The position numbers were made by a program, and so were the translations under genes. Positions 1-64,000 of a stretch of 64,000 nt of DNA are shown here, piece by piece. The first letter of the stretch is position 1, and each line of letters begins with the position of its first letter. Location: contig NZ_CP051680.1 of assembly GCF_012849095.1 (NCBI RefSeq), positions 2,976,001 to 3,040,000 of the forward strand, given 5' to 3'. The notes beneath the pieces are model-generated. The model searched no databases. It was not told where the DNA came from and worked only from the letters and a program-made list of their open reading frames with translations. The stretch comes from Cohnella herbarum (GTDB lineage: Bacteria; Bacillota; Bacilli; Paenibacillales; Paenibacillaceae).

Positions 1-1186
1 GTGCAGTTCGGCGTCCGTTCGGGATCATGCGCTTGACTAGCTCGAAGAGAGGAAAGTGGCATTCGGACAAGTGGCAGCTCTCTGCCGGCCAGTAATTCAT
101 TTGAGTATTGATATTGATGGTGAATTTGCTGTCCCAAGCCGGAAGCATATCCTTGTTCCATATGCCTTGTAAATTCGCGGGCAGAGATCCGGGCCGGCTT
201 GAGGCAATCAGCAAATACCGACCGTAATGAAAATACAACGCCGCAAGTCCGGGATCTTCGCGCCCTGCTTTCACGTTATCGAGTCGTTTCGAGGTCTCCT
301 CGTTCCTTAGGCTTGACTCCGCGCCGATTCGTAGCCTCGTTCGATCGAACAGGCTACGATAATCCTCCGTATGTGAAGCCAGCAATTCCGGGAAGGACGC
401 GTCGGCGACGCGCTTGGCGTTACCGAGAGCCTCCGCATTGGGATCCGGTTCGCGAAAATCCGTCGCCGCGGAAACGACTAACATAACGTTGTTGGCATTC
501 GAGACGACGAGGTGTTCCCCGATCGTGCGCATGAGCCCCCCCTCCGGCTTGCACGCGAGAACTCCGCAATACCGAACACCCCCGCCGCTATCGCCACTCA
601 TCACGATCGAGTTTCCATCTTCCGTTTGAATATGGTCAACGTAGCGGTATCCCCCACGTCCCATTCTGGCGGTAAACGAAATTTGGCCAGGGACATCCGC
701 CATCAGCCTGATCACTATCGCCTTGTCCGGATAACTTGCGAAGATTTCACGGCTAAACTTTACTTCTCCCGCCGTGTACGAAATACGAACGACGGCCTCC
801 GACAAGTCGAGCCGCCGCTCATAATCCGTAATCTCCGTCACGTGATCGAAGTTTAACAGCAGGTCACACAGCGGAACATAATGACGCTGGGTTTCGGGAA
901 TGGCAGTTAGGGCTAACGAAGTAAGACGCTCGGCTTCCTGCAGCTTCCCTTCGAAAATAAGCCTGCGAATTTCCGGCAAATTCGACAGGGCGTCCGGGTT
1001 ATGCCGATCCCTAGGGCCCCCGTGCCATAAGGAATCCTCGTTCAATTGCATGCGTTCCGCGCAAGGATCGCCGAATATCATCGCACCCAGTCGTCCGTTG
1101 CCGATCGGCAACGCTTCTTCCCATTGACGGGCGGGAGAGCGGTAAATCAGGCTGTCTTCGTATTCGGGGGTTTGCTCCTGCATCAT
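1..1186 (-). CDS. GH95 glycoside hydrolase (alpha-L-fucosidase/galactosidase family), 3' end cut by window
   Basis: Reading the minus strand from 1186 gives 395 codons without a stop, running off the window start. The N-terminus has the GH95 hallmark (residues about 15-33: RSPARQWEEALPIGNGRLG), then NEDSLWHGGP, and near the edge NINTQMNYWPAE, the typical start of the family's (alpha/alpha)6 catalytic domain. GH95 enzymes remove alpha-L-fucose or alpha-L-galactose from plant and host glycans; the substrate cannot be fixed from the fragment. No signal peptide is seen, so it probably acts on imported oligosaccharides. Two ATGs are adjacent (1186, 1183); GGAAAGGA lies 7 bases before the first. 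It starts 3 bases after the response-regulator stop, so it is the last visible gene of the operon that begins at 9248. About half of a typical GH95 protein is missing beyond the edge. Confidence 0.9.
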   Translation of the reverse strand, partial: MMQEQTPEYEDSLIYRSPARQWEEALPIGNGRLGAMIFGDPCAERMQLNEDSLWHGGPRDRHNPDALSNLPEIRRLIFEGKLQEAERLTSLALTAIPETQRHYVPLCDLLLNFDHVTEITDYERRLDLSEAVVRISYTAGEVKFSREIFASYPDKAIVIRLMADVPGQISFTARMGRGGYRYVDHIQTEDGNSIVMSGDSGGGVRYCGVLACKPEGGLMRTIGEHLVVSNANNVMLVVSAATDFREPDPNAEALGNAKRVADASFPELLASHTEDYRSLFDRTRLRIGAESSLRNEETSKRLDNVKAGREDPGLAALYFHYGRYLLIASSRPGSLPANLQGIWNKDMLPAWDSKFTININTQMNYWPAESCHLSECHFPLFELVKRMIPNGRRTA

Positions 1187-1189
1187 TTT

Positions 1190-1951
1190 TCAATCCTTTC
1201 CATGTAAACGATCGTACCGTTCATCCGTCTTATTGGCTCCTTCTGCCCCGCTTTCCCTGTATGCGCCCGGAGTAGTCCCCGCGAATTTTTTGAACACCTT
1301 TGCAAAATAGTGCTTGGTGTCAAAACCGACCTGCCGGCTTATCGCGCATACGGTTAGATGAGACTGCGTTATCAGCAGCTTTTGCGCCTCCCGTATCCGA
1401 AACGAGTTCAAGTAATTGACGAAGTTGTCTCCTGTCTCCTTCTTGAACAAGCTGCTGATATAATTCGGATGGAGATTCATTCGGTTCGCAAGATGATCAA
1501 GGGACAGATCGTTCATGTAATTCTTCTGGAGGTACGCCAGAATCCGTTCGGCGTGCTGGCTATATTCAGAATCCGATACAGCCGGCAGCTCCTCCTGGAC
1601 ACGAGCTAGCAAGGCCGCGATTTCCTTTTTATCCAAAGGCTTCAGCAAATAATCCACTACACCCGTTCGGAGCGCTCGTCGCACATATTCGAACTCGTCG
1701 TAACCGGTAAGGATGATGAAGCGCTCGCATAAATTCTCCACTCTAGCCTCTTCAATTAATTCAAATCCGTTCTTCTCCGGCATATTAATATCCGTTATCG
1801 TTATATCGGGCATAAAGCGCTTCATCGCCACCAAAGCCTCGGGGGCATTAAAGGCTGCTCGTATGTCCGTACCGTCGGGAGAAACTTCTTCGACGACTTT
1901 AACCAATCCGTTCAGAATCAAAGGTTCGTCGTCCACGATCAATATCTTCAA
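1190..1951 (-). CDS. AraC-type response regulator (YesN-like)
   Basis: The 253-residue protein has an N-terminal receiver domain (DDEP acidic pair, phospho-acceptor Asp54 in TDINMP, conserved Lys near residue 104) and a C-terminal double helix-turn-helix of the AraC/HTH_18 type (about residues 140-240). This is the YesN architecture that pairs with YesM-type kinases in Gram-positive sugar operons. The start is TTG at 1951, preceded by AAAGGACGG; it lies inside the 3' end of the kinase gene (53-base overlap), so the pair is translationally coupled. In the phosphorylated form it probably activates the transporter and hydrolase genes around it. The inducing sugar is inferred only from the neighbouring arabinofuranosidase and GH95 genes. 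Confidence 0.93.
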   Translation of the reverse strand: MKILIVDDEPLILNGLVKVVEEVSPDGTDIRAAFNAPEALVAMKRFMPDITITDINMPEKNGFELIEEARVENLCERFIILTGYDEFEYVRRALRTGVVDYLLKPLDKKEIAALLARVQEELPAVSDSEYSQHAERILAYLQKNYMNDLSLDHLANRMNLHPNYISSLFKKETGDNFVNYLNSFRIREAQKLLITQSHLTVCAISRQVGFDTKHYFAKVFKKFAGTTPGAYRESGAEGANKTDERYDRLHGKD

Positions 1952-3680
1952 CGTCCGCCACCGTCCTTTTCGTGATGATGATCCGCAAGCAGGTTCCCTT
2001 GCCCAGCTCGCTGAAGACCTCCAGTCGAGATTCTCCCCCGAAGAAAGCTTTGACTCTTTCGTTGACGTTTCTCAACCCTACGCCTACCGGCTTTTCAGAT
2101 TTCTTGTCCTCATCTTGCTTAGACAGTCGTTCGCGCAGTTCGATAAGCTTATCCGTCGGAATTCCGTTACCGTTGTCGGATATGTCGATCAAAACCTCCC
2201 TTTCCGATTCAGTGGCCTTAAGCCGAATATGAACGGGGCGCAGGACGGCGGAAGCGCCATGCACGATTCCGTTCTCCAGAAGAGGTTGCAGGAGAAACCG
2301 CGGGCAGGTCAAACGCTCGGCATCGAGATCAACGTTAATCTCGTAGGTCAATCTGCTTTGCAGCCGCATCTTATGAATTTTCATATAAAAGGAAACCATA
2401 TCGATTTCCTTCGCAAGTACAGTCTCCTCCCGCTCGGAAGACAAGCTATAGCGCATCAGCTTCCCGAACCAAAAAGAAATATCGGCGACTTCCTTATCGT
2501 TGTTGGCTTCGGCGACCATCCGGATCGTTTCGAGCGTATTGTAGAGAAAATGTGGCTTGATCTGCGCCTGCAGCACCTGGTAGGCCGCTTCCTTGTTACG
2601 CAGCTCGGCTCGATGGACATTATTGATCAGTTCGTCCATCCGTCGGACCATGGAATTGTAGGTAACGGTCAGGAATCCGATTTCATCCTTTTCGAATCTG
2701 CCGTGCTTGATACTGTGCTGTCTCAGGTTATCGTCGTTCAGCGTGCGCATGTGCCGGGCCAGTCTGAGGATTCTCTTCGTAATCGTGGAAGCCAGCACAT
2801 AATAGGCGACGGATAACGCAAGCAACAGCAGCACGATCATGGTGACCAGAACAACTTCCTTCTGCTTGACGGTACGGAATACGTCACCCACCTGTCCGGT
2901 CACGATTACCCGTACGCCTAACGGCTCGAGCTTCAGCTGATTGACGATCGTTCTTCGATTGATAAAAAAGGCTCGCTCTTCGGCTTGTAGAAGACCTAAC
3001 GTCTTGTCGTCCAGTCCCGTCGATTCTTTCGTTAGCAGCTTGCCTTCCCCGGACAACAGAAAAGCTCTCCAGTTCGCTTCCACGCCCGCGGCTTCATAAA
3101 AATTTCGAATCAACCCGTTGCGAACCCGAATTTCAAGCAGACCGATCCGCTCCGTAATTTGCGTATTATAAATATACTGGTAATAAATCAGATCCGGGTC
3201 CGACACTTCCGGGTCGGCGCGCAGCCACATCCCTTGTCCGGCCTTCAGGGACGAGACGGTTTTCTCGATTCGCGGATCCAACATGGAGCGGTCGCGGAAC
3301 TGATTCGTAATGGGTAAAACACGGTCCTTCATCTTATAAATGACGAGGGATTCGATCTCCGGGTTGGCAAACTGAGATTGCGTGTACAATGGCAAAATAT
3401 ATCGAATCAGCGCATAGACGCTGTCCGCGTCGGACTGATAGACGCCGTCCAGATAATCGGTCAGGTAAGGATTATACTGTAGTACCCGATGAACCGACTG
3501 GATTCGGGCAAAATCCGTTTTCATGTTGGCGTATGCCTGCTCCAGGATCTTCTGCCTGCTTTCCACGAATTGACGGGTCAGGTTGCCGTAGATTTGCGTG
3601 TAATATTGGTATCCGAAAGCGAGAACGGGGATAAATATCAGAATAACGTAACCAAGTACGATTTTACGCATGATGCTCAT
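1899..3680 (-). CDS. Sensor histidine kinase, YesM family
   Basis: Membrane kinase of about 593 residues: an N-terminal transmembrane segment, an extracellular sensor region of about 250 residues, a second membrane segment (LVTMIVLLLLALSVAYYVLA), a HAMP linker, the His_kinase domain with the phospho-acceptor in PHFLYNTLE, and an HATPase_c domain with N- and G-boxes (LLENGIVHG, DNGNGIP, GVGLRNV). The ATG at 3680 (MSIMRKIVLGY) is chosen because GGAGGGG lies 10 bases upstream; an in-frame ATG at 3713 has no such site and would put a basic stretch before the membrane helix. It partners the overlapping YesN-like regulator and sits in the same operon as transporter and hydrolases, so it probably senses an extracellular pentose-containing glycan or the loaded binding protein. 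Confidence 0.93.
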   Translation of the reverse strand: MSIMRKIVLGYVILIFIPVLAFGYQYYTQIYGNLTRQFVESRQKILEQAYANMKTDFARIQSVHRVLQYNPYLTDYLDGVYQSDADSVYALIRYILPLYTQSQFANPEIESLVIYKMKDRVLPITNQFRDRSMLDPRIEKTVSSLKAGQGMWLRADPEVSDPDLIYYQYIYNTQITERIGLLEIRVRNGLIRNFYEAAGVEANWRAFLLSGEGKLLTKESTGLDDKTLGLLQAEERAFFINRRTIVNQLKLEPLGVRVIVTGQVGDVFRTVKQKEVVLVTMIVLLLLALSVAYYVLASTITKRILRLARHMRTLNDDNLRQHSIKHGRFEKDEIGFLTVTYNSMVRRMDELINNVHRAELRNKEAAYQVLQAQIKPHFLYNTLETIRMVAEANNDKEVADISFWFGKLMRYSLSSEREETVLAKEIDMVSFYMKIHKMRLQSRLTYEINVDLDAERLTCPRFLLQPLLENGIVHGASAVLRPVHIRLKATESEREVLIDISDNGNGIPTDKLIELRERLSKQDEDKKSEKPVGVGLRNVNERVKAFFGGESRLEVFSELGKGTCLRIIITKRTVADVEDIDRGRRTFDSERIG

Positions 3681-3783
3681 GGCAGCACATCCCCTCCGGC
3701 GCGATATCCGCATATCGTTAACGTACCACGTATATAAGAATTCAGATAGAGGAGTTTAGCTGCCGGAGCGATTGATTCGCGAA

Positions 3784-5607
3784 TTACCGTTTGTCCTCCT
3801 CATAAGCCGTGCTGCCGTCCGCGGCGAAGGAAAAAGGGCGATAAGGCGTCGCATGGCCGGACCAATCCGTATACACGGAATAGGACTCCTCCTCTACTCT
3901 AAAGAGCGGAATGAATCGTGCCTGGCCCTCTCCATCCTCTGCGACGAATTCCAGTCGTCCGTCTTGAATCCTCCTTACGAATTTCTCCTGAACATTCCGG
4001 TCCGTTATTCCTTTTAAAGGCTTATCGTCCCCGATCTTAGCGAGCAGCAGGTTACCGTACATGAGAGCCGCCAATGCGTCATTTGAGCCCGGAAGCGGAA
4101 CCCGCCGCAAGGACGCCCCGATTTCAATATCGATCCGATCCCCGCTGCGGAAAACGCGTTCGACAGCGACGAACCCGTTTTCTCTCCGGAGTTCGATTCG
4201 TTCGAAATTGACTTTAACCGCCTTGACGCCACTTTCCCGGAACAGAATCTGGAACTCCGCCGGCTCGTCGGTATCGATCAGCAGCGTGGATGTAAGACTC
4301 TCCGGAAAATCCGTCTGCTGAACGATGCGTATCCCCCTATCCGTCCATACGGCCGTTGAGGAAATAAAAGCGTTGAGTAGTACGGTATCCCCATTCCTGA
4401 ACCAGATGTTTTTTTGTAGTTCGCTCATGGCCTCGATCCCCGACGCGGTACAACACCAGAACGAATCGTACGGTTCGCTGAATTTCTTGATCGCATGTCT
4501 CCCCATTGGCTGGTGGTACTGGGAAAGTCCCGTCTTGGCGCTTGCGCTGTTCAGGACGGCGTTATACTTGAGGCATTCCAGATGCTCGAGATACCCGACC
4601 TCGGCCGACCACTCCAACAAACGCTCCAAGATCCTTTCCGTATTGTGCGCGCAGCAGCTTTCGCTTTCTCCCCCGGTCAGCGCATCCGCCAGCCTGCCGT
4701 ATACGCCCCAGTGCTCCGCTTTCTCCGATACCCCGCCACGAATGCAGGTCGTGGCCTTGGAGCTGTTGTTTCCGTTGGCAAAGGTTCTCCCCTTCATGAA
4801 GTCGTAGAAATGGAGAGCCGCCCTCTTGTAGTTGCTTTCTCCACTAATCCTGTAGCGATGCATAGCGGCTAGAATCATAGGAAGATGAGCGTTGGCGTGC
4901 AGATCTTCAAGCAAGTCCCGGCCGGCCGCAAGCGGGAGGATCCAGTAGTCCCTGTCGAAAATACGGGCCAACTCGAGCATTTTAGATTCGCCGGTCAGGT
5001 CGTATAAGTTATACAAGGCATCCCCCAGACCGCCAAACTCGTTAACGGGATTAACCTTCGTGCAGCGGAGAATCCCGTCGATTTTCCAGTAGGAAAGCTT
5101 CTCGAACCTTCCCAAAATATAATCAGCCAGGTTGACGGCAAGGGTTAGCGCTTTAGCATTCCCCAAGTACATATGGCAATCGATCAAGCCTTGCATGATT
5201 TTGTGAAGGGTATAGTACGGTGCCCACACGTTCCGGTTTTCCTCGAACTCCAGAACATCGAGCTTCTCCTCTTCGAAAGCGCTCAAATAACCGTTTGGCT
5301 GCGCGCATCTATCCATGACGTCGACGATCCCGTCAGCCTTGGACTTCAAGATTTCGTCGCGATCGCCAAAGGCGAATTTGGAGCACGCGGATAAGAAATG
5401 CCCTACGAAATGCCCTCTCAGGCCGCAATCGGGTGCCTCCCAGCCTCCCAGAGGCTCTGCGTCGGAAGGAATTCCCGCGTTGATCTTAAACGTATACATG
5501 AGACGTTGAAGGTCAAAATCGCGAATATACTCTTTAACCAGCTCCCTACGGGAGGCAAAGGAGCTGTCGGTCAGCCTGACTTCGTCAAGGCGGAATGAGG
5601 TAAACAT
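3784..5607 (-). CDS. Beta-L-arabinofuranosidase, GH127/GH146 (DUF1680) family
   Basis: A 607-residue cytoplasmic protein of the DUF1680 fold. The metal/thiolate site of these retaining enzymes is visible: an E-S-C motif (E316, C318, within GGESESCCAHN) and the paired cysteines in FWCC (C385, C386), matching the Glu/Cys/Cys-Cys zinc site of characterised GH127 enzymes, in which a cysteine is the nucleophile. The family removes beta-L-arabinofuranose from oligosaccharides such as hydroxyproline-linked arabinans or pectin side chains. ATG 5607 is chosen for GGAAGG 8 bases upstream; longer reading back to 5766 would overlap the binding-protein gene and has no family similarity. It sits between the binding-protein and kinase genes, so the imported sugar is probably its substrate. 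GH127 and GH146 cannot be told apart here. Confidence 0.88.
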   Translation of the reverse strand: MFTSFRLDEVRLTDSSFASRRELVKEYIRDFDLQRLMYTFKINAGIPSDAEPLGGWEAPDCGLRGHFVGHFLSACSKFAFGDRDEILKSKADGIVDVMDRCAQPNGYLSAFEEEKLDVLEFEENRNVWAPYYTLHKIMQGLIDCHMYLGNAKALTLAVNLADYILGRFEKLSYWKIDGILRCTKVNPVNEFGGLGDALYNLYDLTGESKMLELARIFDRDYWILPLAAGRDLLEDLHANAHLPMILAAMHRYRISGESNYKRAALHFYDFMKGRTFANGNNSSKATTCIRGGVSEKAEHWGVYGRLADALTGGESESCCAHNTERILERLLEWSAEVGYLEHLECLKYNAVLNSASAKTGLSQYHQPMGRHAIKKFSEPYDSFWCCTASGIEAMSELQKNIWFRNGDTVLLNAFISSTAVWTDRGIRIVQQTDFPESLTSTLLIDTDEPAEFQILFRESGVKAVKVNFERIELRRENGFVAVERVFRSGDRIDIEIGASLRRVPLPGSNDALAALMYGNLLLAKIGDDKPLKGITDRNVQEKFVRRIQDGRLEFVAEDGEGQARFIPLFRVEEESYSVYTDWSGHATPYRPFSFAADGSTAYEEDKR

Positions 5608-5676
5608 GACATGCACCTTCCTTTCCGAAGCAGATTTCTGTTCCAGGCGGCTACCGACCGCGCGGCTTAGCGTGCA

Positions 5677-5713
5677 AAGTCCGGCAAGGACGCGCAACGC
5701 GTCTGCCGGACTT
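5677..5713 (-). terminator. Stem-loop just after the binding-protein gene (attenuator or mRNA 3' stabiliser)
   Basis: Ten-base perfect arms (AAGTCCGGCA at 5677-5686 and TGCCGGACTT at 5704-5713) with an inner ACGCG/CGCGT pairing lie 5 bases after the stop of the solute-binding lipoprotein gene. No T-run follows on the minus strand, so it is more likely an RNA processing or stabilising hairpin than a full terminator. Such hairpins commonly allow more binding protein to be made than the downstream enzyme. Confidence 0.6.
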
Positions 5714-5717
5714 AAAT

Positions 5718-7307
5718 TTATTCCTTGAACAGATCCTTCTTCTTCTGATACGTCTGATTGGCCCAATCTACCAGCCGATCCAGACCGATCTTCTCGGCGT
5801 TCTTCACCATGCTTTCGTAGCTTGCCACAGCTTCAGCTTCCGACTTCGCCAAGTAGATTTTGACCTTCTCGTTTTTGATCATTTCGTCGATCTTGGTCTT
5901 GACGGTCTTCTCGTCGGAATCCGGCTGCAATTGAATCAGGCCAAGCTCGGGCTTATAGATCGTAAACGCTTTTCTCTCCATCAAGGCCTGCGTCTTCTGC
6001 GCCCCCGGCACATACCCCAGCATCCCTTCCATGACGCCGTCGTTGTACAGGTACCACCATTTGATGCCGTTACTATTGACGAAATCGGCGTCGGACGGAT
6101 CGTATTTCAAATTCGGATAACCTTCCTCGTTCCATGTCCAATGCTCGCCTTCGACGCCGAACATCGTCAATTTCTTCCCTTCGTCGCTCGCCAGAAATTG
6201 AATGAATTCGATCGACGCTTCAGGATACTTATTATTCTTGGTGATGAAGGTACCGGCAAAGCCCAGGCCCGAGCTGACAGCCTTCGTGTTCTTCGATAAG
6301 GCGCTGGGCAACATATTGAAAGTGAACGAACCGCCAGCGTTTTTCACTTTGATATTGTCAGTGTCCGCTATGCTGACCGTATGGCTATGAGCGAAAGCTT
6401 TCCCGCTTGTGGCATACTGATCGTCGATCTGATCGTTAGTGTAAGCGAAGTTTTCCGCTAGAATATATCCGTCGCGATAGAGACGATTCATAAATTTGAA
6501 GAATTCCAGCATTTCCGGCTGTCTGATCGCATAGTCCACCTTTCCGTCCCGCTCGTACCAGCCATCCAGAAGACCGTCGACGCCGAATTGCTGCAGGAAG
6601 TATTGCTCGATCCAGTCCTTGTCCATAATCAGCGGGATCATGTCCGGATACTTCTCCTTGACCATGCCCAGAACCTTCACGAAATTGTCCACGGAATCGA
6701 TCGGCGGATTTCCAAGCTCCTTCAGAATATCCTCTCGCACCGCAATGCCGGGATTGCCGTCTCCTCCGACCGAGTATTTGTTCTGTGCCATTTCCTCCTG
6801 AGTCGCGAAGGCATTTCGCACGGTGTAGAAATTACCGTCATCCATTGTGTGAATCGCGATTCTCGTCTTGTCGATTTTAAAGTCCGGCGCGTACTGCTCG
6901 ATCAGCTCGTTCCACGGATAAGACAGCTTCGAATCAGACATCCGGTCGATGTTGGCGTAGGTAAAGACAAGATCGGGGAGGTCTCCGGAGGCGATCATCA
7001 GCGGAAGCTGCTTGTCGTCCGTCGCGACCGTCACGTTCAGCTTGATACCCGTTTTTTCCGTAATTTTCTCCGCAACCGATCCCTTCCATTCCTTCACTGG
7101 GTACCAGGACGCATCAATGAATAAGGAAAGCTCCTTGATTTTTCCACTTTTCGACGGCGTCTCGGTGTCCGTACCGGTCTGGGTTGCCGTTCCTGCGCTT
7201 TCCTGTTGACCGTCGTTATCGTTTTTGCCGCAGGCGGACAGAAGCGCCACCGTCAGAATAACGATTAGCGACAGGAGCAGAGTCTTTTTCCTTTTGTTTC
7301 TGTTCAA
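5718..7307 (-). CDS. Sugar ABC transporter solute-binding lipoprotein (LplA-like)
   Basis: The 529-residue protein starts with a lipoprotein signal (KRKK, hydrophobic core, lipobox LLSAC with Cys26), followed by an acidic and Thr-rich linker and a family-1 solute-binding fold of the large LplA/YtcQ type common in Paenibacillaceae. It is anchored to the outer face of the membrane and delivers an oligosaccharide to the two permeases encoded immediately upstream (7370-9248). The substrate is probably an arabinose- or fucose-containing oligosaccharide, inferred from the GH127 and GH95 genes of the operon. No ATPase gene is present, so a shared MsmX-type ATPase must drive the transporter. A stem-loop follows the stop codon. 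Confidence 0.92.
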   Translation of the reverse strand: MNRNKRKKTLLLSLIVILTVALLSACGKNDNDGQQESAGTATQTGTDTETPSKSGKIKELSLFIDASWYPVKEWKGSVAEKITEKTGIKLNVTVATDDKQLPLMIASGDLPDLVFTYANIDRMSDSKLSYPWNELIEQYAPDFKIDKTRIAIHTMDDGNFYTVRNAFATQEEMAQNKYSVGGDGNPGIAVREDILKELGNPPIDSVDNFVKVLGMVKEKYPDMIPLIMDKDWIEQYFLQQFGVDGLLDGWYERDGKVDYAIRQPEMLEFFKFMNRLYRDGYILAENFAYTNDQIDDQYATSGKAFAHSHTVSIADTDNIKVKNAGGSFTFNMLPSALSKNTKAVSSGLGFAGTFITKNNKYPEASIEFIQFLASDEGKKLTMFGVEGEHWTWNEEGYPNLKYDPSDADFVNSNGIKWWYLYNDGVMEGMLGYVPGAQKTQALMERKAFTIYKPELGLIQLQPDSDEKTVKTKIDEMIKNEKVKIYLAKSEAEAVASYESMVKNAEKIGLDRLVDWANQTYQKKKDLFKE

Positions 7308-7335
7308 TATAACCCCTCCAACTTGTGATTTTTAT

Positions 7336-7355
7336 ATTAAAGCAAGCGCTTTAAT
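7336..7355 (-). repeat. Palindrome between permease and binding-protein genes
   Basis: Eight-base arms ATTAAAGC / GCTTTAAT around a 4-base centre lie in the 62-base gap between the permease and the lipoprotein gene. It could be an intercistronic hairpin or a degenerate CcpA-type site (it contains AAGCGCTTT); the sequence alone does not decide. Confidence 0.4.
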
Positions 7356-7369
7356 ACCGTAAGAATCGA

Positions 7370-8251
7370 TCACCCCTTTACGGAGCCCAGCATGATTCCT
7401 TGAATAAAAAATCTTTGAAGGAACGGATAGACGCATACAATGGGCGCGATGGACACAACCATAGCTGCAACTTGGAGCGAATAGCTGGTAACGCCCGCGG
7501 ATGCGCTGTTCGCTACGGCGATGGCATCCATCGGCGCATTGCTCTTGTTGATGACCTCCATCATCCGGAAAGCAAGCGTTCGCAATCCCTCGGATTGCAC
7601 GAAGTAAGCGGAATCCAACCAGGAATTCCATTGACCGACCCCCATGAACAACGACATGGTTGCAATCAGAGGCATCGAGACGGGAAGGATGATCCGATAG
7701 AAAATAACCAGCTCGCTAGCCCCGTCCATATGCGCCGATTCTTTCAACTCGCCCGGAATTTCCCGGAAGAACGAGATGGCGATCAGCAGAAAGAACGTGC
7801 TCAGCATGGAAGGAATCACATAGACGCCAAACGTGTTCAACAGCCCGACCGAACGCAGCACCACGTAATACGGAATAAGACCGCCGGAAAAGTACATCGC
7901 AAAAATAATGATAGTAAAGTAGCTTCTTCGAAACATCAGATCGCGATGCGACAGTCCGTACGCCACAAGGCAGGTGAACAGGACTCCCAAGGCGGCCCCC
8001 GCGAGCGTTCTCACGATCGTCACCAGAAAAGCCCGGTACCAGTGCGGATCATCAAGAAATTGCGCGTAATTTTCAAAAGTAAAGGTTCTTGGCCAAAAAT
8101 AGACGCCTCCGAGAAGCGAATCGGTTCCTTTGTTGAAGGAAAGAATCAGAACGTAATAGAACGGGTAAAGCATCGAAAGCATCATGATGAAAAGAAGCGC
8201 GTAGATCCAGGCGTTCATCATTCGGTCTTTTTGATTTTGGCTGAGCAACAT
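7370..8251 (-). CDS. Carbohydrate ABC transporter permease (LplC/YtcP-like)
   Basis: A 293-residue CUT1-type inner-membrane permease of the MalG class with about six hydrophobic segments. The cytoplasmic EAA loop that contacts the ATPase is visible as LKESAHMDGASELVIFYRII followed by LPVS. The N-terminal MNAWIYALLFIMMLSMLYPFYY and the C-terminal FLQRFFIQGIMLGSVKG are typical for the LplC branch. It follows the LplB-like permease gene by 13 bases and precedes the binding protein, the standard lplB-lplC-lplA order. It should form a heterodimer with the product of 8265-9248. Confidence 0.93.
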   Translation of the reverse strand: MLLSQNQKDRMMNAWIYALLFIMMLSMLYPFYYVLILSFNKGTDSLLGGVYFWPRTFTFENYAQFLDDPHWYRAFLVTIVRTLAGAALGVLFTCLVAYGLSHRDLMFRRSYFTIIIFAMYFSGGLIPYYVVLRSVGLLNTFGVYVIPSMLSTFFLLIAISFFREIPGELKESAHMDGASELVIFYRIILPVSMPLIATMSLFMGVGQWNSWLDSAYFVQSEGLRTLAFRMMEVINKSNAPMDAIAVANSASAGVTSYSLQVAAMVVSIAPIVCVYPFLQRFFIQGIMLGSVKG

Positions 8252-8264
8252 CCTCGCCCCCCTC

Positions 8265-9248
8265 CTAGAATAGACTTGATCCCGACGTTCGCTTGGCGAT
8301 GTAGTTGCTGGAGAAAATCAGGATGACGGAAATGACGGACTGGACCAGATCGATCGCCGCTGCGTAGGAAAACCTTCCGTCCCTCAATCCGACCTTGAAC
8401 GCGTAGGTTTGCACGATCTCCGAGGTCGGATTGTTGATGCTGTTTCCGAACAAGAAAGCCTGTTCGAAGTTCGAGCCGACCAGTCCTCCACCGAGAATGC
8501 TACCGATCGTAAGAATAAGAACCACGACGATAGTTCCTTTCATACCGGGAAACGTGATATGACGAATGCGTGCCAGACGTCCTGCCCCGTCGATCTGCGC
8601 GGCTTCGTACAGCGCCGGGTTGATCCCCGCAATCGCGGCCAAGAAGATGATCGTCCACCAACCCATCTCCTTCCATACGGCACTTCCGACCGCGAGTCCC
8701 CAAAAATATTGGGGATTGGTCAGGATATCCAACGGCTTATCGATCATGCCGAGCCCGAGAAGCGCTTTGTTGACCATCCCGATATCGGCCGACAGGAAGG
8801 TGAAGGCGATACCGACGACGACGACCCACGAGATGAAGTGCGGTAAATAGCTGATCGTCTGGACGAAACGCTTGAATCGCATATTTTTGACTTCGTTCAA
8901 TAAAATCGCCAGCAGGATCGGGGCCGGAAAAGCAAAAATGACTTTAAGAAAGCTCAGTGCTAAAGTGTTGCGAACGATCGTTCCAAACTGGTAGTCGTTC
9001 ACAAACTCGTCGAAATGCTTTAATCCGACCCACTCACTCGTAAAAATCCCTTTGATCCCCGTGGAAATGGAATAATTTTTGAAAGCCATAATAATACCGA
9101 ACATCGGCGTATAAGCGAAGATCAACAAGAAAATCATGCCGAGCCCTACAAACAGGTGCAGCGTTTTTTGTTTTTTTAACCGCTTCCAAAACTGCGCTTG
9201 TTGTACGTTCTTTCCTGTAATACCAGTCACCCGTGTATTCAACTCCAT
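8265..9248 (-). CDS. Carbohydrate ABC transporter permease (LplB/YteP-like)
   Basis: A 327-residue permease and the first gene of the operon. After a short cytoplasmic N-terminus, the segment FVGLGMIFLLIFAYTPMFGI starts the first membrane helix and is characteristic of LplB proteins. The EAA loop reads LYEAAQIDGAGRLARIRHIT. The start at 9248 has a clear GGAGGAG site upstream. It pairs with the LplC-like permease to import the operon's sugar. The 198-base region upstream holds a cre-like site and probably the operon promoter. Confidence 0.93.
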   Translation of the reverse strand: MELNTRVTGITGKNVQQAQFWKRLKKQKTLHLFVGLGMIFLLIFAYTPMFGIIMAFKNYSISTGIKGIFTSEWVGLKHFDEFVNDYQFGTIVRNTLALSFLKVIFAFPAPILLAILLNEVKNMRFKRFVQTISYLPHFISWVVVVGIAFTFLSADIGMVNKALLGLGMIDKPLDILTNPQYFWGLAVGSAVWKEMGWWTIIFLAAIAGINPALYEAAQIDGAGRLARIRHITFPGMKGTIVVVLILTIGSILGGGLVGSNFEQAFLFGNSINNPTSEIVQTYAFKVGLRDGRFSYAAAIDLVQSVISVILIFSSNYIAKRTSGSSLF

Positions 9249-9312
9249 ATCTGCTCCTCCTTCGCTTTAAGTGTAACTTGCGGGATATAGCAGTCGAAAG
9301 CCAATATTCTTA

Positions 9313-9327
9313 AGAAAGCGTTGTCAT
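9313..9327 (-). promoter_or_regulatory. cre-like CcpA site upstream of the arabinoside operon
   Basis: On the minus strand ATGACAACGCTTTCT matches the Gram-positive cre consensus WTGNAANCGNWNNCW with one mismatch. It lies about 65 bases before the first permease gene, consistent with carbon catabolite control. No clear -35/-10 pair was recognised nearby. Confidence 0.5.
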
Positions 9328-9366
9328 TTTTGAAGATCTCTCGGCTAACTCGAATTGCGTCTATAG

Positions 9367-9396
9367 AAAAAAAATAACCCGCTAGATTACGCGGGT
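9367..9396 (-). terminator. Intrinsic terminator of the sucrose operon
   Basis: On the minus strand ACCCGC and GCGGGT arms with an 8-base loop are followed by TTATTTTTTTT. It lies 50 bases after the stop of the sucrose phosphorylase gene and separates the two sugar operons. Confidence 0.8.
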
Positions 9397-9445
9397 GTAA
9401 TATATTGTTACTATTCGATCATCTTGAAAGCGATTGAAATAATAG

Positions 9446-10915
9446 CTAAATAAAATATTGGACTATATTTCCAACTTCATTCCTGTACTCGATGACGGAC
9501 TTGTTGGTTTGAAGGTTAATAAACAGGTTGCAGGACTGATCATCTTTTTCCCATGAAAGACGAACTTCATGCTTTAGAGAAGAATGAACGGTAAACTTCC
9601 CATTAAAAGCACCATACTCATTTCTAAACCTTATCAGCTTTAAAAGTCTCTGAACTACTTCTTTATCGAGAGCTTGGTTAATTTCCTCTATGCTAAAGTT
9701 GTGGCGATTGATTTCACGACCTTCTCCACTCTCCTTAACGCCTTCAAGATCATTTTCTCCTGCGAGCAGTCCAACGTAATATACCTGGGGTATTCCTGGT
9801 ACGAAAAATTGAATGGCTCTGGCCGCTAAGTATGCGTCGTCATCGCAATTCAGAACGGAGTAATACGAGCATCTGATTTGATGAACATCGAATCCATCAT
9901 CAGACTTATGCTTATCGGATAAAATGAGACTAAGGTTCGAGCCTCTTTCTAAGCAAATATCGACTAACTTTCTAGCTTCTATCGTTTCAACCAGATCATC
10001 CAGATCCGGTTTAACAGGAATGCCATCATGACAGTCCAGCATAGTAAACTGCTTTTCAGGACGCGTTCTGAGATACTGACAGAGATCCTCACTAGACTTA
10101 TTGATCAAGGAATCAAGTATTCTATATGGAAGTATGAAGTCGTATATCCAGCAGCCATGTTCCGCCAGCTTATACTGGATGGTGTAGTGAGCGTGAACTT
10201 CGGGAAGCAAATCAATCTCTAATGAATCTGCAAGGTCCATGATCCAATCAAGGAAATCATATATTTCCGGTTCAACGAAAAAACAGCTCGTCCCAAGCTT
10301 CTTAATCACATATCCGACCGCATCTAATCTTACGATCTTTACGTTTTGCTTCTTAAAGTTCATGAAGAATTCAATAATCAGTTGTTTGAACTTCGGTGAT
10401 CTTATATCCAAATCAATTTGTTCGGAAGGCTCCGTCTTACCGAACGTCGTCCATACCTTTTCTTCCTCGCTTGTTTCCTCAATAGTAAAAGCAGAATAAG
10501 GAGATGGTCTACGCAGAAACATTTTTTCAATATCTTCTTGAATGGGTTCGCCATCGTCCCATAGCTTGTCCAAAGTCAAGAACAAATCGGCAAATTCGGA
10601 CGTTCGTCCTCTTTTAAGGAAGTCCTGAAAATATGGGGATTGCCTTGAAATGTGGTTAACCATTAAATCGACCAACACATCGAAATTTTCTCCAATTGCT
10701 CTTATATCCTCCCAAGTACCGAAACTCGGTTCGATTTCCAGGTAAGTCAAGGGGGCAAACCCTCTGTCTCCGGAAGATGGAAAAGGAGGTAAAATATGAA
10801 CCCCGCCCTTAAATACATCTAAAAAATGCTCCATAAGGACTTGGTTAAGAGCCTTCAAATTTCCTCCCAGAGAATCGGGATAAGTGATCAGCTGAACCTG
10901 ATTTTTAACGGTCAT
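9446..10915 (-). CDS. gtfA: Sucrose phosphorylase (GH13_18)
   Basis: The 489-residue cytoplasmic enzyme splits sucrose with phosphate into alpha-glucose-1-phosphate and fructose. The N-terminus (LITYPDSLGGNL, GGVHILPPFPSSGDRGFAP) is characteristic of GH13_18 sucrose phosphorylases. The catalytic nucleophile Asp198 lies in RLDAVGY and the acid/base Glu239 in LLPEVHAHY. Length fits the family (480-505). The start has GGAGG 7 bases upstream and lies 11 bases after the fructokinase stop. Its neighbours, a fructokinase and a CUT1 transporter, agree with sucrose use. Sucrose-6-phosphate or glucosylglycerol-type phosphorylases of the same subfamily are less likely because there is no PTS gene here. 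Confidence 0.9.
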   Translation of the reverse strand: MTVKNQVQLITYPDSLGGNLKALNQVLMEHFLDVFKGGVHILPPFPSSGDRGFAPLTYLEIEPSFGTWEDIRAIGENFDVLVDLMVNHISRQSPYFQDFLKRGRTSEFADLFLTLDKLWDDGEPIQEDIEKMFLRRPSPYSAFTIEETSEEEKVWTTFGKTEPSEQIDLDIRSPKFKQLIIEFFMNFKKQNVKIVRLDAVGYVIKKLGTSCFFVEPEIYDFLDWIMDLADSLEIDLLPEVHAHYTIQYKLAEHGCWIYDFILPYRILDSLINKSSEDLCQYLRTRPEKQFTMLDCHDGIPVKPDLDDLVETIEARKLVDICLERGSNLSLILSDKHKSDDGFDVHQIRCSYYSVLNCDDDAYLAARAIQFFVPGIPQVYYVGLLAGENDLEGVKESGEGREINRHNFSIEEINQALDKEVVQRLLKLIRFRNEYGAFNGKFTVHSSLKHEVRLSWEKDDQSCNLFINLQTNKSVIEYRNEVGNIVQYFI

Positions 10916-10926
10916 ATGGGAGCCTC

Positions 10927-11883
10927 CTATAATCCATATCGTTCTTTTATGACTTCAAGCTTAGGCAAATCTACGATTGCACCGGTATATTTCAGTTGAT
11001 AGGCACTGACAGCAAAGCCTAACGCCAGCGCTTCTCTTATGCTGTATCCTTTAATCGCTGCCGTATAAAATCCCGACCAAAATGCATCTCCTGCTCCTGT
11101 CGTATCTACGACATCTGTGGCTAAGGTGCTATATTTAACCGTCTCTACCCCATTAGAAACCATTGCTCCTTCCTTACCCAGGGTCATGATTACAAGTTTG
11201 GCACCCAATCTCAAAAATTTCTTTATCTGATTTTCATGCGTATCTTTGCCAAACAACCTTTCTGCATCATCCTCGGAAGGCTTAATGATATCGACCTTGC
11301 CTATGATGGATTTAACATATTCGATACCATCTTCGCCTTTTTGCCATATCATCGGATGATAATTGGGATCAAAACCTATCAGAATATGGTTCTCCTTTGC
11401 CTTTTCAATCACTTTTTCCAACGTATGGCGCACTGGCACCATCGATAAAGGCCAACAAGAAAAATGTATTATCTTTGAATTTATCAAGTATTCTTCAAGG
11501 ACCGGAGTAAAAGCTAAATGATAGTCCGCCCCTCTATAAAATATAGGAACGGGCGATGATTTACTCTTTGTAATAACGACCATGCTCGTAGAGTATTCAG
11601 TATGCTGAATACCCTTCGTATCGATATCCGCATTTCTTAATTGATCGATCAAAAACGATCCTAAACCATCATCTCCCACTGCTGAAGCTACATGGGAGCG
11701 AATACCTAGTTTCTTTACGTTCATTGCGATATTGGAAGGTGATCCCCCGAAAAACTTAGAATAATTACTAGATTCGAAATTGTCGCCATATTCCGTAGAT
11801 ATCATGTCTATAAGAATTTCTCCTACGGTCAAGATATCATTGTTTTTATTTTGAAACATTATTTTATCGTCGAACCCAAACAC
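10927..11883 (-). CDS. Fructokinase, PfkB/ribokinase family
   Basis: A 318-residue sugar kinase with the PfkB signatures: GGSPSNIAMNVKKLG near residues 46-60 for substrate binding, and DTTGAGDAF (residues 260-268) with catalytic Asp266 and the anion hole. It phosphorylates fructose released by the adjacent sucrose phosphorylase, giving fructose-6-phosphate. The start is GTG at 11883, supported by GAGGAGG 7 bases upstream; a downstream ATG at 11859 lacks such a site. Other PfkB substrates are possible (for example 5-dehydro-2-deoxygluconate), but the operon context makes fructose most likely. Confidence 0.88.
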   Translation of the reverse strand: MFGFDDKIMFQNKNNDILTVGEILIDMISTEYGDNFESSNYSKFFGGSPSNIAMNVKKLGIRSHVASAVGDDGLGSFLIDQLRNADIDTKGIQHTEYSTSMVVITKSKSSPVPIFYRGADYHLAFTPVLEEYLINSKIIHFSCWPLSMVPVRHTLEKVIEKAKENHILIGFDPNYHPMIWQKGEDGIEYVKSIIGKVDIIKPSEDDAERLFGKDTHENQIKKFLRLGAKLVIMTLGKEGAMVSNGVETVKYSTLATDVVDTTGAGDAFWSGFYTAAIKGYSIREALALGFAVSAYQLKYTGAIVDLPKLEVIKERYGL

Positions 11884-11954
11884 GTCATGTCCTCCTCGTT
11901 AGCAAAAATCATGATAGGGAAAATGAAATTTCCCGATATCGTTTCCAAATGGGG

Positions 11955-11981
11955 ACGGGATGCGCAAACAGCGCATCCCGT
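11955..11981 (-). terminator. Stem-loop between permease and fructokinase genes
   Basis: Eleven-base perfect arms (ACGGGATGCGC / GCGCATCCCGT) around a 5-base loop. No T-run follows on the minus strand, so it is probably a partial terminator or a stabilising hairpin that lowers kinase and phosphorylase expression relative to the transporter. Confidence 0.55.
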
Positions 11982-12012
11982 TCATTGGCAGGCAATATGA
12001 CAAACCGGATCC

Positions 12013-12837
12013 CTACTTTAAAGCTCCCTCAGTAATGCCCTTGATAATATGTTTTTGAAGGAATAGGTAAAGGATGAGTACCGGAATAATCGTCATGATT
12101 AACCCAGCCATCAAAGGGGAATAGTCAACGGAATAGGTCGAGAAAAATCCATAGTTAGAAAGCGGTAACGTCCTCATGGAAGGAGATTGTAACAGCAAAC
12201 TAGGCAAGAGATAGTCGTTCCAGATCCAAAGCGTATCCAAAACGATGAGAGTTACCATTACCGGTTTCAACAAGGGCACAACGATTTGAAAGAAAGTTCG
12301 AGCTCTTGAGCTTCCGTCTATAGATGCAGACTCTTCTAGCTCAAGCGGCACCCCTTTAATAAATCCATGGAAAGTAAATACGGCAAAAGGAATACCGAAT
12401 CCCAAATACATAAAAAGCAACGTTGCTATCGAATTTAGAAGTCCAAGATTGCCATATATGACAACTAAAGGAATCATCAGCGCCTGAAACGGTAGCGTCA
12501 TGGACGCCAACATAGAAAAGAATAAAATGCTGTTCGCTTTCCACTTGAAACGAACAAACAAATAACCCGTCATTGAGGAGAAAAAAACGATAATAATTAC
12601 GCTTATAACCGTAATCATACTGGAGTTCAAAAACCCCGTAATAAAATCCATATCCTTAAACGCTTTCGCGTAATTGCTGAAATTAAATCGAGTTGGCCAG
12701 GAAAGCGGATTTTCTACGAATTGTTGGGTTGACTTAAACGTATTGAGTATAACCACTAAGAAAGGAAATAAAAAAGCCAGTAATAATATATAAAGGGATA
12801 TTGTTTTCAAAAATATCGAAGTTTTAAAACCGCGCAT
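12013..12837 (-). CDS. Sugar ABC transporter permease (MalG-type), sucrose locus
   Basis: A 274-residue CUT1 permease with about six membrane helices and the EAA loop LEESASIDGSSRARTFFQIV followed by VPL. Its ATG overlaps the stop of the preceding permease gene by one base (TAATG), so the two are translationally coupled. With the MalF-type partner and the lipoprotein at 13812-15191 it probably imports sucrose or a close alpha-glucoside. No ATPase gene lies in the locus. Confidence 0.92.
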   Translation of the reverse strand: MRGFKTSIFLKTISLYILLLAFLFPFLVVILNTFKSTQQFVENPLSWPTRFNFSNYAKAFKDMDFITGFLNSSMITVISVIIIVFFSSMTGYLFVRFKWKANSILFFSMLASMTLPFQALMIPLVVIYGNLGLLNSIATLLFMYLGFGIPFAVFTFHGFIKGVPLELEESASIDGSSRARTFFQIVVPLLKPVMVTLIVLDTLWIWNDYLLPSLLLQSPSMRTLPLSNYGFFSTYSVDYSPLMAGLIMTIIPVLILYLFLQKHIIKGITEGALK

Positions 12838-13724
12838 TACTCCTCGACCTCCAATTTTTTCAAAAAGTAGGCTTGAGTCAATGCGATAATGGCAACAACC
12901 GCAAATAATACAACAGCTTCAGACTGCCCTACTCCATATTCATTTGAAAGAAAAGCTTTTTGAACAACATGATAGGAAGACAACTCGGTAGAATTGAATG
13001 GTCCTCCTTTGGTCAATGCCAAATTCAGATCGTAAGTCAAAAAGGAACGTGAAATCGAAATGAAAATACAAATCACAATCGCTGGCGCGGACAGCGGAAG
13101 GATGATTTTTAGAATCTTGGTGAGTCCATTGGCTCCGTCAATGCTGGCCGCCTCTAATACGTCAACGCGAACGCTCATGAATCCGGCAATGTAAATAATC
13201 ATCAGGTATCCGATAAATTGCCAAGCCGACACGATAACCAATGCCCAAAATCCTTTGTCCGTATCTGTCAACCAAGAAGTTTCAAATAGGGTCCAGCCAT
13301 ATTCTTTACCCAGATAAGGCAGGACTTGAGAAAACAGGAGTTGCCAAAGATACCCTAGCACAAGTCCGCCGATGAGGTTGGGCGTGAAGAAGCCCGTCCG
13401 GAGAAATTGCTGACCCTTAAACCCGCTTGTTAACGCAAACGCAAGAAAGAATGCTGCGACATTAGCAAGCACAACCGTAAAAAAGACATACTTCAAAGTG
13501 AACCATAACTGGGTTAAAAAAACCTTGTCGCGGAATACTTCCGCATAATTGGCAAACCCTAGAAACGTATGATCCCCTATTCTTACGTCCCAATTCGTAA
13601 GCGTCAAGTAAAGTCCAAATAGGAATGGAATCAACACCACCGCAAAAAAAGCAAATATGGAGGGTCCGCCGAAGAGCAAAAAAGTCCCCGTATTCTGTAA
13701 AAATTTCTTGTTTGTCATGGCCAT
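12837..13724 (-). CDS. Sugar ABC transporter permease (MalF-type), sucrose locus
   Basis: A 295-residue CUT1 permease. The first helix (FGGPSIFAFFAVVLIPFLFG), the LTNWDVR periplasmic entry and the EAA loop VLEAASIDGANGLTKILKII are typical of MalF-type subunits without the large P2 loop. ATG 13724 has AGAGG 5 bases upstream; a second ATG two codons later is possible. It follows the binding-protein gene after an intercistronic hairpin. Confidence 0.92.
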   Translation of the reverse strand: MAMTNKKFLQNTGTFLLFGGPSIFAFFAVVLIPFLFGLYLTLTNWDVRIGDHTFLGFANYAEVFRDKVFLTQLWFTLKYVFFTVVLANVAAFFLAFALTSGFKGQQFLRTGFFTPNLIGGLVLGYLWQLLFSQVLPYLGKEYGWTLFETSWLTDTDKGFWALVIVSAWQFIGYLMIIYIAGFMSVRVDVLEAASIDGANGLTKILKIILPLSAPAIVICIFISISRSFLTYDLNLALTKGGPFNSTELSSYHVVQKAFLSNEYGVGQSEAVVLFAVVAIIALTQAYFLKKLEVEE

Positions 13725-13756
13725 TACATCCTCTTGTCAATATTTAGTAAATAATC

Positions 13757-13787
13757 GAAGGGTATCGGCAATTACCGAATACCCTTC
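13757..13787 (-). terminator. Stem-loop after the sucrose-locus binding-protein gene
   Basis: Arms GAAGGGTAT-CGG (13757-13768) and CCGaATACCCTTC (13775-13787) form a 12-bp stem with one bulge and a 6-base loop between the lipoprotein and permease genes. On the minus strand only ATTATTTAC follows, so read-through is expected; the role is probably differential expression of the binding protein. Confidence 0.6.
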
Positions 13788-13811
13788 TTTTATTAACATA
13801 CTAGTTGACTT

Positions 13812-15191
13812 TTATTTTCCGGCAGTTGATTTCCAATAATCTTGAACTTCTTTCGTAAATCCGGCACGATCGAGTTTGCTTACCAAATACTTCTGCATCG
13901 AAGCACCGGTCTTTGCCCAGTAATCCGAAGGTAAGTAGTTGATGACCCCGATATTAATTGTTTTACCGTCAGCTACGTATTTGGAAATGGCACTAGACAT
14001 TGGATTCGTGCTTTCTACCTTCAAATTTTTATAAGGCATTGCTAGTCCGCTTTCACCAATAATCGCTTTTTGACTGGCTTCGCTTGTAATCATCCATTCA
14101 ATCAACGCTTTAGCTGCTTCCTGCTGCTCAGGTGTCGATCCCGAATTGTCAATTGCAAACAATTTCGGCTCCGTATAGGCAACTTGTGAATTCCCAAAAT
14201 CTGTAGCATTATCGCTGATCGGAACGGGGAGGATCCCGAAGTCTTTATCGCGACCTTCAAGCGTTCCAATAACTGCCCATGACCAATCTCCCATGAAATA
14301 GAAAGCAGCTTCGCCTTTTGCAAAATCTGCGCTATCTTTATTATAATCAGCAACTAGCGGATCGCTTTTACGTGCATTATATTTTTTCAGCATATCGAAC
14401 GTATCCATCAAGCCATTGAAAGCTTCGTTCGTAGACAAATCTACAGTTCCGTTTTTCACGTCTTCTACGAATTGACGATTTTTCTCTATATCATTTGTTT
14501 GCAAAGAGTATGCCAAGCCTAGATAGTGGGCGCCCAAGGACCAATCCGCACCGTGAATAATGACCGGAGCCTTATCGGTAGCTTCGATTTTCTTAAATAA
14601 GGTCTCTAAATCACTGCGTGTTTGGATTGTGGATGGATCGAATGCCCCTCCGATTACTTCCTCCACTACGCGTTTGTTATATAACAGTCCGTATCCTTGT
14701 GCAGAATAAGGTACGCCGATAAACTTGCCGTCAAGCAATGCGCCATCTATCGCGCCGGGTAATGCGAGTTCTTCGTATTTGGCTTTATCGGATTCCAGAT
14801 CGAGGAACTTGTCTTTATATTGGAAAATCGTTCCCGCATCTAGATTGGCGACCGTGGCCGGATTTCCAGAGGCGATAAGCGATTGGAATTTCTCAATCTG
14901 CGCCCCTCCGATCGGAGTCGGAATCAGTTCCACTGTGACGTTCGGATGTTCTTGCTTATACACTTTGAATAGGTTCTCGAATACCGTGTTTATTTCTGCC
15001 GACGTATTGAAAAATGTAATCTTTACTTCCTTGCTGGACTGGGATGCAGAACCGGTAGCTTGTTGTGATTCGCTAGGTTCACTTGAAGATCCGGAAGCAT
15101 TGTTTTTTGTATTGTCTTTAGAGCAAGCCGCTAACAACGAAAGAACTAATGCCATACATACCCCTAATATTAGAACCTTGGATCTTTTCAT
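13812..15191 (-). CDS. Sugar ABC transporter solute-binding lipoprotein, sucrose locus
   Basis: The 459-residue protein has a lipoprotein signal peptide (lipobox LLAAC, Cys23), a Ser/Thr/Gln-rich linker and a family-1 solute-binding domain (ITFFNTSAEINTVFENLFK at the start of the fold). It is the first gene of an operon with two permeases, fructokinase and sucrose phosphorylase, so it probably captures sucrose outside the cell. ATG 15191 has GGGGGAG 5 bases upstream. A cre site, a promoter and two operators lie directly upstream. Confidence 0.92.
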   Translation of the reverse strand: MKRSKVLILGVCMALVLSLLAACSKDNTKNNASGSSSEPSESQQATGSASQSSKEVKITFFNTSAEINTVFENLFKVYKQEHPNVTVELIPTPIGGAQIEKFQSLIASGNPATVANLDAGTIFQYKDKFLDLESDKAKYEELALPGAIDGALLDGKFIGVPYSAQGYGLLYNKRVVEEVIGGAFDPSTIQTRSDLETLFKKIEATDKAPVIIHGADWSLGAHYLGLAYSLQTNDIEKNRQFVEDVKNGTVDLSTNEAFNGLMDTFDMLKKYNARKSDPLVADYNKDSADFAKGEAAFYFMGDWSWAVIGTLEGRDKDFGILPVPISDNATDFGNSQVAYTEPKLFAIDNSGSTPEQQEAAKALIEWMITSEASQKAIIGESGLAMPYKNLKVESTNPMSSAISKYVADGKTINIGVINYLPSDYWAKTGASMQKYLVSKLDRAGFTKEVQDYWKSTAGK

Positions 15192-15212
15192 ATTTACTCC
15201 CCCATGATTGTA

Positions 15213-15227
15213 TTGAAAGCGTAATCA
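15213..15227 (-). promoter_or_regulatory. cre site (CcpA) in the leader of the sucrose operon
   Basis: The plus-strand sequence TTGAAAGCGTAATCA matches every fixed position of the cre consensus WTGNAANCGNWNNCW. It lies downstream of the -10 box and 22 bases before the first start codon, where bound CcpA would block transcription (roadblock repression). Confidence 0.75.
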
Positions 15228-15244
15228 ACTCACTTTCAAATATA

Positions 15245-15273
15245 TATTAACCGCTTGACATACAGTGTGTCAA
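15245..15273 (-). promoter_or_regulatory. Sigma-A promoter of the sucrose operon
   Basis: On the minus strand TTGACA (15273-15268), a 17-base spacer and TTAATA (15250-15245) form a near-consensus promoter about 55 bases before the lipoprotein start. Both hexamers lie inside copies of the LacI-type operator, so repressor would cover the whole promoter. Confidence 0.8.
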
Positions 15274-15283
15274 GCGGTTGACA
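15245..15283. promoter_or_regulatory. Double LacI-family operator of the sucrose operon
   Basis: A perfect 16-base operator TGTCAAGCGGTTGACA (15268-15283) with 6-base inverted arms is followed by a second copy in opposite orientation at 15245-15260 (two mismatches). Their centres are 23 bases apart, about two helical turns. The same motif lies at the promoter of the lacI gene at 17597, so one or both LacI paralogues are the likely ligands. Confidence 0.78.
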
Positions 15284-15318
15284 TACTTTTCTTCATTAAA
15301 ACAAAATCGCTCTGGCTA

Positions 15319-15339
15319 TTCGACCGGAAACCGGACGAA
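15319..15339 (-). terminator. Stem-loop after lacI gene 1
   Basis: Nine-base arms TTCGaCCGG / CCGGaCGAA (one mismatch) around AAA, 62 bases after the stop of the LacI gene. On the minus strand a weak T-rich stretch (GATTTTGTTTT) follows some way downstream, so it is a possible weak terminator. Confidence 0.4.
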
Positions 15340-15400
15340 GTGCCGAGCGACAATATTAGGTGTCGAGGTCGATGAATATTTGCCATCTGTTCGTACTTTT

Positions 15401-16411
15401 CTAAGTAGTCCCTCTTTCCATTAATGCGACTTCTAAAATGTACTTCCTTTCTATATGTTCTCCATTGATCTGTTTAATTATTAATTCGACCGATTGTTTG
15501 GCCATTTCCTCGATCGGTTGCTTAATACTAGTAAGTCCGGCTGGCGCAATTAGAGAAGCCAAAATAATGTCGTCATACCCAACAATCTTTACGGACTCAG
15601 GAATTTTTATTTTCATTTTCGAGAGAGCTTTAATTGCACAGGCAGCAATGACGTCACTTGTTGCGAATATTCCATCCACATTTTGATTTTCATTAAAAAA
15701 ACCAATGATTTGGTCAACCGTGCTCTCTAGATTCGAATAATTATCGATTTCCACGTAATAATTCAAATAGGGAATATTGTTTCTTTTGCATTCCAAAGTA
15801 AATCCATCATACCTAAGTCCCGCCAATAAACTTTTATTTTTCAATAAATCTCCTGAGTAACCCTTTATTCCCCCATAAATAAACGCAAGTTTTCGGCTGC
15901 CCTTGCCTATCAATATTTGGGCTGCAAGTGCACCGCCATTTTTATTATCGGAGGATACTAATGGAATGTGATCAGCAATACTTCTATCAAAGGAAACCAA
16001 CGGTAAGTTTAGTTCCAGATAATCAGCGGTTTCCTGCAACATACTTCCCATTATTATTCCATCCACTTGATTCTTTTTCAGCATATCTATGTATTCTTTT
16101 TCTTTTTCCCGATTATGTTCTGAATTACACAAAAGAAGCTTGTAGCCATTTTTGAAAGCATAATATTCTATATACTGCGTTAATTCACTAAAAAACGGAT
16201 GTGCAATCTCGGGAATAATGAGGCCGATCAAATTCGACTTTTTCCTAAACAAAGATCGAGCTAGCTCATTGGGCTGATAATTTATCTCTTTCATAACCTG
16301 ATATACTTTTTCTCTTGTAGCGCTGCTTATGTATCCCCGATTATTAAGGACGCGGGACACTGTCGTGACTGATACTCCCGCTTTCTTAGCCACGTCTTCG
16401 ATTGATGGCAT
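15401..16411 (-). CDS. LacI-family transcriptional regulator 1 of the sucrose locus
   Basis: A 336-residue repressor: N-terminal LacI helix-turn-helix and hinge (IEDVAKKAGVSVTTVSRVLN, then YQPNELARSL), followed by a periplasmic-binding-protein-like effector domain. Its DNA-reading helix (SVTTVSRVLNN) is almost identical to that of the second LacI protein (TVTSVSRVLNN), so both may read the same operator. ATG 16411 has GGAGG 7 bases upstream. An extended -10 element (TGTTATAAT) lies upstream at about 16500-16510. Likely controls the sucrose transporter/phosphorylase operon. Confidence 0.9.
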   Translation of the reverse strand: MPSIEDVAKKAGVSVTTVSRVLNNRGYISSATREKVYQVMKEINYQPNELARSLFRKKSNLIGLIIPEIAHPFFSELTQYIEYYAFKNGYKLLLCNSEHNREKEKEYIDMLKKNQVDGIIMGSMLQETADYLELNLPLVSFDRSIADHIPLVSSDNKNGGALAAQILIGKGSRKLAFIYGGIKGYSGDLLKNKSLLAGLRYDGFTLECKRNNIPYLNYYVEIDNYSNLESTVDQIIGFFNENQNVDGIFATSDVIAACAIKALSKMKIKIPESVKIVGYDDIILASLIAPAGLTSIKQPIEEMAKQSVELIIKQINGEHIERKYILEVALMERGTT

Positions 16412-16557
16412 CAGAGTTCCTCCTTCGTTGTATTTAATTACTGTATAAAAATGAAAACGGCACCATTATTTAAGTTCTTAAGCGTAGGATCAACGCATGT
16501 TAAATTATAACAGGAACAAAAAGTTTATGTAGTACATTTCTCCTTCCATGTTCATAC

Positions 16558-16588
16558 AAAAAATAAGCGGCAGCATAGGCAACCGCTT
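16558..16588 (-). terminator. Intrinsic terminator of lacI gene 2
   Basis: Arms AAGCGG / CCGCTT (16565-16570, 16583-16588) are followed on the minus strand by TTATTTTTT. It lies about 30 bases after the stop of the second LacI gene. Confidence 0.65.
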
Positions 16589-16619
16589 TGCGCGAGTCTC
16601 TGGTAACGGACAAATTCAA

Positions 16620-17597
16620 TTAAGTCGATTGCCTCTCTATCAATTTAACTGGCAAAATATTTTCTTTCAATACATCTTGTCCTTCTATCTGCTCAATAAT
16701 GAGCCTTACAGCCATTTTACCGATTTCCTTGGTTGGTTGCTTAATTGTAGTAATGCCCGGCGTGATGAGTTGTCCTAACTGTATCCCGTCATACCCAACG
16801 ATCTTCATATCTTGCGGAACTGACTTTCCGATTCGGTAACATTCTTTAAGGACCTGAGCCGCGATGATGTCGCTGCTAGCGAATACTCCATCAATATCCG
16901 GATGCTCCTGAAACATTGAGGAGACGAGTTGTTCATATTCATCATAATTGAATCCGTTTAATTCTGTCTGCAATACGATATGCTCTATTCCTTTGTTCGT
17001 TATTACATTCTTAAAAGCATCGTGCCTTAATTTTGCCAATAGATTGAGATGGAGATTACCGCTTATATGCGCAATTTTCTTACAACCCTTTTTTATTAGT
17101 AAGTTAGTAGCCAGCTCTCCCCCTTTATAATTGTCCGATGAAATATACGGAATCGTATCTGTTATCTGGCGATCAAGGGTCACCATCGGCAACTTAATCG
17201 AAGTATAATCTTTGGTGTCCATCGTATGGCTACCCATAATAATGCCATCTACCTGGCTTCCCTTTAGCATATTGATGTATTCTTTTTCTTTAAGTTTGTT
17301 TAATTTCGAATTACAAAGCAACAATTTATATCCGTTCTTGTCCGCATAATATTCAATATATTTTGTAACTTCGCCGAAGAACGGGTGGGAAACGTCCGGT
17401 ATGATTAGACCAATGATATTTGATTTTTTCCGAATTAAGGAGCGGGCAACCTCATTGGGTTGATAATTTAACTCTTCCATCGCTTCTTGTACTCTCTTCT
17501 TAAGCGTCTCGCTGATATACCCTCTGTTGTTCAAAACCCTCGATACGGAAGTGACGGTCACACCGACTTTATCTGCAATGTCCTTTATCGTAGCCAT
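16620..17597 (-). CDS. LacI-family transcriptional regulator 2 of the sucrose locus
   Basis: A 325-residue LacI-type repressor with an N-terminal HTH (IKDIADKVGVTVTSVSRVLN) and effector domain. It is closely similar to the neighbouring LacI protein over its whole length (for example shared YKLLLCNS, QVDGIIMGS and NYQPNE segments), so the two arose by tandem duplication. ATG 17597 is chosen for GGAGG 8 bases upstream rather than the ATG five codons earlier, which overlaps that site. Its own promoter carries the sucrose-operon operator, pointing to autoregulation or cross-regulation. Confidence 0.9.
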   Translation of the reverse strand: MATIKDIADKVGVTVTSVSRVLNNRGYISETLKKRVQEAMEELNYQPNEVARSLIRKKSNIIGLIIPDVSHPFFGEVTKYIEYYADKNGYKLLLCNSKLNKLKEKEYINMLKGSQVDGIIMGSHTMDTKDYTSIKLPMVTLDRQITDTIPYISSDNYKGGELATNLLIKKGCKKIAHISGNLHLNLLAKLRHDAFKNVITNKGIEHIVLQTELNGFNYDEYEQLVSSMFQEHPDIDGVFASSDIIAAQVLKECYRIGKSVPQDMKIVGYDGIQLGQLITPGITTIKQPTKEIGKMAVRLIIEQIEGQDVLKENILPVKLIERQST

Positions 17598-17643
17598 TAA
17601 ATTATCCTCCATACTTGATCCAACTCAAACATATCATAGCCCA

Positions 17644-17682
17644 AGTATAAGTTTAACGCCTTTTTAGGTCAAGCGGTTGACA
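17644..17682 (-). promoter_or_regulatory. Promoter and operator of lacI gene 2
   Basis: On the minus strand TTGACC (17672-17667), 17 bases, TATACT (17649-17644). The -35 box is the inner half of an operator copy at 17667-17682 (one mismatch to TGTCAAGCGGTTGACA), so the gene is probably repressed by itself or by its paralogue. Confidence 0.75.
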
Positions 17683-17790
17683 TATATGAAGTTCTCTTAC
17701 AACGACGGGTCAGCACGGTCAAACTGATATCCATATCCTAAAGCTTGTTCAGTTTACAATCACTTTATATGCACACATTCTCACCAATTC

Positions 17791-17816
17791 TGACACCGCT
17801 CACTGACACCGCTCAC
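17791..17816 (+). repeat. Tandem 13-base direct repeat before the fabH promoter
   Basis: TGACACCGCTCAC occurs twice in direct succession and ends exactly where the -35 box of the fabH promoter begins. It may be a regulator site or a simple duplication. The rest of the 318-base gap between the divergent lacI and fabH genes holds only the two promoters and the operator. Confidence 0.5.
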
Positions 17817-17845
17817 TTGACAGGACTGCTTATTCGATTTAACAT
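17817..17845 (+). promoter_or_regulatory. Sigma-A promoter of the FabH-like gene
   Basis: TTGACA (17817-17822), 17-base spacer, TAACAT (17840-17845), about 70 bases before the ATG. Confidence 0.65.
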
Positions 17846-17914
17846 AAAGATACTAACACCTGGTACTAATACCTAATGCTAAAATCGATTCAAAAGTCGG
17901 AGGAGGGATGGAAT

Positions 17915-18889
17915 ATGGCTAAAGAAATCGGAAAACCGGCTTTTCTATCCGAAGCGCGAATTTCCGCTATCGGTAGTTATGTACCCGAACAAGTGATTAC
18001 GAACGCGGATTTGGAAACATTGGTGGACACCGATCACGAGTGGATCGTAAGGCGTACAGGTATCGAGCAACGCCACAAAGCGGCCGACGATCAATCGACC
18101 AGCCATCTGGCCATCGCCGCGGTTCACGATTTATTGTATAAATTTCCGGCCGTATCCGCTTCGGACATCGATGCGATCCTCGTTGCCACGACGACGCCGG
18201 ATATGCCCTTCCCGTCGGTCGCTTCTCAGGTTCAGCAAGCCATTGGCGCTGCATCGGGTAGCCTCGCCGTAGACGTGAGCGCGGCTTGCGCCGGGTTCGT
18301 TACGGCCCTTCAGCTGGCGAATGGATTGATCCTATCGCGAAGCTTTCGCAAGGTACTCGTTATCGGCGCAGAGACGTTAACGAAAATAACCGATTATACG
18401 GATCGTTCAACGTGTATCCTATTCGGAGACGGTGCCGGGGCCGTTCTTGTAGAGGCCGCGGATCAAGGCGCTTTCCTCTCCTCCAACGCGAATACGGACG
18501 GTTCCGGAGGCATGCAAGTCTATTGCAGTGCCGATAATAAGATTGTTCAGAACGGCAGGGAAGTATACAAGTGGGCGTTATCCACCGTACCGGGCGGTGT
18601 CCGGGATCTCTTGCAGAAAGCCGGATCGACGCTTGAAAGCCTGGATTGGTTCATCCCGCACAGCGCCAATCTTCGCATGATCGAAGCCATCTGCGAGCGA
18701 TTAGATATGCCTGCGGAGAAAATATTGCAGAGCGTCGTCAGCAATGGCAATACGTCCGCCGCTTCGATTCCCCTGGCTTTGGATGCGGCATATAGGCAAG
18801 GCAAGCTGCAATCCGGCCAATTATTGGCACTATACGGCTTCGGGTCGGGGCTTACCCAATCCGGATTGTTGCTTCGTTGGACGATTTAG
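17915..18889 (+). CDS. fabH: 3-oxoacyl-ACP synthase III, FabHB-like
   Basis: A 324-residue condensing enzyme that starts fatty-acid synthesis from acyl-CoA and malonyl-ACP. The catalytic triad is present: Cys125 in SAACAGF, His249 in PHSANLRMIE and Asn279 in GNTS. The sequence resembles B. subtilis FabHB (YhfB): VQNGREVYKWA, TVPG, LDWFIPHSANLRMIE. Compared from memory with FabHB, about a dozen residues seem to be missing before VQNGREV. ATG 17915 has GGAGGAGGG 7 bases upstream. It is monocistronic between its own promoter and a strong terminator. Priming of branched acyl chains is a family-based guess; a role in modifying surface components is possible from its position. Confidence 0.88.
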   Translation: MAKEIGKPAFLSEARISAIGSYVPEQVITNADLETLVDTDHEWIVRRTGIEQRHKAADDQSTSHLAIAAVHDLLYKFPAVSASDIDAILVATTTPDMPFPSVASQVQQAIGAASGSLAVDVSAACAGFVTALQLANGLILSRSFRKVLVIGAETLTKITDYTDRSTCILFGDGAGAVLVEAADQGAFLSSNANTDGSGGMQVYCSADNKIVQNGREVYKWALSTVPGGVRDLLQKAGSTLESLDWFIPHSANLRMIEAICERLDMPAEKILQSVVSNGNTSAASIPLALDAAYRQGKLQSGQLLALYGFGSGLTQSGLLLRWTI

Positions 18890-18950
18890 GCGTACCAATA
18901 GGCGTACCAATCGTCGAATTCGGCCATCTATCATGTACAAAAACGTAGCA

Positions 18951-19013
18951 ATAGCGTCACCCGATTGCGATGGAGCATACATCCTTCGCTAATCGAGTGA
19001 CGCTATCTTTTTT
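18951..19013 (+). terminator. Intrinsic terminator of fabH
   Basis: Ten-base perfect arms ATAGCGTCAC (18951-18960) and GTGACGCTAT (18997-19006) with further internal pairing are followed by CTTTTTT. It lies between convergent genes; a shorter T-run on the other strand (CGTTTTTG) may make it work for the epimerase gene as well. Confidence 0.8.
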
Positions 19014-19014
19014 C

Positions 19015-19929
19015 CTACAAATTCATTCCGCCCAGCAAGCGGCTAAGCCCTAACTCCAAAGGAATCGATGGTTTCCACCCCAATATCGACTCCGCGCGCG
19101 CCGACGATAGTCTGCTGCACCGAACGTCGCCGTTTCTGGACGGTTCGTAGATTCTGCCCAGACTGCCGCTCCCCGATAAGCGCTCGCAGCAATCGGCCAA
19201 ACGGTTTACGGAGGTTGCCACCCCGGTCCCGATATTGCATACTTCGCCATCCCCTCGCTCCAAAGCCGCCAAGTTGGCTTTGACGATATCGTCTACGTGC
19301 ACGAAATCCCTACTCTGCTCGCCGTCCCCATGTATAACTAGCGGAAGTCCATCCCTTATCCGCGCCATGAAACAAGCGACGACACCGCCTTCGCCTCTTG
19401 CCGTTTGACCCGGACCATACACGTTCGCGTATCTAAGAATCGTGTAGGACCCTCCCCACCAATCGCCGCTCTTGCGAATGTATTCCTCGGCCGTCCACTT
19501 GGACAGTCCATACGGCGCAAAGGGGAGCTTCGGACTCGTTTCCTTCAGCAAGCGTTTACCTTTACTTTCGCCGTATACGCCTGACGTAGAAGAGAATACA
19601 AGCTTGCTTCCCGCCTGCCGACAGCCTTCCAGAACGCGCAAAGTGCCGATTACGTTGCTGAGTCCGTCTTCGGATGGAGCTTGCAGCGAACTGCCCATCC
19701 CGACTTGGGCCGCCAAATGGAAGACGGCTCCCGGTCTAAGCCGCGAGATCCATTCCGTCGTTTCGGGAGCCTCGACTTGAAGCTTATACAGCTTAACGCC
19801 AGCTGGCAGCCGCCCCGCATCTCCCATGCTCAAATTGTCGATCGCTATCGTTTCATGGCCTTCTCCAACGAGCGCATGGACGAGACGACTGCCGATAAAT
19901 CCTGCTCCTCCAGTCACGATGACACGCAT
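19015..19929 (-). CDS. NAD-dependent nucleotide-sugar epimerase/dehydratase (extended SDR)
   Basis: A 304-residue extended short-chain dehydrogenase: Rossmann motif GGAGFIGS at residues 7-14, FHLAAQ, catalytic Ser/Thr in SSTSGVYG, and the YxxxK pair in YGLSK. The C-terminal substrate domain has the RYANVYGPGQ and SRDFVHVDD motifs of UDP-glucose 4-epimerase relatives (GalE/WbpP type). It probably makes a nucleotide sugar for the glycosyltransferases that follow on the other strand. The exact sugar cannot be told from sequence. Confidence 0.87.
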   Translation of the reverse strand: MRVIVTGGAGFIGSRLVHALVGEGHETIAIDNLSMGDAGRLPAGVKLYKLQVEAPETTEWISRLRPGAVFHLAAQVGMGSSLQAPSEDGLSNVIGTLRVLEGCRQAGSKLVFSSTSGVYGESKGKRLLKETSPKLPFAPYGLSKWTAEEYIRKSGDWWGGSYTILRYANVYGPGQTARGEGGVVACFMARIRDGLPLVIHGDGEQSRDFVHVDDIVKANLAALERGDGEVCNIGTGVATSVNRLADCCERLSGSGSLGRIYEPSRNGDVRCSRLSSARAESILGWKPSIPLELGLSRLLGGMNL

Positions 19930-20038
19930 TGGTTTTCATTCCTTTGCCATTTCCGGTTTACTACAATTTATTCCGATTAAGGATCCATGCTTGGACAAAG
20001 GTGGAAAATAGGCAATTCAGACAGGTTCAACCGTCGTG

Positions 20039-20066
20039 ACGGCAACCGCCCTGTCCACATAAACTG
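20039..20066 (+). promoter_or_regulatory. Sigma-K-like promoter before the glycosyltransferase trio
   Basis: AC (20039-20040), a 17-base spacer and CATAAACTG (20058-20066) fit the late mother-cell sigma-K pattern AC-N17-CATAnnnTA with one mismatch at the last base. It lies about 38 bases before the start codon at 20104. Overlapping CATATTAT (20070-20077) is an alternative -10. Confidence 0.4.
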
Positions 20067-20103
20067 GTACATATTATGATGCGATTCAGATATGGAGGTA
20101 GCT

Positions 20104-20829
20104 ATGGCAAACGATCAGGAGTTTCCGCTCGTCAGCGTCATTATCCCTTTCTACAATTGTCCCTTCGTCGACCAAGCGGTAGCAAGCGTATTAAATCAAA
20201 CTTATCCCAATATCGAAGTTCTCGTCGTCGACGATGGATCCACCATACACCAGAATAAACTCGATCCGTTCCGCTCCCGTATTCACTATTTCGGCAAAGC
20301 CAACGGAGGGACGGGTAGCGCGCTGAACTTCGGCCTACGCTGCGCGAGCGGTAAATACATCGCATGGCTTAGTTCCGACGACTTGATGTACCCTCACAAA
20401 ATCGCGCGACAAGTCGCTTTCATGGAACAGCACCAAGCTCCTATCAGTTGCACCGATTTCCATCTCATTAACGAGAATAACGAGATCACGATGAGCGCGC
20501 TCGCCGTTAAATTTCCTAGTCTTCGTAAATTAATAGAAGCGTTGTTCACCTTCTGCCCGATCAATGGATCGACGGTTATGATGCATCGTTCGCTGGCAAG
20601 CCGCATCGGATATTTCAACGAAGCACTCGCTTGTACGCAGGATTACGAATATTGGCTTAGAGTTCATCTTGCCCGAATTGATTTTTACTTCATCAATGAA
20701 GTATTGACGCTCTATCGTTGGCACGAAAGTATGGGCACGGTTCGGAAGAAGGCTCTCGTAGATCAAGAATTCAACCAGGTGAGGGATCAGTACGCCCCCC
20801 AAATGCATGCTCTGTTACGGGTATTGTAA
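20104..20829 (+). CDS. Family 2 glycosyltransferase
   Basis: A 241-residue GT-A enzyme. Motifs in order: VSVIIPFYN (nucleotide binding), VVDDGS, NGGTGSALNFG, and the metal-binding SSDD (in AWLSSDDLMYPHKI), then QDYEYWLR near the acceptor site. ATG 20104 has GGAGG 5 bases upstream. It heads a three-gene plus-strand operon (gap 32 bases, then a 7-base overlap). It is paralogous to the GT2 at 23363 (shared NGGTxSALN, AWLSSDD, VNG/ING-S/CTVMM). Probable role: adding a sugar to a surface glycan. No membrane segment is seen. Confidence 0.9.
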   Translation: MANDQEFPLVSVIIPFYNCPFVDQAVASVLNQTYPNIEVLVVDDGSTIHQNKLDPFRSRIHYFGKANGGTGSALNFGLRCASGKYIAWLSSDDLMYPHKIARQVAFMEQHQAPISCTDFHLINENNEITMSALAVKFPSLRKLIEALFTFCPINGSTVMMHRSLASRIGYFNEALACTQDYEYWLRVHLARIDFYFINEVLTLYRWHESMGTVRKKALVDQEFNQVRDQYAPQMHALLRVL

Positions 20830-20861
20830 ACATCCGATCGTCGATGAGGGAGGGAAGTAGG

Positions 20862-21944
20862 ATGAAGAAAGTTCTGTTCATGTTCATTCTGCCAAGCGGC
20901 GGCGTCGATACCTTGAATCGATTGCGGTACAGGGCTTTGCTTCCCGTAGGGATCCAATGCCATTTCCTTTACTTCCGGGAAGGAAGCGGATCCACCGGCT
21001 ACTCTCCCGAGATCCCGGTTTTCTACGCTTCGGAACCGCCGGAGATTCAGCATATTCTGAAGCATTATTCTTTCGATTGCATCGTCGTCACCTCGTTCTT
21101 CCTGCAAGTGCTGCTGCTTCGTCAGCTTGGCTTCGACAAGCCGATTATTTTCGAAATTCAAGGCTTCGGCACTCCGGATAACGCCAGGCAAAATCTGACC
21201 GAAGCCCAACCGTACCTTAGCCCCTATGCGAATGCGTTCTTATACCCGTCCACGCCTCATATCGGTGCTTTGCTCCAAGAGATTTATCCTCTTAAACCGA
21301 AGTTCTCGTTTGCCAATCCTTTCGATCCGGACAGCTTCGACCTCCCTCTCCCGCCGCCTCTCCCGTATCCGCCTCTCGTCTGGATCGGCAGGTTGGAAGA
21401 CAATAAAAACTGGAGCGATTTCCTCCTCATCGGAGCCGAGGTCATCAAGCGGATACCGTATGTTCGGTTATGGATGTTTAGCGACCCCGCGCTAGCGGAA
21501 CCTGGGGAAAACGAACGATTGCTGCTCCGGATGAATCAGCTAGGGCTAACGCCTTATCTCGATCACTATCACAATATCATAAGCGCAGAGATCCCCTTAT
21601 ATTTCCGGCTTATCGCGTCATCCGGAGGTGTATTGTGCATGACATCCAAAGCGGAAGGCGCGCCATACGTCGCATTGGAAGCTCTAAGCAGCGGCTGTCC
21701 CGTCGTCACTTCGAATTCCGATGGCGTTCGTTCCGCGATCATCGAAGAGGTTACGGGGCTCTATTACTCACATGGGGATATCGATGGGGCAACCGATCGG
21801 ATCGTGCGTTTGATGACCGATAAATCTCTGAGGAAATCCCTTGTGTTAAGGGGAAAAAAACATGTGCGGAGTGATTTTTCGATGGAAAAATACGCAATAA
21901 ACTTCTCCGATATGCTAGAGGCTGTAGGCGCGAAACCATGTTGA
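20862..21944 (+). CDS. Family 4 (GT-B) glycosyltransferase
   Basis: A 360-residue GT-B enzyme. The C-terminal half has the retaining GT4 features: PLVWIGRLEDNKNWSDFLLI at the start of the second Rossmann domain, and KAEGAPYVALEALSSGCPVV with the E-x7-E pair that binds the donor phosphate. ATG 20862 (MKKVLFMFILPSGGVDTLNR) is chosen for GGGAGGG 7 bases upstream; the longer frame overlaps the preceding gene. Its stop overlaps the next start (ATGTTGA). Donor and acceptor are unknown. Confidence 0.88.
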   Translation: MKKVLFMFILPSGGVDTLNRLRYRALLPVGIQCHFLYFREGSGSTGYSPEIPVFYASEPPEIQHILKHYSFDCIVVTSFFLQVLLLRQLGFDKPIIFEIQGFGTPDNARQNLTEAQPYLSPYANAFLYPSTPHIGALLQEIYPLKPKFSFANPFDPDSFDLPLPPPLPYPPLVWIGRLEDNKNWSDFLLIGAEVIKRIPYVRLWMFSDPALAEPGENERLLLRMNQLGLTPYLDHYHNIISAEIPLYFRLIASSGGVLCMTSKAEGAPYVALEALSSGCPVVTSNSDGVRSAIIEEVTGLYYSHGDIDGATDRIVRLMTDKSLRKSLVLRGKKHVRSDFSMEKYAINFSDMLEAVGAKPC

Positions 21945-23323
21945 CGAGCATCATCGTCCTAACGTTGAACAATATGGACCAGACGCTACGTTGCCTTCAT
22001 AGCATCCGGACCTTTACGGATAGCCCTTACGAACTCATCTTCGTCGATAACGGTTCGACGGACGGAACCGTGGCTTGGCTCGCCCAACAATCCGATATCC
22101 GATTGATTGCCAACCCCGTTAACGTCGGGTTTGCTCCGGCCTGCAATCAGGCAGCCGCGATCGCGAACGGCGATCATATCTTGCTGCTCAACAACGATAC
22201 GATCGTATCTCATCGCTGGCTGTCCGTCATGCTGCAATGCTTGCATTCCAGCGAACGGATCGGCATCGTCGGACCGAAATCTAATTTCGTGCTCCCCCTG
22301 CAGAAGATCCCAGCGGACGTAAGCAACGAAGGACAATATCATCTGTTCGCCCAACAGTTTAACCGCCATAACCCGGCGCTCTGGCAAGATCTAGCCGCGT
22401 TAAGCGGCTTCTGCATGTTATTACGGCGAAGCACCTGGCTCGCGCTCGGGGGATTCGATGAAGCCTTCGGGATCGGAGGCTACGAAGATATCGATCTCGG
22501 CTATCGCGTTCTGAAGGCGGGATTGTTCCTTCGTCTGGCGGGGGACGCGTTCGTTTATCACGAAGGAAACCGCAGCTTCGACTCTAACGCCATCGATATG
22601 TATGGGGTGGCCGCCGTGAACAGACGGTTATTTATTCGAAAATGGGGATTTAACCCGGAGCGGCTCATCTTACGGCATGACCCCGCCTTCTTGCCCGATC
22701 GGTACGCCAGTCCTCACCCCCATCATCCGCCGTTAAGCCCGGATTTGCCAAGCGGTTGGTACGCTCTTGCGGACGACGGTTGCGTCTTCCGGATGGAACG
22801 CGGGCTCAAACGGCCGGTAAATTCTTACGATACCTTCCTCCGATTGAAGCTTAGTTACGACAGAATCGCTCGCTGCGGAAACTCCTTCCTTCAAGGTTTG
22901 CCTTCCGGTCAGCCCCTTGACGCGATGAATTTCCCGCACGGTTATCCCGACGTATTCCTAGCCAGAGATCCCGGCGGCGGATTGCATAACGTCGGCAATG
23001 GCATCCGTTATCCCATCCGCAACGATTCGGTACTCTCTCAGCTCGGATTGAGATTGGACGAAGCCATTCCCGTCAGCTTCGAGCAAATCTGGAGCTTACC
23101 GGAGGGATGGCCGATGCAGGGCAACGCATGGGAAGAATACGAGCTGTACGATTATTTGCTCTACCGCGGCCCTAACGGAGGTCTTTACTACGGCGAAGGC
23201 CAGCGATTGCGCCCGATCGTCTGGGAGCAAACGCTCGGCAGGTTCGGTTGGAGCATGGACAGAGCCGTCATTATTCCGGTAGAGCTCTTCAACCGCGTTC
23301 CCATCGGATTCCCTATCCATTAA
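21938..23323 (+). CDS. Family 2 glycosyltransferase with C-terminal 'KRP...LPxGxP' module
   Basis: A 461-residue protein. The first 260 residues form a rhamnosyl/N-acetylgalactosaminyl-type GT2 domain: TSIIVLTLNN, VDNGSTDGT, NVGFAPACN, LLNNDT (DxD equivalent) and GGFDEAFGIGGYEDIDL. The last 190 residues are a different module built of repeats around 'GLKRPVNSYDTF ... LQGLPSGQPL' and 'LPEGWPMQ'. Shorter versions of it occur at the C-termini of the glycosyltransferases at 27961 and 41908. Such KR-F-G-LPxGxP repeats also occur in secreted proteins of other bacteria, but I do not know a function. Its stop codon lies inside the palindromic terminator shared with the convergent gene. Confidence 0.88.
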   Translation: MLTSIIVLTLNNMDQTLRCLHSIRTFTDSPYELIFVDNGSTDGTVAWLAQQSDIRLIANPVNVGFAPACNQAAAIANGDHILLLNNDTIVSHRWLSVMLQCLHSSERIGIVGPKSNFVLPLQKIPADVSNEGQYHLFAQQFNRHNPALWQDLAALSGFCMLLRRSTWLALGGFDEAFGIGGYEDIDLGYRVLKAGLFLRLAGDAFVYHEGNRSFDSNAIDMYGVAAVNRRLFIRKWGFNPERLILRHDPAFLPDRYASPHPHHPPLSPDLPSGWYALADDGCVFRMERGLKRPVNSYDTFLRLKLSYDRIARCGNSFLQGLPSGQPLDAMNFPHGYPDVFLARDPGGGLHNVGNGIRYPIRNDSVLSQLGLRLDEAIPVSFEQIWSLPEGWPMQGNAWEEYELYDYLLYRGPNGGLYYGEGQRLRPIVWEQTLGRFGWSMDRAVIIPVELFNRVPIGFPIH

Positions 23324-23367
23324 CAATAAGACCGTCGGGGATTTTCCCCGACGGTCTTATTGTTAAT
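23319..23367. terminator. Perfect 23-bp palindrome acting as bidirectional terminator
   Basis: Arms of 23 bases (23319-23341 and 23345-23367) pair perfectly around TTT. The core GACCGTCGGGGA / TCCCCGACGGTC is flanked by AT-rich ends that give a T-rich tail in both directions. The TAA stops of both convergent glycosyltransferase genes lie inside the arms. Confidence 0.85.
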
Positions 23368-24109
23368 GAGATCCCCCTTGCAAAGCGGTTATCAGGTTCC
23401 GAAGCCGAGGGATGTACATTTTCTGTAAGTCTTCCACTTCCTGTAGAACCGATTCTCGATACATCAAGGAGCCCATTCCGGAATGAATCCGGTACTCCGT
23501 TAACGGGATATTCAAATATCCGATCGGATAACCCGCAACGATCGTTCTTAGCCATAACTCGTAATCGTGGGTATACTTCAGTTGCTCGCTGAATCCGCCC
23601 ATGCGGGTAAACAAAGCTTTATTCATCATAACCGTACACCCGTTCACCGTATTGCTTTCGAGCATCGACCGGTAAAAATGAACCATGGAATCGTCGTGAA
23701 GGACGACCGGTTGACGATCGGTCTCGCCGTCTCCGTTCATTTGCCAGAAGGCCGTATGGCTAATCGAGTGTCCGCTCTCCGTCATATATCGAACCTGCCG
23801 TTCGATTTTGTCGGGCAGGAAGCGGTCGTCCGAGCTTAACCAGGCTACGTATTGTCCTTTAGCGCTGCGGAAACCCGCGTTCAAAGCGCTGGCCGTACCC
23901 CCGTTAATCTTGTTGAGAACGCGAATTCGTCCCTCATAACGCTCCAGGAGGTTCGTTTCGCGCATAGATCCGTCATTCACCACAATGATTTCCAGAGGTT
24001 CGTAGGTTTGCGCTAGCGCGCTCTCCAACGCCACAGGAAGATAAGGATCGTTATAGAAGGGTACGACAACGGTCACGGTCGGCTGCTGTTTTACGCCATA
24101 CGATCGGAT
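23363..24109 (-). CDS. Family 2 glycosyltransferase, start codon uncertain
   Basis: A GT2 enzyme of about 248 residues with VTVVVPFYN, VVNDGS, NGGTASALNAG, AWLSSDD and HDYELWLR, closest in this window to the plus-strand GT2 at 20104. It ends the minus-strand operon at the shared palindrome. The start is odd: no ATG, GTG or TTG follows the good ribosome site GGGGAGG. The codon at the right spacing (24109) is ATC; a GTG at 24076 would begin directly at the first beta strand and lacks a ribosome site; an ATG at 24271 would overlap the previous gene by 181 bases. An ATG in another frame (ATGGCGTAA) hints at a one-base loss. The reported start is therefore tentative. Confidence 0.82.
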   Translation of the reverse strand: MRSYGVKQQPTVTVVVPFYNDPYLPVALESALAQTYEPLEIIVVNDGSMRETNLLERYEGRIRVLNKINGGTASALNAGFRSAKGQYVAWLSSDDRFLPDKIERQVRYMTESGHSISHTAFWQMNGDGETDRQPVVLHDDSMVHFYRSMLESNTVNGCTVMMNKALFTRMGGFSEQLKYTHDYELWLRTIVAGYPIGYLNIPLTEYRIHSGMGSLMYRESVLQEVEDLQKMYIPRLRNLITALQGGSH

Positions 24110-25035
24110 GGCGATCCTCCCCTTTCCCGCTGTCTGCGTTTGCGCTCGTCCTCTAATGCATCGCGAATCGATTGCCGGAACGAATAGACCGGCTTCCAAC
24201 CAAGTTCGCGAATGTACGAGGTATCCCTTGCCGCCGGGGACGCTCTTGAAGAGTCGTTGCCGATCACCCACGGGAGCACGATGCTCGATGCCTCGTCGAA
24301 GGTTTGCCGTACTTCCCCTAACGTGCGGAAAGCACCCGATTCCAAAGCATAATTACTTCCGGGAACCCCATCCTCCAAGACGATCTCATACGCGGAGACG
24401 GCGTCCCTTACGTCCAAGAAATCCCTCGCTTCGTGCAAGGAGGAGAGCTGGAATGGCGGCAATTGTCCTCCCGCCTCTTCCGCGGCGATCGTCCACCTTG
24501 CGATCTTGCCGCATAATCCCGCGCTGCCGCCGGGACCGATTAAATTCGAGGGCTCTGCGACCATAACAGGTAATCCGTACAGATGATGCCATGCCTTTGC
24601 GACCTCAGCTTGCAATGTTTTGCTGAAGCCATAGGGATGGGCGGGAACAGAGATTCCCTCTTGTTCCGAACGGAGCATGGAACCGATAATAAGCACTTTA
24701 CACGGCCCCATGGCTCGAACGGCTTCCAAAATGTAGACAGTGGACATGAAGTTGACCGCAATCGTCGAGGTTGGATCTTTCCATGAGTAATCCACCGCAT
24801 TTCTCCCGGCCGCATGCAGCACCGCGGTCGGCTCCATTCGCTTTAGCAATCTCATGACGGCAGCCCCGTCGGTAAGGTCGCATTTTTCCACATGCGACGC
24901 CTCGATGCCGTCTCCTGCCGGAGAACGCGGAGAAACGATACCTATCACGTTCCATCCGGCGTTCATGAACTGACGGCAAGCGTGCCTTCCCGTAAAACCT
25001 CCTGCTCCCGTGATAAGTATGGTGCGGGCAGTCAT
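24091..25035 (-). CDS. NAD-dependent epimerase/dehydratase (extended SDR)
   Basis: A 314-residue SDR with GAGGFTGRH (Rossmann), CDLTD, HAAGRN, catalytic Ser in IIGSML, and YGFSK. The layout resembles GDP-6-deoxy-mannose reductases and GalE relatives. It overlaps the preceding reductase gene by four bases (ATGA) and ends where the next glycosyltransferase begins, so it belongs to the nucleotide-sugar operon. It may add an epimerisation or reduction step to the UDP-sugar made by the three genes upstream. The exact reaction is not decided by sequence. Confidence 0.85.
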   Translation of the reverse strand: MTARTILITGAGGFTGRHACRQFMNAGWNVIGIVSPRSPAGDGIEASHVEKCDLTDGAAVMRLLKRMEPTAVLHAAGRNAVDYSWKDPTSTIAVNFMSTVYILEAVRAMGPCKVLIIGSMLRSEQEGISVPAHPYGFSKTLQAEVAKAWHHLYGLPVMVAEPSNLIGPGGSAGLCGKIARWTIAAEEAGGQLPPFQLSSLHEARDFLDVRDAVSAYEIVLEDGVPGSNYALESGAFRTLGEVRQTFDEASSIVLPWVIGNDSSRASPAARDTSYIRELGWKPVYSFRQSIRDALEDERKRRQRERGGSPSDRMA

Positions 25036-25892
25036 GGTTCAGCCATCCACTGCTGAAGCTCAACCAGCATTTCCGCATATTTGGGTGCCTTGTAGCCGAA
25101 GTCCTCCCTAGTCGCGATGAGCGTTCGATCGATGATCGGTTCATCGGTAGGCACAATGGAGACGTTTCTCTTGTCGAAGGTTTCCTGCATCAACAGCAGC
25201 AGATCGTGCTTGGATACCGTTTCTGCGGCGGTCAGATGGACTAACCCTCCCGTTTCCGGGTGATCGATCAACCATTTGGTCGCTTTTGCAAGCTCGAGAG
25301 TCGTGACTCCGTTCCACAACACCTTTCGATACCCGCTCACTTCCCCTTGCTGAGCAAGAAACCACTTCATCAATCCGATTCCTTCAGGCTTATGATCGGG
25401 GCCGATGATGGAAGTGCGAATCGTCACGTGTTTGGAGTCGCGAAATTCGCCTAGCGCCTTGGACCGAGCATAAACCGATGTTCCGTCCGGAGCGTCACTT
25501 TCGCGGTACTGCCCCCTTGAACCGGAGAACACGCAATCGGAGCTGATATGAACGAGCCTTGCGCCAATCTGTTCTCCCCAATAGCGAAGCCAATGCGGAA
25601 GCAGACCGTTCACCTTATAAGCGTCCTGAGGAAAATCCTCCGCTTGATGGTTCAATATGCCGACCGCATTGATAATGAGGTCGGGAGCCGAATGTTCGAT
25701 GAATCGCCTCACTTCCTCGAGAGAACGAACATCCAGCTCCCGAACTTGAAGGCCGCGAAGCGCCTCCGAAGTTCGGTTCGAACCAGAATGCGGCCTTACC
25801 GTAACGATGATGTCGTAATCCGTGCTTCGCTTCAAATATGTCGCCAATAGATGACCGGCCATTCCATTGCCGCCAAGCAGGGCGATTTTCAT
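25032..25892 (-). CDS. RmlD-like nucleotide-sugar 4-reductase
   Basis: A 286-residue SDR of the dTDP-4-dehydrorhamnose reductase family: GGNGMAGH (Rossmann), NAVGILN, SSDCVFSG, and YARSK with catalytic Tyr and Lys. It lies between a UDP-GlcNAc 4,6-dehydratase gene and an SDR gene, with 4-base overlaps on both sides. In that context it resembles WbvR-type reductases, which act on UDP-4-keto-6-deoxy-HexNAc to give UDP-L-RhaNAc before C2 epimerisation. It lacks the C-terminal cupin domain of CapF/WbjC. An actual role in dTDP-rhamnose synthesis is less likely because rmlB and rmlC are absent here. Confidence 0.85.
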   Translation of the reverse strand: MKIALLGGNGMAGHLLATYLKRSTDYDIIVTVRPHSGSNRTSEALRGLQVRELDVRSLEEVRRFIEHSAPDLIINAVGILNHQAEDFPQDAYKVNGLLPHWLRYWGEQIGARLVHISSDCVFSGSRGQYRESDAPDGTSVYARSKALGEFRDSKHVTIRTSIIGPDHKPEGIGLMKWFLAQQGEVSGYRKVLWNGVTTLELAKATKWLIDHPETGGLVHLTAAETVSKHDLLLLMQETFDKRNVSIVPTDEPIIDRTLIATREDFGYKAPKYAEMLVELQQWMAEP

Positions 25893-26872
25893 TGAAGAAA
25901 CCCTCCGCGTTCAAGCATTTCTCGAATCTCGTCTTTATTCATAAGCGATTGACTAGAGGAGAAACTTTCGAAATCCACGGGAATATAAGAGCCATAATGA
26001 TTCCGCAAGCCCGGAATGTCCACCGTAGGAAGAATAACGAGATATTGATCGTCATAGACGATCGTATTCAAGCTTTCATATTCGGTTAGCAGAATCTCGT
26101 GGATTTTCTCTCCGGGTCTAATGCCTGTCTCTACCATGTCTACTCGTTTCCCCATCGCGTCCATCAATACATCGGCCAGATCGATGATCCGGCAAGTAGG
26201 CATCGTCATGACGAAGATTTCTCCGCCGATGCTCTGCGCCGTCGCTTTGAACAGAAGTCGAATGGCTTCCTCCAGCGTCATGAAAAACCGAGTCATTCCG
26301 CGATCCGTTAAGCTGATTTGATTCTTATGCTTAATCTGGTTCATGAATAGATGCACGACGCTGCCGTTCGTTCCAAGCACGTTACCGCCGCGTACGCAAA
26401 CAAATTTCGTGTCGCTTCGCAGAAGGTTGGCGTAGACGATTAATTTTTCTCCTATCGCCTTGGTCATCCCATAGAAGTTCGACGGGTTAGCCGCTTTATC
26501 GGTCGAAATATTAATTACGTGCTTTACTTTATTCTCAATGGCCGCTTCGATGACGTTCTGCGTGCCGATTACATTCGTTTTCAAAGCTTCGTAGGGCTGA
26601 TCCTCGCACACCGGAACATGTTTAAGCGCCGCCAGATGGAAGAGGATATCCACGTCTTTGCATGCTTTGGACAGCGCCTCCCGATCCCGGACATCGCCGA
26701 TGCAGAAGCTAAGCCGCGGGTCTTCGAACGCGCGGTTCATCGCTACCTGGCTAGACTCGTTCCGGGAGTACACGATCACTTCGGCAGGACCGAACGGCAA
26801 CAGCTGTTTTATCAATTCATAGCCCCATGAACCGGTCCCTCCGGTGACCAGGATACGCCGATCTTTAAACAT
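25889..26872 (-). CDS. UDP-GlcNAc 4,6-dehydratase (CapE/WbjB/WbvB type)
   Basis: A 327-residue single-domain, soluble polysaccharide-biosynthesis SDR. Motifs: TGGTGSWGYELIKQLL (Rossmann), AALKHVPVCEDQPYEA, NISTDKAANPSNFYGMTKAI (catalytic Thr-Asp-Lys and YxxxK), and RGGNVLGTNGSVVHLF. These are hallmarks of inverting dehydratases/5-epimerases that begin UDP-L-FucNAc or UDP-L-QuiNAc synthesis. ATG 26872 has GGAGGG upstream and overlaps the epimerase stop by 8 bases. The neighbours supply the reductase and the 2-epimerase. Confidence 0.9.
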   Translation of the reverse strand: MFKDRRILVTGGTGSWGYELIKQLLPFGPAEVIVYSRNESSQVAMNRAFEDPRLSFCIGDVRDREALSKACKDVDILFHLAALKHVPVCEDQPYEALKTNVIGTQNVIEAAIENKVKHVINISTDKAANPSNFYGMTKAIGEKLIVYANLLRSDTKFVCVRGGNVLGTNGSVVHLFMNQIKHKNQISLTDRGMTRFFMTLEEAIRLLFKATAQSIGGEIFVMTMPTCRIIDLADVLMDAMGKRVDMVETGIRPGEKIHEILLTEYESLNTIVYDDQYLVILPTVDIPGLRNHYGSYIPVDFESFSSSQSLMNKDEIREMLERGGFLQ

Positions 26873-27956
26873 CCCTTTTCCCTCCAAGCACAAATTTAGC
26901 CACTTTATCGGATACGTTATCCACCAGATATCCTTCCGGGCATTCCCAAGCATCGTTTAAAGACATCATGATTCTAACCGCGTTCTTAATGTCCTCGGGA
27001 CGGAGTCCCGCTACGACGTTACTTCCGCAATCCACCGTTTCCGGCCTCTCCGTCGTCCGCCGGATCGTTACCGTCGGCACTCCGAAGATGCAGCACTCCT
27101 CCTGAACGGTGCCGCTATCCGTTAAGGCAAGGCGGGCATGCTTCTCCAACCGAACGAAATCGAAGAAGGAGAAAGGCTCATGAAACGTGACTAACGGATG
27201 AATAGACGCTCTGTTTTCTTCCGTTAGTCTCGATTTCGTTCGCGGATGCAAGCTGCAAACGAGCGGCAGCCGGTGCTCCTCGGCTGTTTGGCTTAAGCCT
27301 TCCATGATATCACTGAGCGTCCCCGGATCATCGACGTTCTCCGCGCGGTGAATGGTCGCCAGCAAATATTGGCCGGATGTCACGCCAAGGCGTTCAAGCA
27401 CGTTGCTATGATCAACTTGTTTCTCATAGTGCCTTAGCACCTCGTAGATCGGATTGCCGGACTTGAATATCCTTTGAACGGGAAATCCTTCGCGCAATAG
27501 GTTGTTCTTGCTATTCTCGGTGTAGGGGAGATTATAAGTCGAGACCGAATCGATGATCCGCCTGTTCTTCTCCTCCGGCACTCTCAAGTCGAAGCACCGA
27601 TTGCCAGCTTCCATATGAACGACCGGAATTCCCATCCTTTCCGCGACCATGGCGCACAGGGCGCTGTTCGTATCGCCTAGAACAAGAACTTTGTCCGGCT
27701 GCTCCTTCAGCAACAAGCGTTCCACGGAAGCGAACATGACGGAGAGCTGTCCGCCGATCGTCTCTTTGCGGTCATCCAGCAACAGATCGGGCGCGCGCAA
27801 TCCAAGCTGCTCGAAGAAGACCGCGCTTAAGCTAGGGGAGAAATTCTGGCCCGTGTGAACGAGTACATGCCGGTCTGCTAAGCGATCAAGCTTGCCGATA
27901 ATTAAACTTAGGCGAATAATCTCCGGCCGGGTTCCCAATATCGTAACGACGCGCAT
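26865..27956 (-). CDS. wecB: UDP-N-acetylhexosamine 2-epimerase (WecB/WbjD/CapG type)
   Basis: A 363-residue GT-B-fold epimerase: N-terminal VTILGTRPEIIRLSLII, HTGQNF, DTNSAL, HMEAGNRCFD, HRAEN, and DSGTVQEE for UDP binding. ATG 27956 has AAGGTG 6 bases upstream, directly after the glycosyltransferase stop; longer reading to 28106 only adds a non-homologous Arg-rich stretch. In WecB itself the product is UDP-ManNAc. Here, next to a WbvB-type dehydratase and an RmlD-like reductase, the WbjD/WbvD role (last step to UDP-L-FucNAc or UDP-L-QuiNAc) is more likely. Confidence 0.88.
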   Translation of the reverse strand: MRVVTILGTRPEIIRLSLIIGKLDRLADRHVLVHTGQNFSPSLSAVFFEQLGLRAPDLLLDDRKETIGGQLSVMFASVERLLLKEQPDKVLVLGDTNSALCAMVAERMGIPVVHMEAGNRCFDLRVPEEKNRRIIDSVSTYNLPYTENSKNNLLREGFPVQRIFKSGNPIYEVLRHYEKQVDHSNVLERLGVTSGQYLLATIHRAENVDDPGTLSDIMEGLSQTAEEHRLPLVCSLHPRTKSRLTEENRASIHPLVTFHEPFSFFDFVRLEKHARLALTDSGTVQEECCIFGVPTVTIRRTTERPETVDCGSNVVAGLRPEDIKNAVRIMMSLNDAWECPEGYLVDNVSDKVAKFVLGGKRDV

Positions 27957-27960
27957 GAAT

Positions 27961-29472
27961 TCACCTTCTTCTGCGATGTGCTTTTTTGCCCGCTTTTCTC
28001 CCTCGTACCGGACGCGTGCGACGCTTCCTCGATCCTCGTTTCGTCCGAGATCTCGAATGACTCCTTTTCTTCCTTCCGGCTCGAACGGAATTTTGCTGCA
28101 CCGCATCCTTGATCGGGTGTCCCGAAGGCAACACGTTCAAATCGTGGTCGGGAACTTCCGTTACCTCTTCGAATCGATAACCTCTGTGCAGAAAGGCACT
28201 TTCCGAGGCAAACGGGCGTTTCGTGCCGTGTTCGACTAAATAAACGGTTGGCGCGCTCCCTCGCCATAAGGAGCTTCGTTGATATCCGGGCGAATGAGGC
28301 AATTGCTCGATTAATGCATCCAGTCGGGAACGGAAAGCTTCTACGCCGAACACCTGCTGGGACGACTGCGTGTTCCGATCTCCGACGGCCTTCAACAATC
28401 CTTCGTTGCTGAGCAACATATTCACTCGTTCGGTTATCCCGTTAACGTCGCCCGTGTTGACCAGAAACTCCTCATTGCCCGTCGCGGTCAAGATTTCCGA
28501 AAGGCCTCCCGACGCGAAGGCAACGACGCCCTTGCCGAACATAAGTCCCTCCAGCGCCGTCATGCCGAAACCTTCCGCTACGAGACTAGGGACAACCAAC
28601 ACGTCCATAACCGGAAAAGCATGTTGGATCTGTTCCGCGAAGGGCAAGAAGAGGAATCTGTCCCCGTAACCGGATTGCTGCGCAATCTTCTGGCAATTGC
28701 GGTAATACGTATCGTCGGCCGAGTTTCCGATGATAAGAAAACGTGCTCTGACATCGCTGAACGCAATCGGCAGCATCGCATTCACGAACTGCTCCAAGCC
28801 TTTGCTCGTATAGATCGTCGCAGCCAGATAACCCGCAACGCGGTGATACTCGCCCCAGCCGTACTGTTGCCGTAACCGAAGGCGGTGATATGCCCAGCTA
28901 TTCGGAAGCAGCTCATCGCGGACCAAATACGGCGGCAACATGAACGTTTGCGCGGTCGGAGCAAGTTTCTGGATAGGTTGAAGCGTCGAATGGGAAATTC
29001 CGACGACCATGTCGCTATTCGCGGCTATGAGAGGGACGGAGACGTTGCGACCGGGCCTATCCATAATCGTCTCCATCATCGCCCAGATCGTCGGAATGCC
29101 CATCGATTTCGCCGCTAACGCGGGTAAAGGATGAACGCTTGTGTTCACTAACACGTAATCGGGCCGTTCTTCGGCTAGCAATGCATGTATCCGTCCCCAT
29201 GACGAATGTCTCTTCATCGCTTCTAATTCCTCTAAGATCGTCGGGGCGGCCGTGTAAATGGAAATACATAGCGGAATATCCAGTACGATCGTTCTTACTC
29301 CAAGCGCTCTGACTTTCTCGGCGATCGCCCCCTGTTGGGGAACGACCATTACGCATTCAAACCGTCGGACCATCTCCCGAGTGAATAGGAATAACAGTTT
29401 TTCCGCTCCTGTGACGAACACCGGACTGCATATGTGGGAAAATAGTAGGAGTTTCGGTTTCGCCCCGTTCAT
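27961..29472 (-). CDS. Family 4 glycosyltransferase with 'LPSGHPI' module and Arg/Lys-rich tail
   Basis: A 503-residue protein. Residues 1 to about 390 are a GT-B glycosyltransferase (LLLFSHICSPVFVTGAEKLL; PSLVAEGFGMTALEGLMFGK with the donor-binding Glu pair). Then comes one KR-module (VEHGTKRPFASESAFLHRGY to LPSGHPI), and a tail of about 40 residues made mostly of Arg, Lys, Ser and Gly. ATG 29472 is preferred because the conserved fold starts there. The strong ribosome site AAAGGAGGTG lies 39 bases upstream and precedes a 9-codon reading frame whose stop overlaps this ATG. The tail resembles the N-terminal basic regions of block C proteins and may dock the enzyme to the spore surface. Confidence 0.88.
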   Translation of the reverse strand: MNGAKPKLLLFSHICSPVFVTGAEKLLFLFTREMVRRFECVMVVPQQGAIAEKVRALGVRTIVLDIPLCISIYTAAPTILEELEAMKRHSSWGRIHALLAEERPDYVLVNTSVHPLPALAAKSMGIPTIWAMMETIMDRPGRNVSVPLIAANSDMVVGISHSTLQPIQKLAPTAQTFMLPPYLVRDELLPNSWAYHRLRLRQQYGWGEYHRVAGYLAATIYTSKGLEQFVNAMLPIAFSDVRARFLIIGNSADDTYYRNCQKIAQQSGYGDRFLFLPFAEQIQHAFPVMDVLVVPSLVAEGFGMTALEGLMFGKGVVAFASGGLSEILTATGNEEFLVNTGDVNGITERVNMLLSNEGLLKAVGDRNTQSSQQVFGVEAFRSRLDALIEQLPHSPGYQRSSLWRGSAPTVYLVEHGTKRPFASESAFLHRGYRFEEVTEVPDHDLNVLPSGHPIKDAVQQNSVRAGRKKRSHSRSRTKRGSRKRRTRPVRGRKAGKKAHRRRR

Positions 29473-29498
29473 GCCGCCGCATACCCATATCTGCTCAT
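29469..29498 (-). CDS. Possible 9-codon leader peptide coupled to the glycosyltransferase
   Basis: ATG-to-TGA frame encoding MSRYGYAAA, placed 14 bases after the perfect Shine-Dalgarno AAAGGAGGTG (29520-29511). Its stop overlaps the glycosyltransferase ATG (ATGA), a classic coupling arrangement. The spacing is longer than usual, so the evidence is moderate. Confidence 0.35.
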   Translation of the reverse strand: MSRYGYAAA

Positions 29499-29532
29499 CG
29501 GTATGTTCGTCACCTCCTTTTGCCGAGTTGTA

Positions 29533-29541
29533 CAATGTATG
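29533..29541 (-). promoter_or_regulatory. Sigma-E/K-like -10 box (CATACATTG)
   Basis: On the minus strand CATACATTG lies in the 96-base gap before the glycosyltransferase and fits the mother-cell CATAnnnT pattern. No convincing -35 element stands at the right distance, so it is only a candidate. Confidence 0.3.
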
Positions 29542-29568
29542 GAACTGCCGACTTTCACGGAGCGGCTA

Positions 29569-30693
29569 TTAACCATTCATTGTCAAATCCATGAGCTGAT
29601 TTAGTCGGGAAACATACGTGTGGTCCCGCAATGTCCGATAGAGGCCTCTTAACGCGATTTCTTGCCTTTCTTCCTCATGCTCCAAGTAGTAATCGACTTT
29701 GGCTGCCATGTCCTCCGGGGAGTCGTAAGTCACGATTTCAACTCCGGGAACATAGAATTGGGCGATATCTTCGCGCCAATCGGTTAATTGCAACGTTCCG
29801 GAAGCCGAAATCTCGAATGTTCGCGGGTTCGGAGAGACGGCGGTAATCCGGGCGCTGTTCTGATTAAAAGTTTCGTCGTCATGAGCCCGATGGGAATTGA
29901 TGACGATTCGGTTCGCGTTGTATTTCTCCGAGGTTTCATCCGGCTCCATCCACTTGTCTAAGTCGATTAACCCTTTCCAACGCTCGTATTCGGCGAGTCG
30001 ATCCCACCACATTCCGGAAATCCGCAAGCGCCTATGAGCCAGCAAGGGGATAGCTCGATTAAATAGCTCCACCCGATTCCAATAGGCGGTGCCTATGAAG
30101 CTGATCTCTCCGCGCATGGAGTGCGGCGTATTGCGCGGCCGGTAAGAACCCGGAAATACGCCAAGCGGCAAGTAGGAGACGCGGGCGCAACCGGAATTCG
30201 CGTAGTAGGGGAGACAATTGCGTTCCAACGTAAAGACGTGTTGATAGTGAACGGCAATGCCTGCGGTTATGTCCGTGTAATACGGATCGTCCGTAAACCA
30301 TATCGCCGTTCGGATTCCCAGCGCGTTAATCGCTTGAACCTTCTCGTGCGAGAGATGCATGCCGTCCAAAGCAAGCATCATATCCGGTCTAACAGCAGCC
30401 GCGACAGATACGATGTCGTCATCCGGAACGACCAAGGTTACCTGCTGCGCGATCAGCTTAAGCGTTTCGACGATTCCGTTATCTAACGGGGTATAAGGGT
30501 AACCTTTGCCCGATGTCACGTAGAGAACATGGATCGGCCTTTTGACGGGTACGGGAGAAGCCTTACGAGCAACGGCTTCGCAACGGCCGAACCAATGTCC
30601 GTCCGTCCATCCCAGAGAATACCCGGCTGAGCGACCTTTACGATACTCCGGGTCTACTTTGCTTTCGGTCAAACGTCTTTTCGTTTTACTCAA
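29569..30693 (-). CDS. CgeB-like spore-type glycosyltransferase with G-x3-G tag
   Basis: A 374-residue protein of the CgeB family: after the N-terminus a DUF3880-like domain (IHVLYVTSGKGY to IWFTDDPYYTD) and a Glyco_trans_1_2 domain (PNPRTFEISASGTLQLTD, then HEEERQEIALRGL). CgeB in B. subtilis is a late, sigma-K-dependent protein that modifies the outermost spore layer. Residues 20-36 (GRSAGYSLGWTDGHWFG) form the G-x3-G-x3-G tag shared with five other proteins here. The start is TTG at 30693, with GGAGGG 7 bases upstream. It is paralogous to the next upstream gene and follows it by 37 bases. Confidence 0.88.
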   Translation of the reverse strand: MSKTKRRLTESKVDPEYRKGRSAGYSLGWTDGHWFGRCEAVARKASPVPVKRPIHVLYVTSGKGYPYTPLDNGIVETLKLIAQQVTLVVPDDDIVSVAAAVRPDMMLALDGMHLSHEKVQAINALGIRTAIWFTDDPYYTDITAGIAVHYQHVFTLERNCLPYYANSGCARVSYLPLGVFPGSYRPRNTPHSMRGEISFIGTAYWNRVELFNRAIPLLAHRRLRISGMWWDRLAEYERWKGLIDLDKWMEPDETSEKYNANRIVINSHRAHDDETFNQNSARITAVSPNPRTFEISASGTLQLTDWREDIAQFYVPGVEIVTYDSPEDMAAKVDYYLEHEEERQEIALRGLYRTLRDHTYVSRLNQLMDLTMNG

Positions 30694-30730
30694 CCTTCAT
30701 CCCTCCCGCGCTGATTCTTGCCGTAATGCA

Positions 30731-31834
30731 TTAGGATTGAAGTCCGATTACGTTCAGCATCCTCCGAATCCGCTCGTTAAACGTATGATCCCGCTTCGTC
30801 CGCCGATAGCCTCTCATGGCGACGCGAAGACGTTCCTCCTCGTTCTTTAAATAGAAGTCCATCTGTTGAATCAGATGCTGAGCATTATCGAAGACGGCGA
30901 TTTCCGATCCGATCGCGAAATGCTCGGGAAGCTCGCTCCGCATATCCGTCAATTGCAACGTTCCGCATGCCGCCATTTCGAACGTTCTAGGGTTAATCGA
31001 TTCCGCCGGCCAATTGATTCCGTTCAGATTATCTTTGCCCGCTTCGGTCGTACGATGAAGATTAATGACGATTTTGGCTCCGTTGTAATACTTAGCGGTT
31101 TCCGGAACCTCGATCCACCCATCGTGAACGAACTTCGATAAAATCGGATACTGCTCCATCCTATCCCACAACTTGCCTCCGATAAGTACCCTCTTGTCTT
31201 GCAAATAAGGAGCGATCTGATCGAATAGCTCCACCCGGTTCCAGAACGCGATTCCGATGAAACAAATATCCGTTCGATATTGCTGGGGAACCGCCATAGG
31301 TTTGAATAGATCGAAATGAGCCGCGAGCGGCAAATGATAAACCTTCGAACAACCCAGAGATTGGTACAATCTGATGCATGATTTTTCATGGGTAAAAACA
31401 TATTCGTAGCGCGGGGCGATCGTCATCGTATTGTCGGTTACGTAAGGGTCGTCGACAAACCAGATCACCGTCGGAATTCCCAAGCCTCGAATTGCATCGA
31501 TCTGCTCCAGATGATCGGGAGGGAACACATGCAATCCATTCATTACGAGTACGGCATCCGGCCGATATTGCGCCGCTTGCAGCCGCATCTCCGCGGCCGA
31601 CGCGATGCGGACTTCGGCTACCTCGGCTTGCAATGCGGCGATCACGCCTTGATCAATCGCTTCGAAGCCTTGCGGGACATAGAGAATACGCGCTTTGCTT
31701 GGCGTATGAACGACCTGCTGGATCCCTTCGTCGATCCCTTTGCTGGCTCCTAATCTCCAACCTTCCAACCAACCGCTCCGAAAGCCGTCATTGCGGCCTC
31801 GTTCCCTGTTTTTCACAATCGAATGGCTCCGCAT
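30731..31834 (-). CDS. CgeB-like spore-type glycosyltransferase with G-x3-G tag (paralogue)
   Basis: A 367-residue protein closely similar to the product of 29569-30693: RILYVPQGFEAID, PTVIWFVDDPYVTDN, ICFIGIAFWNRVELFDQI, NPRTFEMAACGTLQLTD and YLKNEEERLRVAMRG. The tag GFRSGWLEGWRLGASKG occupies residues 17-33. ATG 31834 is chosen for GGGTG 6 bases upstream; ATG 31840 and TTG 31849 are also in frame. It is the first gene of the long minus-strand glycosylation operon ending at 23363. A CATATATTG box lies about 17 bases upstream. Confidence 0.88.
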   Translation of the reverse strand: MRSHSIVKNRERGRNDGFRSGWLEGWRLGASKGIDEGIQQVVHTPSKARILYVPQGFEAIDQGVIAALQAEVAEVRIASAAEMRLQAAQYRPDAVLVMNGLHVFPPDHLEQIDAIRGLGIPTVIWFVDDPYVTDNTMTIAPRYEYVFTHEKSCIRLYQSLGCSKVYHLPLAAHFDLFKPMAVPQQYRTDICFIGIAFWNRVELFDQIAPYLQDKRVLIGGKLWDRMEQYPILSKFVHDGWIEVPETAKYYNGAKIVINLHRTTEAGKDNLNGINWPAESINPRTFEMAACGTLQLTDMRSELPEHFAIGSEIAVFDNAQHLIQQMDFYLKNEEERLRVAMRGYRRTKRDHTFNERIRRMLNVIGLQS

Positions 31835-31850
31835 CCTCATCACCCGCAAT

Positions 31851-31859
31851 CAATATATG
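31851..31859 (-). promoter_or_regulatory. Sigma-E/K-like -10 box (CATATATTG) before the CgeB-like gene
   Basis: Fits CATAnnnT and lies 17 bases before the chosen start, which would make the leader very short. No matching -35 AC was found at 16-18 bases. Confidence 0.25.
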
Positions 31860-31915
31860 CGTTAGCGCAGGGTTGGACTTGGATACTTACCCGTCCAAGG
31901 GACGAATTTAGGCGG

Positions 31916-31960
31916 GCAAAAAGCGCCCGTTCTCTCGACAATGCGGGAGAACGGGCGCTT
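31916..31960 (-). terminator. Strong intrinsic terminator of the surface-protein operon
   Basis: Fourteen-base perfect arms AAGCGCCCGTTCTC (31921-31934) and GAGAACGGGCGCTT (31947-31960), followed on the minus strand by a T-run, 18 bases after the stop of the giant PKD protein gene. Confidence 0.9.
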
Positions 31961-31978
31961 GACCAATCCAATATGCGT

Positions 31979-34900
31979 TTATTGAACGCGATGAACCTGA
32001 ACGTACTCATCCACCCGATTACGTATTTCGATCGGGACGACCGTCGATTTCATCACGCCGTTACTGTAGTTCACCGTAAATTCGAATTCGTAAGGCCCGT
32101 TCGGAAGCTCTTCGAAAATCAGAACGGTATCTCGCTCGCGCAAAATTTCATTCCATAATGTAGAGATCGGAGAAGCGGGCTTTAAGCTTTTTTTCAGTTC
32201 GGCCGTGGCAGCCGCTTTTACGGCGATCGCCCGCGTTCCTGAAGCCCCCGTATCCGTTACGATGGCTTCAAGCACGAAAGCCTCTCCCGCCCAGAATACG
32301 TCCTCTCCGCGATATTTGCCAGGATACTTGGTATTCCAGTTCCATCGGTTCGCTTCCCATTCCGGCGTATGACTGACTTTACCGGAGATCGTGAGTTCTC
32401 CGATCGGAATCGGCTTGGTTACGCTATCCGTTGCTCCATGAATATCCGTAACCAGCAATGTAACCAAATAAACTCCCGCCCGATTTATCGTCTCTCCGCC
32501 TACGATATTCGTATCTTTGGTCGATCCCGTTTTCCTTTCGGCATCCGGTGCGACTATTGTCCATAAGTAGCTTAACGGATCGCCGTCCGGGTCCGTCGAA
32601 CGATTTGCGATGTTTACGTTATCTCCTTCAAACACCGGTTTCGGCAACCAATCGAAATCGGCGATCGGTCCTCTGTTGATAATCGATATTCGTTGCGTAA
32701 TCTGCGCGGACTGGCCTTTGGAATCCGTAACGACTTGCCTGACCTCGATAACGCCGAGCGAAGAGAAGCTAGTCGTCCATGTCCCGCGGTCGGTTGAGCG
32801 AATCGTCTCCAGACTGTTTTCCGTTACGTTGCGTACATAATACGCGTGCTTCAGATTCGCTGCTGGACCATCCTCCTTATCGTGAGCCGTGGAAGTAACG
32901 GAGAACGGTAAATTCATGTAACTTGATCCCGGCGTTATGGTGAAGCCGGCGATCGGAGGATCGTCCGGAACGACCGGCGTATCGATCTCGATCGTTTGTT
33001 CCGTCCAGTAGCTCCATGCGCTATACTCGTCTTTCACCTGCATCCCTACGCGATACTCCCCGACTTCCTGAGGCGTGACGAGCTTTTGATTCACCATCGT
33101 TCCGTTCGGCGTAACATAGTAGTGTCTCCATTCGAGAACGCCGCGCGTCGCTCTGTAGTCGATTCCCGTCGCTTCGGTGCTGTATTTCGTCGCGCTAAGC
33201 CATCGATCCGGGTCGTAGCTTTCGTCGCTCCACACGACCGATTTATTAACCGGATGGACCGAAACCGTGAATTGGGATACCGGGCGACGATGAACGGTGA
33301 TGATTTGCCAGAATTCGTTCGACCACTTGCGATAATTGCCGAACTCCGTTGCCGGGAATAAGTAATTCGGGTGCGGGTCGTCCTGCGCTTTTAAGGTCAC
33401 CCGATAATTACCGACTTTATCGAAGATCAGCGCGGGGCTCGCTAAAGTTTGCCCGTGTAACGCTGACAGGCCTTGGTTGTTTAGGAATTTCGGCGTATGC
33501 GAGATCGTCCATAGGTTATTTTGCGCGGCGGGATCGTTCTCGGGATCCGTATACACGATATTGCTATAGCGTACATTCGCCGTAGCGGAACCTTCATCCC
33601 AGATCGCATAGCTGGACAGCCATTCCACATCCGGATTGGATAGATCCTTCTGGCTAATACCCGAGAAGCTTACATAGGACTTGTCCGAGAAAGGTCCGAA
33701 TTTGCCCGATTGGTAAGTCGCATCCGTTACTTCAAAATACGGAACGCCGTCCATGAACACCGCGATCTCATCGCCTTGCGTCAAGATCTTGAAGCCGTAG
33801 TCCGTATGGGATTGGAACGGGAAGTCGTTGCTGTCTAGTACGGTCCTATTGCCGTTAACATATTTGGATAGAAAGATTTTGCTACCGTCCATTTCAACCG
33901 CGTAGCGATATTTCGGATTCGTCATGCGAAACGATAGACCGGCTAATGTTGCATCCTCTTGCGGCGCATCCATATTTACGGTAAACGTATACTCCGCATC
34001 CTCATAAGCGTCCGGCGATACGAATTGACCGAGCTGGAATCCTTTGTACACTTCGGCATTAACCGGAGTTCCCACATCCAAAAACATGTGCGCTGAAGAA
34101 GATGGTCCGCCCCCTCCGCCTCCCGGCGCGTTCATCCAATAATCCGTATCGTACATCGACAAATACACGCCATCGCCAACATACTCACCGAACCGAATAT
34201 ATTTTGTAGTTTCTCCGCTGACGACCATCGGATAAGCTCTCTTCATATACTCGAAAGAACTGAAGTTATCATGCTTAACAAAAGCATTATCGATGGTGTT
34301 CGTCGCCCATCCGTAGCCGAAACTTCCATTGTGACCAATCGTAAAGCCTCCGCCGTTTCTTTGTACGGAAGAAGACGGACGTGCCATTCCCCAATCGCTT
34401 ACGGCTCCGGTCGTTAAATCGACCAAGTTGCTAAAATAATCGCTGCCCCACATGCTGTTCCATATTGGTTTTGTTGATCTTGTGATCGCTTGTTTGGTAA
34501 TCGGGTTAATGGCTAATACGGGTATAGTCTCCAAGTTCAGATCATACGGACCCGGTCTGGTTTCGGTTAACGTTGTACCTTTAATGCGAGCTTTAATGCC
34601 GATCGAATAATTCGGTTTGACTTGGACTAGGTAGAGTCCGGCTGGCGATTCCGGATTAAAATCCGGATCGAGATTAATCGTGTCGTTTTGGGCGGGTCTT
34701 GAGCAAGTGTTAATCATATACAGATATCGATTGCCGTCCGTGTCTTTCCAGTCCATCTTAGACATTGCACTCCACGAACACGTATAGAGCATTGGATCTT
34801 CGGTAAAAGGAATGCCTAATCCGTTTCTTCCCTTCCTAGCGTATGTATCTTGCGTCGCAGGTAGGGAAAGATCCTTTTGAACCGCCAGTTTCCCTTGTCG

Positions 34901-37900
34901 ATCAAATTCTTGGATCGTATGACTACCCCAGTTTGGGGTGAGAACCAAGTTGTCACCGTGTACCGAAGATACGACGCTGCCACCCGCCAGTTTTACGCGT
35001 TCGCCTTTATCGTACGAACTGGCTAGAAATTCTCCGGTGTACGCATCGAACGTATGAATATCCAAGTAATTTTTCGAACCGGGATAGTAGCTGGTGCTTG
35101 ATCCTTTCCCCTCGCTATAATAGTAAGCGGCAAACATCATCCGCTGATAAACAACATAAATTCGGCTACCCGTAATTTCGTATGTCAGGGGTTTCAATTG
35201 AACCTGTGCGCTTGAAGAAGCCTTTGAGAAATCACCCGAATCGGCTTGCGAATACCAATTACTCGCATTTTTTTTATCGTCTTCGGAATAATACGGAACA
35301 CTGTATTTGGGGGCAGTCGAATTGGATAAATTCAAAATAAAGTCGTATGGATTCGGGCCATTCCATTTATGCACGAGATTTTGTTCCCAGTTATACCCGT
35401 TGCACAAACTCATGTCGGTCGATCCACCGCAGGTCAACCTATATTCCGTTGAATATGCGGGAATCTTCTTTTTGTTTAGCGCAAAAATATAAATGTTATC
35501 ACCTTGGGTGTCGCCTTGGTCAAAATACATATAAGTCTTGTTGGTTCGTACTTTATTGTAAAATCTCGCAACACTTAAGTTCGTATAATCATCCCCGGCT
35601 GTATAGCCAGACCATTTCGTAGGGACAAGTAACGGCTGCGAACGACTTGAATCTCTCCAAGCCATAGATTTATACGGAGATAGATTATTCGGCCCGAATC
35701 CATTATCGGTTAACGAAGGGAATCCGCTTTGCGAGTCCCACCCCCCGCCGCCAAACCCGACCGATGCCATTGTTCTGAACTGCCTCTCCATGCCCTTTCC
35801 TAGCCCGGCAAGTAGAGTTTTTCCATCCTTGGACCACTTATAGGGACTATTCGTGGTCTTCGATGTCGTGTTCACATCATACAAGTCCCATTTCAGAATT
35901 TCACTGGCGGGGATCGAATCGTCCGTTGGCGGTTTCGGGATTTCATTTTCTCCTTCAATGAGGAACGAAACGCTTGGCGCTAAATTAACCGCATCGATAA
36001 TCCTTGTGCTTTCCGGCTGCGTATCCGATACCCACGCGCATTTCCCCCAATCCTCGCACACCCTTGCATCGATCAGGTATTTGCCTACCTTTGCCGGGCG
36101 TAAAATGACCTTCGTAAGGTTGCCTCCCGTTAACGTCGTCCATGCCTCGTCGTATATCCCATCATTGTTCGCATCATACTTATATCGATAACTAATGCTT
36201 ACGATTTTATCGCCGTCGGGACTATACGATTTATTGAAAATGTTATAGTCATTCACGCGAATCCCTAGCGGTGGAACATCCAGCTTTCCGATCGGCGGAT
36301 CGTCGGGGATAACCAATAGCGTCGCTTGTGCGGGGTACAGTGATTTTAATCCTGCGCTGTCCACGACATCGAGCTTAATCGTTTCCGTACCGGGTGTCGC
36401 GTAGACGTCCCGTTTATTGTCCCATAGATATTGCGAGATCGCCCTTCCGATGGGACTATAGCTCCGTTCGCCCGTAAAAGGCTGCGGAAGCGGCCGATTC
36501 TCTTTGACCTTCGTCGGCCCGTCGATCTTCGCGATCGGATTTTCGGGGATGACGTTGATATAAGCCGTCCGTCTAGATTCCGCTCCGAACGTATCGCGGG
36601 CGATAACCGTAACGCTGTGAGAACCTAGCTCCGTCGCTTTAAGGTTATAATGACCTTCGTCATGCTCCCAAGCCCCGTACTCGTCCGGAAAACTCCGCAC
36701 CCAAGCGCTAGAGCTATTGCCGAATAGCCAAGTGTAAGTAATCGCGTCGCCGTCAGGATCGTTAGGCAATGGCGGATTTTTCGTATTGTCTTGAATGACC
36801 CGTACGTTCACGCGCTGATTGATGACCACCTCTTGATCCGGAAAAATCCCGCTCCGATTATTTTCCCGGAAAAACCCGACCGAAAAATCCGGTGGACGAT
36901 TGCTTGCCGGACTTTCGATAGTAAGCGGCTTAATATTTACCCAGCCTGAATTCGCGCAATCCGCGGTAACTTTAATTGAAATAAAATTCGTTCCAACGCC
37001 CAAATTGCTCGGATAGTTGGAGTAGGCGAATGGAGAGTCGGTCGTCTGCCCTCTAACTTTAGAGCTCGTCCAGGTGAAGCCATCCTTCTCAATTAAATAC
37101 TCATGGTATAAATACGTACACGTCGCAGGGATCACAAAATCTTTCGGCTTCAGCGTGAAGCTATCCCTCCATTTGATATTTTGCGAGGGAAGGATATCGA
37201 AATTTCCGGTAATGTTCAAACTGTTTTCATAGAAAAAAGTAACATTTCCCGTCTTCTGAGAGGACGACAAATTCACCGTTGCAACTTTAACCGATAACAC
37301 TTGATCAGAAAATCCGGTGTAACTAACATTACCTCCAATAACCTTCCCATAGGACGACTTTGGGTTTACGGTTTGGGTCGCCGGCAGTTTATCTGCCGTG
37401 ATCGTTTCGGTTCCCTTCTGGGTATAAGTCCCGGTCGGTCCCGCCTTGACCATGTGCCTGACGTTAATTGTCCCTCCATCCTGTTGATAGTATAGATTTA
37501 GATAATATGTATCGTAGGTGCCGTTATATAAAAAGGATGGCGGAACCTCATCGATTCGGGTCCCTCCAGTCGGTACGCCTACCGTACTCTTCTTATATCC
37601 GACATAACTGTATGCTGGATTTGTTGCTGGCACGATTGAATAGGTTTGACCGCTGATCATGTTCGTAGATTGATCCGGAAACTGCGAATCAATGTTTTGG
37701 CCGCTTGTCGTGTAATGATGAACTTCTAGCTGACCCTGAAGCTCGATTTCAAACACTACCGGAACGAAAACTCGGAGAACCTTCATAGGATCTTTAACAT
37801 CTGGGTAAGGATTAGCATCTTGATCGATTACATTGTACTCCTCAGGCGACTCAAGATCAGCACGTAGATTCACATGAAAGCGAATCGTATCAGTTCCCAC

Positions 37901-38338
37901 TCCGGATTCATTCGATTTAACCGGATTGCTAGAGTTTGAACTTATATATCTGCTATAAGCATCAAAATCTTCAGTCGTCGTGCGTGATATATTAAAATAA
38001 CGAATGTCTGCAAGACTTCCATTAAACTTACGAACTTTTATGCTTTTTACCTTACGGTTTGGGAATGAAAATGTGTAACCATGTTCCATCGGCATGTTCG
38101 GTTGACCCCAATAGTGATCTTTTGAAGTATCCCAAGAACCATTGTTCTTACTCCACAATTCAGTGTACATGAATCCTACCGCATACCGCATAGTCGAATT
38201 GGGGTTTTCAGGATCTGCAGTAGGTTGAATCCATCCATTACTCCCGAGTACAGCGGCATCAAGCTTTTCGGAATAAACTGGAAGGATCGAAAAGATGAAG
38301 GAAAGTATAAGTGAATAGGCAAGTAATCTTCTTTTCAT
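31979..38338 (-). CDS. Giant secreted PKD-domain surface protein (2119 aa)
   Basis: The N-terminus is a signal peptide (MKRRLLAYSLILSFIFSILP, cleavage near residue 30). Residues about 260-400 look like MucBP-type repeats (VHHYTTSGQNI, VRHMVKAGPTGTYTQKGTETI). Several PKD-like Ig domains follow (for example DPDGDAITYTWLFG near 530-545 and DPDGDPLSYLWTI near residue 1950). The middle third is a large domain not recognised, followed by a LamG-like segment (FSGISQKDLSNPDVEW). There is no cell-wall anchor or SLH domain of its own. ATG 38338 has AGGAGAG 7 bases upstream and lies 12 bases after the previous stop. It is co-transcribed with an SLH protein and a copper-amine-oxidase-N-domain protein, so it is probably held at the S-layer by its partners. 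Confidence 0.85.
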   Translation of the reverse strand: MKRRLLAYSLILSFIFSILPVYSEKLDAAVLGSNGWIQPTADPENPNSTMRYAVGFMYTELWSKNNGSWDTSKDHYWGQPNMPMEHGYTFSFPNRKVKSIKVRKFNGSLADIRYFNISRTTTEDFDAYSRYISSNSSNPVKSNESGVGTDTIRFHVNLRADLESPEEYNVIDQDANPYPDVKDPMKVLRVFVPVVFEIELQGQLEVHHYTTSGQNIDSQFPDQSTNMISGQTYSIVPATNPAYSYVGYKKSTVGVPTGGTRIDEVPPSFLYNGTYDTYYLNLYYQQDGGTINVRHMVKAGPTGTYTQKGTETITADKLPATQTVNPKSSYGKVIGGNVSYTGFSDQVLSVKVATVNLSSSQKTGNVTFFYENSLNITGNFDILPSQNIKWRDSFTLKPKDFVIPATCTYLYHEYLIEKDGFTWTSSKVRGQTTDSPFAYSNYPSNLGVGTNFISIKVTADCANSGWVNIKPLTIESPASNRPPDFSVGFFRENNRSGIFPDQEVVINQRVNVRVIQDNTKNPPLPNDPDGDAITYTWLFGNSSSAWVRSFPDEYGAWEHDEGHYNLKATELGSHSVTVIARDTFGAESRRTAYINVIPENPIAKIDGPTKVKENRPLPQPFTGERSYSPIGRAISQYLWDNKRDVYATPGTETIKLDVVDSAGLKSLYPAQATLLVIPDDPPIGKLDVPPLGIRVNDYNIFNKSYSPDGDKIVSISYRYKYDANNDGIYDEAWTTLTGGNLTKVILRPAKVGKYLIDARVCEDWGKCAWVSDTQPESTRIIDAVNLAPSVSFLIEGENEIPKPPTDDSIPASEILKWDLYDVNTTSKTTNSPYKWSKDGKTLLAGLGKGMERQFRTMASVGFGGGGWDSQSGFPSLTDNGFGPNNLSPYKSMAWRDSSRSQPLLVPTKWSGYTAGDDYTNLSVARFYNKVRTNKTYMYFDQGDTQGDNIYIFALNKKKIPAYSTEYRLTCGGSTDMSLCNGYNWEQNLVHKWNGPNPYDFILNLSNSTAPKYSVPYYSEDDKKNASNWYSQADSGDFSKASSSAQVQLKPLTYEITGSRIYVVYQRMMFAAYYYSEGKGSSTSYYPGSKNYLDIHTFDAYTGEFLASSYDKGERVKLAGGSVVSSVHGDNLVLTPNWGSHTIQEFDRQGKLAVQKDLSLPATQDTYARKGRNGLGIPFTEDPMLYTCSWSAMSKMDWKDTDGNRYLYMINTCSRPAQNDTINLDPDFNPESPAGLYLVQVKPNYSIGIKARIKGTTLTETRPGPYDLNLETIPVLAINPITKQAITRSTKPIWNSMWGSDYFSNLVDLTTGAVSDWGMARPSSSVQRNGGGFTIGHNGSFGYGWATNTIDNAFVKHDNFSSFEYMKRAYPMVVSGETTKYIRFGEYVGDGVYLSMYDTDYWMNAPGGGGGGPSSSAHMFLDVGTPVNAEVYKGFQLGQFVSPDAYEDAEYTFTVNMDAPQEDATLAGLSFRMTNPKYRYAVEMDGSKIFLSKYVNGNRTVLDSNDFPFQSHTDYGFKILTQGDEIAVFMDGVPYFEVTDATYQSGKFGPFSDKSYVSFSGISQKDLSNPDVEWLSSYAIWDEGSATANVRYSNIVYTDPENDPAAQNNLWTISHTPKFLNNQGLSALHGQTLASPALIFDKVGNYRVTLKAQDDPHPNYLFPATEFGNYRKWSNEFWQIITVHRRPVSQFTVSVHPVNKSVVWSDESYDPDRWLSATKYSTEATGIDYRATRGVLEWRHYYVTPNGTMVNQKLVTPQEVGEYRVGMQVKDEYSAWSYWTEQTIEIDTPVVPDDPPIAGFTITPGSSYMNLPFSVTSTAHDKEDGPAANLKHAYYVRNVTENSLETIRSTDRGTWTTSFSSLGVIEVRQVVTDSKGQSAQITQRISIINRGPIADFDWLPKPVFEGDNVNIANRSTDPDGDPLSYLWTIVAPDAERKTGSTKDTNIVGGETINRAGVYLVTLLVTDIHGATDSVTKPIPIGELTISGKVSHTPEWEANRWNWNTKYPGKYRGEDVFWAGEAFVLEAIVTDTGASGTRAIAVKAAATAELKKSLKPASPISTLWNEILRERDTVLIFEELPNGPYEFEFTVNYSNGVMKSTVVPIEIRNRVDEYVQVHRVQ

Positions 38339-38350
38339 CTAACTACTCTC

Positions 38351-39277
38351 CTATTTGAAAGGATTTTCAACAAAAATTAAGCCCGGATATTCAGCTGTAA
38401 TAACTAAATAATCTGCATTTTCAATCTTGTAATTCTTCGACTCAGTATTAGGCGTAGAAACGCGATAATAATGGAATCTAAAATCACCGACATTTTCTTC
38501 AGTGAAATAACTGGCCGCTTTATAAATTGCAATTGAGTCTGGATTTAAGTAGCTGAGAGGTCTTCCCATTACACCTTTATCCGTCGTAGTCGCTCGAATT
38601 GAAACAGTGCCTTTACTTTCACGATAAGCTAGATCAAATCGATAATAAGCTTCTCCGCGGATGGTAAAAGGTAAATCATCAGCACTCACAAGATATACCT
38701 TAGTGGCAGTTTTGCAACCCTCAAAGCATGACTCCATCAAATGTTCTTTCCCCACAAAATACTTCACATAAGGTTTAATATCCGTTAACTCCACAATATC
38801 CTTCAACTCCGGTATATCCTTGCTCCCGATCCAAACGAACTTCGTCACTTTATCCCACTCGACTTTCTCCCCCATCGCTTCGGATATAAAGCGTAAAGGC
38901 ACGTAAGTACGGCCATTAACCGCCGTCGCCGCAAGTCCGAGAGTGACCGGCTCTCCGTTCACGGTTGCTGTTTTTTCGCCGATGACGAGGACGATAGTGC
39001 GGTCGCCTTTGAAGATCGTGATTTCATTGCCCTTCAGTTTAAGGCTCCCTCCAAGCTTGTCCGAAACAAACCTTAATGGAACAAGGACTTGATTGTTTTC
39101 CAGCTTCGGTTTCTGATCGGGAAAATTAACTTTGCGCGCGTTGACGAGTACTTCGATCGATTGCACGCCGACTTTCGGAATATCGTTTGTATTCTCTTTA
39201 GCGGCAACCGTTGCTACAGGCACAACCAACAAAACGGCAATAAGAAGGATAGAACTTAAGCGCGATAAGTTTCTCAT
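38351..39277 (-). CDS. Secreted protein with copper amine oxidase N-terminal-like domain
   Basis: A 308-residue protein with a signal peptide (LSSILLIAVLLVVPVATVAA) and two halves of the copper_amine_oxidN1 domain, each with the hallmark VPLRFVSDKLGG or VPLRFISEAMGE (about residues 68-165). Despite the name, this domain is not an oxidase; in Paenibacillaceae it is a common surface module, probably wall-binding. The remaining 140 C-terminal residues (one Cys pair, ESCFEGCKTATKVYLV) are not recognised. It is the middle gene of a three-gene surface operon. Confidence 0.85.
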   Translation of the reverse strand: MRNLSRLSSILLIAVLLVVPVATVAAKENTNDIPKVGVQSIEVLVNARKVNFPDQKPKLENNQVLVPLRFVSDKLGGSLKLKGNEITIFKGDRTIVLVIGEKTATVNGEPVTLGLAATAVNGRTYVPLRFISEAMGEKVEWDKVTKFVWIGSKDIPELKDIVELTDIKPYVKYFVGKEHLMESCFEGCKTATKVYLVSADDLPFTIRGEAYYRFDLAYRESKGTVSIRATTTDKGVMGRPLSYLNPDSIAIYKAASYFTEENVGDFRFHYYRVSTPNTESKNYKIENADYLVITAEYPGLIFVENPFK

Positions 39278-39307
39278 TACGAATCTCTCCCTTGAGTTTC
39301 AAGTCGT

Positions 39308-40012
39308 TTACTGACCGTCTAGCATCGATATACTTACATTTCGTTCGGCTCTATCGTTTAGCTCAAGCAACCGCGGTTTGCTTACCGGATCCACGACGCG
39401 GACCGCAAGCCACTCCTCCAACATAACCACCGTCTCCGCGCGGGATGAAGCCTTATTCAAGCCCATCGTCCCATCCGGATAACCAGCTACTATCCCTGTT
39501 CCATATGCCAGCGCGATAGATGGCAAATCTTTGTTCTGGAAATGGGCATGATCCGAGAAGGGCAAATTTTCTTTATTCAAATCGGCAAACGCGTCGAAAT
39601 AAGCCGCATATGCTTGTTCAACGGCCAACGTTCGAGCTATGATCCGAATGATCTCTAGTCTTCTAATCGGTTTTATGTAATCGGTAGAATCCGTCTCCTC
39701 CAACAATCCGAACTCGAACGCGGCCGCCACGTACCCCTGATACCAAGGAGATCCACCTTGCGAATTCGGCAGTTTGAGCGCTTCGACGACCATTTTGATA
39801 AACTCGGCTCTCGTTACCGCTTTCGAGGAATCGAAAGTCCCGTCCGAGTATCCGCTCACATAACCTTTCTTTACGGCTTGTCCGATTAACCCGCTTGCCC
39901 AATGGCTTTCGTTCACGTCTTTGAAATCTTTCGAATCCGCGGCCTCCGCTTGCCCGGCAGCCAACGATCCGCAAACAAGCATCGCCAGAATAAGCAAGGT
40001 TTTACTCATCAT
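39308..40012 (-). CDS. S-layer homology (SLH) domain protein
   Basis: A 234-residue secreted protein: signal peptide (LLILAMLVCGSLAAGQAEA) and three SLH motifs. The first (FKDVNESHWASGLIGQAVKK, YVSGYSDGTF, TRAEF) and the third (GTGIVAGYPDGTMGLNKASSRAE) are clear; the middle one is divergent. SLH trimers bind pyruvylated wall polysaccharide. ATG 40012 or the adjacent ATG has GGAGACGG upstream. As the first gene after a strong vegetative-type promoter and a leader hairpin, it probably anchors the operon's surface structure. Confidence 0.88.
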   Translation of the reverse strand: MMSKTLLILAMLVCGSLAAGQAEAADSKDFKDVNESHWASGLIGQAVKKGYVSGYSDGTFDSSKAVTRAEFIKMVVEALKLPNSQGGSPWYQGYVAAAFEFGLLEETDSTDYIKPIRRLEIIRIIARTLAVEQAYAAYFDAFADLNKENLPFSDHAHFQNKDLPSIALAYGTGIVAGYPDGTMGLNKASSRAETVVMLEEWLAVRVVDPVSKPRLLELNDRAERNVSISMLDGQ

Positions 40013-40038
40013 CCGTCTCCTTCCAATGTCGAACTACG

Positions 40039-40087
40039 AAAAAAAACACCAGCAAACAAGGGTAAATACTCCCTAGTTGGCGTGGTG
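40039..40087 (-). terminator. Leader hairpin with T8 tract before the SLH gene (putative attenuator)
   Basis: Between promoter and gene, the minus strand forms a long stem (CACCA...TGGTG, inner CAAC/GTTTG and AGGG/CCCT, loop AGTATTTA) followed directly by eight T. It looks like an intrinsic terminator inside a 105-base leader, so expression probably depends on read-through or a competing fold. It does not match a riboswitch core that I know. Confidence 0.65.
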
Positions 40088-40123
40088 CTTCCTCGCGCTG
40101 AATATCCTGTTTTTAGTTAATTT

Positions 40124-40153
40124 ATTATATTAACAACATTTCTGTTAAGTCAA
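40124..40153 (-). promoter_or_regulatory. Sigma-A-type promoter of the surface-protein operon
   Basis: On the minus strand TTGACT (40153-40148), 18-base spacer, TATAAT (40129-40124). The predicted transcript starts near 40117, giving a leader of about 105 bases before the SLH gene. Confidence 0.75.
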
Positions 40154-40194
40154 CTATTATTCTGTCGCATTATCGGATTTTTTGCCGATGCCGT

Positions 40195-40359
40195 TTAATA
40201 ACGACTGTCTTCAACGTCGATATTGGGATATAACGAGGAAAATAACATGCCGTATTGATAATAAAACCCATCCTTGTCGTAATACATCACTTTGAGCGTG
40301 CTTTTCGTCTCCTCCTTCGGGGTTACTGCAGAACTGCATCCCGCGAGTTTAAGGGATTC
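40195..40359 (-). pseudogene. Remnant of a solute-binding lipoprotein gene
   Basis: A stop-bounded frame of 54 codons reads ESLKLAGCSSAVTPKEETK, then STLKVMYYDKDGFYYQYGML, then FSSLYPNIDVE, and stops. This is the lipobox (LAGC), linker and first strand of a family-1 solute-binding protein. The signal peptide upstream is cut by a TAA, the remaining 350-400 residues are absent, and there is no start codon in place. It lies in the 417-base gap between the small-protein operon and the SLH operon, which otherwise holds the terminator, promoter and leader listed separately. Confidence 0.6.
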
Positions 40360-40363
40360 TTAC

Positions 40364-40410
40364 GAAAAAAACATAAATAGCCACCCGGCATCCTTTCCTC
40401 GCCCGGTGGC
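40364..40410 (-). terminator. Intrinsic terminator of the small-protein operon
   Basis: Arms GCCACCGGGC / GCCGGGTGGC (two inner mismatches) with an 11-base loop, then TATTTATGTTTTTTT on the minus strand, 20 bases after the stop of the basic protein gene. Confidence 0.7.
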
Positions 40411-40429
40411 ATCCCATACTTTACTCCTC

Positions 40430-40732
40430 TTATACCTGTTGCTCATAAGCGATTTGATGCCCATCCTCGAAGCCTTTGCTAAAGCCTGCATTATAGCCGT
40501 CGTTGTACGCTTGATTAAAGCCGGCATTGTAAGCGGAACTGCCGCCTACGATTTGCTGCCTTCTCCCTCTGCTTCGACGCATCAAGGCTTTTCGCGAGCG
40601 CAGTTTACCTTTTCCTGTTCGGATTTTACCACGACGATTGAGTTTTCCCGTTTTCTTGGAGCCCCGTCGTCCGGCAACGGATTTCTTGGTTCCGCCTCTA
40701 ACGGAACGTGAGGAACGCGTTTTGCGCTTCAA
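40430..40732 (-). CDS. Small Lys/Arg-rich protein ending in a G-x3-G tag
   Basis: A 100-residue protein in two parts. Residues 1-62 are almost only Lys, Arg, Gly and Ser (pI extremely high). Residues 68-92 are a Tyr/Phe/Gly-rich motif with Gly every four residues (AYNAGFNQAYNDGYNAGFSK). It is essentially the free form of the tag seen on the glycosyltransferases and GT-D protein nearby. The start is TTG at 40732, overlapping the previous stop (TTGA), with GGAGGTG 7 bases upstream. I do not recognise a family. A structural or scaffold role on the spore surface is my inference. Confidence 0.75.
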   Translation of the reverse strand: MKRKTRSSRSVRGGTKKSVAGRRGSKKTGKLNRRGKIRTGKGKLRSRKALMRRSRGRRQQIVGGSSAYNAGFNQAYNDGYNAGFSKGFEDGHQIAYEQQV

Positions 40733-41025
40733 TCGGAGACACCTCCAGCATTTCGATTACTTGGTCTAATGCCAGCGGCTAGCCAAGGTGATGTCGGCCT
40801 CCCCCGGACAGGCGGACGCCAGCTCGTTCCGGATACCGTTCTTAATAAAGCCCCCTGCATGCCGGTCAAGACGCGCACATGCTCATGGAGAGTCGCGGGA
40901 GAAACGCCGGCGGCTCCGGTAACGTCTCCTACGCTTTCCAATATTTTAGCCAAGGCGGCTTGGCTTCTCGTTATCGCTCCCATGAGCTGAAGCTTAATTT
41001 CCCATTCTCGTTGCAGCGGGTTCAT
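40729..41025 (-). CDS. Small helical protein, unknown function (paralogue 3)
   Basis: A 98-residue protein, helical at the N-terminus (REWEIKLQLMGAITRSQAAL, AKILESVGDV) and ending in a Pro/Arg/Gly-rich tail. The pattern 'I-x3-Q-x2-[MLV]A-x-IL' is shared with the next two upstream proteins, so the three look like distant paralogues. It overlaps its neighbours by 4 bases on both sides (ATGA, TTGA) and so belongs to a tightly coupled operon. No named family was recognised and there is no signal peptide. Confidence 0.7.
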   Translation of the reverse strand: MNPLQREWEIKLQLMGAITRSQAALAKILESVGDVTGAAGVSPATLHEHVRVLTGMQGALLRTVSGTSWRPPVRGRPTSPWLAAGIRPSNRNAGGVSD

Positions 41026-41354
41026 TTGTCCCGATCTCCATCCATACCTCCGAACATGGAAGCCATGTTATCGCCATCATCGGTGTCCGGATTTATGATG
41101 ACTTTCATATTACGGCTTAAACCGTTGCACAGCTTGGTAAGTCCGTCGATAATCTCGAGATTCTGCTCGTTGACTTGCAGACAAGTGCTCAATTGATCGC
41201 TATGGCCTTCGTACGTATCGTTCGTGATGTGGGTACATAACCAATTTCGAACCTTTTCCGCTTCGGCTGCTTTTGCCTCTAAGATCATCGCTACGTTCCA
41301 CTGCATTTTCGCAATGGCGTCTAGCGTAAGGTGATAGGCTTCCTCCCGACTCAT
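41022..41354 (-). CDS. Small helical protein, unknown function (paralogue 2)
   Basis: A 110-residue acidic protein. Residues 1-40 are predicted helical (LTLDAIAKMQWNVAMILEAK), with the motif shared by its two neighbours. The C-terminus is Asp/Gly/Met-rich (NPDTDDGDNMASMFGGMDGD). One Cys lies in LCTHITND and others in STCL and KLCN. It starts 30 bases after the first gene of the operon. Function not known. Confidence 0.72.
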   Translation of the reverse strand: MSREEAYHLTLDAIAKMQWNVAMILEAKAAEAEKVRNWLCTHITNDTYEGHSDQLSTCLQVNEQNLEIIDGLTKLCNGLSRNMKVIINPDTDDGDNMASMFGGMDGDRDK

Positions 41355-41384
41355 CCCTCCTGCCCCCCTCTCCCGATCAAACCT

Positions 41385-41675
41385 TTATTCTTCATCCGGG
41401 GAATCTCCCATCGCCTTCACGACGTTCGTCATGCTATCGGCGACCGCTTCCTGCAAATCCGCCAGACTGTTCAAATAAGAGATAACGCCTTTTGTTACGT
41501 TTGAGGAACTATCAAGAAGTCCATCCAGGCCGTTTAACTGGGGATGTTCATCCGGCAACGCCTGAACCAAATGCGCCATACGCACGGCCACATGCCGTTT
41601 CGCATCCAATATCCTGGCCATCTGCTGATGTGATTTGGACAAATGAACGACGATCTCCGTCAACAATTCCTGCAT
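41385..41675 (-). CDS. Small helical protein, unknown function (paralogue 1)
   Basis: A 96-residue, almost entirely helical protein (LLTEIVVHLSKSHQQMARIL, then DAKRHVAVRMAHLVQALP; later LNSLADLQEAVADSMTNVVK). It is the first gene of a four-gene operon whose last member is the basic tag protein. ATG 41675 has AGGGG 10 bases upstream. The motif QQMARILDAK matches QWNVAMILEAK and QAALAKILES in the following two proteins. No family recognised. Confidence 0.72.
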   Translation of the reverse strand: MQELLTEIVVHLSKSHQQMARILDAKRHVAVRMAHLVQALPDEHPQLNGLDGLLDSSSNVTKGVISYLNSLADLQEAVADSMTNVVKAMGDSPDEE

Positions 41676-41826
41676 GCTGCCGCATCCCCTATCCTTAACG
41701 ATTCCCTATTCATGTAGCTGCTCGCTAACGTCTATTCACCTACAGCATATGCCGCCATTCAGCGCTTGCCACAGGACCAAGCGCCCACATTGTCGGATGC
41801 CCGCACCTTCTTGGAAACGAACGGTT

Positions 41827-41872
41827 AACAAAAAGCCTACTACCGATCCCGGCTAAGGACCACTAATAGGCT
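41827..41872 (-). terminator. Terminator of the block C glycosylation operon
   Basis: AGCCTA / TAGGCT arms with further imperfect pairing (GGTCC/GGATC region) are followed on the minus strand by TTTTTGTT, 36 bases after the stop of the glycosyltransferase at 41908. Confidence 0.6.
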
Positions 41873-41907
41873 CATCTATCCGTTGTTCTTCGACATGCAA
41901 CATCGTT

Positions 41908-43308
41908 TTACAGCACTTGGCGAAGCAATGGCGGAGAAATAATCGGAAGTCCTTGTACTCGCTCCGACAACATCTCCGGCGTTATCGTCTTCGTAGGCTT
42001 AAGGTGCAGGTTCCAAGCCTGCAAGACCGCTTTACTGATCACTCGCCGCGCTATTCCGTTCTCCAGGTGAAAGATCTTTTCGTCCGGAAGAGTAACGACT
42101 CCCGTCTCCATTCCCGTCGCATCGCCCGAACTACGCCAACGCTTTTCCACCTCGCCGGAGGAAATCGGTTCTCCCAGCGGCCAACGACGAAGATCGACCT
42201 GCGAGATTCGTACGACGGGGAACGAGATCTCCCCTTCGACTACCCTCCGTTTGCCATGCTCGATCCAATAGTAATTCGCTCCGACCGCCTTTACGACGAT
42301 CTGCTCCGGATAGAAGCTTGCCACATGCTCTAATGAGCCCAGATTAAGCTCGTCATGTTGACGAGCGTGATCGATCCATTCGTAAGGATTATGCCATTTG
42401 TCCATAAAATAAACCTGGTTCCGGTCGTTCACTTCTTGAAACCGATCTCCCAGAGCCTTCATGCTGACGCTGCCGAAATGATGGATGAACGTATCTTGAG
42501 CCATGACAAGGTTCTTGCCGAGCAGCCTCACCCGGATGTTATAATCGTCATCCTCGAAGTTCCCGATCTCGAAGCCTTCGTCGAAATAACCGATTCCTTC
42601 GAATAACTCCCTGCGGAACAATAAGCAAAACCCTGTCAGTCGATCGATCTGGCACCAACGCGAAGGATCCGATACGTTATTTTCGCGCGCAAACCTCGGC
42701 ATATCCGCAATATCGTCGTAGGGAACGTTAATTTTCTGATCCCCGCTAATATAATTGGTTACGGGCCCTACCATGCCGATGCTTTCATCGCTTAACAAGC
42801 AAGTCAGCAAATTATCCAACCAATTGTCCGTAACGAGAATGTCATTGTTCAGCAACAGAATCGTTCTTCCTTTGGCCATCATCATACCGGAGTTAATCGC
42901 GCCCGCAAACCCTCTGTTCTGATCCAGCAAGCGATAACGAACTTGCCCGCCAAGTCCCTGGAGATAAGCAGCCGTTCCATCCGATGAAGCATTGTCCACG
43001 ACGATGATTTCGTAAGGCAAATCCGTGTTTTCCATAATGCTGTCGATACATTGCATCAACATGTTCAGCTGGTTAAACGTCGGAATCACGATGCTTGTTC
43101 CTTCGAATAACGTCGGGTAGCTTTGAATGCCGGAATGCACGCCTTCCCGGTAGCCTTCGTCATACCCTGTTTGGAACTTCGCTAAGCGCACGTCTCCTTT
43201 AGGTCGCGAGCCTTTACGTCTACTCTTGCGCTTGATCTTGGAGGCATCCGAAGCGGAACTTGGCTTAGGATGCTTGATGCGACCGGCTTTCGTTCTCTCG
43301 GCAGTCAT
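41908..43308 (-). CDS. Family 2 glycosyltransferase with basic N-terminus, G-x3-G tag and KR-module
   Basis: A 466-residue protein with three parts. Residues 1-46 are Lys/Arg-rich and lead into the tag GYDEGYREGVHSG (48-60). Residues about 70-310 form a GT2 domain (SIVIPTFNQLNMLMQCIDSI, VDNASSDGT, NRGFAGAIN, LLNNDI, GYFDEGFEIGNFEDDDYNIR). The rest contains KR-modules (YYWIEHGKRRVVEGEISFPV, RRWPLGEPI) like those at 21938 and 27961. It is the last gene of the six-gene operon, 13 bases after the GT-D gene. The GT2 domain is paralogous to that at 45225. Likely decorates a spore-surface glycoprotein. Confidence 0.88.
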   Translation of the reverse strand: MTAERTKAGRIKHPKPSSASDASKIKRKSRRKGSRPKGDVRLAKFQTGYDEGYREGVHSGIQSYPTLFEGTSIVIPTFNQLNMLMQCIDSIMENTDLPYEIIVVDNASSDGTAAYLQGLGGQVRYRLLDQNRGFAGAINSGMMMAKGRTILLLNNDILVTDNWLDNLLTCLLSDESIGMVGPVTNYISGDQKINVPYDDIADMPRFARENNVSDPSRWCQIDRLTGFCLLFRRELFEGIGYFDEGFEIGNFEDDDYNIRVRLLGKNLVMAQDTFIHHFGSVSMKALGDRFQEVNDRNQVYFMDKWHNPYEWIDHARQHDELNLGSLEHVASFYPEQIVVKAVGANYYWIEHGKRRVVEGEISFPVVRISQVDLRRWPLGEPISSGEVEKRWRSSGDATGMETGVVTLPDEKIFHLENGIARRVISKAVLQAWNLHLKPTKTITPEMLSERVQGLPIISPPLLRQVL

Positions 43309-43321
43309 TTCATTTCACCTC

Positions 43322-44464
43322 CTATGGCGTTGATTCATTTCTTTCGGGGTGCGCCAACCCGGCCATCCGATTCGCCAAGTGTCCGAAATCAAAGGTCACC
43401 TTCCCGCCGACGCCGGCGAGATGAACCGCGATCGGAATCGCCGCAATCCCGGCAGCTACAAGCGCGATATCGTAATCGTAAGCATTGGCTTCAGCCACGA
43501 CTCGAGGATAATCGGCATATCCGTTAACCGGAGTAATGACCCCCGTCACCTCAACCCCTTGCATAATCAAAGCTTCGCTTAGCTGAGCGGCGACATCGCC
43601 GATAACGAGAACTTTACGTCCTCTAAGCAATTTCAACAGCAACCCCTGCTCCTCCAGCAAGTAGTTCATTGTCGATGTGGTATACCGCAGCTTCTCGTAC
43701 TCGATTCCATGCGCCCTAAGGACCGCAAATAGAAGAGGTTGAAAATAAGACGCGCGCGACATCGGGACACCGATCAATGATGCCACCTTCACGCAAGTCG
43801 CCAGCTCGTCTCGCGCCTCGAGATTCGGGATATTCACGCCGGCATAGGGCAGGAAATACCCTGCGCGGCTGATTTCTTCAAGAGAAAGCACCTTTTCCTG
43901 CGCCAAAGTAAGCAGTTCGCCGTCTCCCAGTCTGATGAAAGCATAGGACTTCTTCCCCCGCAATGCTTCTTCGAGCTCCCGGTAAACCGCATTGCTATCT
44001 AGAAGAGGTATCCCTCGGTTTTTTAATACTTGAACGCCGGCAGCGACGGCCTCGCGAACGGTAAGATCGGGAATAATGAGATCGGACGGGAGATGCTCCT
44101 CCAATATTCTCTCACCACCCGCGATTAACCCTTCTTGATAACCTTGGTCATAGCTCAATCGGGCAATTGGCGTCTCTAACTGTTTCTCTGCCTGTTTCTC
44201 TTCCAACGGCAGGATCGTCGTCGTTTTTCGCCTCTGATCGTATCGGCGTTTCCTCGTCCCTCCTCTCCTGCGGACGCGATTTCTTTTGCTTTTCGCTAGC
44301 TTTGGAGCAAGTTTTGCTAGCTTTGGGGTAAATTTTGCTAGCTTTGCCTTCCCCTTAGTTGACCTAGGTTCGCCTTTCTCGGGCTTTGAAGCCATCTTAA
44401 CCGACTTAGAAGGAATGGGGGATACGGCCGAATGGACCGGTTTACGCAAGCCGGTGATGCTCAT
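43322..44464 (-). CDS. GT-D fold glycosyltransferase with long basic N-terminus and G-x3-G tag
   Basis: A 380-residue protein. Residues 25-80 are Lys/Arg-rich, including a short repeat KLAKFTPKLAKLAPKLAK; the tag SYDQGYQEGLIAGG follows at 104-117. The C-terminal 250 residues resemble the GT-D (DUF1792-type) glycosyltransferase fold, with the signature SYAFIRLGDGELL and a Rossmann-like end (RGRKVLVIGDVAAQLSEALI). ATG 44464 overlaps the thymidylyltransferase stop (ATGA) and has GGGGG 7 bases upstream. GT-D enzymes extend O-glycans on serine-rich proteins in streptococci; the acceptor here is unknown. Confidence 0.8.
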   Translation of the reverse strand: MSITGLRKPVHSAVSPIPSKSVKMASKPEKGEPRSTKGKAKLAKFTPKLAKLAPKLAKSKRNRVRRRGGTRKRRYDQRRKTTTILPLEEKQAEKQLETPIARLSYDQGYQEGLIAGGERILEEHLPSDLIIPDLTVREAVAAGVQVLKNRGIPLLDSNAVYRELEEALRGKKSYAFIRLGDGELLTLAQEKVLSLEEISRAGYFLPYAGVNIPNLEARDELATCVKVASLIGVPMSRASYFQPLLFAVLRAHGIEYEKLRYTTSTMNYLLEEQGLLLKLLRGRKVLVIGDVAAQLSEALIMQGVEVTGVITPVNGYADYPRVVAEANAYDYDIALVAAGIAAIPIAVHLAGVGGKVTFDFGHLANRMAGLAHPERNESTP

Positions 44465-45186
44465 GTAATAGCCCCCTTTAATCTCCTTCCAGCCTCTTCT
44501 AGCGATTCGAACGTTCCGGCGTCCGTCCACCAACCCGTAAGTTCCTTATACGTAAGCTTGCCGTTCTGGGCATACGCGTTGTTCACGTCGGTGATTTCGA
44601 GCTCCCCTCTGCGGGAAGGCTTAACGCCGTCGATCATATCGAATACTTCGGAATCGTAAAAATAAAGACCCGTCACGCAAAAGTCGGATTGAGGCAGCTC
44701 CGGCTTCTCTTCGATTAGAACGATTCGGCCGCTCGTCTCATCCAGCTTAGGAACACCGTAACGGCGAGGATCGTCGACTTTCTTCAGAAGAACCATCGCG
44801 CCGTTCGTCTGCTTCTCGTATTGCTCGCAATAAGGTTTCAAGCTTTCCTCGAATAAATTATCCCCCAACAACACGATGAATTTATCCTTCGGCAGAATCA
44901 GAGGCCTCGCGAGTTCCAATGCCTGCGCGATGCCGCCGGCTTCCTCTTGCACGCGATAGATTATGGACACTCCCCAATCCCTGCCGCTGCCGAGTACGTC
45001 CGCAAAGCTACCCAGAGCTGCCCGATTGGTTACGATAACGATATCCCTAATTCCCGAGTCGCGTAATTTCGTAATGCCGTAACAGATCATCGGATACGAT
45101 CCGACGGGAAGTAAGTGTTTGTTCGTCCAGTAGGTGAGCGGTTTAAGACGCGTTCCCGTTCCACCCGCCAGTATGACAGCCTTCAA
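44461..45186 (-). CDS. rfbA: Glucose-1-phosphate thymidylyltransferase (RmlA-like)
   Basis: A 241-residue nucleotidyltransferase: N-terminal AVILAGGTGTRLKPLTYWTN (nucleotide loop), KHLLPVGSYPM, GDNLFEESL (metal Asp), EEKPELPQS and WWTDAGTFESL. It transfers dTMP to glucose-1-phosphate, giving dTDP-glucose, the precursor of dTDP-rhamnose and other deoxysugars. It is shorter than the classical 290-residue RmlA, as in the SpsI-like group of the B. subtilis spore polysaccharide locus. No rmlB, rmlC or classical rmlD lies in the window, so the later steps must be encoded elsewhere. Confidence 0.88.
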   Translation of the reverse strand: MKAVILAGGTGTRLKPLTYWTNKHLLPVGSYPMICYGITKLRDSGIRDIVIVTNRAALGSFADVLGSGRDWGVSIIYRVQEEAGGIAQALELARPLILPKDKFIVLLGDNLFEESLKPYCEQYEKQTNGAMVLLKKVDDPRRYGVPKLDETSGRIVLIEEKPELPQSDFCVTGLYFYDSEVFDMIDGVKPSRRGELEITDVNNAYAQNGKLTYKELTGWWTDAGTFESLEEAGRRLKGAIT

Positions 45187-45224
45187 AGCAATTCCTCCTC
45201 GTAGTTAGGAGCGGAGTATGTTTC

Positions 45225-45962
45225 TCAGATGAATACTCTCGGATCCAAATTCCATTTGTCCATGAACATCCGGTAGTTACGCTCGACAAGCTGTTGTTGC
45301 TTGAGTTCGCCTTCATTCTTAAAGCTGGCGCTGCCCTCGTGAAATATTAAGGCATCGTGGCAGACGAGAAGGCTGAATCCGTGAAGCCGGGTTCGTAGAC
45401 AGAAATCGTCGTCTTCGTAATGTCCCGGCGAGAACCGTTCGTCCAAGAGGCCGATCTTCTCCATCAGGCTGCGGCGAAAAACAAAACAAAAACCAACGAT
45501 TCTTTCGACCCTAACCCATTTCGCATAATCCGAGACGTTAACCTCTACCGCGATTCTTTGAAATTCCGCTAGATCCTCGAAAGGGTATTGTACTTGCTGC
45601 GATCCGCTAGCGTAATTCGTCACAGGCCCGACAATGCCGACTTCGGAAGAACTAAGAAGCGCCGCAGACATGTTGCTTAGCCAATTTTTCGTAACAACCG
45701 TATCGTTGTTCAACAGAACAAGCGTGTCTCCGGAAGAGAGCCGCAAACCTTTGTTGCAAGCAATCGGGAAACCTTCATTCCGTGGCAAGGAAAGCAGCGC
45801 AAGATTCTGTTGCATACACCAAGATGCCGTTCCGTCCGTTGAACCGTTATCTACGACAATGATTTCATAAGGCATTTCCGTATACTGGCGGATGGAGTAA
45901 ATGCATCTTTGCAGTAAATCGAGCCGATTGTACGTCGGAATGATGATGGAAGCTCTGGTCAT
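45225..45962 (-). CDS. Family 2 glycosyltransferase
   Basis: A 245-residue GT2 of the rhamnosyltransferase type: RASIIIPTYNRLDLLQRCIY, VDNGSTDGTASW, NEGFPIACNKG, LLNNDTVV (metal site) and RFSPGHYEDDDFCLR. ATG 45962 overlaps the previous stop (ATGA) and follows GGGAGTGGGAGG. It lacks the basic stretch and tag of its neighbours. With the thymidylyltransferase gene next to it, a dTDP-deoxysugar donor is plausible. Confidence 0.88.
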   Translation of the reverse strand: MTRASIIIPTYNRLDLLQRCIYSIRQYTEMPYEIIVVDNGSTDGTASWCMQQNLALLSLPRNEGFPIACNKGLRLSSGDTLVLLNNDTVVTKNWLSNMSAALLSSSEVGIVGPVTNYASGSQQVQYPFEDLAEFQRIAVEVNVSDYAKWVRVERIVGFCFVFRRSLMEKIGLLDERFSPGHYEDDDFCLRTRLHGFSLLVCHDALIFHEGSASFKNEGELKQQQLVERNYRMFMDKWNLDPRVFI

Positions 45963-47095
45963 CCCTCCCACTCCCCTAACACGCTTCGGTTCCGTTGGGT
46001 ATCCGCGAATTGCAATCGACTGCCCCTGGCGCTCATCGCTTCTCTCCACGCCTCCGCATGATCTCCGGCCGCTTTTCTCCACTTCTGCTCCGTATCTTCG
46101 TTTCTTGCAAATCTTCGGACTCCCGCCGATCCTCCGAACCCGATACGCAAGCCTTTCAGAATGGCTAAAGCATGAGCCTTAACGGGGATGGCGAAAGCCG
46201 CGGCCCCGAGAGTATCGAAGGCATTCCGGGAAACCGCGAACGGGAGATTGGACAACGAATTGATCTTCAAATCTCCCCGGTTCAAACTCGTATTCAGAAA
46301 CTCGTGAAACCGATCGATCTCTCCCCGTTGATGGAACAATCCCATCTGACCGGAAACGTCGTTAAGGGCAATATCGGATTTGCCCTCGCATTCCCATATA
46401 AATCGAGCCAACTGATCAGCAGGAACCGTCTTCTCCCCGTCAACGAACAGGATCATGTCCGCTCCTGTCAATTTGGCGCCCAGAGCCCGTCCAATGTCCG
46501 GTTCGACTTTCTCGGGCAGGTAGGCGATTACCGTTTTCGGATCGTTTCTCGCTAGCGCGAACAACCATTCGGACGGTTTGCCAAGAACGATAACGACCTC
46601 TTGCAGCGGCAACGCGGCCAATTGCAGCAGCACTTCCTGCAACGAGGCTTCATTCGTTCCGGCACAGACTACGGCGGCTGCGTGATTGCGCAAAGGGACC
46701 GGAGAAATATTTATATGTCTTCCAGCACCCTGCATGAACCCTTCGGAATAACTTTTTCCTCTGGCCTGCACGAGTTTCCAATCCGTATTCGAAGCTCGAT
46801 TCGTTTCCAAGAACCTCTGATTCCATTTCCTATGAATGATTTCTCTTAGCGAATCCGGACGATTGTCATCGGCCGAACTTCCGCGCCATTCGATTCCGTC
46901 CTTCAAGCCCGCTGAATGATCCATCGGACGCCCGGCTTGAGCTCGAATGCGAGTCCTTCGCGCCCCATTGCGATTGGGAACCCTCTGCCTCGATTTCATT
47001 TTCCTCTTCACTCGGTCGACTCGAACGGGAGAACGAGCCTTAACGGATTTAGCGGAACGGCGCGGACGATTTCCCCTTCGGAGTTGACTTTTCAT
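45959..47095 (-). CDS. Degenerate family 2 glycosyltransferase with basic N-terminus and G-x3-G tag
   Basis: A 378-residue protein. Residues 1-60 are Arg/Lys-rich; the tag SYSEGFMQGAG lies at 115-125. The last 240 residues align with the GT2 encoded just upstream (SRNAFDTLGAAAFAIPVKAH against [27 protein letters not shown] against ALNDYSG). The nucleotide and metal motifs are altered: the DAD of the neighbour is DGE here (residues 219-221) and NGSTDGS is replaced by GKPSEW. It may be an inactive relative kept as a scaffold. ATG 47095 has GGTGAG upstream; ATG 47116 is an alternative overlapping the previous stop. Confidence 0.75.
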   Translation of the reverse strand: MKSQLRRGNRPRRSAKSVKARSPVRVDRVKRKMKSRQRVPNRNGARRTRIRAQAGRPMDHSAGLKDGIEWRGSSADDNRPDSLREIIHRKWNQRFLETNRASNTDWKLVQARGKSYSEGFMQGAGRHINISPVPLRNHAAAVVCAGTNEASLQEVLLQLAALPLQEVVIVLGKPSEWLFALARNDPKTVIAYLPEKVEPDIGRALGAKLTGADMILFVDGEKTVPADQLARFIWECEGKSDIALNDVSGQMGLFHQRGEIDRFHEFLNTSLNRGDLKINSLSNLPFAVSRNAFDTLGAAAFAIPVKAHALAILKGLRIGFGGSAGVRRFARNEDTEQKWRKAAGDHAEAWREAMSARGSRLQFADTQRNRSVLGEWEG

Positions 47096-47100
47096 TCTCG

Positions 47101-47973
47101 TTATCTCACCATCCATCTTTGACGGGCTCCATCTTCATATCCGCCCCTGGAATCCGATTTCCTTATCCACCATTGGATCGCCTCCAGGTGATCGCCAACG
47201 ATCAGCGGCTCCAAAGAATTCGTGCGCTCTCGTTTCGCCCGGATCGGATTCAGCATCCCGACGTTAACGGGAATAATCCGTTTGACCTTCAAGCCTTCAT
47301 GGATCGCCACCGTATGCGCCAGAGGCGGTACGGATAACGACGATGCTCCGATGACGGACAGCGCATTGCGGCTAATCGCGTGCGGGATAGCCGTCATCGA
47401 CGCGCCTTGAAGATCCGATCTCCCGAGCAACGAATTCAGTGCATGCTTGGCGAGAACGACGCCATGAACGACAGGCTTGTTGACCGGGCCGGAATAATCG
47501 TTCAAAGCAACGTCGGTGCCTTGCGCCACCGCATCCACGAAAGCCCTGAGTTTACCGGCGGGAATAACCATATCGGCATCGATAAACAGCAAAATGTTGC
47601 CTATGGCTTCCCTAGCTCCGATCGATCTTCCTATGTCATGGCCAAGCGGACGATCATAGACGAGCACCTTGGCGCCGCTTCTCCTTGCAATCTCCAACGA
47701 TCCGTCGGTCGACCCGTTCACGACGACGATAACTTCCGTATGGGGATGCACGCGAAAAGCTTCTTGAATTACTTTTCTAAGCGTTTTACGCTCATTCATA
47801 ACGGGAATGATGACCGATACGTAAGGAGCGGACCACGGATCAAGGGGCGGACGAGGATTTTCGACTTCCTTGCCGAAGGTTTTCCTTCCCCCTCTTACAG
47901 GTCGTTTGCGCACGTTTCTCGCATTTCGAATTTTAGGAGCACGGGAACCCTTCTTCCCGATCTTGTTCGCCAA
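47101..47973 (-). CDS. Family 2 glycosyltransferase with basic N-terminus
   Basis: A 290-residue protein with an Arg/Lys-rich N-terminus (about residues 4-40: [20 protein letters not shown] and following) and a GT2 domain: [27 protein letters not shown] and [10 protein letters not shown] with the DxD metal site. TTG 47973 is chosen because GAGGGGGTG lies 6 bases upstream; ATG 48015 has no ribosome site. It is the first gene of a six-gene operon (this gene, degenerate GT2, GT2, rfbA, GT-D, GT2). A CATACAATG box lies about 40 bases upstream. Confidence 0.82.
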
Positions 47974-48012
47974 TCCATTCACCCCCTCAGGCTCGGGCAA
48001 CGGTATACATGA

Positions 48013-48021
48013 CATTGTATG
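48013..48021 (-). promoter_or_regulatory. Sigma-E/K-like -10 box (CATACAATG) before the block C operon
   Basis: CATACAAT equals the sigma-E -10 consensus and fits sigma-K CATAnnnT. The predicted transcript would begin about 33 bases before the TTG start. No clear -35 element is seen. Confidence 0.4.
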
Positions 48022-48068
48022 TGTGACGTGTCCATGCGCAACGGCATATGTACAGTGCTTCCAATCGT

Positions 48069-48099
48069 CAAAAAGCGGTGCCCGTCTTGCGGCACCGCT
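48069..48099 (-). terminator. Intrinsic terminator of the giant repeat-protein gene
   Basis: Arms AGCGGTGCC / GGCACCGCT with an 8-base loop, then TTTTTGA on the minus strand, 23 bases after the stop. The giant gene is thus a single-gene transcript. Confidence 0.85.
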
Positions 48100-48121
48100 C
48101 CGAGTATGCTTATTGCTAGAC

Positions 48122-51100
48122 TTAAGCTTTACTGCCTAAAGCGATCCATTGAATAAACCCTTTGGGCTCGGGTCCCAACCGGGTACGAAATACGATAAGT
48201 TCAACCTCGTTCGGACGTTTGGCTCCAAGTATGCAACTGCAAGACGGATGATCCGACATCGCAACCATCGTATAAGCGTTATTCGCGAATGGAACCGCAA
48301 ATGGAACGACCAACCGCATCGATTCCATTCCTCCCTGGAAAGCATACTGCTGGTTACCGAATAGCAAGCTCACGCCTGGCAGTTGGGCCGTCACGGGCTG
48401 GAAGCTGAGCTTCTCCTCGCTTACGCTTCCATCCACCAGGTGCTCATTCGTAACGCTGTACAGGGCCAGCTTCGAACTGTCTACGCTATCGTCTGCCAGT
48501 TGAGCGCCTCTAATGCTGCCTGCTTCAAGCTTCGCTCCGCCTATGCTGCCATCCTCAAGGTGATTGCCGGTAATGCTGCCTAATTCTAGCTTAGATCCGT
48601 TAACGCTATTGTCTGCCAGATGCTCGGTTTTGACGCTGCCGAACTCAAGCTTGCTGCTAGTAATACTGCCGTCCGCAAGATGCTCGCCGGTAATGCTTCC
48701 GTAATCAAGCTTTTCTCCGGAGACGCTCCAGTCCGCCAGATGCTCGCCGGTGATACTGCCGAGTTCAAGCTTGGATCCAGTGACGCCGCCATCTGCCATG
48801 TGCTCGCTTGCGATGCAGCCAAGTTCCAACTTCGAGCTTCCTATGCTTCCGTCGGCAATATGATTTCCGTTTAAGCTGCCTGCTTCAAGCTTCGCTCCGT
48901 TGATGCTACCATCTGCCAGATGTTCGCCCGTTACGATGCCTGACCCGAGTTTCGTTCCGCCAATACTGCCATCTGCCAGATGTTCGCCGGTAAGACTACC
49001 TTTAACCACATGCTCGCCGGAGACGCTGCCTAATTCAAGCTTGGATCCGGTGACGCTGCCATCTGCCATGTGCTCGCTTGCGATGCAGCCAAGTTCCAAC
49101 TTCGAGCTTCCTATGCTTCCGTTGGCGAGATGCTCTCCTTGTAAGCTGCCTGCTTCAAGCTTCGCTCCGTTGATGCTTCCATCTGCCAGATGTTCGCCCG
49201 TTACGATGCCTGACCCGAGTTTCGTTCCGCCAATACTGCCATCTGCCAGATGTTCGCCGGAAAGACTACCTTCAACCACATGCTCGCCGGAGATGCTGCC
49301 TAATTCAAGCTTAGATCCGCTAACGCTCCCGTCCGCCAACTGATCGCTCGTTATGCTGCCGGCTTCAAGCTTCGCACCTGTTAGGCTTCCGTCAGCTAGA
49401 TGTTCGCTCGTTACGCTGCTTGCTTCAAGCTTTGCTCCGCCTACGCTCCCATCCGCCAACTGCTCGCTTGTTACGCTGCCCGCCCCAAGCTTAGCGCCTG
49501 CAATGCTGCCGTCCGCCAGATGATCGCTCGTTACGCTACCCGGAATAAGCTTCGCTCCGGAAATACTGCCATCCGCCAGATGATCCCCGAAGATGCTCCC
49601 TAACCAAATATGCGACCCGCCAACGCTTGCTACCGCCAGGTGGTCTCCCGTAATGGAGCCGAACTGGAGCTGAGCTTCTCCAACGCTACCCTGAGCTAGA
49701 TGCTCGCTCGTTACGCTGCCAGCCTCAAGCTTCGCTCCACTTACGCTCCCATCAGCCAGATGCTCGCTCGTTACGCTGCCAGCCTCAAGCTGCGCTCCAC
49801 CGACGCTTCCATCAGCCAGATGTTCGCTCGTTACGCTGCCAGCCTCGAGCTGCGCTCCACCGACGCTCCCATCAGCCAGATGCTCGCTCGTTACGCTGCC
49901 AACCCCAAGCTGCGCTCCACCTACGCTCCCATCAGCCAGATGTTCGCTCGTTACGCTGCCAACCCCAAGCTGCGCTCCACCTACGCTCCCATCAGCCAGA
50001 TGTTCGCTCGTTACGCTGCCAGCCAAGAGCTTCGCTCCACCTACGCTCCCATCAGCCAGATGTTCGCTCGTTACGCTGCCAGCCTCAAGCTTAGCTCCAC
50101 CTACGCTCCCATCAGCCAGATGTTCGCTCGTTACGCTGCCAGCCTCGAGCTTCGCTCCACCTACGCTCCCATCAGCCAGATGCTCGCTCGTTACGCTGCC
50201 AACCCCGAGCTTAGCTCCACCGACGCTCCCATCAGCCAGATGCTCGCTCGTTACGCTGCCAACCCCAAGCTTAGCTCCACCGACGCTCCCATCAGCCAGA
50301 TGCTCGCTCGTTACGCTGCCAGCCTCGAGCTTCGCTCCACCGACGCTCCCATCAGCCAGATGCTCGCTCGTTACGCTGCCAACCTCGAGCTTAGCTCCAC
50401 CGACGCTCCCATCAGCCAGATGCTCGCTCGTTACGCTGCCAGCCTCAAGCTTCGCTCCACCGACGCTCCCATCAGCCAGATGCTCGCTCGTTACGCTACC
50501 AGCCTCGAGCTTCGCTCCACCTACGCTCCCATCAGCCAGATGCTCGCTCGTTACGCTGCCAACCCCAAGCTTCGCTCCACCGACGCTCCCATCAGCCAGA
50601 TGCTCGCTCGTTACGCTACCAGCCAAGAGCTTCGCTCCACCGACGCTCCCATCAGCCAGATGCTCGCTCGTTACGCTGCCAGCCTCGAGCTTCGCTCCAC
50701 CTACGCTCCCATCAGCCAGATGTTCGCTCGTTACGCTGCCAGCCTCGAGCTTCGCTCCACTGACGCTTCCATCAGCCAGATGCTCGCTCGTTATGCTTCC
50801 CGCTTCAAGCTTAGCTCCGCTTACGCTGCCATCGGCGATATATTCGCTCGTGACGCTGCCAGACACTAGCTCCCTAACGATCTCTACCGGATCCGCAGCG
50901 GCCGATTGCGCTTGTTGCAGTTGATCGAGCAGTTCCCTGACTTCCGATGACAGCTTCAAACTGGTCACGCTACCGTCCGCGAGCTGCGCTTCCGTTACGA
51001 CTTGAGGTTTAAAGTGGCTGGAAGTTATCGTCTGTTCCCCGAGATGGTAACCGAGTATCGAACGCGGAATGATATGGGAGGAACTGACGCTTCTCACCGC

Positions 51101-54100
51101 TATTTTCTCGGCGTTAACCGAACCGGCCGCTAATTGGTTGGTTCCAATGCTTCCGTCGCTCAATTTCGCGCTAGAGATCGAACCGTCGGCCAATTGGTCG
51201 GTTCCTACCGCACCGATGGCTAGCTTCTCGGAGCTAACCGCCCCCTCCGCTAACCGGTCCTCGGTAACTTGGTTTCCGACGTAAGTCATGAATTGGAATA
51301 GCGCCGGCGACAGGTTCTCTAGCGTAACTGCCCCTTTGGCAAGCTTGGTCGTCGTCACCGAATCATCGATCAATTGATCGGATCCGACGCTAGCATCCGC
51401 CAGTTTCTCGGTTGTGATCGACCCGTTGGACAGCTTGGCGTCCGAGACGCTTCCATCGGCCAGAATGTCCGCGCTAACCGCTCCAACGGCCAGTTGACTC
51501 GTTCCTACGCTTCCGTATGCCAGCTTCTCCGTCGTTACGGAGCCGTCGAGCAATTTGTCCGTTGTTACGGACCCGTCGGCCAATTTATCCGACGTCACCG
51601 AACTGTTCGTTAATTGGCTCGTTCCGACGCTGTCACCCGCAAGCTTATCCGTCGTAATGACGCCGTCTATCAATTTAGAAGTCGTGACGCTGTCGTCCGC
51701 AAGCTTCTCTTCCGTCACGGATTTATCCGCTAGTTGCTCCGTGCCTACGCCTCGGTTTGCGAGCTTCCTTGAGCTGACCGAACCTTCGGCCAGCTTGGAA
51801 CCCGACACGCTGGCGGGAGCAAGAATATCCTCCGTGACCGAACCTTCGGCTAATAGACCCGTACCGATGCTCCCGGCAACAAGCTTCTCCGGCGTAATCG
51901 TGCCGTCAAGCAGCTTCTCGGTCGTGATGCTTCCATCGGCCAAAATATCCGTTTGAACCGCGCCAAACGCCAGTTGACTCGTTCCCACGCTGCCGAGAAC
52001 AAGCTTCTCCGCTGTTACGGAACCGTCTGCCAACTTATCCGATGTTACGCTTCCGTCCGCTAATATTTCCGATTGGATCGCTCCGGTTGCGAGTTGACTC
52101 GTTCCGACGCTCTTAATCGCTAGCTTATTCGCCGTTACGGAACCGTCTTTCAGCTTAACGGACGTCACGCTGTCATCCGCCAATTTATTGGCGGTTACGG
52201 AATGGTCAACCAATTGACTCGTTCCCACGCTGTCGCCCGCAAGTTTATCGGCGGTGACTACCCCGTCGATGAGTTTATCCGTCGTGACGCTTGCATCGGC
52301 CAAGATGTCCGCATGAACCGCGCCAACCGCCAATTGGTTCGTTCCCACGCTTCGGTTCATCAGCTTCTCGGGAGTTACCGCGCCATCCGCAAGCTTCTCG
52401 GACGTTACGCTTCCATCGGAGAATTTGTCCGCGGTAACCGCGCCATCGGCAAGCTGATCCGCTCCAACGCTGCCGATGGCCAATTTCTCGGTCGTCACGG
52501 CTCCGTTCGTCAGCTTCGCGTCCGTAACGCTCTCGTTCGCGAGAATATCCTCGTTTACCGAGCCTAAAGCCAATTGATTATACCCAACGCTGCTGTACGC
52601 AATCTTTTCGGTTGTCACCGATCCGTTTGCGAGTTTATCCCCGGTTACGCTGTTATCGGCTAAGATATCCGATAACACCGAGCCAACGGCCAGTTGCCTC
52701 GTTCCGACGCTGCCGTCCGCCAGCTTCTCCGGCGTAATTGCGCCATCAAGCAGCTTCTCGCTAGTAATGCTCAAGTCGGCAATAATAACCGAGCTTACCG
52801 ATCCGACTTGCATTTGATCGGTTCCGACGCTACCCGCGGCGAGTTTCTCGATCGTTACCGCGCCGTCTGTCAGCTTAGCCGTCGTAACGCTGTCGTCGGC
52901 CATTATTCGCGAGATTACCGAACCGTCCGCCAAGTGAATCGTTCCAACTTGACCTGCAGCAAGCTTCATGCTCGTAACCGAACCGTCCATTAATTTAACG
53001 GTCGATACGCTTTCGTCCGCAAGGCTAACCTCACCGACGGAACCTTCCGCCAATTTCTCCGTTCCTATGCTGCCGTCCGCAAGCTTTTCAGCCGTAATCG
53101 TTCGATTTTGCAGTTTGTCGGCGGTTATGCTTCCATCCGCGAGCTTATCCTGTGTAATCGCCCCATCCTGCAATTTCTCCGTCGTGACGCTCCCGTTCGC
53201 AAGAATGCTCGCAACGACCGAAGCTTCCGCCAATTGGCTCGTTCCGACGCTGCCTTCCGCAAGCTTATCGGCGGTTACGGCGCCATCGAGAAGCTTAGCC
53301 GTCACTACGCTGCCGTCTGCCAGAATACTGGCTCTAACCGAGCCGATCGCCAATTGTTCCGTTCCTACGCTATCGAACGCAAGCTTGTCGGTCGTAACGG
53401 CAGAGTCCATCAGTTTAACCGTCGACACGCTGCCATCCGCGAGAATGTCGGCCTCGACCGAACCGGGAGCTAATTTCTCCGTTCCTACGCTTCCGTCCGC
53501 AAGCTTATCCGTCGTTACCACGCGATTCAGCAATTTGTCCGTCGTGACGCTTCCGTCTCCAAGAATGTCCGCGTTTACCGAGTTGACGGCCATCTGTTGC
53601 GTTCCGACGCTGCCGGAAGCCAGCTTCTCCATCGTAACGGAGCGATCCAACAGCTTCTCCGTCGTTACGCTTCCGTCTCCAAGGATATCCGCGACGACCG
53701 CGCCCGCCGCCAATTGCTGCGTTCTGACGCTGCCGGAAGCCAATTTCTCCGTCGTAACCGACCGATCTTGAATCTTCTCCGTCGTTACGGATTTTGCAAC
53801 GATCTTCTCCGACGACACGCTATCGTCCGCGAGCTTATCCATCGTGACGCTTTCTTCGGCAAGCTTGGCTTTCGTGATCAATCCGTCGGCGAGCTTATCC
53901 TCCGTAATCGTCTTGTCTTTAAGATGAACGGCGCTTACCGCATTAGGTTCTAGTCTCTCGGAATCGATGCGGCGTTCCCCGTTCTTGGCTAAATCGAGCA
54001 AATCGGGAGCAAGATGGGAAACCGACACCGTGCCTTTGCGCAGGTGATAACCGTGAACGGCTTCCGACATCAGATGTTTGCCGTTGATGCTTTCCGCCTG

Positions 54101-56977
54101 TATATGATCGATACCTACGCTATTCGCGGCTAATTTCTTCGAGGTGATGCTCTCCTCGGCTAATTTATCCGTCGTAATCGAACGTTCCGCGATGGAGGCT
54201 TCCTGGACGCTTCCTTTGGCGAGGTGCGCGGCGCCGACGGCGCCTTTCTGCAAATGGACCGCATCGATTAATCCGGCCTGAAGATGACTGGAAGAAATCG
54301 CATGCTCCCCAATGTGGAACTCCCTCACGGCCCCCGGTTGGAGCTTGCTGCTATCGACGCTTCGGGATGCGAGCTTGCTTGCGTCGATAATACCGTCGTT
54401 CAGATGCAACTCGCGGATGCTTTTCTCGGTTATGTGTATGCCTAATACGGATTGCTCGACCAAATGTCTGCTTTCCACGGTACGGGAGGCTAATTGCTGC
54501 GCCTTCACCGATCCGTCCGCGAGCTTCTCCGCCGTAACCGAGCCGGCTGCCAAGATCGACGAATCCACGGCGCCTTCGCTAAGATGTAATTGCTTGACGA
54601 CCTTCGGTTTCAAATGTTTGGAGGCTACCGATCCTTCGGCCAATGTTCTACCGGATACGGCACCGTCCTGCAATGCCTTCTCGTAGACCGTATTGTCGGA
54701 CAGCTTATCGGACGTGATGCTATCGTCCGCGATCTTGGCCGTCGTCACGGCCATATCCGCTAATTTATCCGTAGACACGCACTCGGGGGATAACTTCAAG
54801 GAAGTAATTAAATGATCGGTCAGATGGTGCGAGAAAACCGCGCGTATTCCGAGTTGCCTTTCTCCAACGGCACCGGGAGCGATATTTTTTTCGGTTATCG
54901 ATTCGATCTGCAACGCTCCCGTGCCGACGGATCCGTTCGCGAGATGAGCGGCTCCTACGGCGCCTTGCTTGATATGTTTGTTATCTACGGAATCCAGAGC
55001 CAGCGCCCCGCCCGTCACCGATTCCGTTCCGAAATGATGCGCTTTAATCGCTCCGGCAGCGACCTGATCCGACGTCACGCTCTCTTTCGCAAGATGCTCC
55101 GTCTTGATTGCGGCAGACGAAACATGTTGGCTTCCCACGGATTGCTCGCCGAGCTTATCGGAATTAACCGCCGCGTCCGCCAGTTGGAATTGACCGATCG
55201 CTCCTTCCGTGAGGTGCTGCGATTGAACCGTATTTTTCGCTAATTGGGCGGCTCCGATCAAGCCTTCCTTCAGATGCTCCCGTCCGATCGCATGATCGAC
55301 CATATGCCGGCTATCCACGGACTTATCCATCAAATGCCGCGAATCTACGATGGCTTCCGCTAATTTCTCCGAAACGATGCTCCCCCTGGCAATATTCCGG
55401 GTTTGAACGGCCTCGTCGGCTATTTTCGGCGAAACGATGCTTTGGTCCGCGATTTTCGACGACGTGATGGCATGATCGACCAGCTTAAGCGTAGTAACGG
55501 ACTGCTCCGCCAGTTTGGAAGCCGTGATCGTCCCATCCGCCAGATGCCTTGTCTTAACGACCTCGTCTTCGAGATGTTCGCTCTTTACCGATCCGACTTG
55601 AAGATGCTCGGATTGCACCGCGCTGAGCATCAGCTTGTTTGCCGATACGGATCGATCGGACAGTTCGCGCGTACCGACGGCTCCGTCCGCGAGATGCTCC
55701 GCCGCCACGGCGCGCGGAGCCAAATGCTTTCCCTGCAACACTCCGAGAGCGACATGTTCGGATAGAACAAGTCCTTCCGCGAGATGCTGGGTATCAATTG
55801 CGCCCCGTGCCACTTTATCCTTCGAAATCGCACCGTCGCGCAGCTTCGAAGTCGTTACGGACCCGTCGGCTAATTTCGAAGTATCGATGCTTTCATTGGC
55901 TAAATTTTCGCTGCGAATCGCGCCGCTGCGAATCTTTTCCGTCGTAATAATCTGGTCCTGCAGCAATTCCGATGTAATGATCGATAAGTTCAAATGCTTG
56001 GACTGAATCGATCCCTCGGCGATTTTATCCGAACTGATCGTCCGATCCGCCAGCTTCTCCGAGGAGACGCTCCCGTCTCGCAGCTTCTCGCCGGTAATCG
56101 AACGATCCCGAATCTTCTGCCCGGATATAGAGTTTTTGGTGAGATGATCGCCAACGACGGATTCCGGCGCTATCTTCGATGAAGTTACGGATCCGTCCGC
56201 TAATTTAATCGAAGTCACCGCGAAATCCGCCATTGAATCCGTGCTTACGGAATCGGCTGCCAAGTGCATCCCTTTAACGGCGAAAGGCGCCAACTTCTCG
56301 CCCGTGATCGCCTCGTCCGCGATATCGTCCGTATAGACGATCGGAGCCGGACGCGAGGGGATCCGTTTTTCCTCCAGCTTGGAGTGGCGTACTTCCCTAT
56401 GCGTCGGAGGCTCCTCAACGATTTCCTCCAACGTTACCGTGTCCGGAGATGCCGCATTCATCTCCGCAATCGAATACGCGTTATGATCCTCGTTCAACAT
56501 CGCGACCAGATCATTCGTCGATTGCATGCTTTCGGCTTGCAGCGATTCGACAACCGCAACGACATCCGGCAGTTCGACGGGCATAGGCAACTCGATTGCC
56601 GGAGGCAGCGCCGTTGCGATCGACACGATCTCTTCCGCTTCCTGCACCGTCGAGACGAACTCCGAATACTGCGGTAGCGCGGGCATCGAAGCTACCGGAG
56701 TCATCGAGAGCACCTCTAGCTCGGGCTTCTCTCCGTCCGATCCGGTTTTGGTTATTGGAGCTTGCTTGCTCTGCGCTTGCGTGATCTGCGTTGGCTTGCT
56801 TTGCGTTTGGCTTTCTGCCGATTGCTGCGTCGCTACGGCCGACCCGTGGATGGAAATGGACTTGGCTTGCGTTTTTTGTATGTCATCCAGCCATTTCAGC
56901 TCGAGATTGTTCGGATTATCGACGTAATAAAGCGGCTTCCGCGTTTTGGATGTCTTGCTCGTCTGTTTCTTTTTCAT
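48122..56977 (-). CDS. Giant repeat protein (about 2951 aa), putative spore-surface fibre
   Basis: ATG 56977 has AAGGAGAGG upstream. Residues 1-20 are basic ([15 protein letters not shown]), with no signal peptide. Residues to about 210 are low-complexity, Ser/Thr/Gln- then Pro/Val-rich. About 2640 residues then consist of a 10-residue half-repeat of the form x-x-S-[VI]-x-x-x-x-L-A/D, paired into 20-residue units such as [20 protein letters not shown]. Similar 'DGSVTTAKLADG' repeats occur in phage tail fibres and bacterial fibre proteins and are thought to form beta-solenoids or trimeric fibres. The last 95 residues are a separate domain ending in [12 protein letters not shown], reminiscent of C-terminal trimerising or lectin-like heads. 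A sigma-K promoter directly upstream suggests late mother-cell expression and placement outside the spore. Function is inferred. Confidence 0.85.
48781..49320 (-). repeat. 270-bp tandem duplication inside the giant gene
   Basis: The block 48781-49050 and the block 49051-49320 are nearly identical with a few scattered differences (for example both contain the same stretch over the ATG-CAG-CCA region and over the GTTACGATGCC region). 270 equals nine half-repeats of 30 bases, so the reading frame and the repeat phase are kept. Confidence 0.75.
49681..50880 (-). repeat. About 20 tandem 60-bp units inside the giant gene
   Basis: From about 49690 to 50870 the sequence repeats every 60 bases with near identity, each unit containing CCATCAGCCAGATG and GCTCGTTACGCT. 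Each unit encodes 20 residues. Changes are concentrated at the codons before AGCTT (residues EA, GV, LA or EV in KL-xx-G) and at one K/Q position. The high DNA identity points to recent expansion by recombination or slippage. Confidence 0.9.
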
Positions 56978-57010
56978 GTGCCTCTCCTTCCTGATCATCG
57001 AAATCTTCAG

Positions 57011-57038
57011 TATCATATGCATTCACCCATGGGCACGT
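57011..57038 (-). promoter_or_regulatory. Sigma-K promoter of the giant repeat-protein gene
   Basis: On the minus strand AC (57038-57037), a 17-base spacer and CATATGATA (57019-57011) match the B. subtilis sigma-K consensus AC-N16/17-CATAnnnTA at every fixed position. The expected transcript start (about 57004) leaves a 27-base leader with AAGGAGAGG before ATG 56977. This predicts expression in the mother cell late in sporulation. Confidence 0.65.
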
Positions 57039-57162
57039 CACGGGATCGGCGACATTCCTCGTAGAGGCAACCCTTTTGTTCAAACTTTAAACAGCCCTCC
57101 ACGTAAGGCAGACTATCGTCCTCTTCCCGGGAATGGTTGTCTGCTTGTCCGTTTACATAGCG

Positions 57163-57189
57163 AAAAAAGCCCTCGAGAGAAACGAGAGC
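57163..57189 (-). terminator. Intrinsic terminator of the GT4 gene
   Basis: On the minus strand GCTCTCG / CGAGGGC (7 pairs, one G-T) around a 7-base loop, followed by TTTTTT; 41 bases after the glycosyltransferase stop. Confidence 0.75.
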
Positions 57190-57230
57190 GACGATAGAAA
57201 TATGGGGTTTAGCCTGAACGCCCTATCCTC

Positions 57231-58385
57231 CTAATCGGAATTGCGCTGAAATCCGAGCCATCGTTCCGCCGTATGCCGCCACGTAAAATGGTTCAGCACC
57301 CTCTCTCTTCCCCTTCGCCCCATCTCCTTGCGCATCGTTTCGTTAACGAGCAAGTTGCTAATGCGGGAAGCAAGCTCTCCGACGATGCCGGGCGCTTCGG
57401 ATGGCACGAGAAACCCGGTCGATCCGTCGACCACGACCTCCTTCATCCCTCCCGCTCTCGTTGCGACGACGGGGAGTTCGGCTGCCATCGCCTCCAAATT
57501 AACCAATCCGAACGCTTCGCGGCCGACGGACGGAACGACGGCGATATCCGCCATGACGAACCAATATGGAATCTCATGGTGAGGGACGTAAGGTTGAAAA
57601 TGAACGTGATGTTTCCACCGGGAAGCTTGCTTGTGCAGCCGTCTCGTATAAGCCGTTTGCCTATGGGAGCCGTATTGCGCGCTTCCTACAATAACGATCA
57701 GCACGTCCGGCGCGTTCGCGATCAATATCGGCAACGTATTCAACAGGTGGTGTATGCCTTTTTGCGGCACTAATCGCCCGACGTACACGACGATCCGCCG
57801 GTTGCCCCAACCGTGCTTAGCACGCCAATGCTCCCGCATACCCATGCCTTCGACCGTCGATCTTCCCGGAAACCGCTCCGTGTCCACGCCAAGATGGTTC
57901 ACTTTGATTTTACCGGCCGCCTGAGGCACTTTCTTCTGAATATAATTTCGAAGAAATTCGCTGTTCACCTGAATGATATCCGCAGCTTGAAGGCATCTGT
58001 TCCTTTGCTGCTTGCTCAGATAGGGAGCATTGATAAAGGTAATGGAGTGTAAGTTCAGCCAGATTCGACTATGCGGAAAAGATTGTTTCAATCGGGGGAC
58101 CCATAACGGACGATTCTCTACCTGAATGACGTCCGGCTTGGATTGGGTCAGCCTTTTTCTTACGCTTTGGAAATAAAGGGCTTTATTCGCGCCGGTAAAA
58201 CGTTCGACCGTAACGCCGTTCAAGTTGCCTCGGGAAGGAAGCCGTTTGCCGATTCGTCCGTAGATCGTGGCATGGACATGCGGAAGAAGCCCGGGGACTA
58301 CTTTCTCCACCACGCGTTCGACCGATCCTCCCATCGAGGACGGGATCGGGTAAGCTCCGGGAGTAATGAAGGCCGCTCTTAGCAT
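57231..58385 (-). CDS. Family 4 glycosyltransferase, CotSA-like
   Basis: A 384-residue GT-B enzyme: N-terminal FITPGAYPIPSSMGGSVERV (glycine-rich acceptor loop), NLHSITFINAPYLS, VYVGRLVPQKGIHHLLNTLP at the start of the second Rossmann domain, and GREAFGLVNLEAMAAELPVV with the donor-binding Glu pair. The N-terminal pattern recalls the spore-coat-associated GT4 CotSA of Bacillus, and the position next to the giant surface gene supports a spore role, but general cell-surface GT4 enzymes look alike. ATG 58385 has AAGGAG 9 bases upstream. It is transcribed alone and divergently from psd. Confidence 0.85.
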   Translation of the reverse strand: MLRAAFITPGAYPIPSSMGGSVERVVEKVVPGLLPHVHATIYGRIGKRLPSRGNLNGVTVERFTGANKALYFQSVRKRLTQSKPDVIQVENRPLWVPRLKQSFPHSRIWLNLHSITFINAPYLSKQQRNRCLQAADIIQVNSEFLRNYIQKKVPQAAGKIKVNHLGVDTERFPGRSTVEGMGMREHWRAKHGWGNRRIVVYVGRLVPQKGIHHLLNTLPILIANAPDVLIVIVGSAQYGSHRQTAYTRRLHKQASRWKHHVHFQPYVPHHEIPYWFVMADIAVVPSVGREAFGLVNLEAMAAELPVVATRAGGMKEVVVDGSTGFLVPSEAPGIVGELASRISNLLVNETMRKEMGRRGRERVLNHFTWRHTAERWLGFQRNSD

Positions 58386-58553
58386 CGTCGTAGTCTCCTT
58401 ACCGGCTAAATCTCTATTCGTCGTGACAGCATATACGTATGCTAACGGATTAGGCACGGCTTCTATCCTATATGAGAAGGACTATTGCACTTTGTCTAAC
58501 GATGTGTCACAATTCACGGGAATGACTTTAATGACAAAGGAGTGCTCGGCCGC

Positions 58554-59345
58554 ATGACTCGTTGGCTGCTGCGCATGATGACGGAGCTGTCCTCACGCAA
58601 ATTCGTATCTCAAATAACCGGACGTTTCGCTAAATCTTCTTTAAGTCGCCGTTGGATTTCCCGCTTTGCCGCGATGTACAAAATTCCGGTAGAAGAGGCG
58701 GAGAAAGCGTTGGGAGAATACCGTTCCCTGAACGAATTCTTCACTCGCAGGCTTAAACCCGGCAAACGCCCGATCGATCAAACCGCAAGCGCTTTAGTCA
58801 GTCCCGTCGATGCTAAAATAACCGGCTGCGGCGTCATTAAGAACGGCATGCTGCTTCAGGTTAAAGGTCAAGATTACACGATCGAAGAACTGCTGAACGG
58901 TTCTCCGAGACTGTCCCAGTACCGCAACGGTTACTTCTGGGTTCTCTATTTAAGTCCGACGGACTATCATCGGATTCATTCGCCTTGCGAAGGCGAGATC
59001 GTCGAAACCGAACATATTCCCGGTCGCGTATATCCCGTAAACGAATTCGGCCTGACGTCCATGAAGCGCGTACTCTCCCGTAACGAGAGATTAGTCACGT
59101 ATATTCGCAACGAAGTCGGCGAAACCGCCGTCGTCAAGGTCGGCGCATTGAACGTAAGCAGCATTAAGTACGTCGAGCCTATGCCTCGAACGCTTGGACG
59201 CGGGGACGAGCTCGCTTATTTCGAATTCGGTTCCACCATCGTTCTCCTGACGGAAGACGGCACCTTGCTGCCCCGCCCGAATCTCAAAACCGGAGACCAA
59301 GTCCGCATGGGCGAGAAGCTTGGATCTTTAACCCGCTTGTCGTAA
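58554..59345 (+). CDS. psd: Phosphatidylserine decarboxylase proenzyme
   Basis: A 263-residue membrane-associated enzyme that makes phosphatidylethanolamine. It self-cleaves at the Gly-Ser bond of the FGST motif (Gly226-Ser227) to form the pyruvoyl group. The Asp-His pair expected for self-processing is visible (Asp86 in SPVDAK; His139/His142 in YHRIHSP). ATG 58554 is preferred to the GTG at 58542, because AAAGGAG stands 11 bases before the ATG but abuts the GTG. It is monocistronic, with a strong terminator behind it. Confidence 0.93.
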   Translation: MTRWLLRMMTELSSRKFVSQITGRFAKSSLSRRWISRFAAMYKIPVEEAEKALGEYRSLNEFFTRRLKPGKRPIDQTASALVSPVDAKITGCGVIKNGMLLQVKGQDYTIEELLNGSPRLSQYRNGYFWVLYLSPTDYHRIHSPCEGEIVETEHIPGRVYPVNEFGLTSMKRVLSRNERLVTYIRNEVGETAVVKVGALNVSSIKYVEPMPRTLGRGDELAYFEFGSTIVLLTEDGTLLPRPNLKTGDQVRMGEKLGSLTRLS

Positions 59346-59367
59346 AGATCATATGAACATTCGAGAA

Positions 59368-59407
59368 AAAGTAGTGGCGCAGAGAGTTTATCCTGCGCCA
59401 CTACTTT
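59368..59407 (+). terminator. Strong intrinsic terminator of psd
   Basis: Fifteen-base perfect arms AAAGTAGTGGCGCAG and CTGCGCCACTACTTT with a 10-base loop, ending in a short T-run (TTTT). Confidence 0.85.
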
Positions 59408-59458
59408 TGGGTCTGGGTCAATCTATAAATCTATACACATTACGGAGGATGAAATCGA

Positions 59459-60571
59459 ATGTCCGAGCAGACAAACAAGATCAATGTCGGTAATCTCGAT
59501 TCGAATATGACCGTTGAGAATGTCCAAGATACGTCGCTTAGGTGGCTGTCGCCTTTGGAACCGCCCTTTCGAATCGACGGTTTCCCTTGGATCGCCAAGG
59601 AAGGCAAGTACCGTCGCCTCCCCGTTGCTCCGGCCGACGACCTGCCCGAGGCGGTCCATATGCTGGCCAATTGTACTGCAGGTGGCCAAATTCGCTTTCA
59701 CACGAATTCTTCCAAACTTTCGATTAAGGTCAAGCTAACGGGATCGGGAGACATGTACCATATGCCCGCCACCGGGCAGTGCGGCTTCGACTGCTACTTG
59801 GGAGCTCCCGGCAGCGAGCATTTTTGGGGAACAGCCGCCTTCGATCACACGAAAGAGGAATATGAAGCGCAATTCTATGACTGGAAAATGAAACGAGAGA
59901 TCAACGTCAAGCTGTACTTCCCTCTCTATCAAGGCGTCCAGGAAGTATGGATCGGCATAGACCCGGACGCCGAGCTCGACGCTGCACCCTCTTTGGCCAG
60001 AGCCAAGCCTGTCGTTCTGTATGGCACTTCGATCCTGCAAGGAGGTTGCGCCTCTCGTCCAGGCATGGCTTATCCGGCAATCTTGAGCCGCTCCATTCCG
60101 CTCGAATTCGTCAATCTCGGCTTCTCGGGCAACGGTAAAGGCGAACCGGAGCTCGCTCGGACGATCGCGGAAATCGCCGATCCGGCCTTGTTCGTCCTGG
60201 ACTACGAAGCAAACATTGCATCGGTAGAACAGATGGCGTCGACTTTGCCCGTTTTTATTCGGATATTGCGAGAACGCCACCCTACCGTGCCCCTATTGGT
60301 CATCTCCAAAATTCGCTTTGCGAAGGAACGGTTCGATGAAGGGATGTTGAACATGCACGAGAACCTTAAACGAATACAGAAGGAAACCGTCGAACGGTTA
60401 AAGCAGGATGGAGACGCCAATATCCATTTCTATGACGGCTCCGAATTGCTGGGGGACGACTTCAGCGAATGCACCGTCGACGGCGTGCATCCGACCGATC
60501 TCGGCTTTCTTCGAATGGCTCGGGCGCTTGAACCGACGATTCGGGAACTCGTAAACCCTCACCTGCATTGA
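59459..60571 (+). CDS. SGNH/GDSL hydrolase (carbohydrate-esterase-like)
   Basis: A 370-residue cytoplasmic protein. The N-terminal half (residues about 25-175) is a beta-sandwich typical of two-part SGNH hydrolases. The C-terminal half carries the SGNH blocks: catalytic Ser191 in LYGTSILQGG, Gly/Asn in GFSGNGKGE, DYEAN, and the Asp-His pair in DGVHPTDLGF. Likely removes acyl groups from an imported carbohydrate. ATG 59459 has GGAGG 10 bases upstream. The convergent AraC-type regulator may control it. Substrate unknown. Confidence 0.88.
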   Translation: MSEQTNKINVGNLDSNMTVENVQDTSLRWLSPLEPPFRIDGFPWIAKEGKYRRLPVAPADDLPEAVHMLANCTAGGQIRFHTNSSKLSIKVKLTGSGDMYHMPATGQCGFDCYLGAPGSEHFWGTAAFDHTKEEYEAQFYDWKMKREINVKLYFPLYQGVQEVWIGIDPDAELDAAPSLARAKPVVLYGTSILQGGCASRPGMAYPAILSRSIPLEFVNLGFSGNGKGEPELARTIAEIADPALFVLDYEANIASVEQMASTLPVFIRILRERHPTVPLLVISKIRFAKERFDEGMLNMHENLKRIQKETVERLKQDGDANIHFYDGSELLGDDFSECTVDGVHPTDLGFLRMARALEPTIRELVNPHLH

Positions 60572-60595
60572 TATAAGGCAAAGATTGATCGACCG

Positions 60596-61381
60596 TCAAC
60601 GAATTTCCGAAGGGCTTTTCCCCGTATATTGCTTAAATTGCCTGCTGAAGAAAAAGATATCCCGGTAACCCAGCGCATCCGCGACTTCCGTAACGTTCAT
60701 GCCCGCATGCATGAGCAAGTGCTGCGCCCGTTCGATTCTCGTTCGGATCATGTACGTCTGGACGGACATGCCGATAAGCTCCTTGAATTTGATCGAAAAA
60801 TATCTGGAAGACAATCCGGCCCGTTTCCCTAGGTCGTCTACGCGATGAACGATGCCCGGATGCTGCTGGATGTAGTTCGCCACTTCCCGAATGCTCTCGG
60901 TCAACTGGTTGCTCGCTTTGCGTTCGACGGGCTCCTCTCGGTCATGTCGCAGCAAGTGAATAATGAGTTGCTTTAGAATCAGTTGGGCTTCGATCTCTGC
61001 GGCGAATGTACGAACGAGGAACAAGCGAACGTATTTGGCCAGCATATGCTCGAAATCGAAAGTTTCGTCCAGTTGACGGTACGGCTCGGGAATCTCGTTG
61101 ACCGGCTCCGATACGTCGAAGTGAATGTATGTGAGCACGAGCGGCTTCTGCGGATTATGGGTCGCGCTCGTATGGTCTCCCGGACGGAAAAGGAAACAGC
61201 TGCCTTTGCCCAACGTATACGGCTTGCCGTTGAGGAACAGCTCCCCTTCCCCGCTCCATACGTAGAAAATATCGAAATTAGCTAGCGGTTTCTCGCGTTT
61301 CTGCCATTTCCATCCCGGCTCGCAGGAAATTTTGGCGAACGAAGACAGCAGCACGAACGATGAAGGTGATACTTCAAGCAT
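60596..61381 (-). CDS. AraC-family transcriptional regulator with cupin sensor domain
   Basis: A 261-residue regulator: N-terminal AraC-type cupin (FDIFYVWSGEGELFLNGKPY, RPGDHTSATHN) and C-terminal double HTH (LSSRYFSIKFKELIGMSVQT, VTEVADALGYRDIFFFSRQF). Typical of regulators of sugar genes in Paenibacillus. Its start overlaps the stop of the MocR-type gene by 8 bases, so the two are probably co-transcribed. Target unknown; the convergent SGNH hydrolase gene is the nearest candidate. Confidence 0.9.
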   Translation of the reverse strand: MLEVSPSSFVLLSSFAKISCEPGWKWQKREKPLANFDIFYVWSGEGELFLNGKPYTLGKGSCFLFRPGDHTSATHNPQKPLVLTYIHFDVSEPVNEIPEPYRQLDETFDFEHMLAKYVRLFLVRTFAAEIEAQLILKQLIIHLLRHDREEPVERKASNQLTESIREVANYIQQHPGIVHRVDDLGKRAGLSSRYFSIKFKELIGMSVQTYMIRTRIERAQHLLMHAGMNVTEVADALGYRDIFFFSRQFKQYTGKSPSEIR

Positions 61382-62963
61382 GAACGGTTCCCCCTTGCCC
61401 TCGGTTGGAGTCGATCAATCCTAATGTTTGCGCTATGCGTCGAATCAGCTTGATTCCTTGTTCGATTTGTTCTTCATCCATATGAGCGAATCCGAAGAGG
61501 GCCGACGGGTTAGGTTGCTGCGATGAATCGCGATTCGGCATATCGTACAAGGAGCCTTCCCTCCAAGTTAAGCCTCTCCCCGCGCATTCGCGAACCAACC
61601 GTTCATAACCTTCGGCGGATCTTTTCCATCTGGCGTACACATGTAATCCCGCGTCGGACGGAATCACTTCGAACAAGCCCTCCAGATGGCTTTCCAAGCC
61701 TACCCTAAGCTGATTTTCGAGCTTGCCGTAAATTCTGCGCATTCTGCGCAAATGCCGGTCATAGCCGCCCTCCGTCATCCACTTAGCCAAGGCCAACTGC
61801 TCGGCGATCCCCGTCGGATAAGGATCGTACAGCTTCTTGGCCGCAATGAACGGCTGGACGAGTTCCTTCGGTACGACCGCGTAGCCGATCCGGACCCCGA
61901 CGCTCATCGAGCGGGAGAACGTTCCGACGTAGATGACCCGACCTTCCCTGTCCAACGATTTCAACGGTTCGATCGGACGGCCTCCCCAGCGGAAATCGCT
62001 GTCGTAATCGTCTTCGACGATCCACGCGTTCCTTCTGGAAGCCCAGGCGAGCAACGCTCTCCGCCGTTCGTAACTCAATACCGCACCGGTAGGAAATTGT
62101 CGGGTCGGAGTGACGAATAGCAGTTGGGCAGCCCAGTCTTGCGGAACGATGCCGTTCCCGTCCACTTGTTCGGCAATCACGTTCGCGCCGGTCGCTTCAA
62201 CCGCATTCAGAATCCCCGTGTAGCTCGGGTTCTCCAGGACGGCCGTTTTTCCTTCCTCCAACAATAATTGGGTGAGCAGCGCGATGGCCTGCATCGATCC
62301 GGCGGTGATGATCACGTCGTCCGGGTCGCAAGCGATTCCCCTCTCACGCCTCAGCCGTCCCGCAATTGCCTGACGGAGTTCGAGACTGCCTTCCGTCGTA
62401 TAACCGCTATTCCTCCAGGAAGTTCCGAACTTCTTCCATTGCAACGCAACTTCGGCCTTCCATTCCATCCAAGGGAACCATCCCGCCCCGACGCCTTCGG
62501 GGACGAAGGACAGGGACGACGGCCGAGCGACTTCGGATGGCCTGCTTCTCGCCGGCGGGGAAGTTTGACCGTTCGGCTCGGCTTCCTCGTTCGACACTGC
62601 GAGAGGCAACTGCTTGTCCATTAAGCGTCGTCCCCACTGGGTAAGATCAGGCTCGACCGATGACTTACTGGCCTTATCCGCAGCGTTGCCGAGATCGTCT
62701 TGAAGCCAGCCCGAGACGAAAGTCCCTTGCCCGACGCCAGCTTGAACGAAGCTTTCCGCCGTTAGCATCTCATAGGCCAAGCTGACGCTGCCACGGGACA
62801 ATTCATATAGCTCGGCTAGCTTGCGCGTGGAAGGCAACCTTTCTCCCGGGGCGAGTTTGCCTTCGGTAATCGCTTCGCGAATGGCCAAATATAACGCTAG
62901 ATGTTTGCTTCCGCATTCGGCGAGTTTCGCGGAATAGGCAAAAGGCGTACCCAGATGTTCCAC
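61374..62963 (-). CDS. MocR/GabR-family regulator lacking the PLP lysine
   Basis: A 529-residue protein. Residues about 20-80 are a GntR winged helix (REAITEGKLAPGERLPSTRK, YELSRGSVSLAYEMLTAE). Residues about 150-510 are a class I aminotransferase fold (ENPSYTG, VEDDYDSDFRWGG, GVRIGY). At the site where MocR proteins usually carry the PLP Schiff-base lysine (GTFSK), this one has Arg351 (GTFSRSMS, codon CGC), so covalent PLP binding is unlikely as in GabR. The start is GTG at 62963, about 20 bases after the predicted transcript start. It is divergent from a PNPOx-like gene, the usual MocR target arrangement. Confidence 0.88.
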   Translation of the reverse strand: MEHLGTPFAYSAKLAECGSKHLALYLAIREAITEGKLAPGERLPSTRKLAELYELSRGSVSLAYEMLTAESFVQAGVGQGTFVSGWLQDDLGNAADKASKSSVEPDLTQWGRRLMDKQLPLAVSNEEAEPNGQTSPPARSRPSEVARPSSLSFVPEGVGAGWFPWMEWKAEVALQWKKFGTSWRNSGYTTEGSLELRQAIAGRLRRERGIACDPDDVIITAGSMQAIALLTQLLLEEGKTAVLENPSYTGILNAVEATGANVIAEQVDGNGIVPQDWAAQLLFVTPTRQFPTGAVLSYERRRALLAWASRRNAWIVEDDYDSDFRWGGRPIEPLKSLDREGRVIYVGTFSRSMSVGVRIGYAVVPKELVQPFIAAKKLYDPYPTGIAEQLALAKWMTEGGYDRHLRRMRRIYGKLENQLRVGLESHLEGLFEVIPSDAGLHVYARWKRSAEGYERLVRECAGRGLTWREGSLYDMPNRDSSQQPNPSALFGFAHMDEEQIEQGIKLIRRIAQTLGLIDSNRGQGGTVHA

Positions 62964-62989
62964 CCCTTTTGAAATGGACTAGTCTTTTT

Positions 62990-63018
62990 AATGTAAATTG
63001 GATCTTTTCTCTTGTCAA
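62990..63018 (-). promoter_or_regulatory. Promoter of the MocR-type gene
   Basis: On the minus strand TTGACA (63018-63013), 17-base spacer, TACATT (62995-62990). Confidence 0.6.
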
Positions 63019-63038
63019 TAATCCATCTAAACTAATCC
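63019..63038. promoter_or_regulatory. Direct repeats, candidate MocR binding site
   Basis: On the minus strand GGATTA occurs twice with 14-base periodicity (63038-63033 and 63024-63019), directly upstream of the mocR -35 box and between the divergent genes. MocR regulators commonly bind short direct repeats in such positions. Confidence 0.45.
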
Positions 63039-63068
63039 TCAACCAACCCGTCACGGAGGCGAAACTTG

Positions 63069-63695
63069 ATGAGAAGAAAAGAATTCGAAGTATCGGAGCC
63101 GGAGCTAACCGATCAATTTCTAGCTGAACGAAATGACGGCGTATTGACGTTCAACGGACCCGACGGGTGGCCCAAAGCGGTTCCGCTCAATTACGTATTC
63201 AAGGATCGGGTCATTTATTTTCACGGAAGCAAGCAGGGGGAGAAAATGAAAGGGTTGCACCGCGACCCGAGGGCGGAATTCGTCGTGTATCAAGCGCATG
63301 CGTTCATCCCTTCCTACTTCTCGGATCCCTATCTGGCTTGTCCGGCAACCGTGTACTTCCGTTCCGTCCGCATTCGAGGCTTGGTTACCCAAGTCGAAGA
63401 TTCCGCGGAGAAAGCAACCGCACTTGCCGCTCTATTGAAAAATATGCAGCCCGAGGGCGGTCATGCCCCGATCGATGCGGAAGATCAACGGTATTCAGCC
63501 TCCTTGCGGGGAGTGGCCGTGCTGCGTCTTGATCCGGATGAGATGACCGGCAAGTTCAAATTCGGGCAGAACTTATCGAATCAACGAAGGGAACAGGTGG
63601 CCCAAAGCCTGGAGCAGCGAGGTCTTTCGGGAGATGCCGACACGATAAAGCGCATGCGCGACAGCGCGTTAAAGTGTCCGTATGGTGAATCCTAG
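63069..63695 (+). CDS. PNPOx-like flavin-binding protein
   Basis: A 208-residue protein of the pyridoxamine-5'-phosphate-oxidase-like split-barrel family (VLTFNGPDGWPKAVPLNYVF, YFHGSKQGEKMKGLHRDPRA, SVRIRGLVTQVED). Such proteins bind FMN or F420/heme and many are not true PNP oxidases. ATG 63069 (after an in-frame TTG) has GGAGG 9 bases upstream. It is divergent from the MocR-type regulator and is probably its target. Confidence 0.85.
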   Translation: MRRKEFEVSEPELTDQFLAERNDGVLTFNGPDGWPKAVPLNYVFKDRVIYFHGSKQGEKMKGLHRDPRAEFVVYQAHAFIPSYFSDPYLACPATVYFRSVRIRGLVTQVEDSAEKATALAALLKNMQPEGGHAPIDAEDQRYSASLRGVAVLRLDPDEMTGKFKFGQNLSNQRREQVAQSLEQRGLSGDADTIKRMRDSALKCPYGES

Positions 63696-63796
63696 AATAT
63701 TTCGCGTCTTTTTTCCACGAATCCGGTCGATTTCCATGACGCTCCCCCTTCAATGGTGTATAATATCACCTAATGAATATTGGAAGGATGGAAGTT

Positions 63797-64000
63797 ATGA
63801 ACCCCCTTGCGAAACAGCTAAACGAAACGCTTACCCGCGATCATCCGCACGTAGCCGAGATGCTCTCCGGCTTAGGCAAAGCGATCTACTTGCCCAAGCT
63901 CGGCATCTTGAGTCAATCCGCCGAAGCCAAGCAAAAAGCCAATCTTTATAACGCCACGATCGGTATCGCAACCGAGAACGGCAAACCTATGCACTTGGAT
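63797..64000 (+). CDS. Class I/II aminotransferase, N-terminal part, cut by window end
   Basis: Sixty-eight codons without a stop run off the window: MNPLAKQLNETLTRDHPHVA, then EMLSGLGKAIYLPKLGILSQ, SAEAKQKANLYNATIGIATE. This matches the start of a PLP-dependent aminotransferase group common in Paenibacillaceae (GILSQSAEAKQKA...NATIGIA). ATG 63797 has AAGGA 8 bases upstream. A TATAAT box lies at 63759-63764. The catalytic lysine lies beyond the window, so the substrate class cannot be judged. Confidence 0.8.
   Translation, partial: MNPLAKQLNETLTRDHPHVAEMLSGLGKAIYLPKLGILSQSAEAKQKANLYNATIGIATENGKPMHLD

Follow-up and report, generated by a model that had tools for sequence, protein, structure and literature searches.

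A conserved GX3 repeat module on glycosyltransferases of a Paenibacillaceae gene cluster, with a putative docking role at the spore surface

Described GX3 helices and proteins of the spore surface

The GxxxG segments of FliH follow the formula AxxxG(xxxG)mxxxA, with Tyr or Phe at the x1 position in more than 45% of cases (PMC2674601, partial text). In the deca-GX3 pair Yae1-Lto1, Gly substitutions in the Lto1 motif weaken the binding of Yae1 (PMC4523923, partial text). Within the Bacillus subtilis crust, CgeB-type and GT-A enzymes are potentially involved in the formation of spore-surface glycans (PMC10502511, partial text), and CotB and CotG, two proteins with Ser/Lys/Arg-rich regions, interact in the coat (PMC7821199, partial text).

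In this study, a 64,000-nt stretch of the Cohnella herbarum genome (the window) was analyzed, in which six proteins share a GX3 repeat (hereafter, the tag), i.e., Gly at each fourth residue followed by an aromatic residue; x1 is Tyr or Phe in 60% of the 599 GX3 repeats of this cluster. As in FliH/YscL (PMC2674601, partial text), this is a putative soluble GX3 helix favoring Tyr/Phe at x1, and residues 75-95 of one of the six, the tag-only protein, fit the above formula with m=3; unlike in FliH/YscL, this protein has only 100 aa and the module is spread over several enzymes. The similarity to Yae1-Lto1 (Pfam Yae1_N, PF09811) lies in the GX3 motif, which there supports heteromeric adaptor binding (PMC4523923, partial text), whereas the module described here is bacterial, is fused to glycosyltransferases and has 4-6 Gly per run (the longest run in each of 41 tag-only copies) instead of ten repeats. 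Because the grammar matches FliH and Yae1-Lto1, in which GX3 supports protein pairing, the motif class is already known, and the initial annotation, which did not know the tag as a described family, is not supported on this point. The helix type is thus known from other proteins, and its use as a shared connector of glycosyltransferases looks new; among open-licence papers, none describing this tag or cluster by title or abstract was found.

Membership of the tag-only protein in either family was rejected because its scores stay below the model cut-offs. Its NCBIfam scores for FliH were at most 16.9 bits, against cut-offs of 180-293. Yae1_N was matched at E ≤ 0.01 by 20 of 24 tag-only tails, and some database members carry a precomputed PF09811, but the protein of the window scored 19.3 bits, below the gathering cut-off of 27.5. 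Two weak matches to plant proteins (E 0.012 and 0.19) were all that the tag-only profile gave among solved structures, and they were regarded as chance. The neighbors assigned in 40 related loci, where many ORFs have no assignment, are this cluster's own families. Elsewhere in this genome, an ORF (L113) has a GX3 stretch that looks FliH-like by eye.

The cluster resembles the set of B. subtilis crust glycosyltransferases (CgeB, CotSA, SpsA, and others) in its CgeB-type and GT-A enzymes (PMC10502511, partial text), but here CgeB carries the tag. Three of the eight CgeB matches found outside the family Paenibacillaceae were readable at the N-terminus, and all three begin at the glycosyltransferase fold without a tag, which agrees with the earlier proposal that the tag was added independently of catalysis. 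The gene set and gene order of the B. subtilis crust also appear to differ from those of this cluster. The basic, Ser-containing, and probably disordered arms preceding several tags recall CotB and CotG (PMC7821199, partial text), but no tandem repeat is apparent in them by eye, and they vary freely.

The tagged proteins and their neighbors

All six ORFs to which the motif had been ascribed were located on the minus strand at the coordinates given and were found to contain it. Two of them encode GT-B type glycosyltransferases with N-terminal tags and PF13524 scores above the cut-off, i.e., CgeB-A (29569..30693; 112.3 bits, plus DUF3880), whose tag was read from the ORF as GYSLGWTDGHWFG (30586..30624), and CgeB-B (30731..31849; 107.5 bits), with GFRSGWLEGWRLGASKG (31736..31786). 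Both have only a short basic stretch before the tag (8/23 and 7/21 K/R residues, respectively), while a long Arg/Lys stretch precedes it in the four other proteins, as originally noted. The tag-only protein (40430..40732), which we propose as a scaffold, was initially described as nothing but the tag, yet about half of it is a K/R-rich arm (40571..40729); its GX3 stretch (40448..40534, motif AYNAGFNQAYNDGYNAGFSKGFEDGHQIA) has small residues at positions 67, 71, 75, 79, 83, 87, 91, and 95. A structural model places a helix at residues 68-99, with low confidence throughout (mean pLDDT 56).

The GT2 family glycosyltransferase (41908..43308; PF00535, 100.9 bits, above the cut-off) has the motif GYDEGYREGVHSG in its tag (43129..43167), with Gly 48, 52, 56, and 60 invariant in 25 sequences, and an arm (43174..43305) of which neither length nor sequence is conserved. 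In its predicted structure, the tag lies within a helix (residues 37-63) N-terminal of a confident glycosyltransferase domain, residues 1-57 having pLDDT below 50. The GT-D fold enzyme (43322..44533; PF22882, 251.8 bits, 5e-75, and NF040628, 217.6 bits, both above the cut-off) has an arm and the tag SYDQGYQEGLIAG, read from the ORF at 44117..44155. The last protein (45959..47116) is a degenerate GT2-like one with an arm and the short tag SYSEGFMQG (46727..46753, ORF reading); the Pfam scan gave no match for it, PF00535 included, and it shares 30% identity with the GT2 encoded at 47101.

Several untagged genes of the same strand belong to the cluster or adjoin it. The GT2 at 47101..48015 and the GT4 glycosyltransferase at 27961..29535 have, by eye, K/R arms without a tag, N-terminal and C-terminal, respectively. 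Three small proteins (98, 110, and 96 aa) are encoded in conserved order in the interval between the tag-only and GT2 genes (40729..41675), without a significant match in NCBIfam (110 and 96 aa) or Pfam (98 aa). A 2966-aa repeat protein with a WIAG-tail (48122..57022; NF012201, 71.9 bits) is a frequent neighbor, with a BLAST match in 33 of the 40 loci, at least 300 bits in 28 of them, and may be a glycan acceptor.

Conservation, specificity, and distribution of the tag

The 40 loci were taken from the 104 genomes of the family with a GT2 match and were chosen to spread over genera and to lie far from contig ends, and they are therefore enriched for intact clusters. A greedy ORF caller lost genes to antisense ORFs, calling 13 tag-only copies, while a tag-only profile located 41 copies in 38 of the loci. 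A GT2 search of genome contigs yielded three loci only, one of them in the close relative Cohnella lupini, which were left out of the counts. Across the 40 loci the tag clusters with glycosyltransferases, in agreement with the initial annotation: it is present in all orthologues called of GT2 (38/38), CgeB-A (30/30), and CgeB-B (26/26), and also in 115 of 120 GT2 homologues. The GT-D enzymes have it in the first 190 aa in 21/30 cases and further in for two more, the strict tag being absent in 7/30, and relatives of the degenerate GT2 have it in 6/15 and lack it in 9/15, so some enzymes can do without the tag. Among untagged cluster enzymes it was found in 0/36, 0/24, 0/21 (the GT4 family of 27961), and 1/50 (ORFs assigned to the 47101 family), and in one small cluster protein in 3/21. 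Further tagged proteins of unassigned family are encoded in loci L096 (397 aa) and L193 (392 aa, GT4-like by eye), and the set of tagged proteins differs by lineage.

Conservation falls on the glycines, which are invariant in the GT2 and tag-only tags while the arms drift; in the 41 tag-only copies three Gly are invariant and the fourth is present in 40, with R (28%), K (16%), and S (9%) in the stretch before the tag. Gly-Gly pairs at spacing 4 in the protein heads number 136 for tag-only, 104 for GT2, 100 for CgeB-A, and 78 for CgeB-B, versus 1-35 at spacings 1-3 and 5-7. The GT-D heads show a modest excess (69 versus 36-53), and those of the degenerate GT2 family none (29 versus 14-35). After shuffling of the first 190 residues, 0.3-0.9 tagged proteins are expected per family, versus 13-38 observed for GT2, CgeB-A, CgeB-B, GT-D, and tag-only (for the last, partly by construction).

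Whether the motif is equally frequent in unrelated proteins of this genome, which the initial annotation named as a refutation, depends on how it is defined. The bare three-glycine motif is common and comes close to this refutation: its DNA pattern matches 47 places in the genome versus 34 for a reversed control, for which reason this search was rejected as evidence, and among 371 ORFs taken from other parts of the genome it is present in 19, in none of them after more than 20% K/R. One match within the window and outside the six proteins, GYVSGYSDG at 39308, lies in what we take, from its motifs, to be an SLH-domain protein. The arm-plus-tag profile behaved differently, since at E ≤ 10, with 95 candidates scored, it matched nothing in the genome except three sites of this cluster, i.e., three of the six tags of the window. 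A profile of the tag-only helix retrieved 22 GT2, 17 CgeB-B, 12 CgeB-A, 5 GT-D, and one degenerate GT2 protein at E ≤ 1, versus none of the 371 control ORFs (five at E ≤ 10). Judging from these sequences, what makes the tag specific is a run of at least three repeats that is N-terminal and lies in a basic context. The GX3 module is shared, conserved, and specific to the cluster.

The tag-only protein represents a conserved unnamed family, present in 128 of 148 genomes of the Paenibacillaceae and in none of 272 genomes sampled from families of other orders of the class. A GX3 run occurs in all 121 homologues considered (six, and 115 more from 120 matches listed of 201), preceded by at least 25% K/R in 106 of them. 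GT2 co-occurs with it: at E ≤ 1e-100, GT2 is present in 104 of the 128 genomes with tag-only and in none of the 20 without (Fisher p 6e-13, relatedness ignored). The co-occurrence stands at this threshold, as weaker GT2s were looked for only in tag-only genomes, where, among those inspected, four of the 24 lacking such a GT2 had a weaker tagged one (L187, L189, L190, and L191). Joint loss of both genes may simply be loss of the whole cluster. One genus (g8) lacks the sporulation markers SpoIVA and SpoVA as well as tag-only and GT2 in all 13 genomes, although it is a single genus with few other contrasts in the family. Seven genomes have both sporulation markers and lack tag-only, GT2, and CgeB-A, hence the tagged system is not essential to sporulation.

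Probable docking of the tagged enzymes and alternative explanations

To our knowledge, the way in which spore-surface glycosyltransferases are gathered on the growing surface is poorly understood; an easily recognized shared helix with a tiny, near-universal partner makes this question testable in Paenibacillus. On balance, the sequence comparisons make it probable that GX3 helices dock the tagged glycosyltransferases on a tag-only scaffold, forming one complex in spore-surface assembly. Between the two roles first suggested for the tag, sorting or docking, the latter is therefore favored. The tag would be a soluble alpha-helix of the FliH/Yae1 type, whose glycine face packs on another GX3 helix. 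One such helix each would come from GT2 and both CgeB-type GT-B enzymes, in most cases also from GT-D and, variably, from further enzymes; tag-only, which consists of little more than a polycationic arm and its GX3 helix, would be the adaptor or scaffold gathering them. The complex would be made during sporulation, its product presumably being a spore-surface glycan, and the basic arms, which tagged proteins share with some untagged ones of the cluster, would tether it to a polyanionic partner on the spore surface as this forms. The tag-only family, annotated among the matches listed as hypothetical, sometimes as FliH, and even as ribosomal L34/L20, would thereby gain a likely role, and the tag together with this protein could be used to trace glycosylation clusters of this type through the Paenibacillaceae. 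More tentatively, the GX3 helix of a small adaptor family may recruit interchangeable GT-A, GT-B, and GT-D enzymes into a spore "glycosylation complex"; new enzymes would then enter the pathway by gaining the same helix, and the system would be a soluble bacterial parallel of cohesin-dockerin style assembly, based on glycine-helix pairing.

Each tag might instead be a generic GX3 dimer helix that homodimerizes its own enzyme only, without any scaffold, tag-only being an independent basic coat protein. This would fit the likely self-pairing proposed for the GxxxG helices of FliH (PMC2674601, partial text), the enzyme-specific manner in which the tags are conserved (e.g., GWDHGYWFG in CgeB-A and GYREGVQSG in GT2), and one genome (G015, 88% complete) in which no tagged enzyme was called within ~10 kb of tag-only. 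We nevertheless regard this as rather unlikely: the module is confined to a single cluster, the co-occurrence with tag-only is one-way, and tag-only duplicates adjoin tagged enzymes in the reduced clusters L192 and L193, all of which mutual binding would explain more readily.

It is less probable still that function resides in the basic arm, which would target proteins to coat or membrane in a CotB/CotG-like manner, the GX3 stretch serving as a helical spacer that separates arm from enzyme. By eye, arms are indeed seen on cluster proteins with and without a tag, they find a precedent in the interacting coat proteins CotB and CotG (PMC7821199, partial text), and the CotH family is represented in this genome (one of 17 out of 21 that have it); however, conservation falls on the tag and not on the arm, some tagged proteins have almost no arm (e.g., the CgeB-B of L073, 1/19 K/R), and in the g13 tag-only proteins a long neutral or acidic linker separates the two. 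CotH-dependent phosphorylation of the arms was also considered and set aside, since nothing links CotH to them. The tag might also be a genuine sorting signal for which the spore coat has a receptor of its own, tag-only then being another cargo protein. Its presence on several cargo-like proteins encoded in a single spore-linked cluster would suit this, but helix pairing is the setting in which the GX3 grammar is known, which makes such a reading very improbable. Coincidence, or a composition artefact of Gly/aromatic-rich sequence, might be read into the commonness of the bare motif in the genome and the control ORFs, but for tag-only, GT2, and the CgeB proteins it is hardly credible in view of the shuffling, the spacing-4 periodicity, and the cross-genus conservation; it may apply to the 45959 family.

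Turning from docking to expression, promoter-like elements were found upstream of some cluster genes. The sigma-E-like pattern as written matched none of the upstream regions scanned. The pattern CATAnnnT was found upstream of small3 (15/16), 47101-type genes (32/50), and CgeB-B (15/26), versus 42/315 control regions, these three families having been singled out of 17 after the count; directly upstream of tag-only it occurred in 0/13. With a sigma-K -35 included (AC at 16-18), the matches were 6/16, 6/50, and 0/26, respectively, versus 10/315 in the control, i.e., the -35 is inconsistent. In the window, the -10-like element CATATGCT (41744..41751, minus strand) lies upstream of the run of small-protein, tag-only, and CgeB genes, and CATACAAT (48014..48021, minus strand) is located at the listed 5' end of 47101, within the conserved block GTACAT..GCCGTTGC..CATACAAT.

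The glycine-repeat tag and its specificity

Re-reading of the window sequence confirmed the six tagged ORFs as described in the initial annotation, i.e., two CgeB-like proteins (CgeB-A, 29569..30693, and CgeB-B, 30731..31849), a 100-aa tag-only protein (40430..40732), a GT2 (41908..43308), a GT-D (43322..44533), and a degenerate GT2 (45959..47116), all on the minus strand. The tag is a GX3 repeat, in which every fourth position is a small residue with an adjoining aromatic one; in the tag-only protein, residues 67, 71, 75, 79, 83, 87, 91, and 95 are A, G, A, G, G, G, G, and A, respectively. This motif class is already known. Behind the tags, Pfam matches were found to CgeB domains of the GT-B type, GT2, and a GT-D-like domain, while the Pfam scan gave no match for the 45959 protein. 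The tag-only protein matched Yae1_N (19.3 bits vs. a cut-off of 27.5) and FliH models only below the threshold.

The three-glycine motif alone is not special. As a DNA pattern, it matched the genome 47 times (reversed control: 34), and it occurred in 19 of 371 ORFs from 20 control stretches of the same genome, in no case preceded by more than 20% Lys/Arg. It is the repeat in its context that is special. A profile was built from the helix columns of the tag-only family, with the Lys/Arg-rich arm left out. At E ≤ 1, this profile matched 57 tagged enzymes (22 GT2, 17 CgeB-B, 12 CgeB-A, 5 GT-D, and 1 degenerate GT2), 13 tag-only proteins, one further tagged unassigned protein, one SLH-like protein, and none of the 371 controls; at E ≤ 10, five controls and three SLH-like proteins appeared, and the enzyme-family tags outranked the controls. 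The claim that the motif sets these proteins apart within the genome comes close to failing for the bare motif and stands for the helix profile.

The strict tag was counted in the first 190 residues of orthologues from 40 neighbourhoods. It was present in all GT2 (38/38), CgeB-A (30/30), CgeB-B (26/26), and called tag-only proteins (13/13), in 21/30 GT-D (with two more deeper in the protein), and in 6/15 degenerate GT2. The tag is therefore not essential to every enzyme. Other cluster members rarely carried it (nucleotidyltransferase 0/36, GT2b 0/24, GT4 0/21, armed GT2 1/50, WIAG repeat protein 0/29, and three small-protein families 0/13, 3/21, and 0/16), the 3/21 of the second small-protein family showing that the pattern also arises where it is not called a tag. 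The shuffled expectation was at most 1.4 tagged members in every family counted. Spacing of glycine pairs peaked at 4 and 8 in the heads of tag-only, GT2, CgeB-A, and CgeB-B, with a modest excess in GT-D and none in degenerate GT2. Among 120 listed GT2 homologues, 115 had the tag (slightly looser pattern), and three of the five tagless ones had merely 4 to 13 residues ahead of the GT domain. Gly 48, 52, 56, and 60 were invariant in a 25-sequence GT2 alignment, in which the preceding arm varied in length and sequence.

Cluster organization and distribution

The widely kept gene order is GT4 (27961..29535; C-terminal arm), CgeB-A, CgeB-B, tag-only, up to three small proteins, GT2, GT-D, nucleotidyltransferase (named from the sequence by eye), GT2b, degenerate GT2, armed GT2, and a WIAG-tail repeat protein. 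The last (48122-57022; 2966 aa) has short repeats and the WIAG-tail at its end; its Ser/Thr-rich composition and its matches in 33 of the 40 loci with the tagged cluster make it a candidate glycan acceptor. Three consecutive small proteins (40729-41675; 98, 110, and 96 aa), helical by eye, are retained in many loci; the family scans applied to them (Pfam for the 98-aa protein, NCBIfam for the other two) gave no significant hit. In the window, tag-only is separated from the CgeB genes by a secreted-looking repeat protein (31979-38338; 2119 aa) and an SLH-like protein (39308-40012; 234 aa), the latter with the false-positive motif GYVSGYSDG; a small number of further loci contain related ORFs. 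Outside the cluster, two similar, adjacent LacI-type regulators were noted by eye (15401-17612).

Three reduced clusters (L187, L189, and L196) retain tag-only, tagged GT2, and WIAG. In one genus, the reduced clusters L192 and L193 carry two tag-only copies each, next to which lie several CgeB proteins with the tag and additional tagged proteins, including a 392-aa, GT4-like (by eye) protein (L193, 10671-11849), i.e., a tag on a further enzyme.

The tag-only profile found 41 copies in 38/40 loci, with three glycines invariant in 41/41 copies and a fourth in 40/41; in the two remaining genomes (G038 and G131), tag-only lies 35-37 kb away from the GT2. Tag-only was present in 128/148 Paenibacillaceae genomes (E ≤ 1e-5); in the class sample (E ≤ 1e-6), it was found in 25/27 genomes of this family and in 0/272 of other families, the genomes listed for this order all belonging to the Paenibacillaceae. 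A database search gave 201 relatives at E ≤ 0.01; among the 120 listed, the visible organism names were Cohnella, Paenibacillus, Paenibacillaceae, and compost metagenome, and the labels included FliH or Flagellar assembly protein (at least 14), ribosomal L34 (one), and ribosomal L20 (one). CgeB relatives outside the family were found in 6/53 genomes (8 matches), and all three with a readable N-terminus start at the GT fold, with no tag. In two of these loci (L154 and L155), a small protein, spore-surface-like by eye, directly precedes the untagged CgeB genes.

GT2 (E ≤ 1e-100) was found in 104/128 genomes with tag-only vs. 0/20 without (Fisher p = 6e-13, a significance inflated by relatedness, as a single genus accounts for 13 of the 20 tag-less genomes). 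These 13 genomes, which make up that genus as sampled, are a natural contrast group: SpoIVA and SpoVA had no matches in any of them, CgeB gave one weak partial match (G124), and Spo0A was kept in both members sampled. In the remaining seven genomes without tag-only, SpoIVA and SpoVA are both present and CgeB-A had no match, which indicates that spore formers can lose the system. Spo0A was present in 25/25 tag-only carriers of the class sample, yet also in 247/299 genomes overall.

Putative role of the tags

We infer helix pairing, complex formation, localization, and the substrate, the simplest reading being that the tags would serve as docking helices, with the tag-only protein as the common partner of the tagged enzymes. 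In yeast Lto1, glycine substitutions at the middle and end of a deca-GX3 motif were reported to lower complex formation with Yae1 (PMC4523923). GxxxG segments of FliH were proposed to pair helices, and the tags are FliH-like in their Tyr/Phe-rich x1 positions (60% of 599 repeats vs. >45% in FliH; PMC2674601). In the GT2 structure model, residues 1-57 have pLDDT < 50, and the tag lies within a helix (37-63) that precedes a confidently modelled GT domain; for the tag-only protein, the model shows one helix (68-99) at low confidence. A polyanionic surface may be what the arms bind, as might also hold for other basic regions of coat proteins such as the Ser-Lys-Arg regions of CotB and CotG (PMC7821199).

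Separate homodimers, each enzyme pairing through its own tag, would fit nearly as well, and the tags do differ from enzyme to enzyme. That genes of one cluster are lost together argues only weakly for binding; moreover, one genome (G015) has tag-only with no tagged partner called nearby. The search of titles and abstracts found no description of the tag or the cluster, and, as far as this search goes, a common tag on glycosyltransferases of three folds together with a dedicated tag-only partner is undescribed.

Upstream elements

CATA-type -10 elements are linked to mother-cell sigma factors. A -10-like CATAnnnT was found upstream of the third small protein (15/16), 47101-type armed GT2 genes (32/50), and CgeB-B (15/26), families picked out after counting, compared with 42/315 control ORFs; it preceded tag-only in 0/13 and GT2 in 4/38 cases, both genes lying inside gene runs. 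No consistent -35 was found with these elements upstream of the cluster genes. In many genomes, and also in the window (47990-48060), the 47101-type genes are preceded by a conserved block, GTACAT..GCCGTTGC and then CATACAAT. The window ORF (47101..48015) is listed with a start inside this block, which makes a true start further downstream probable.
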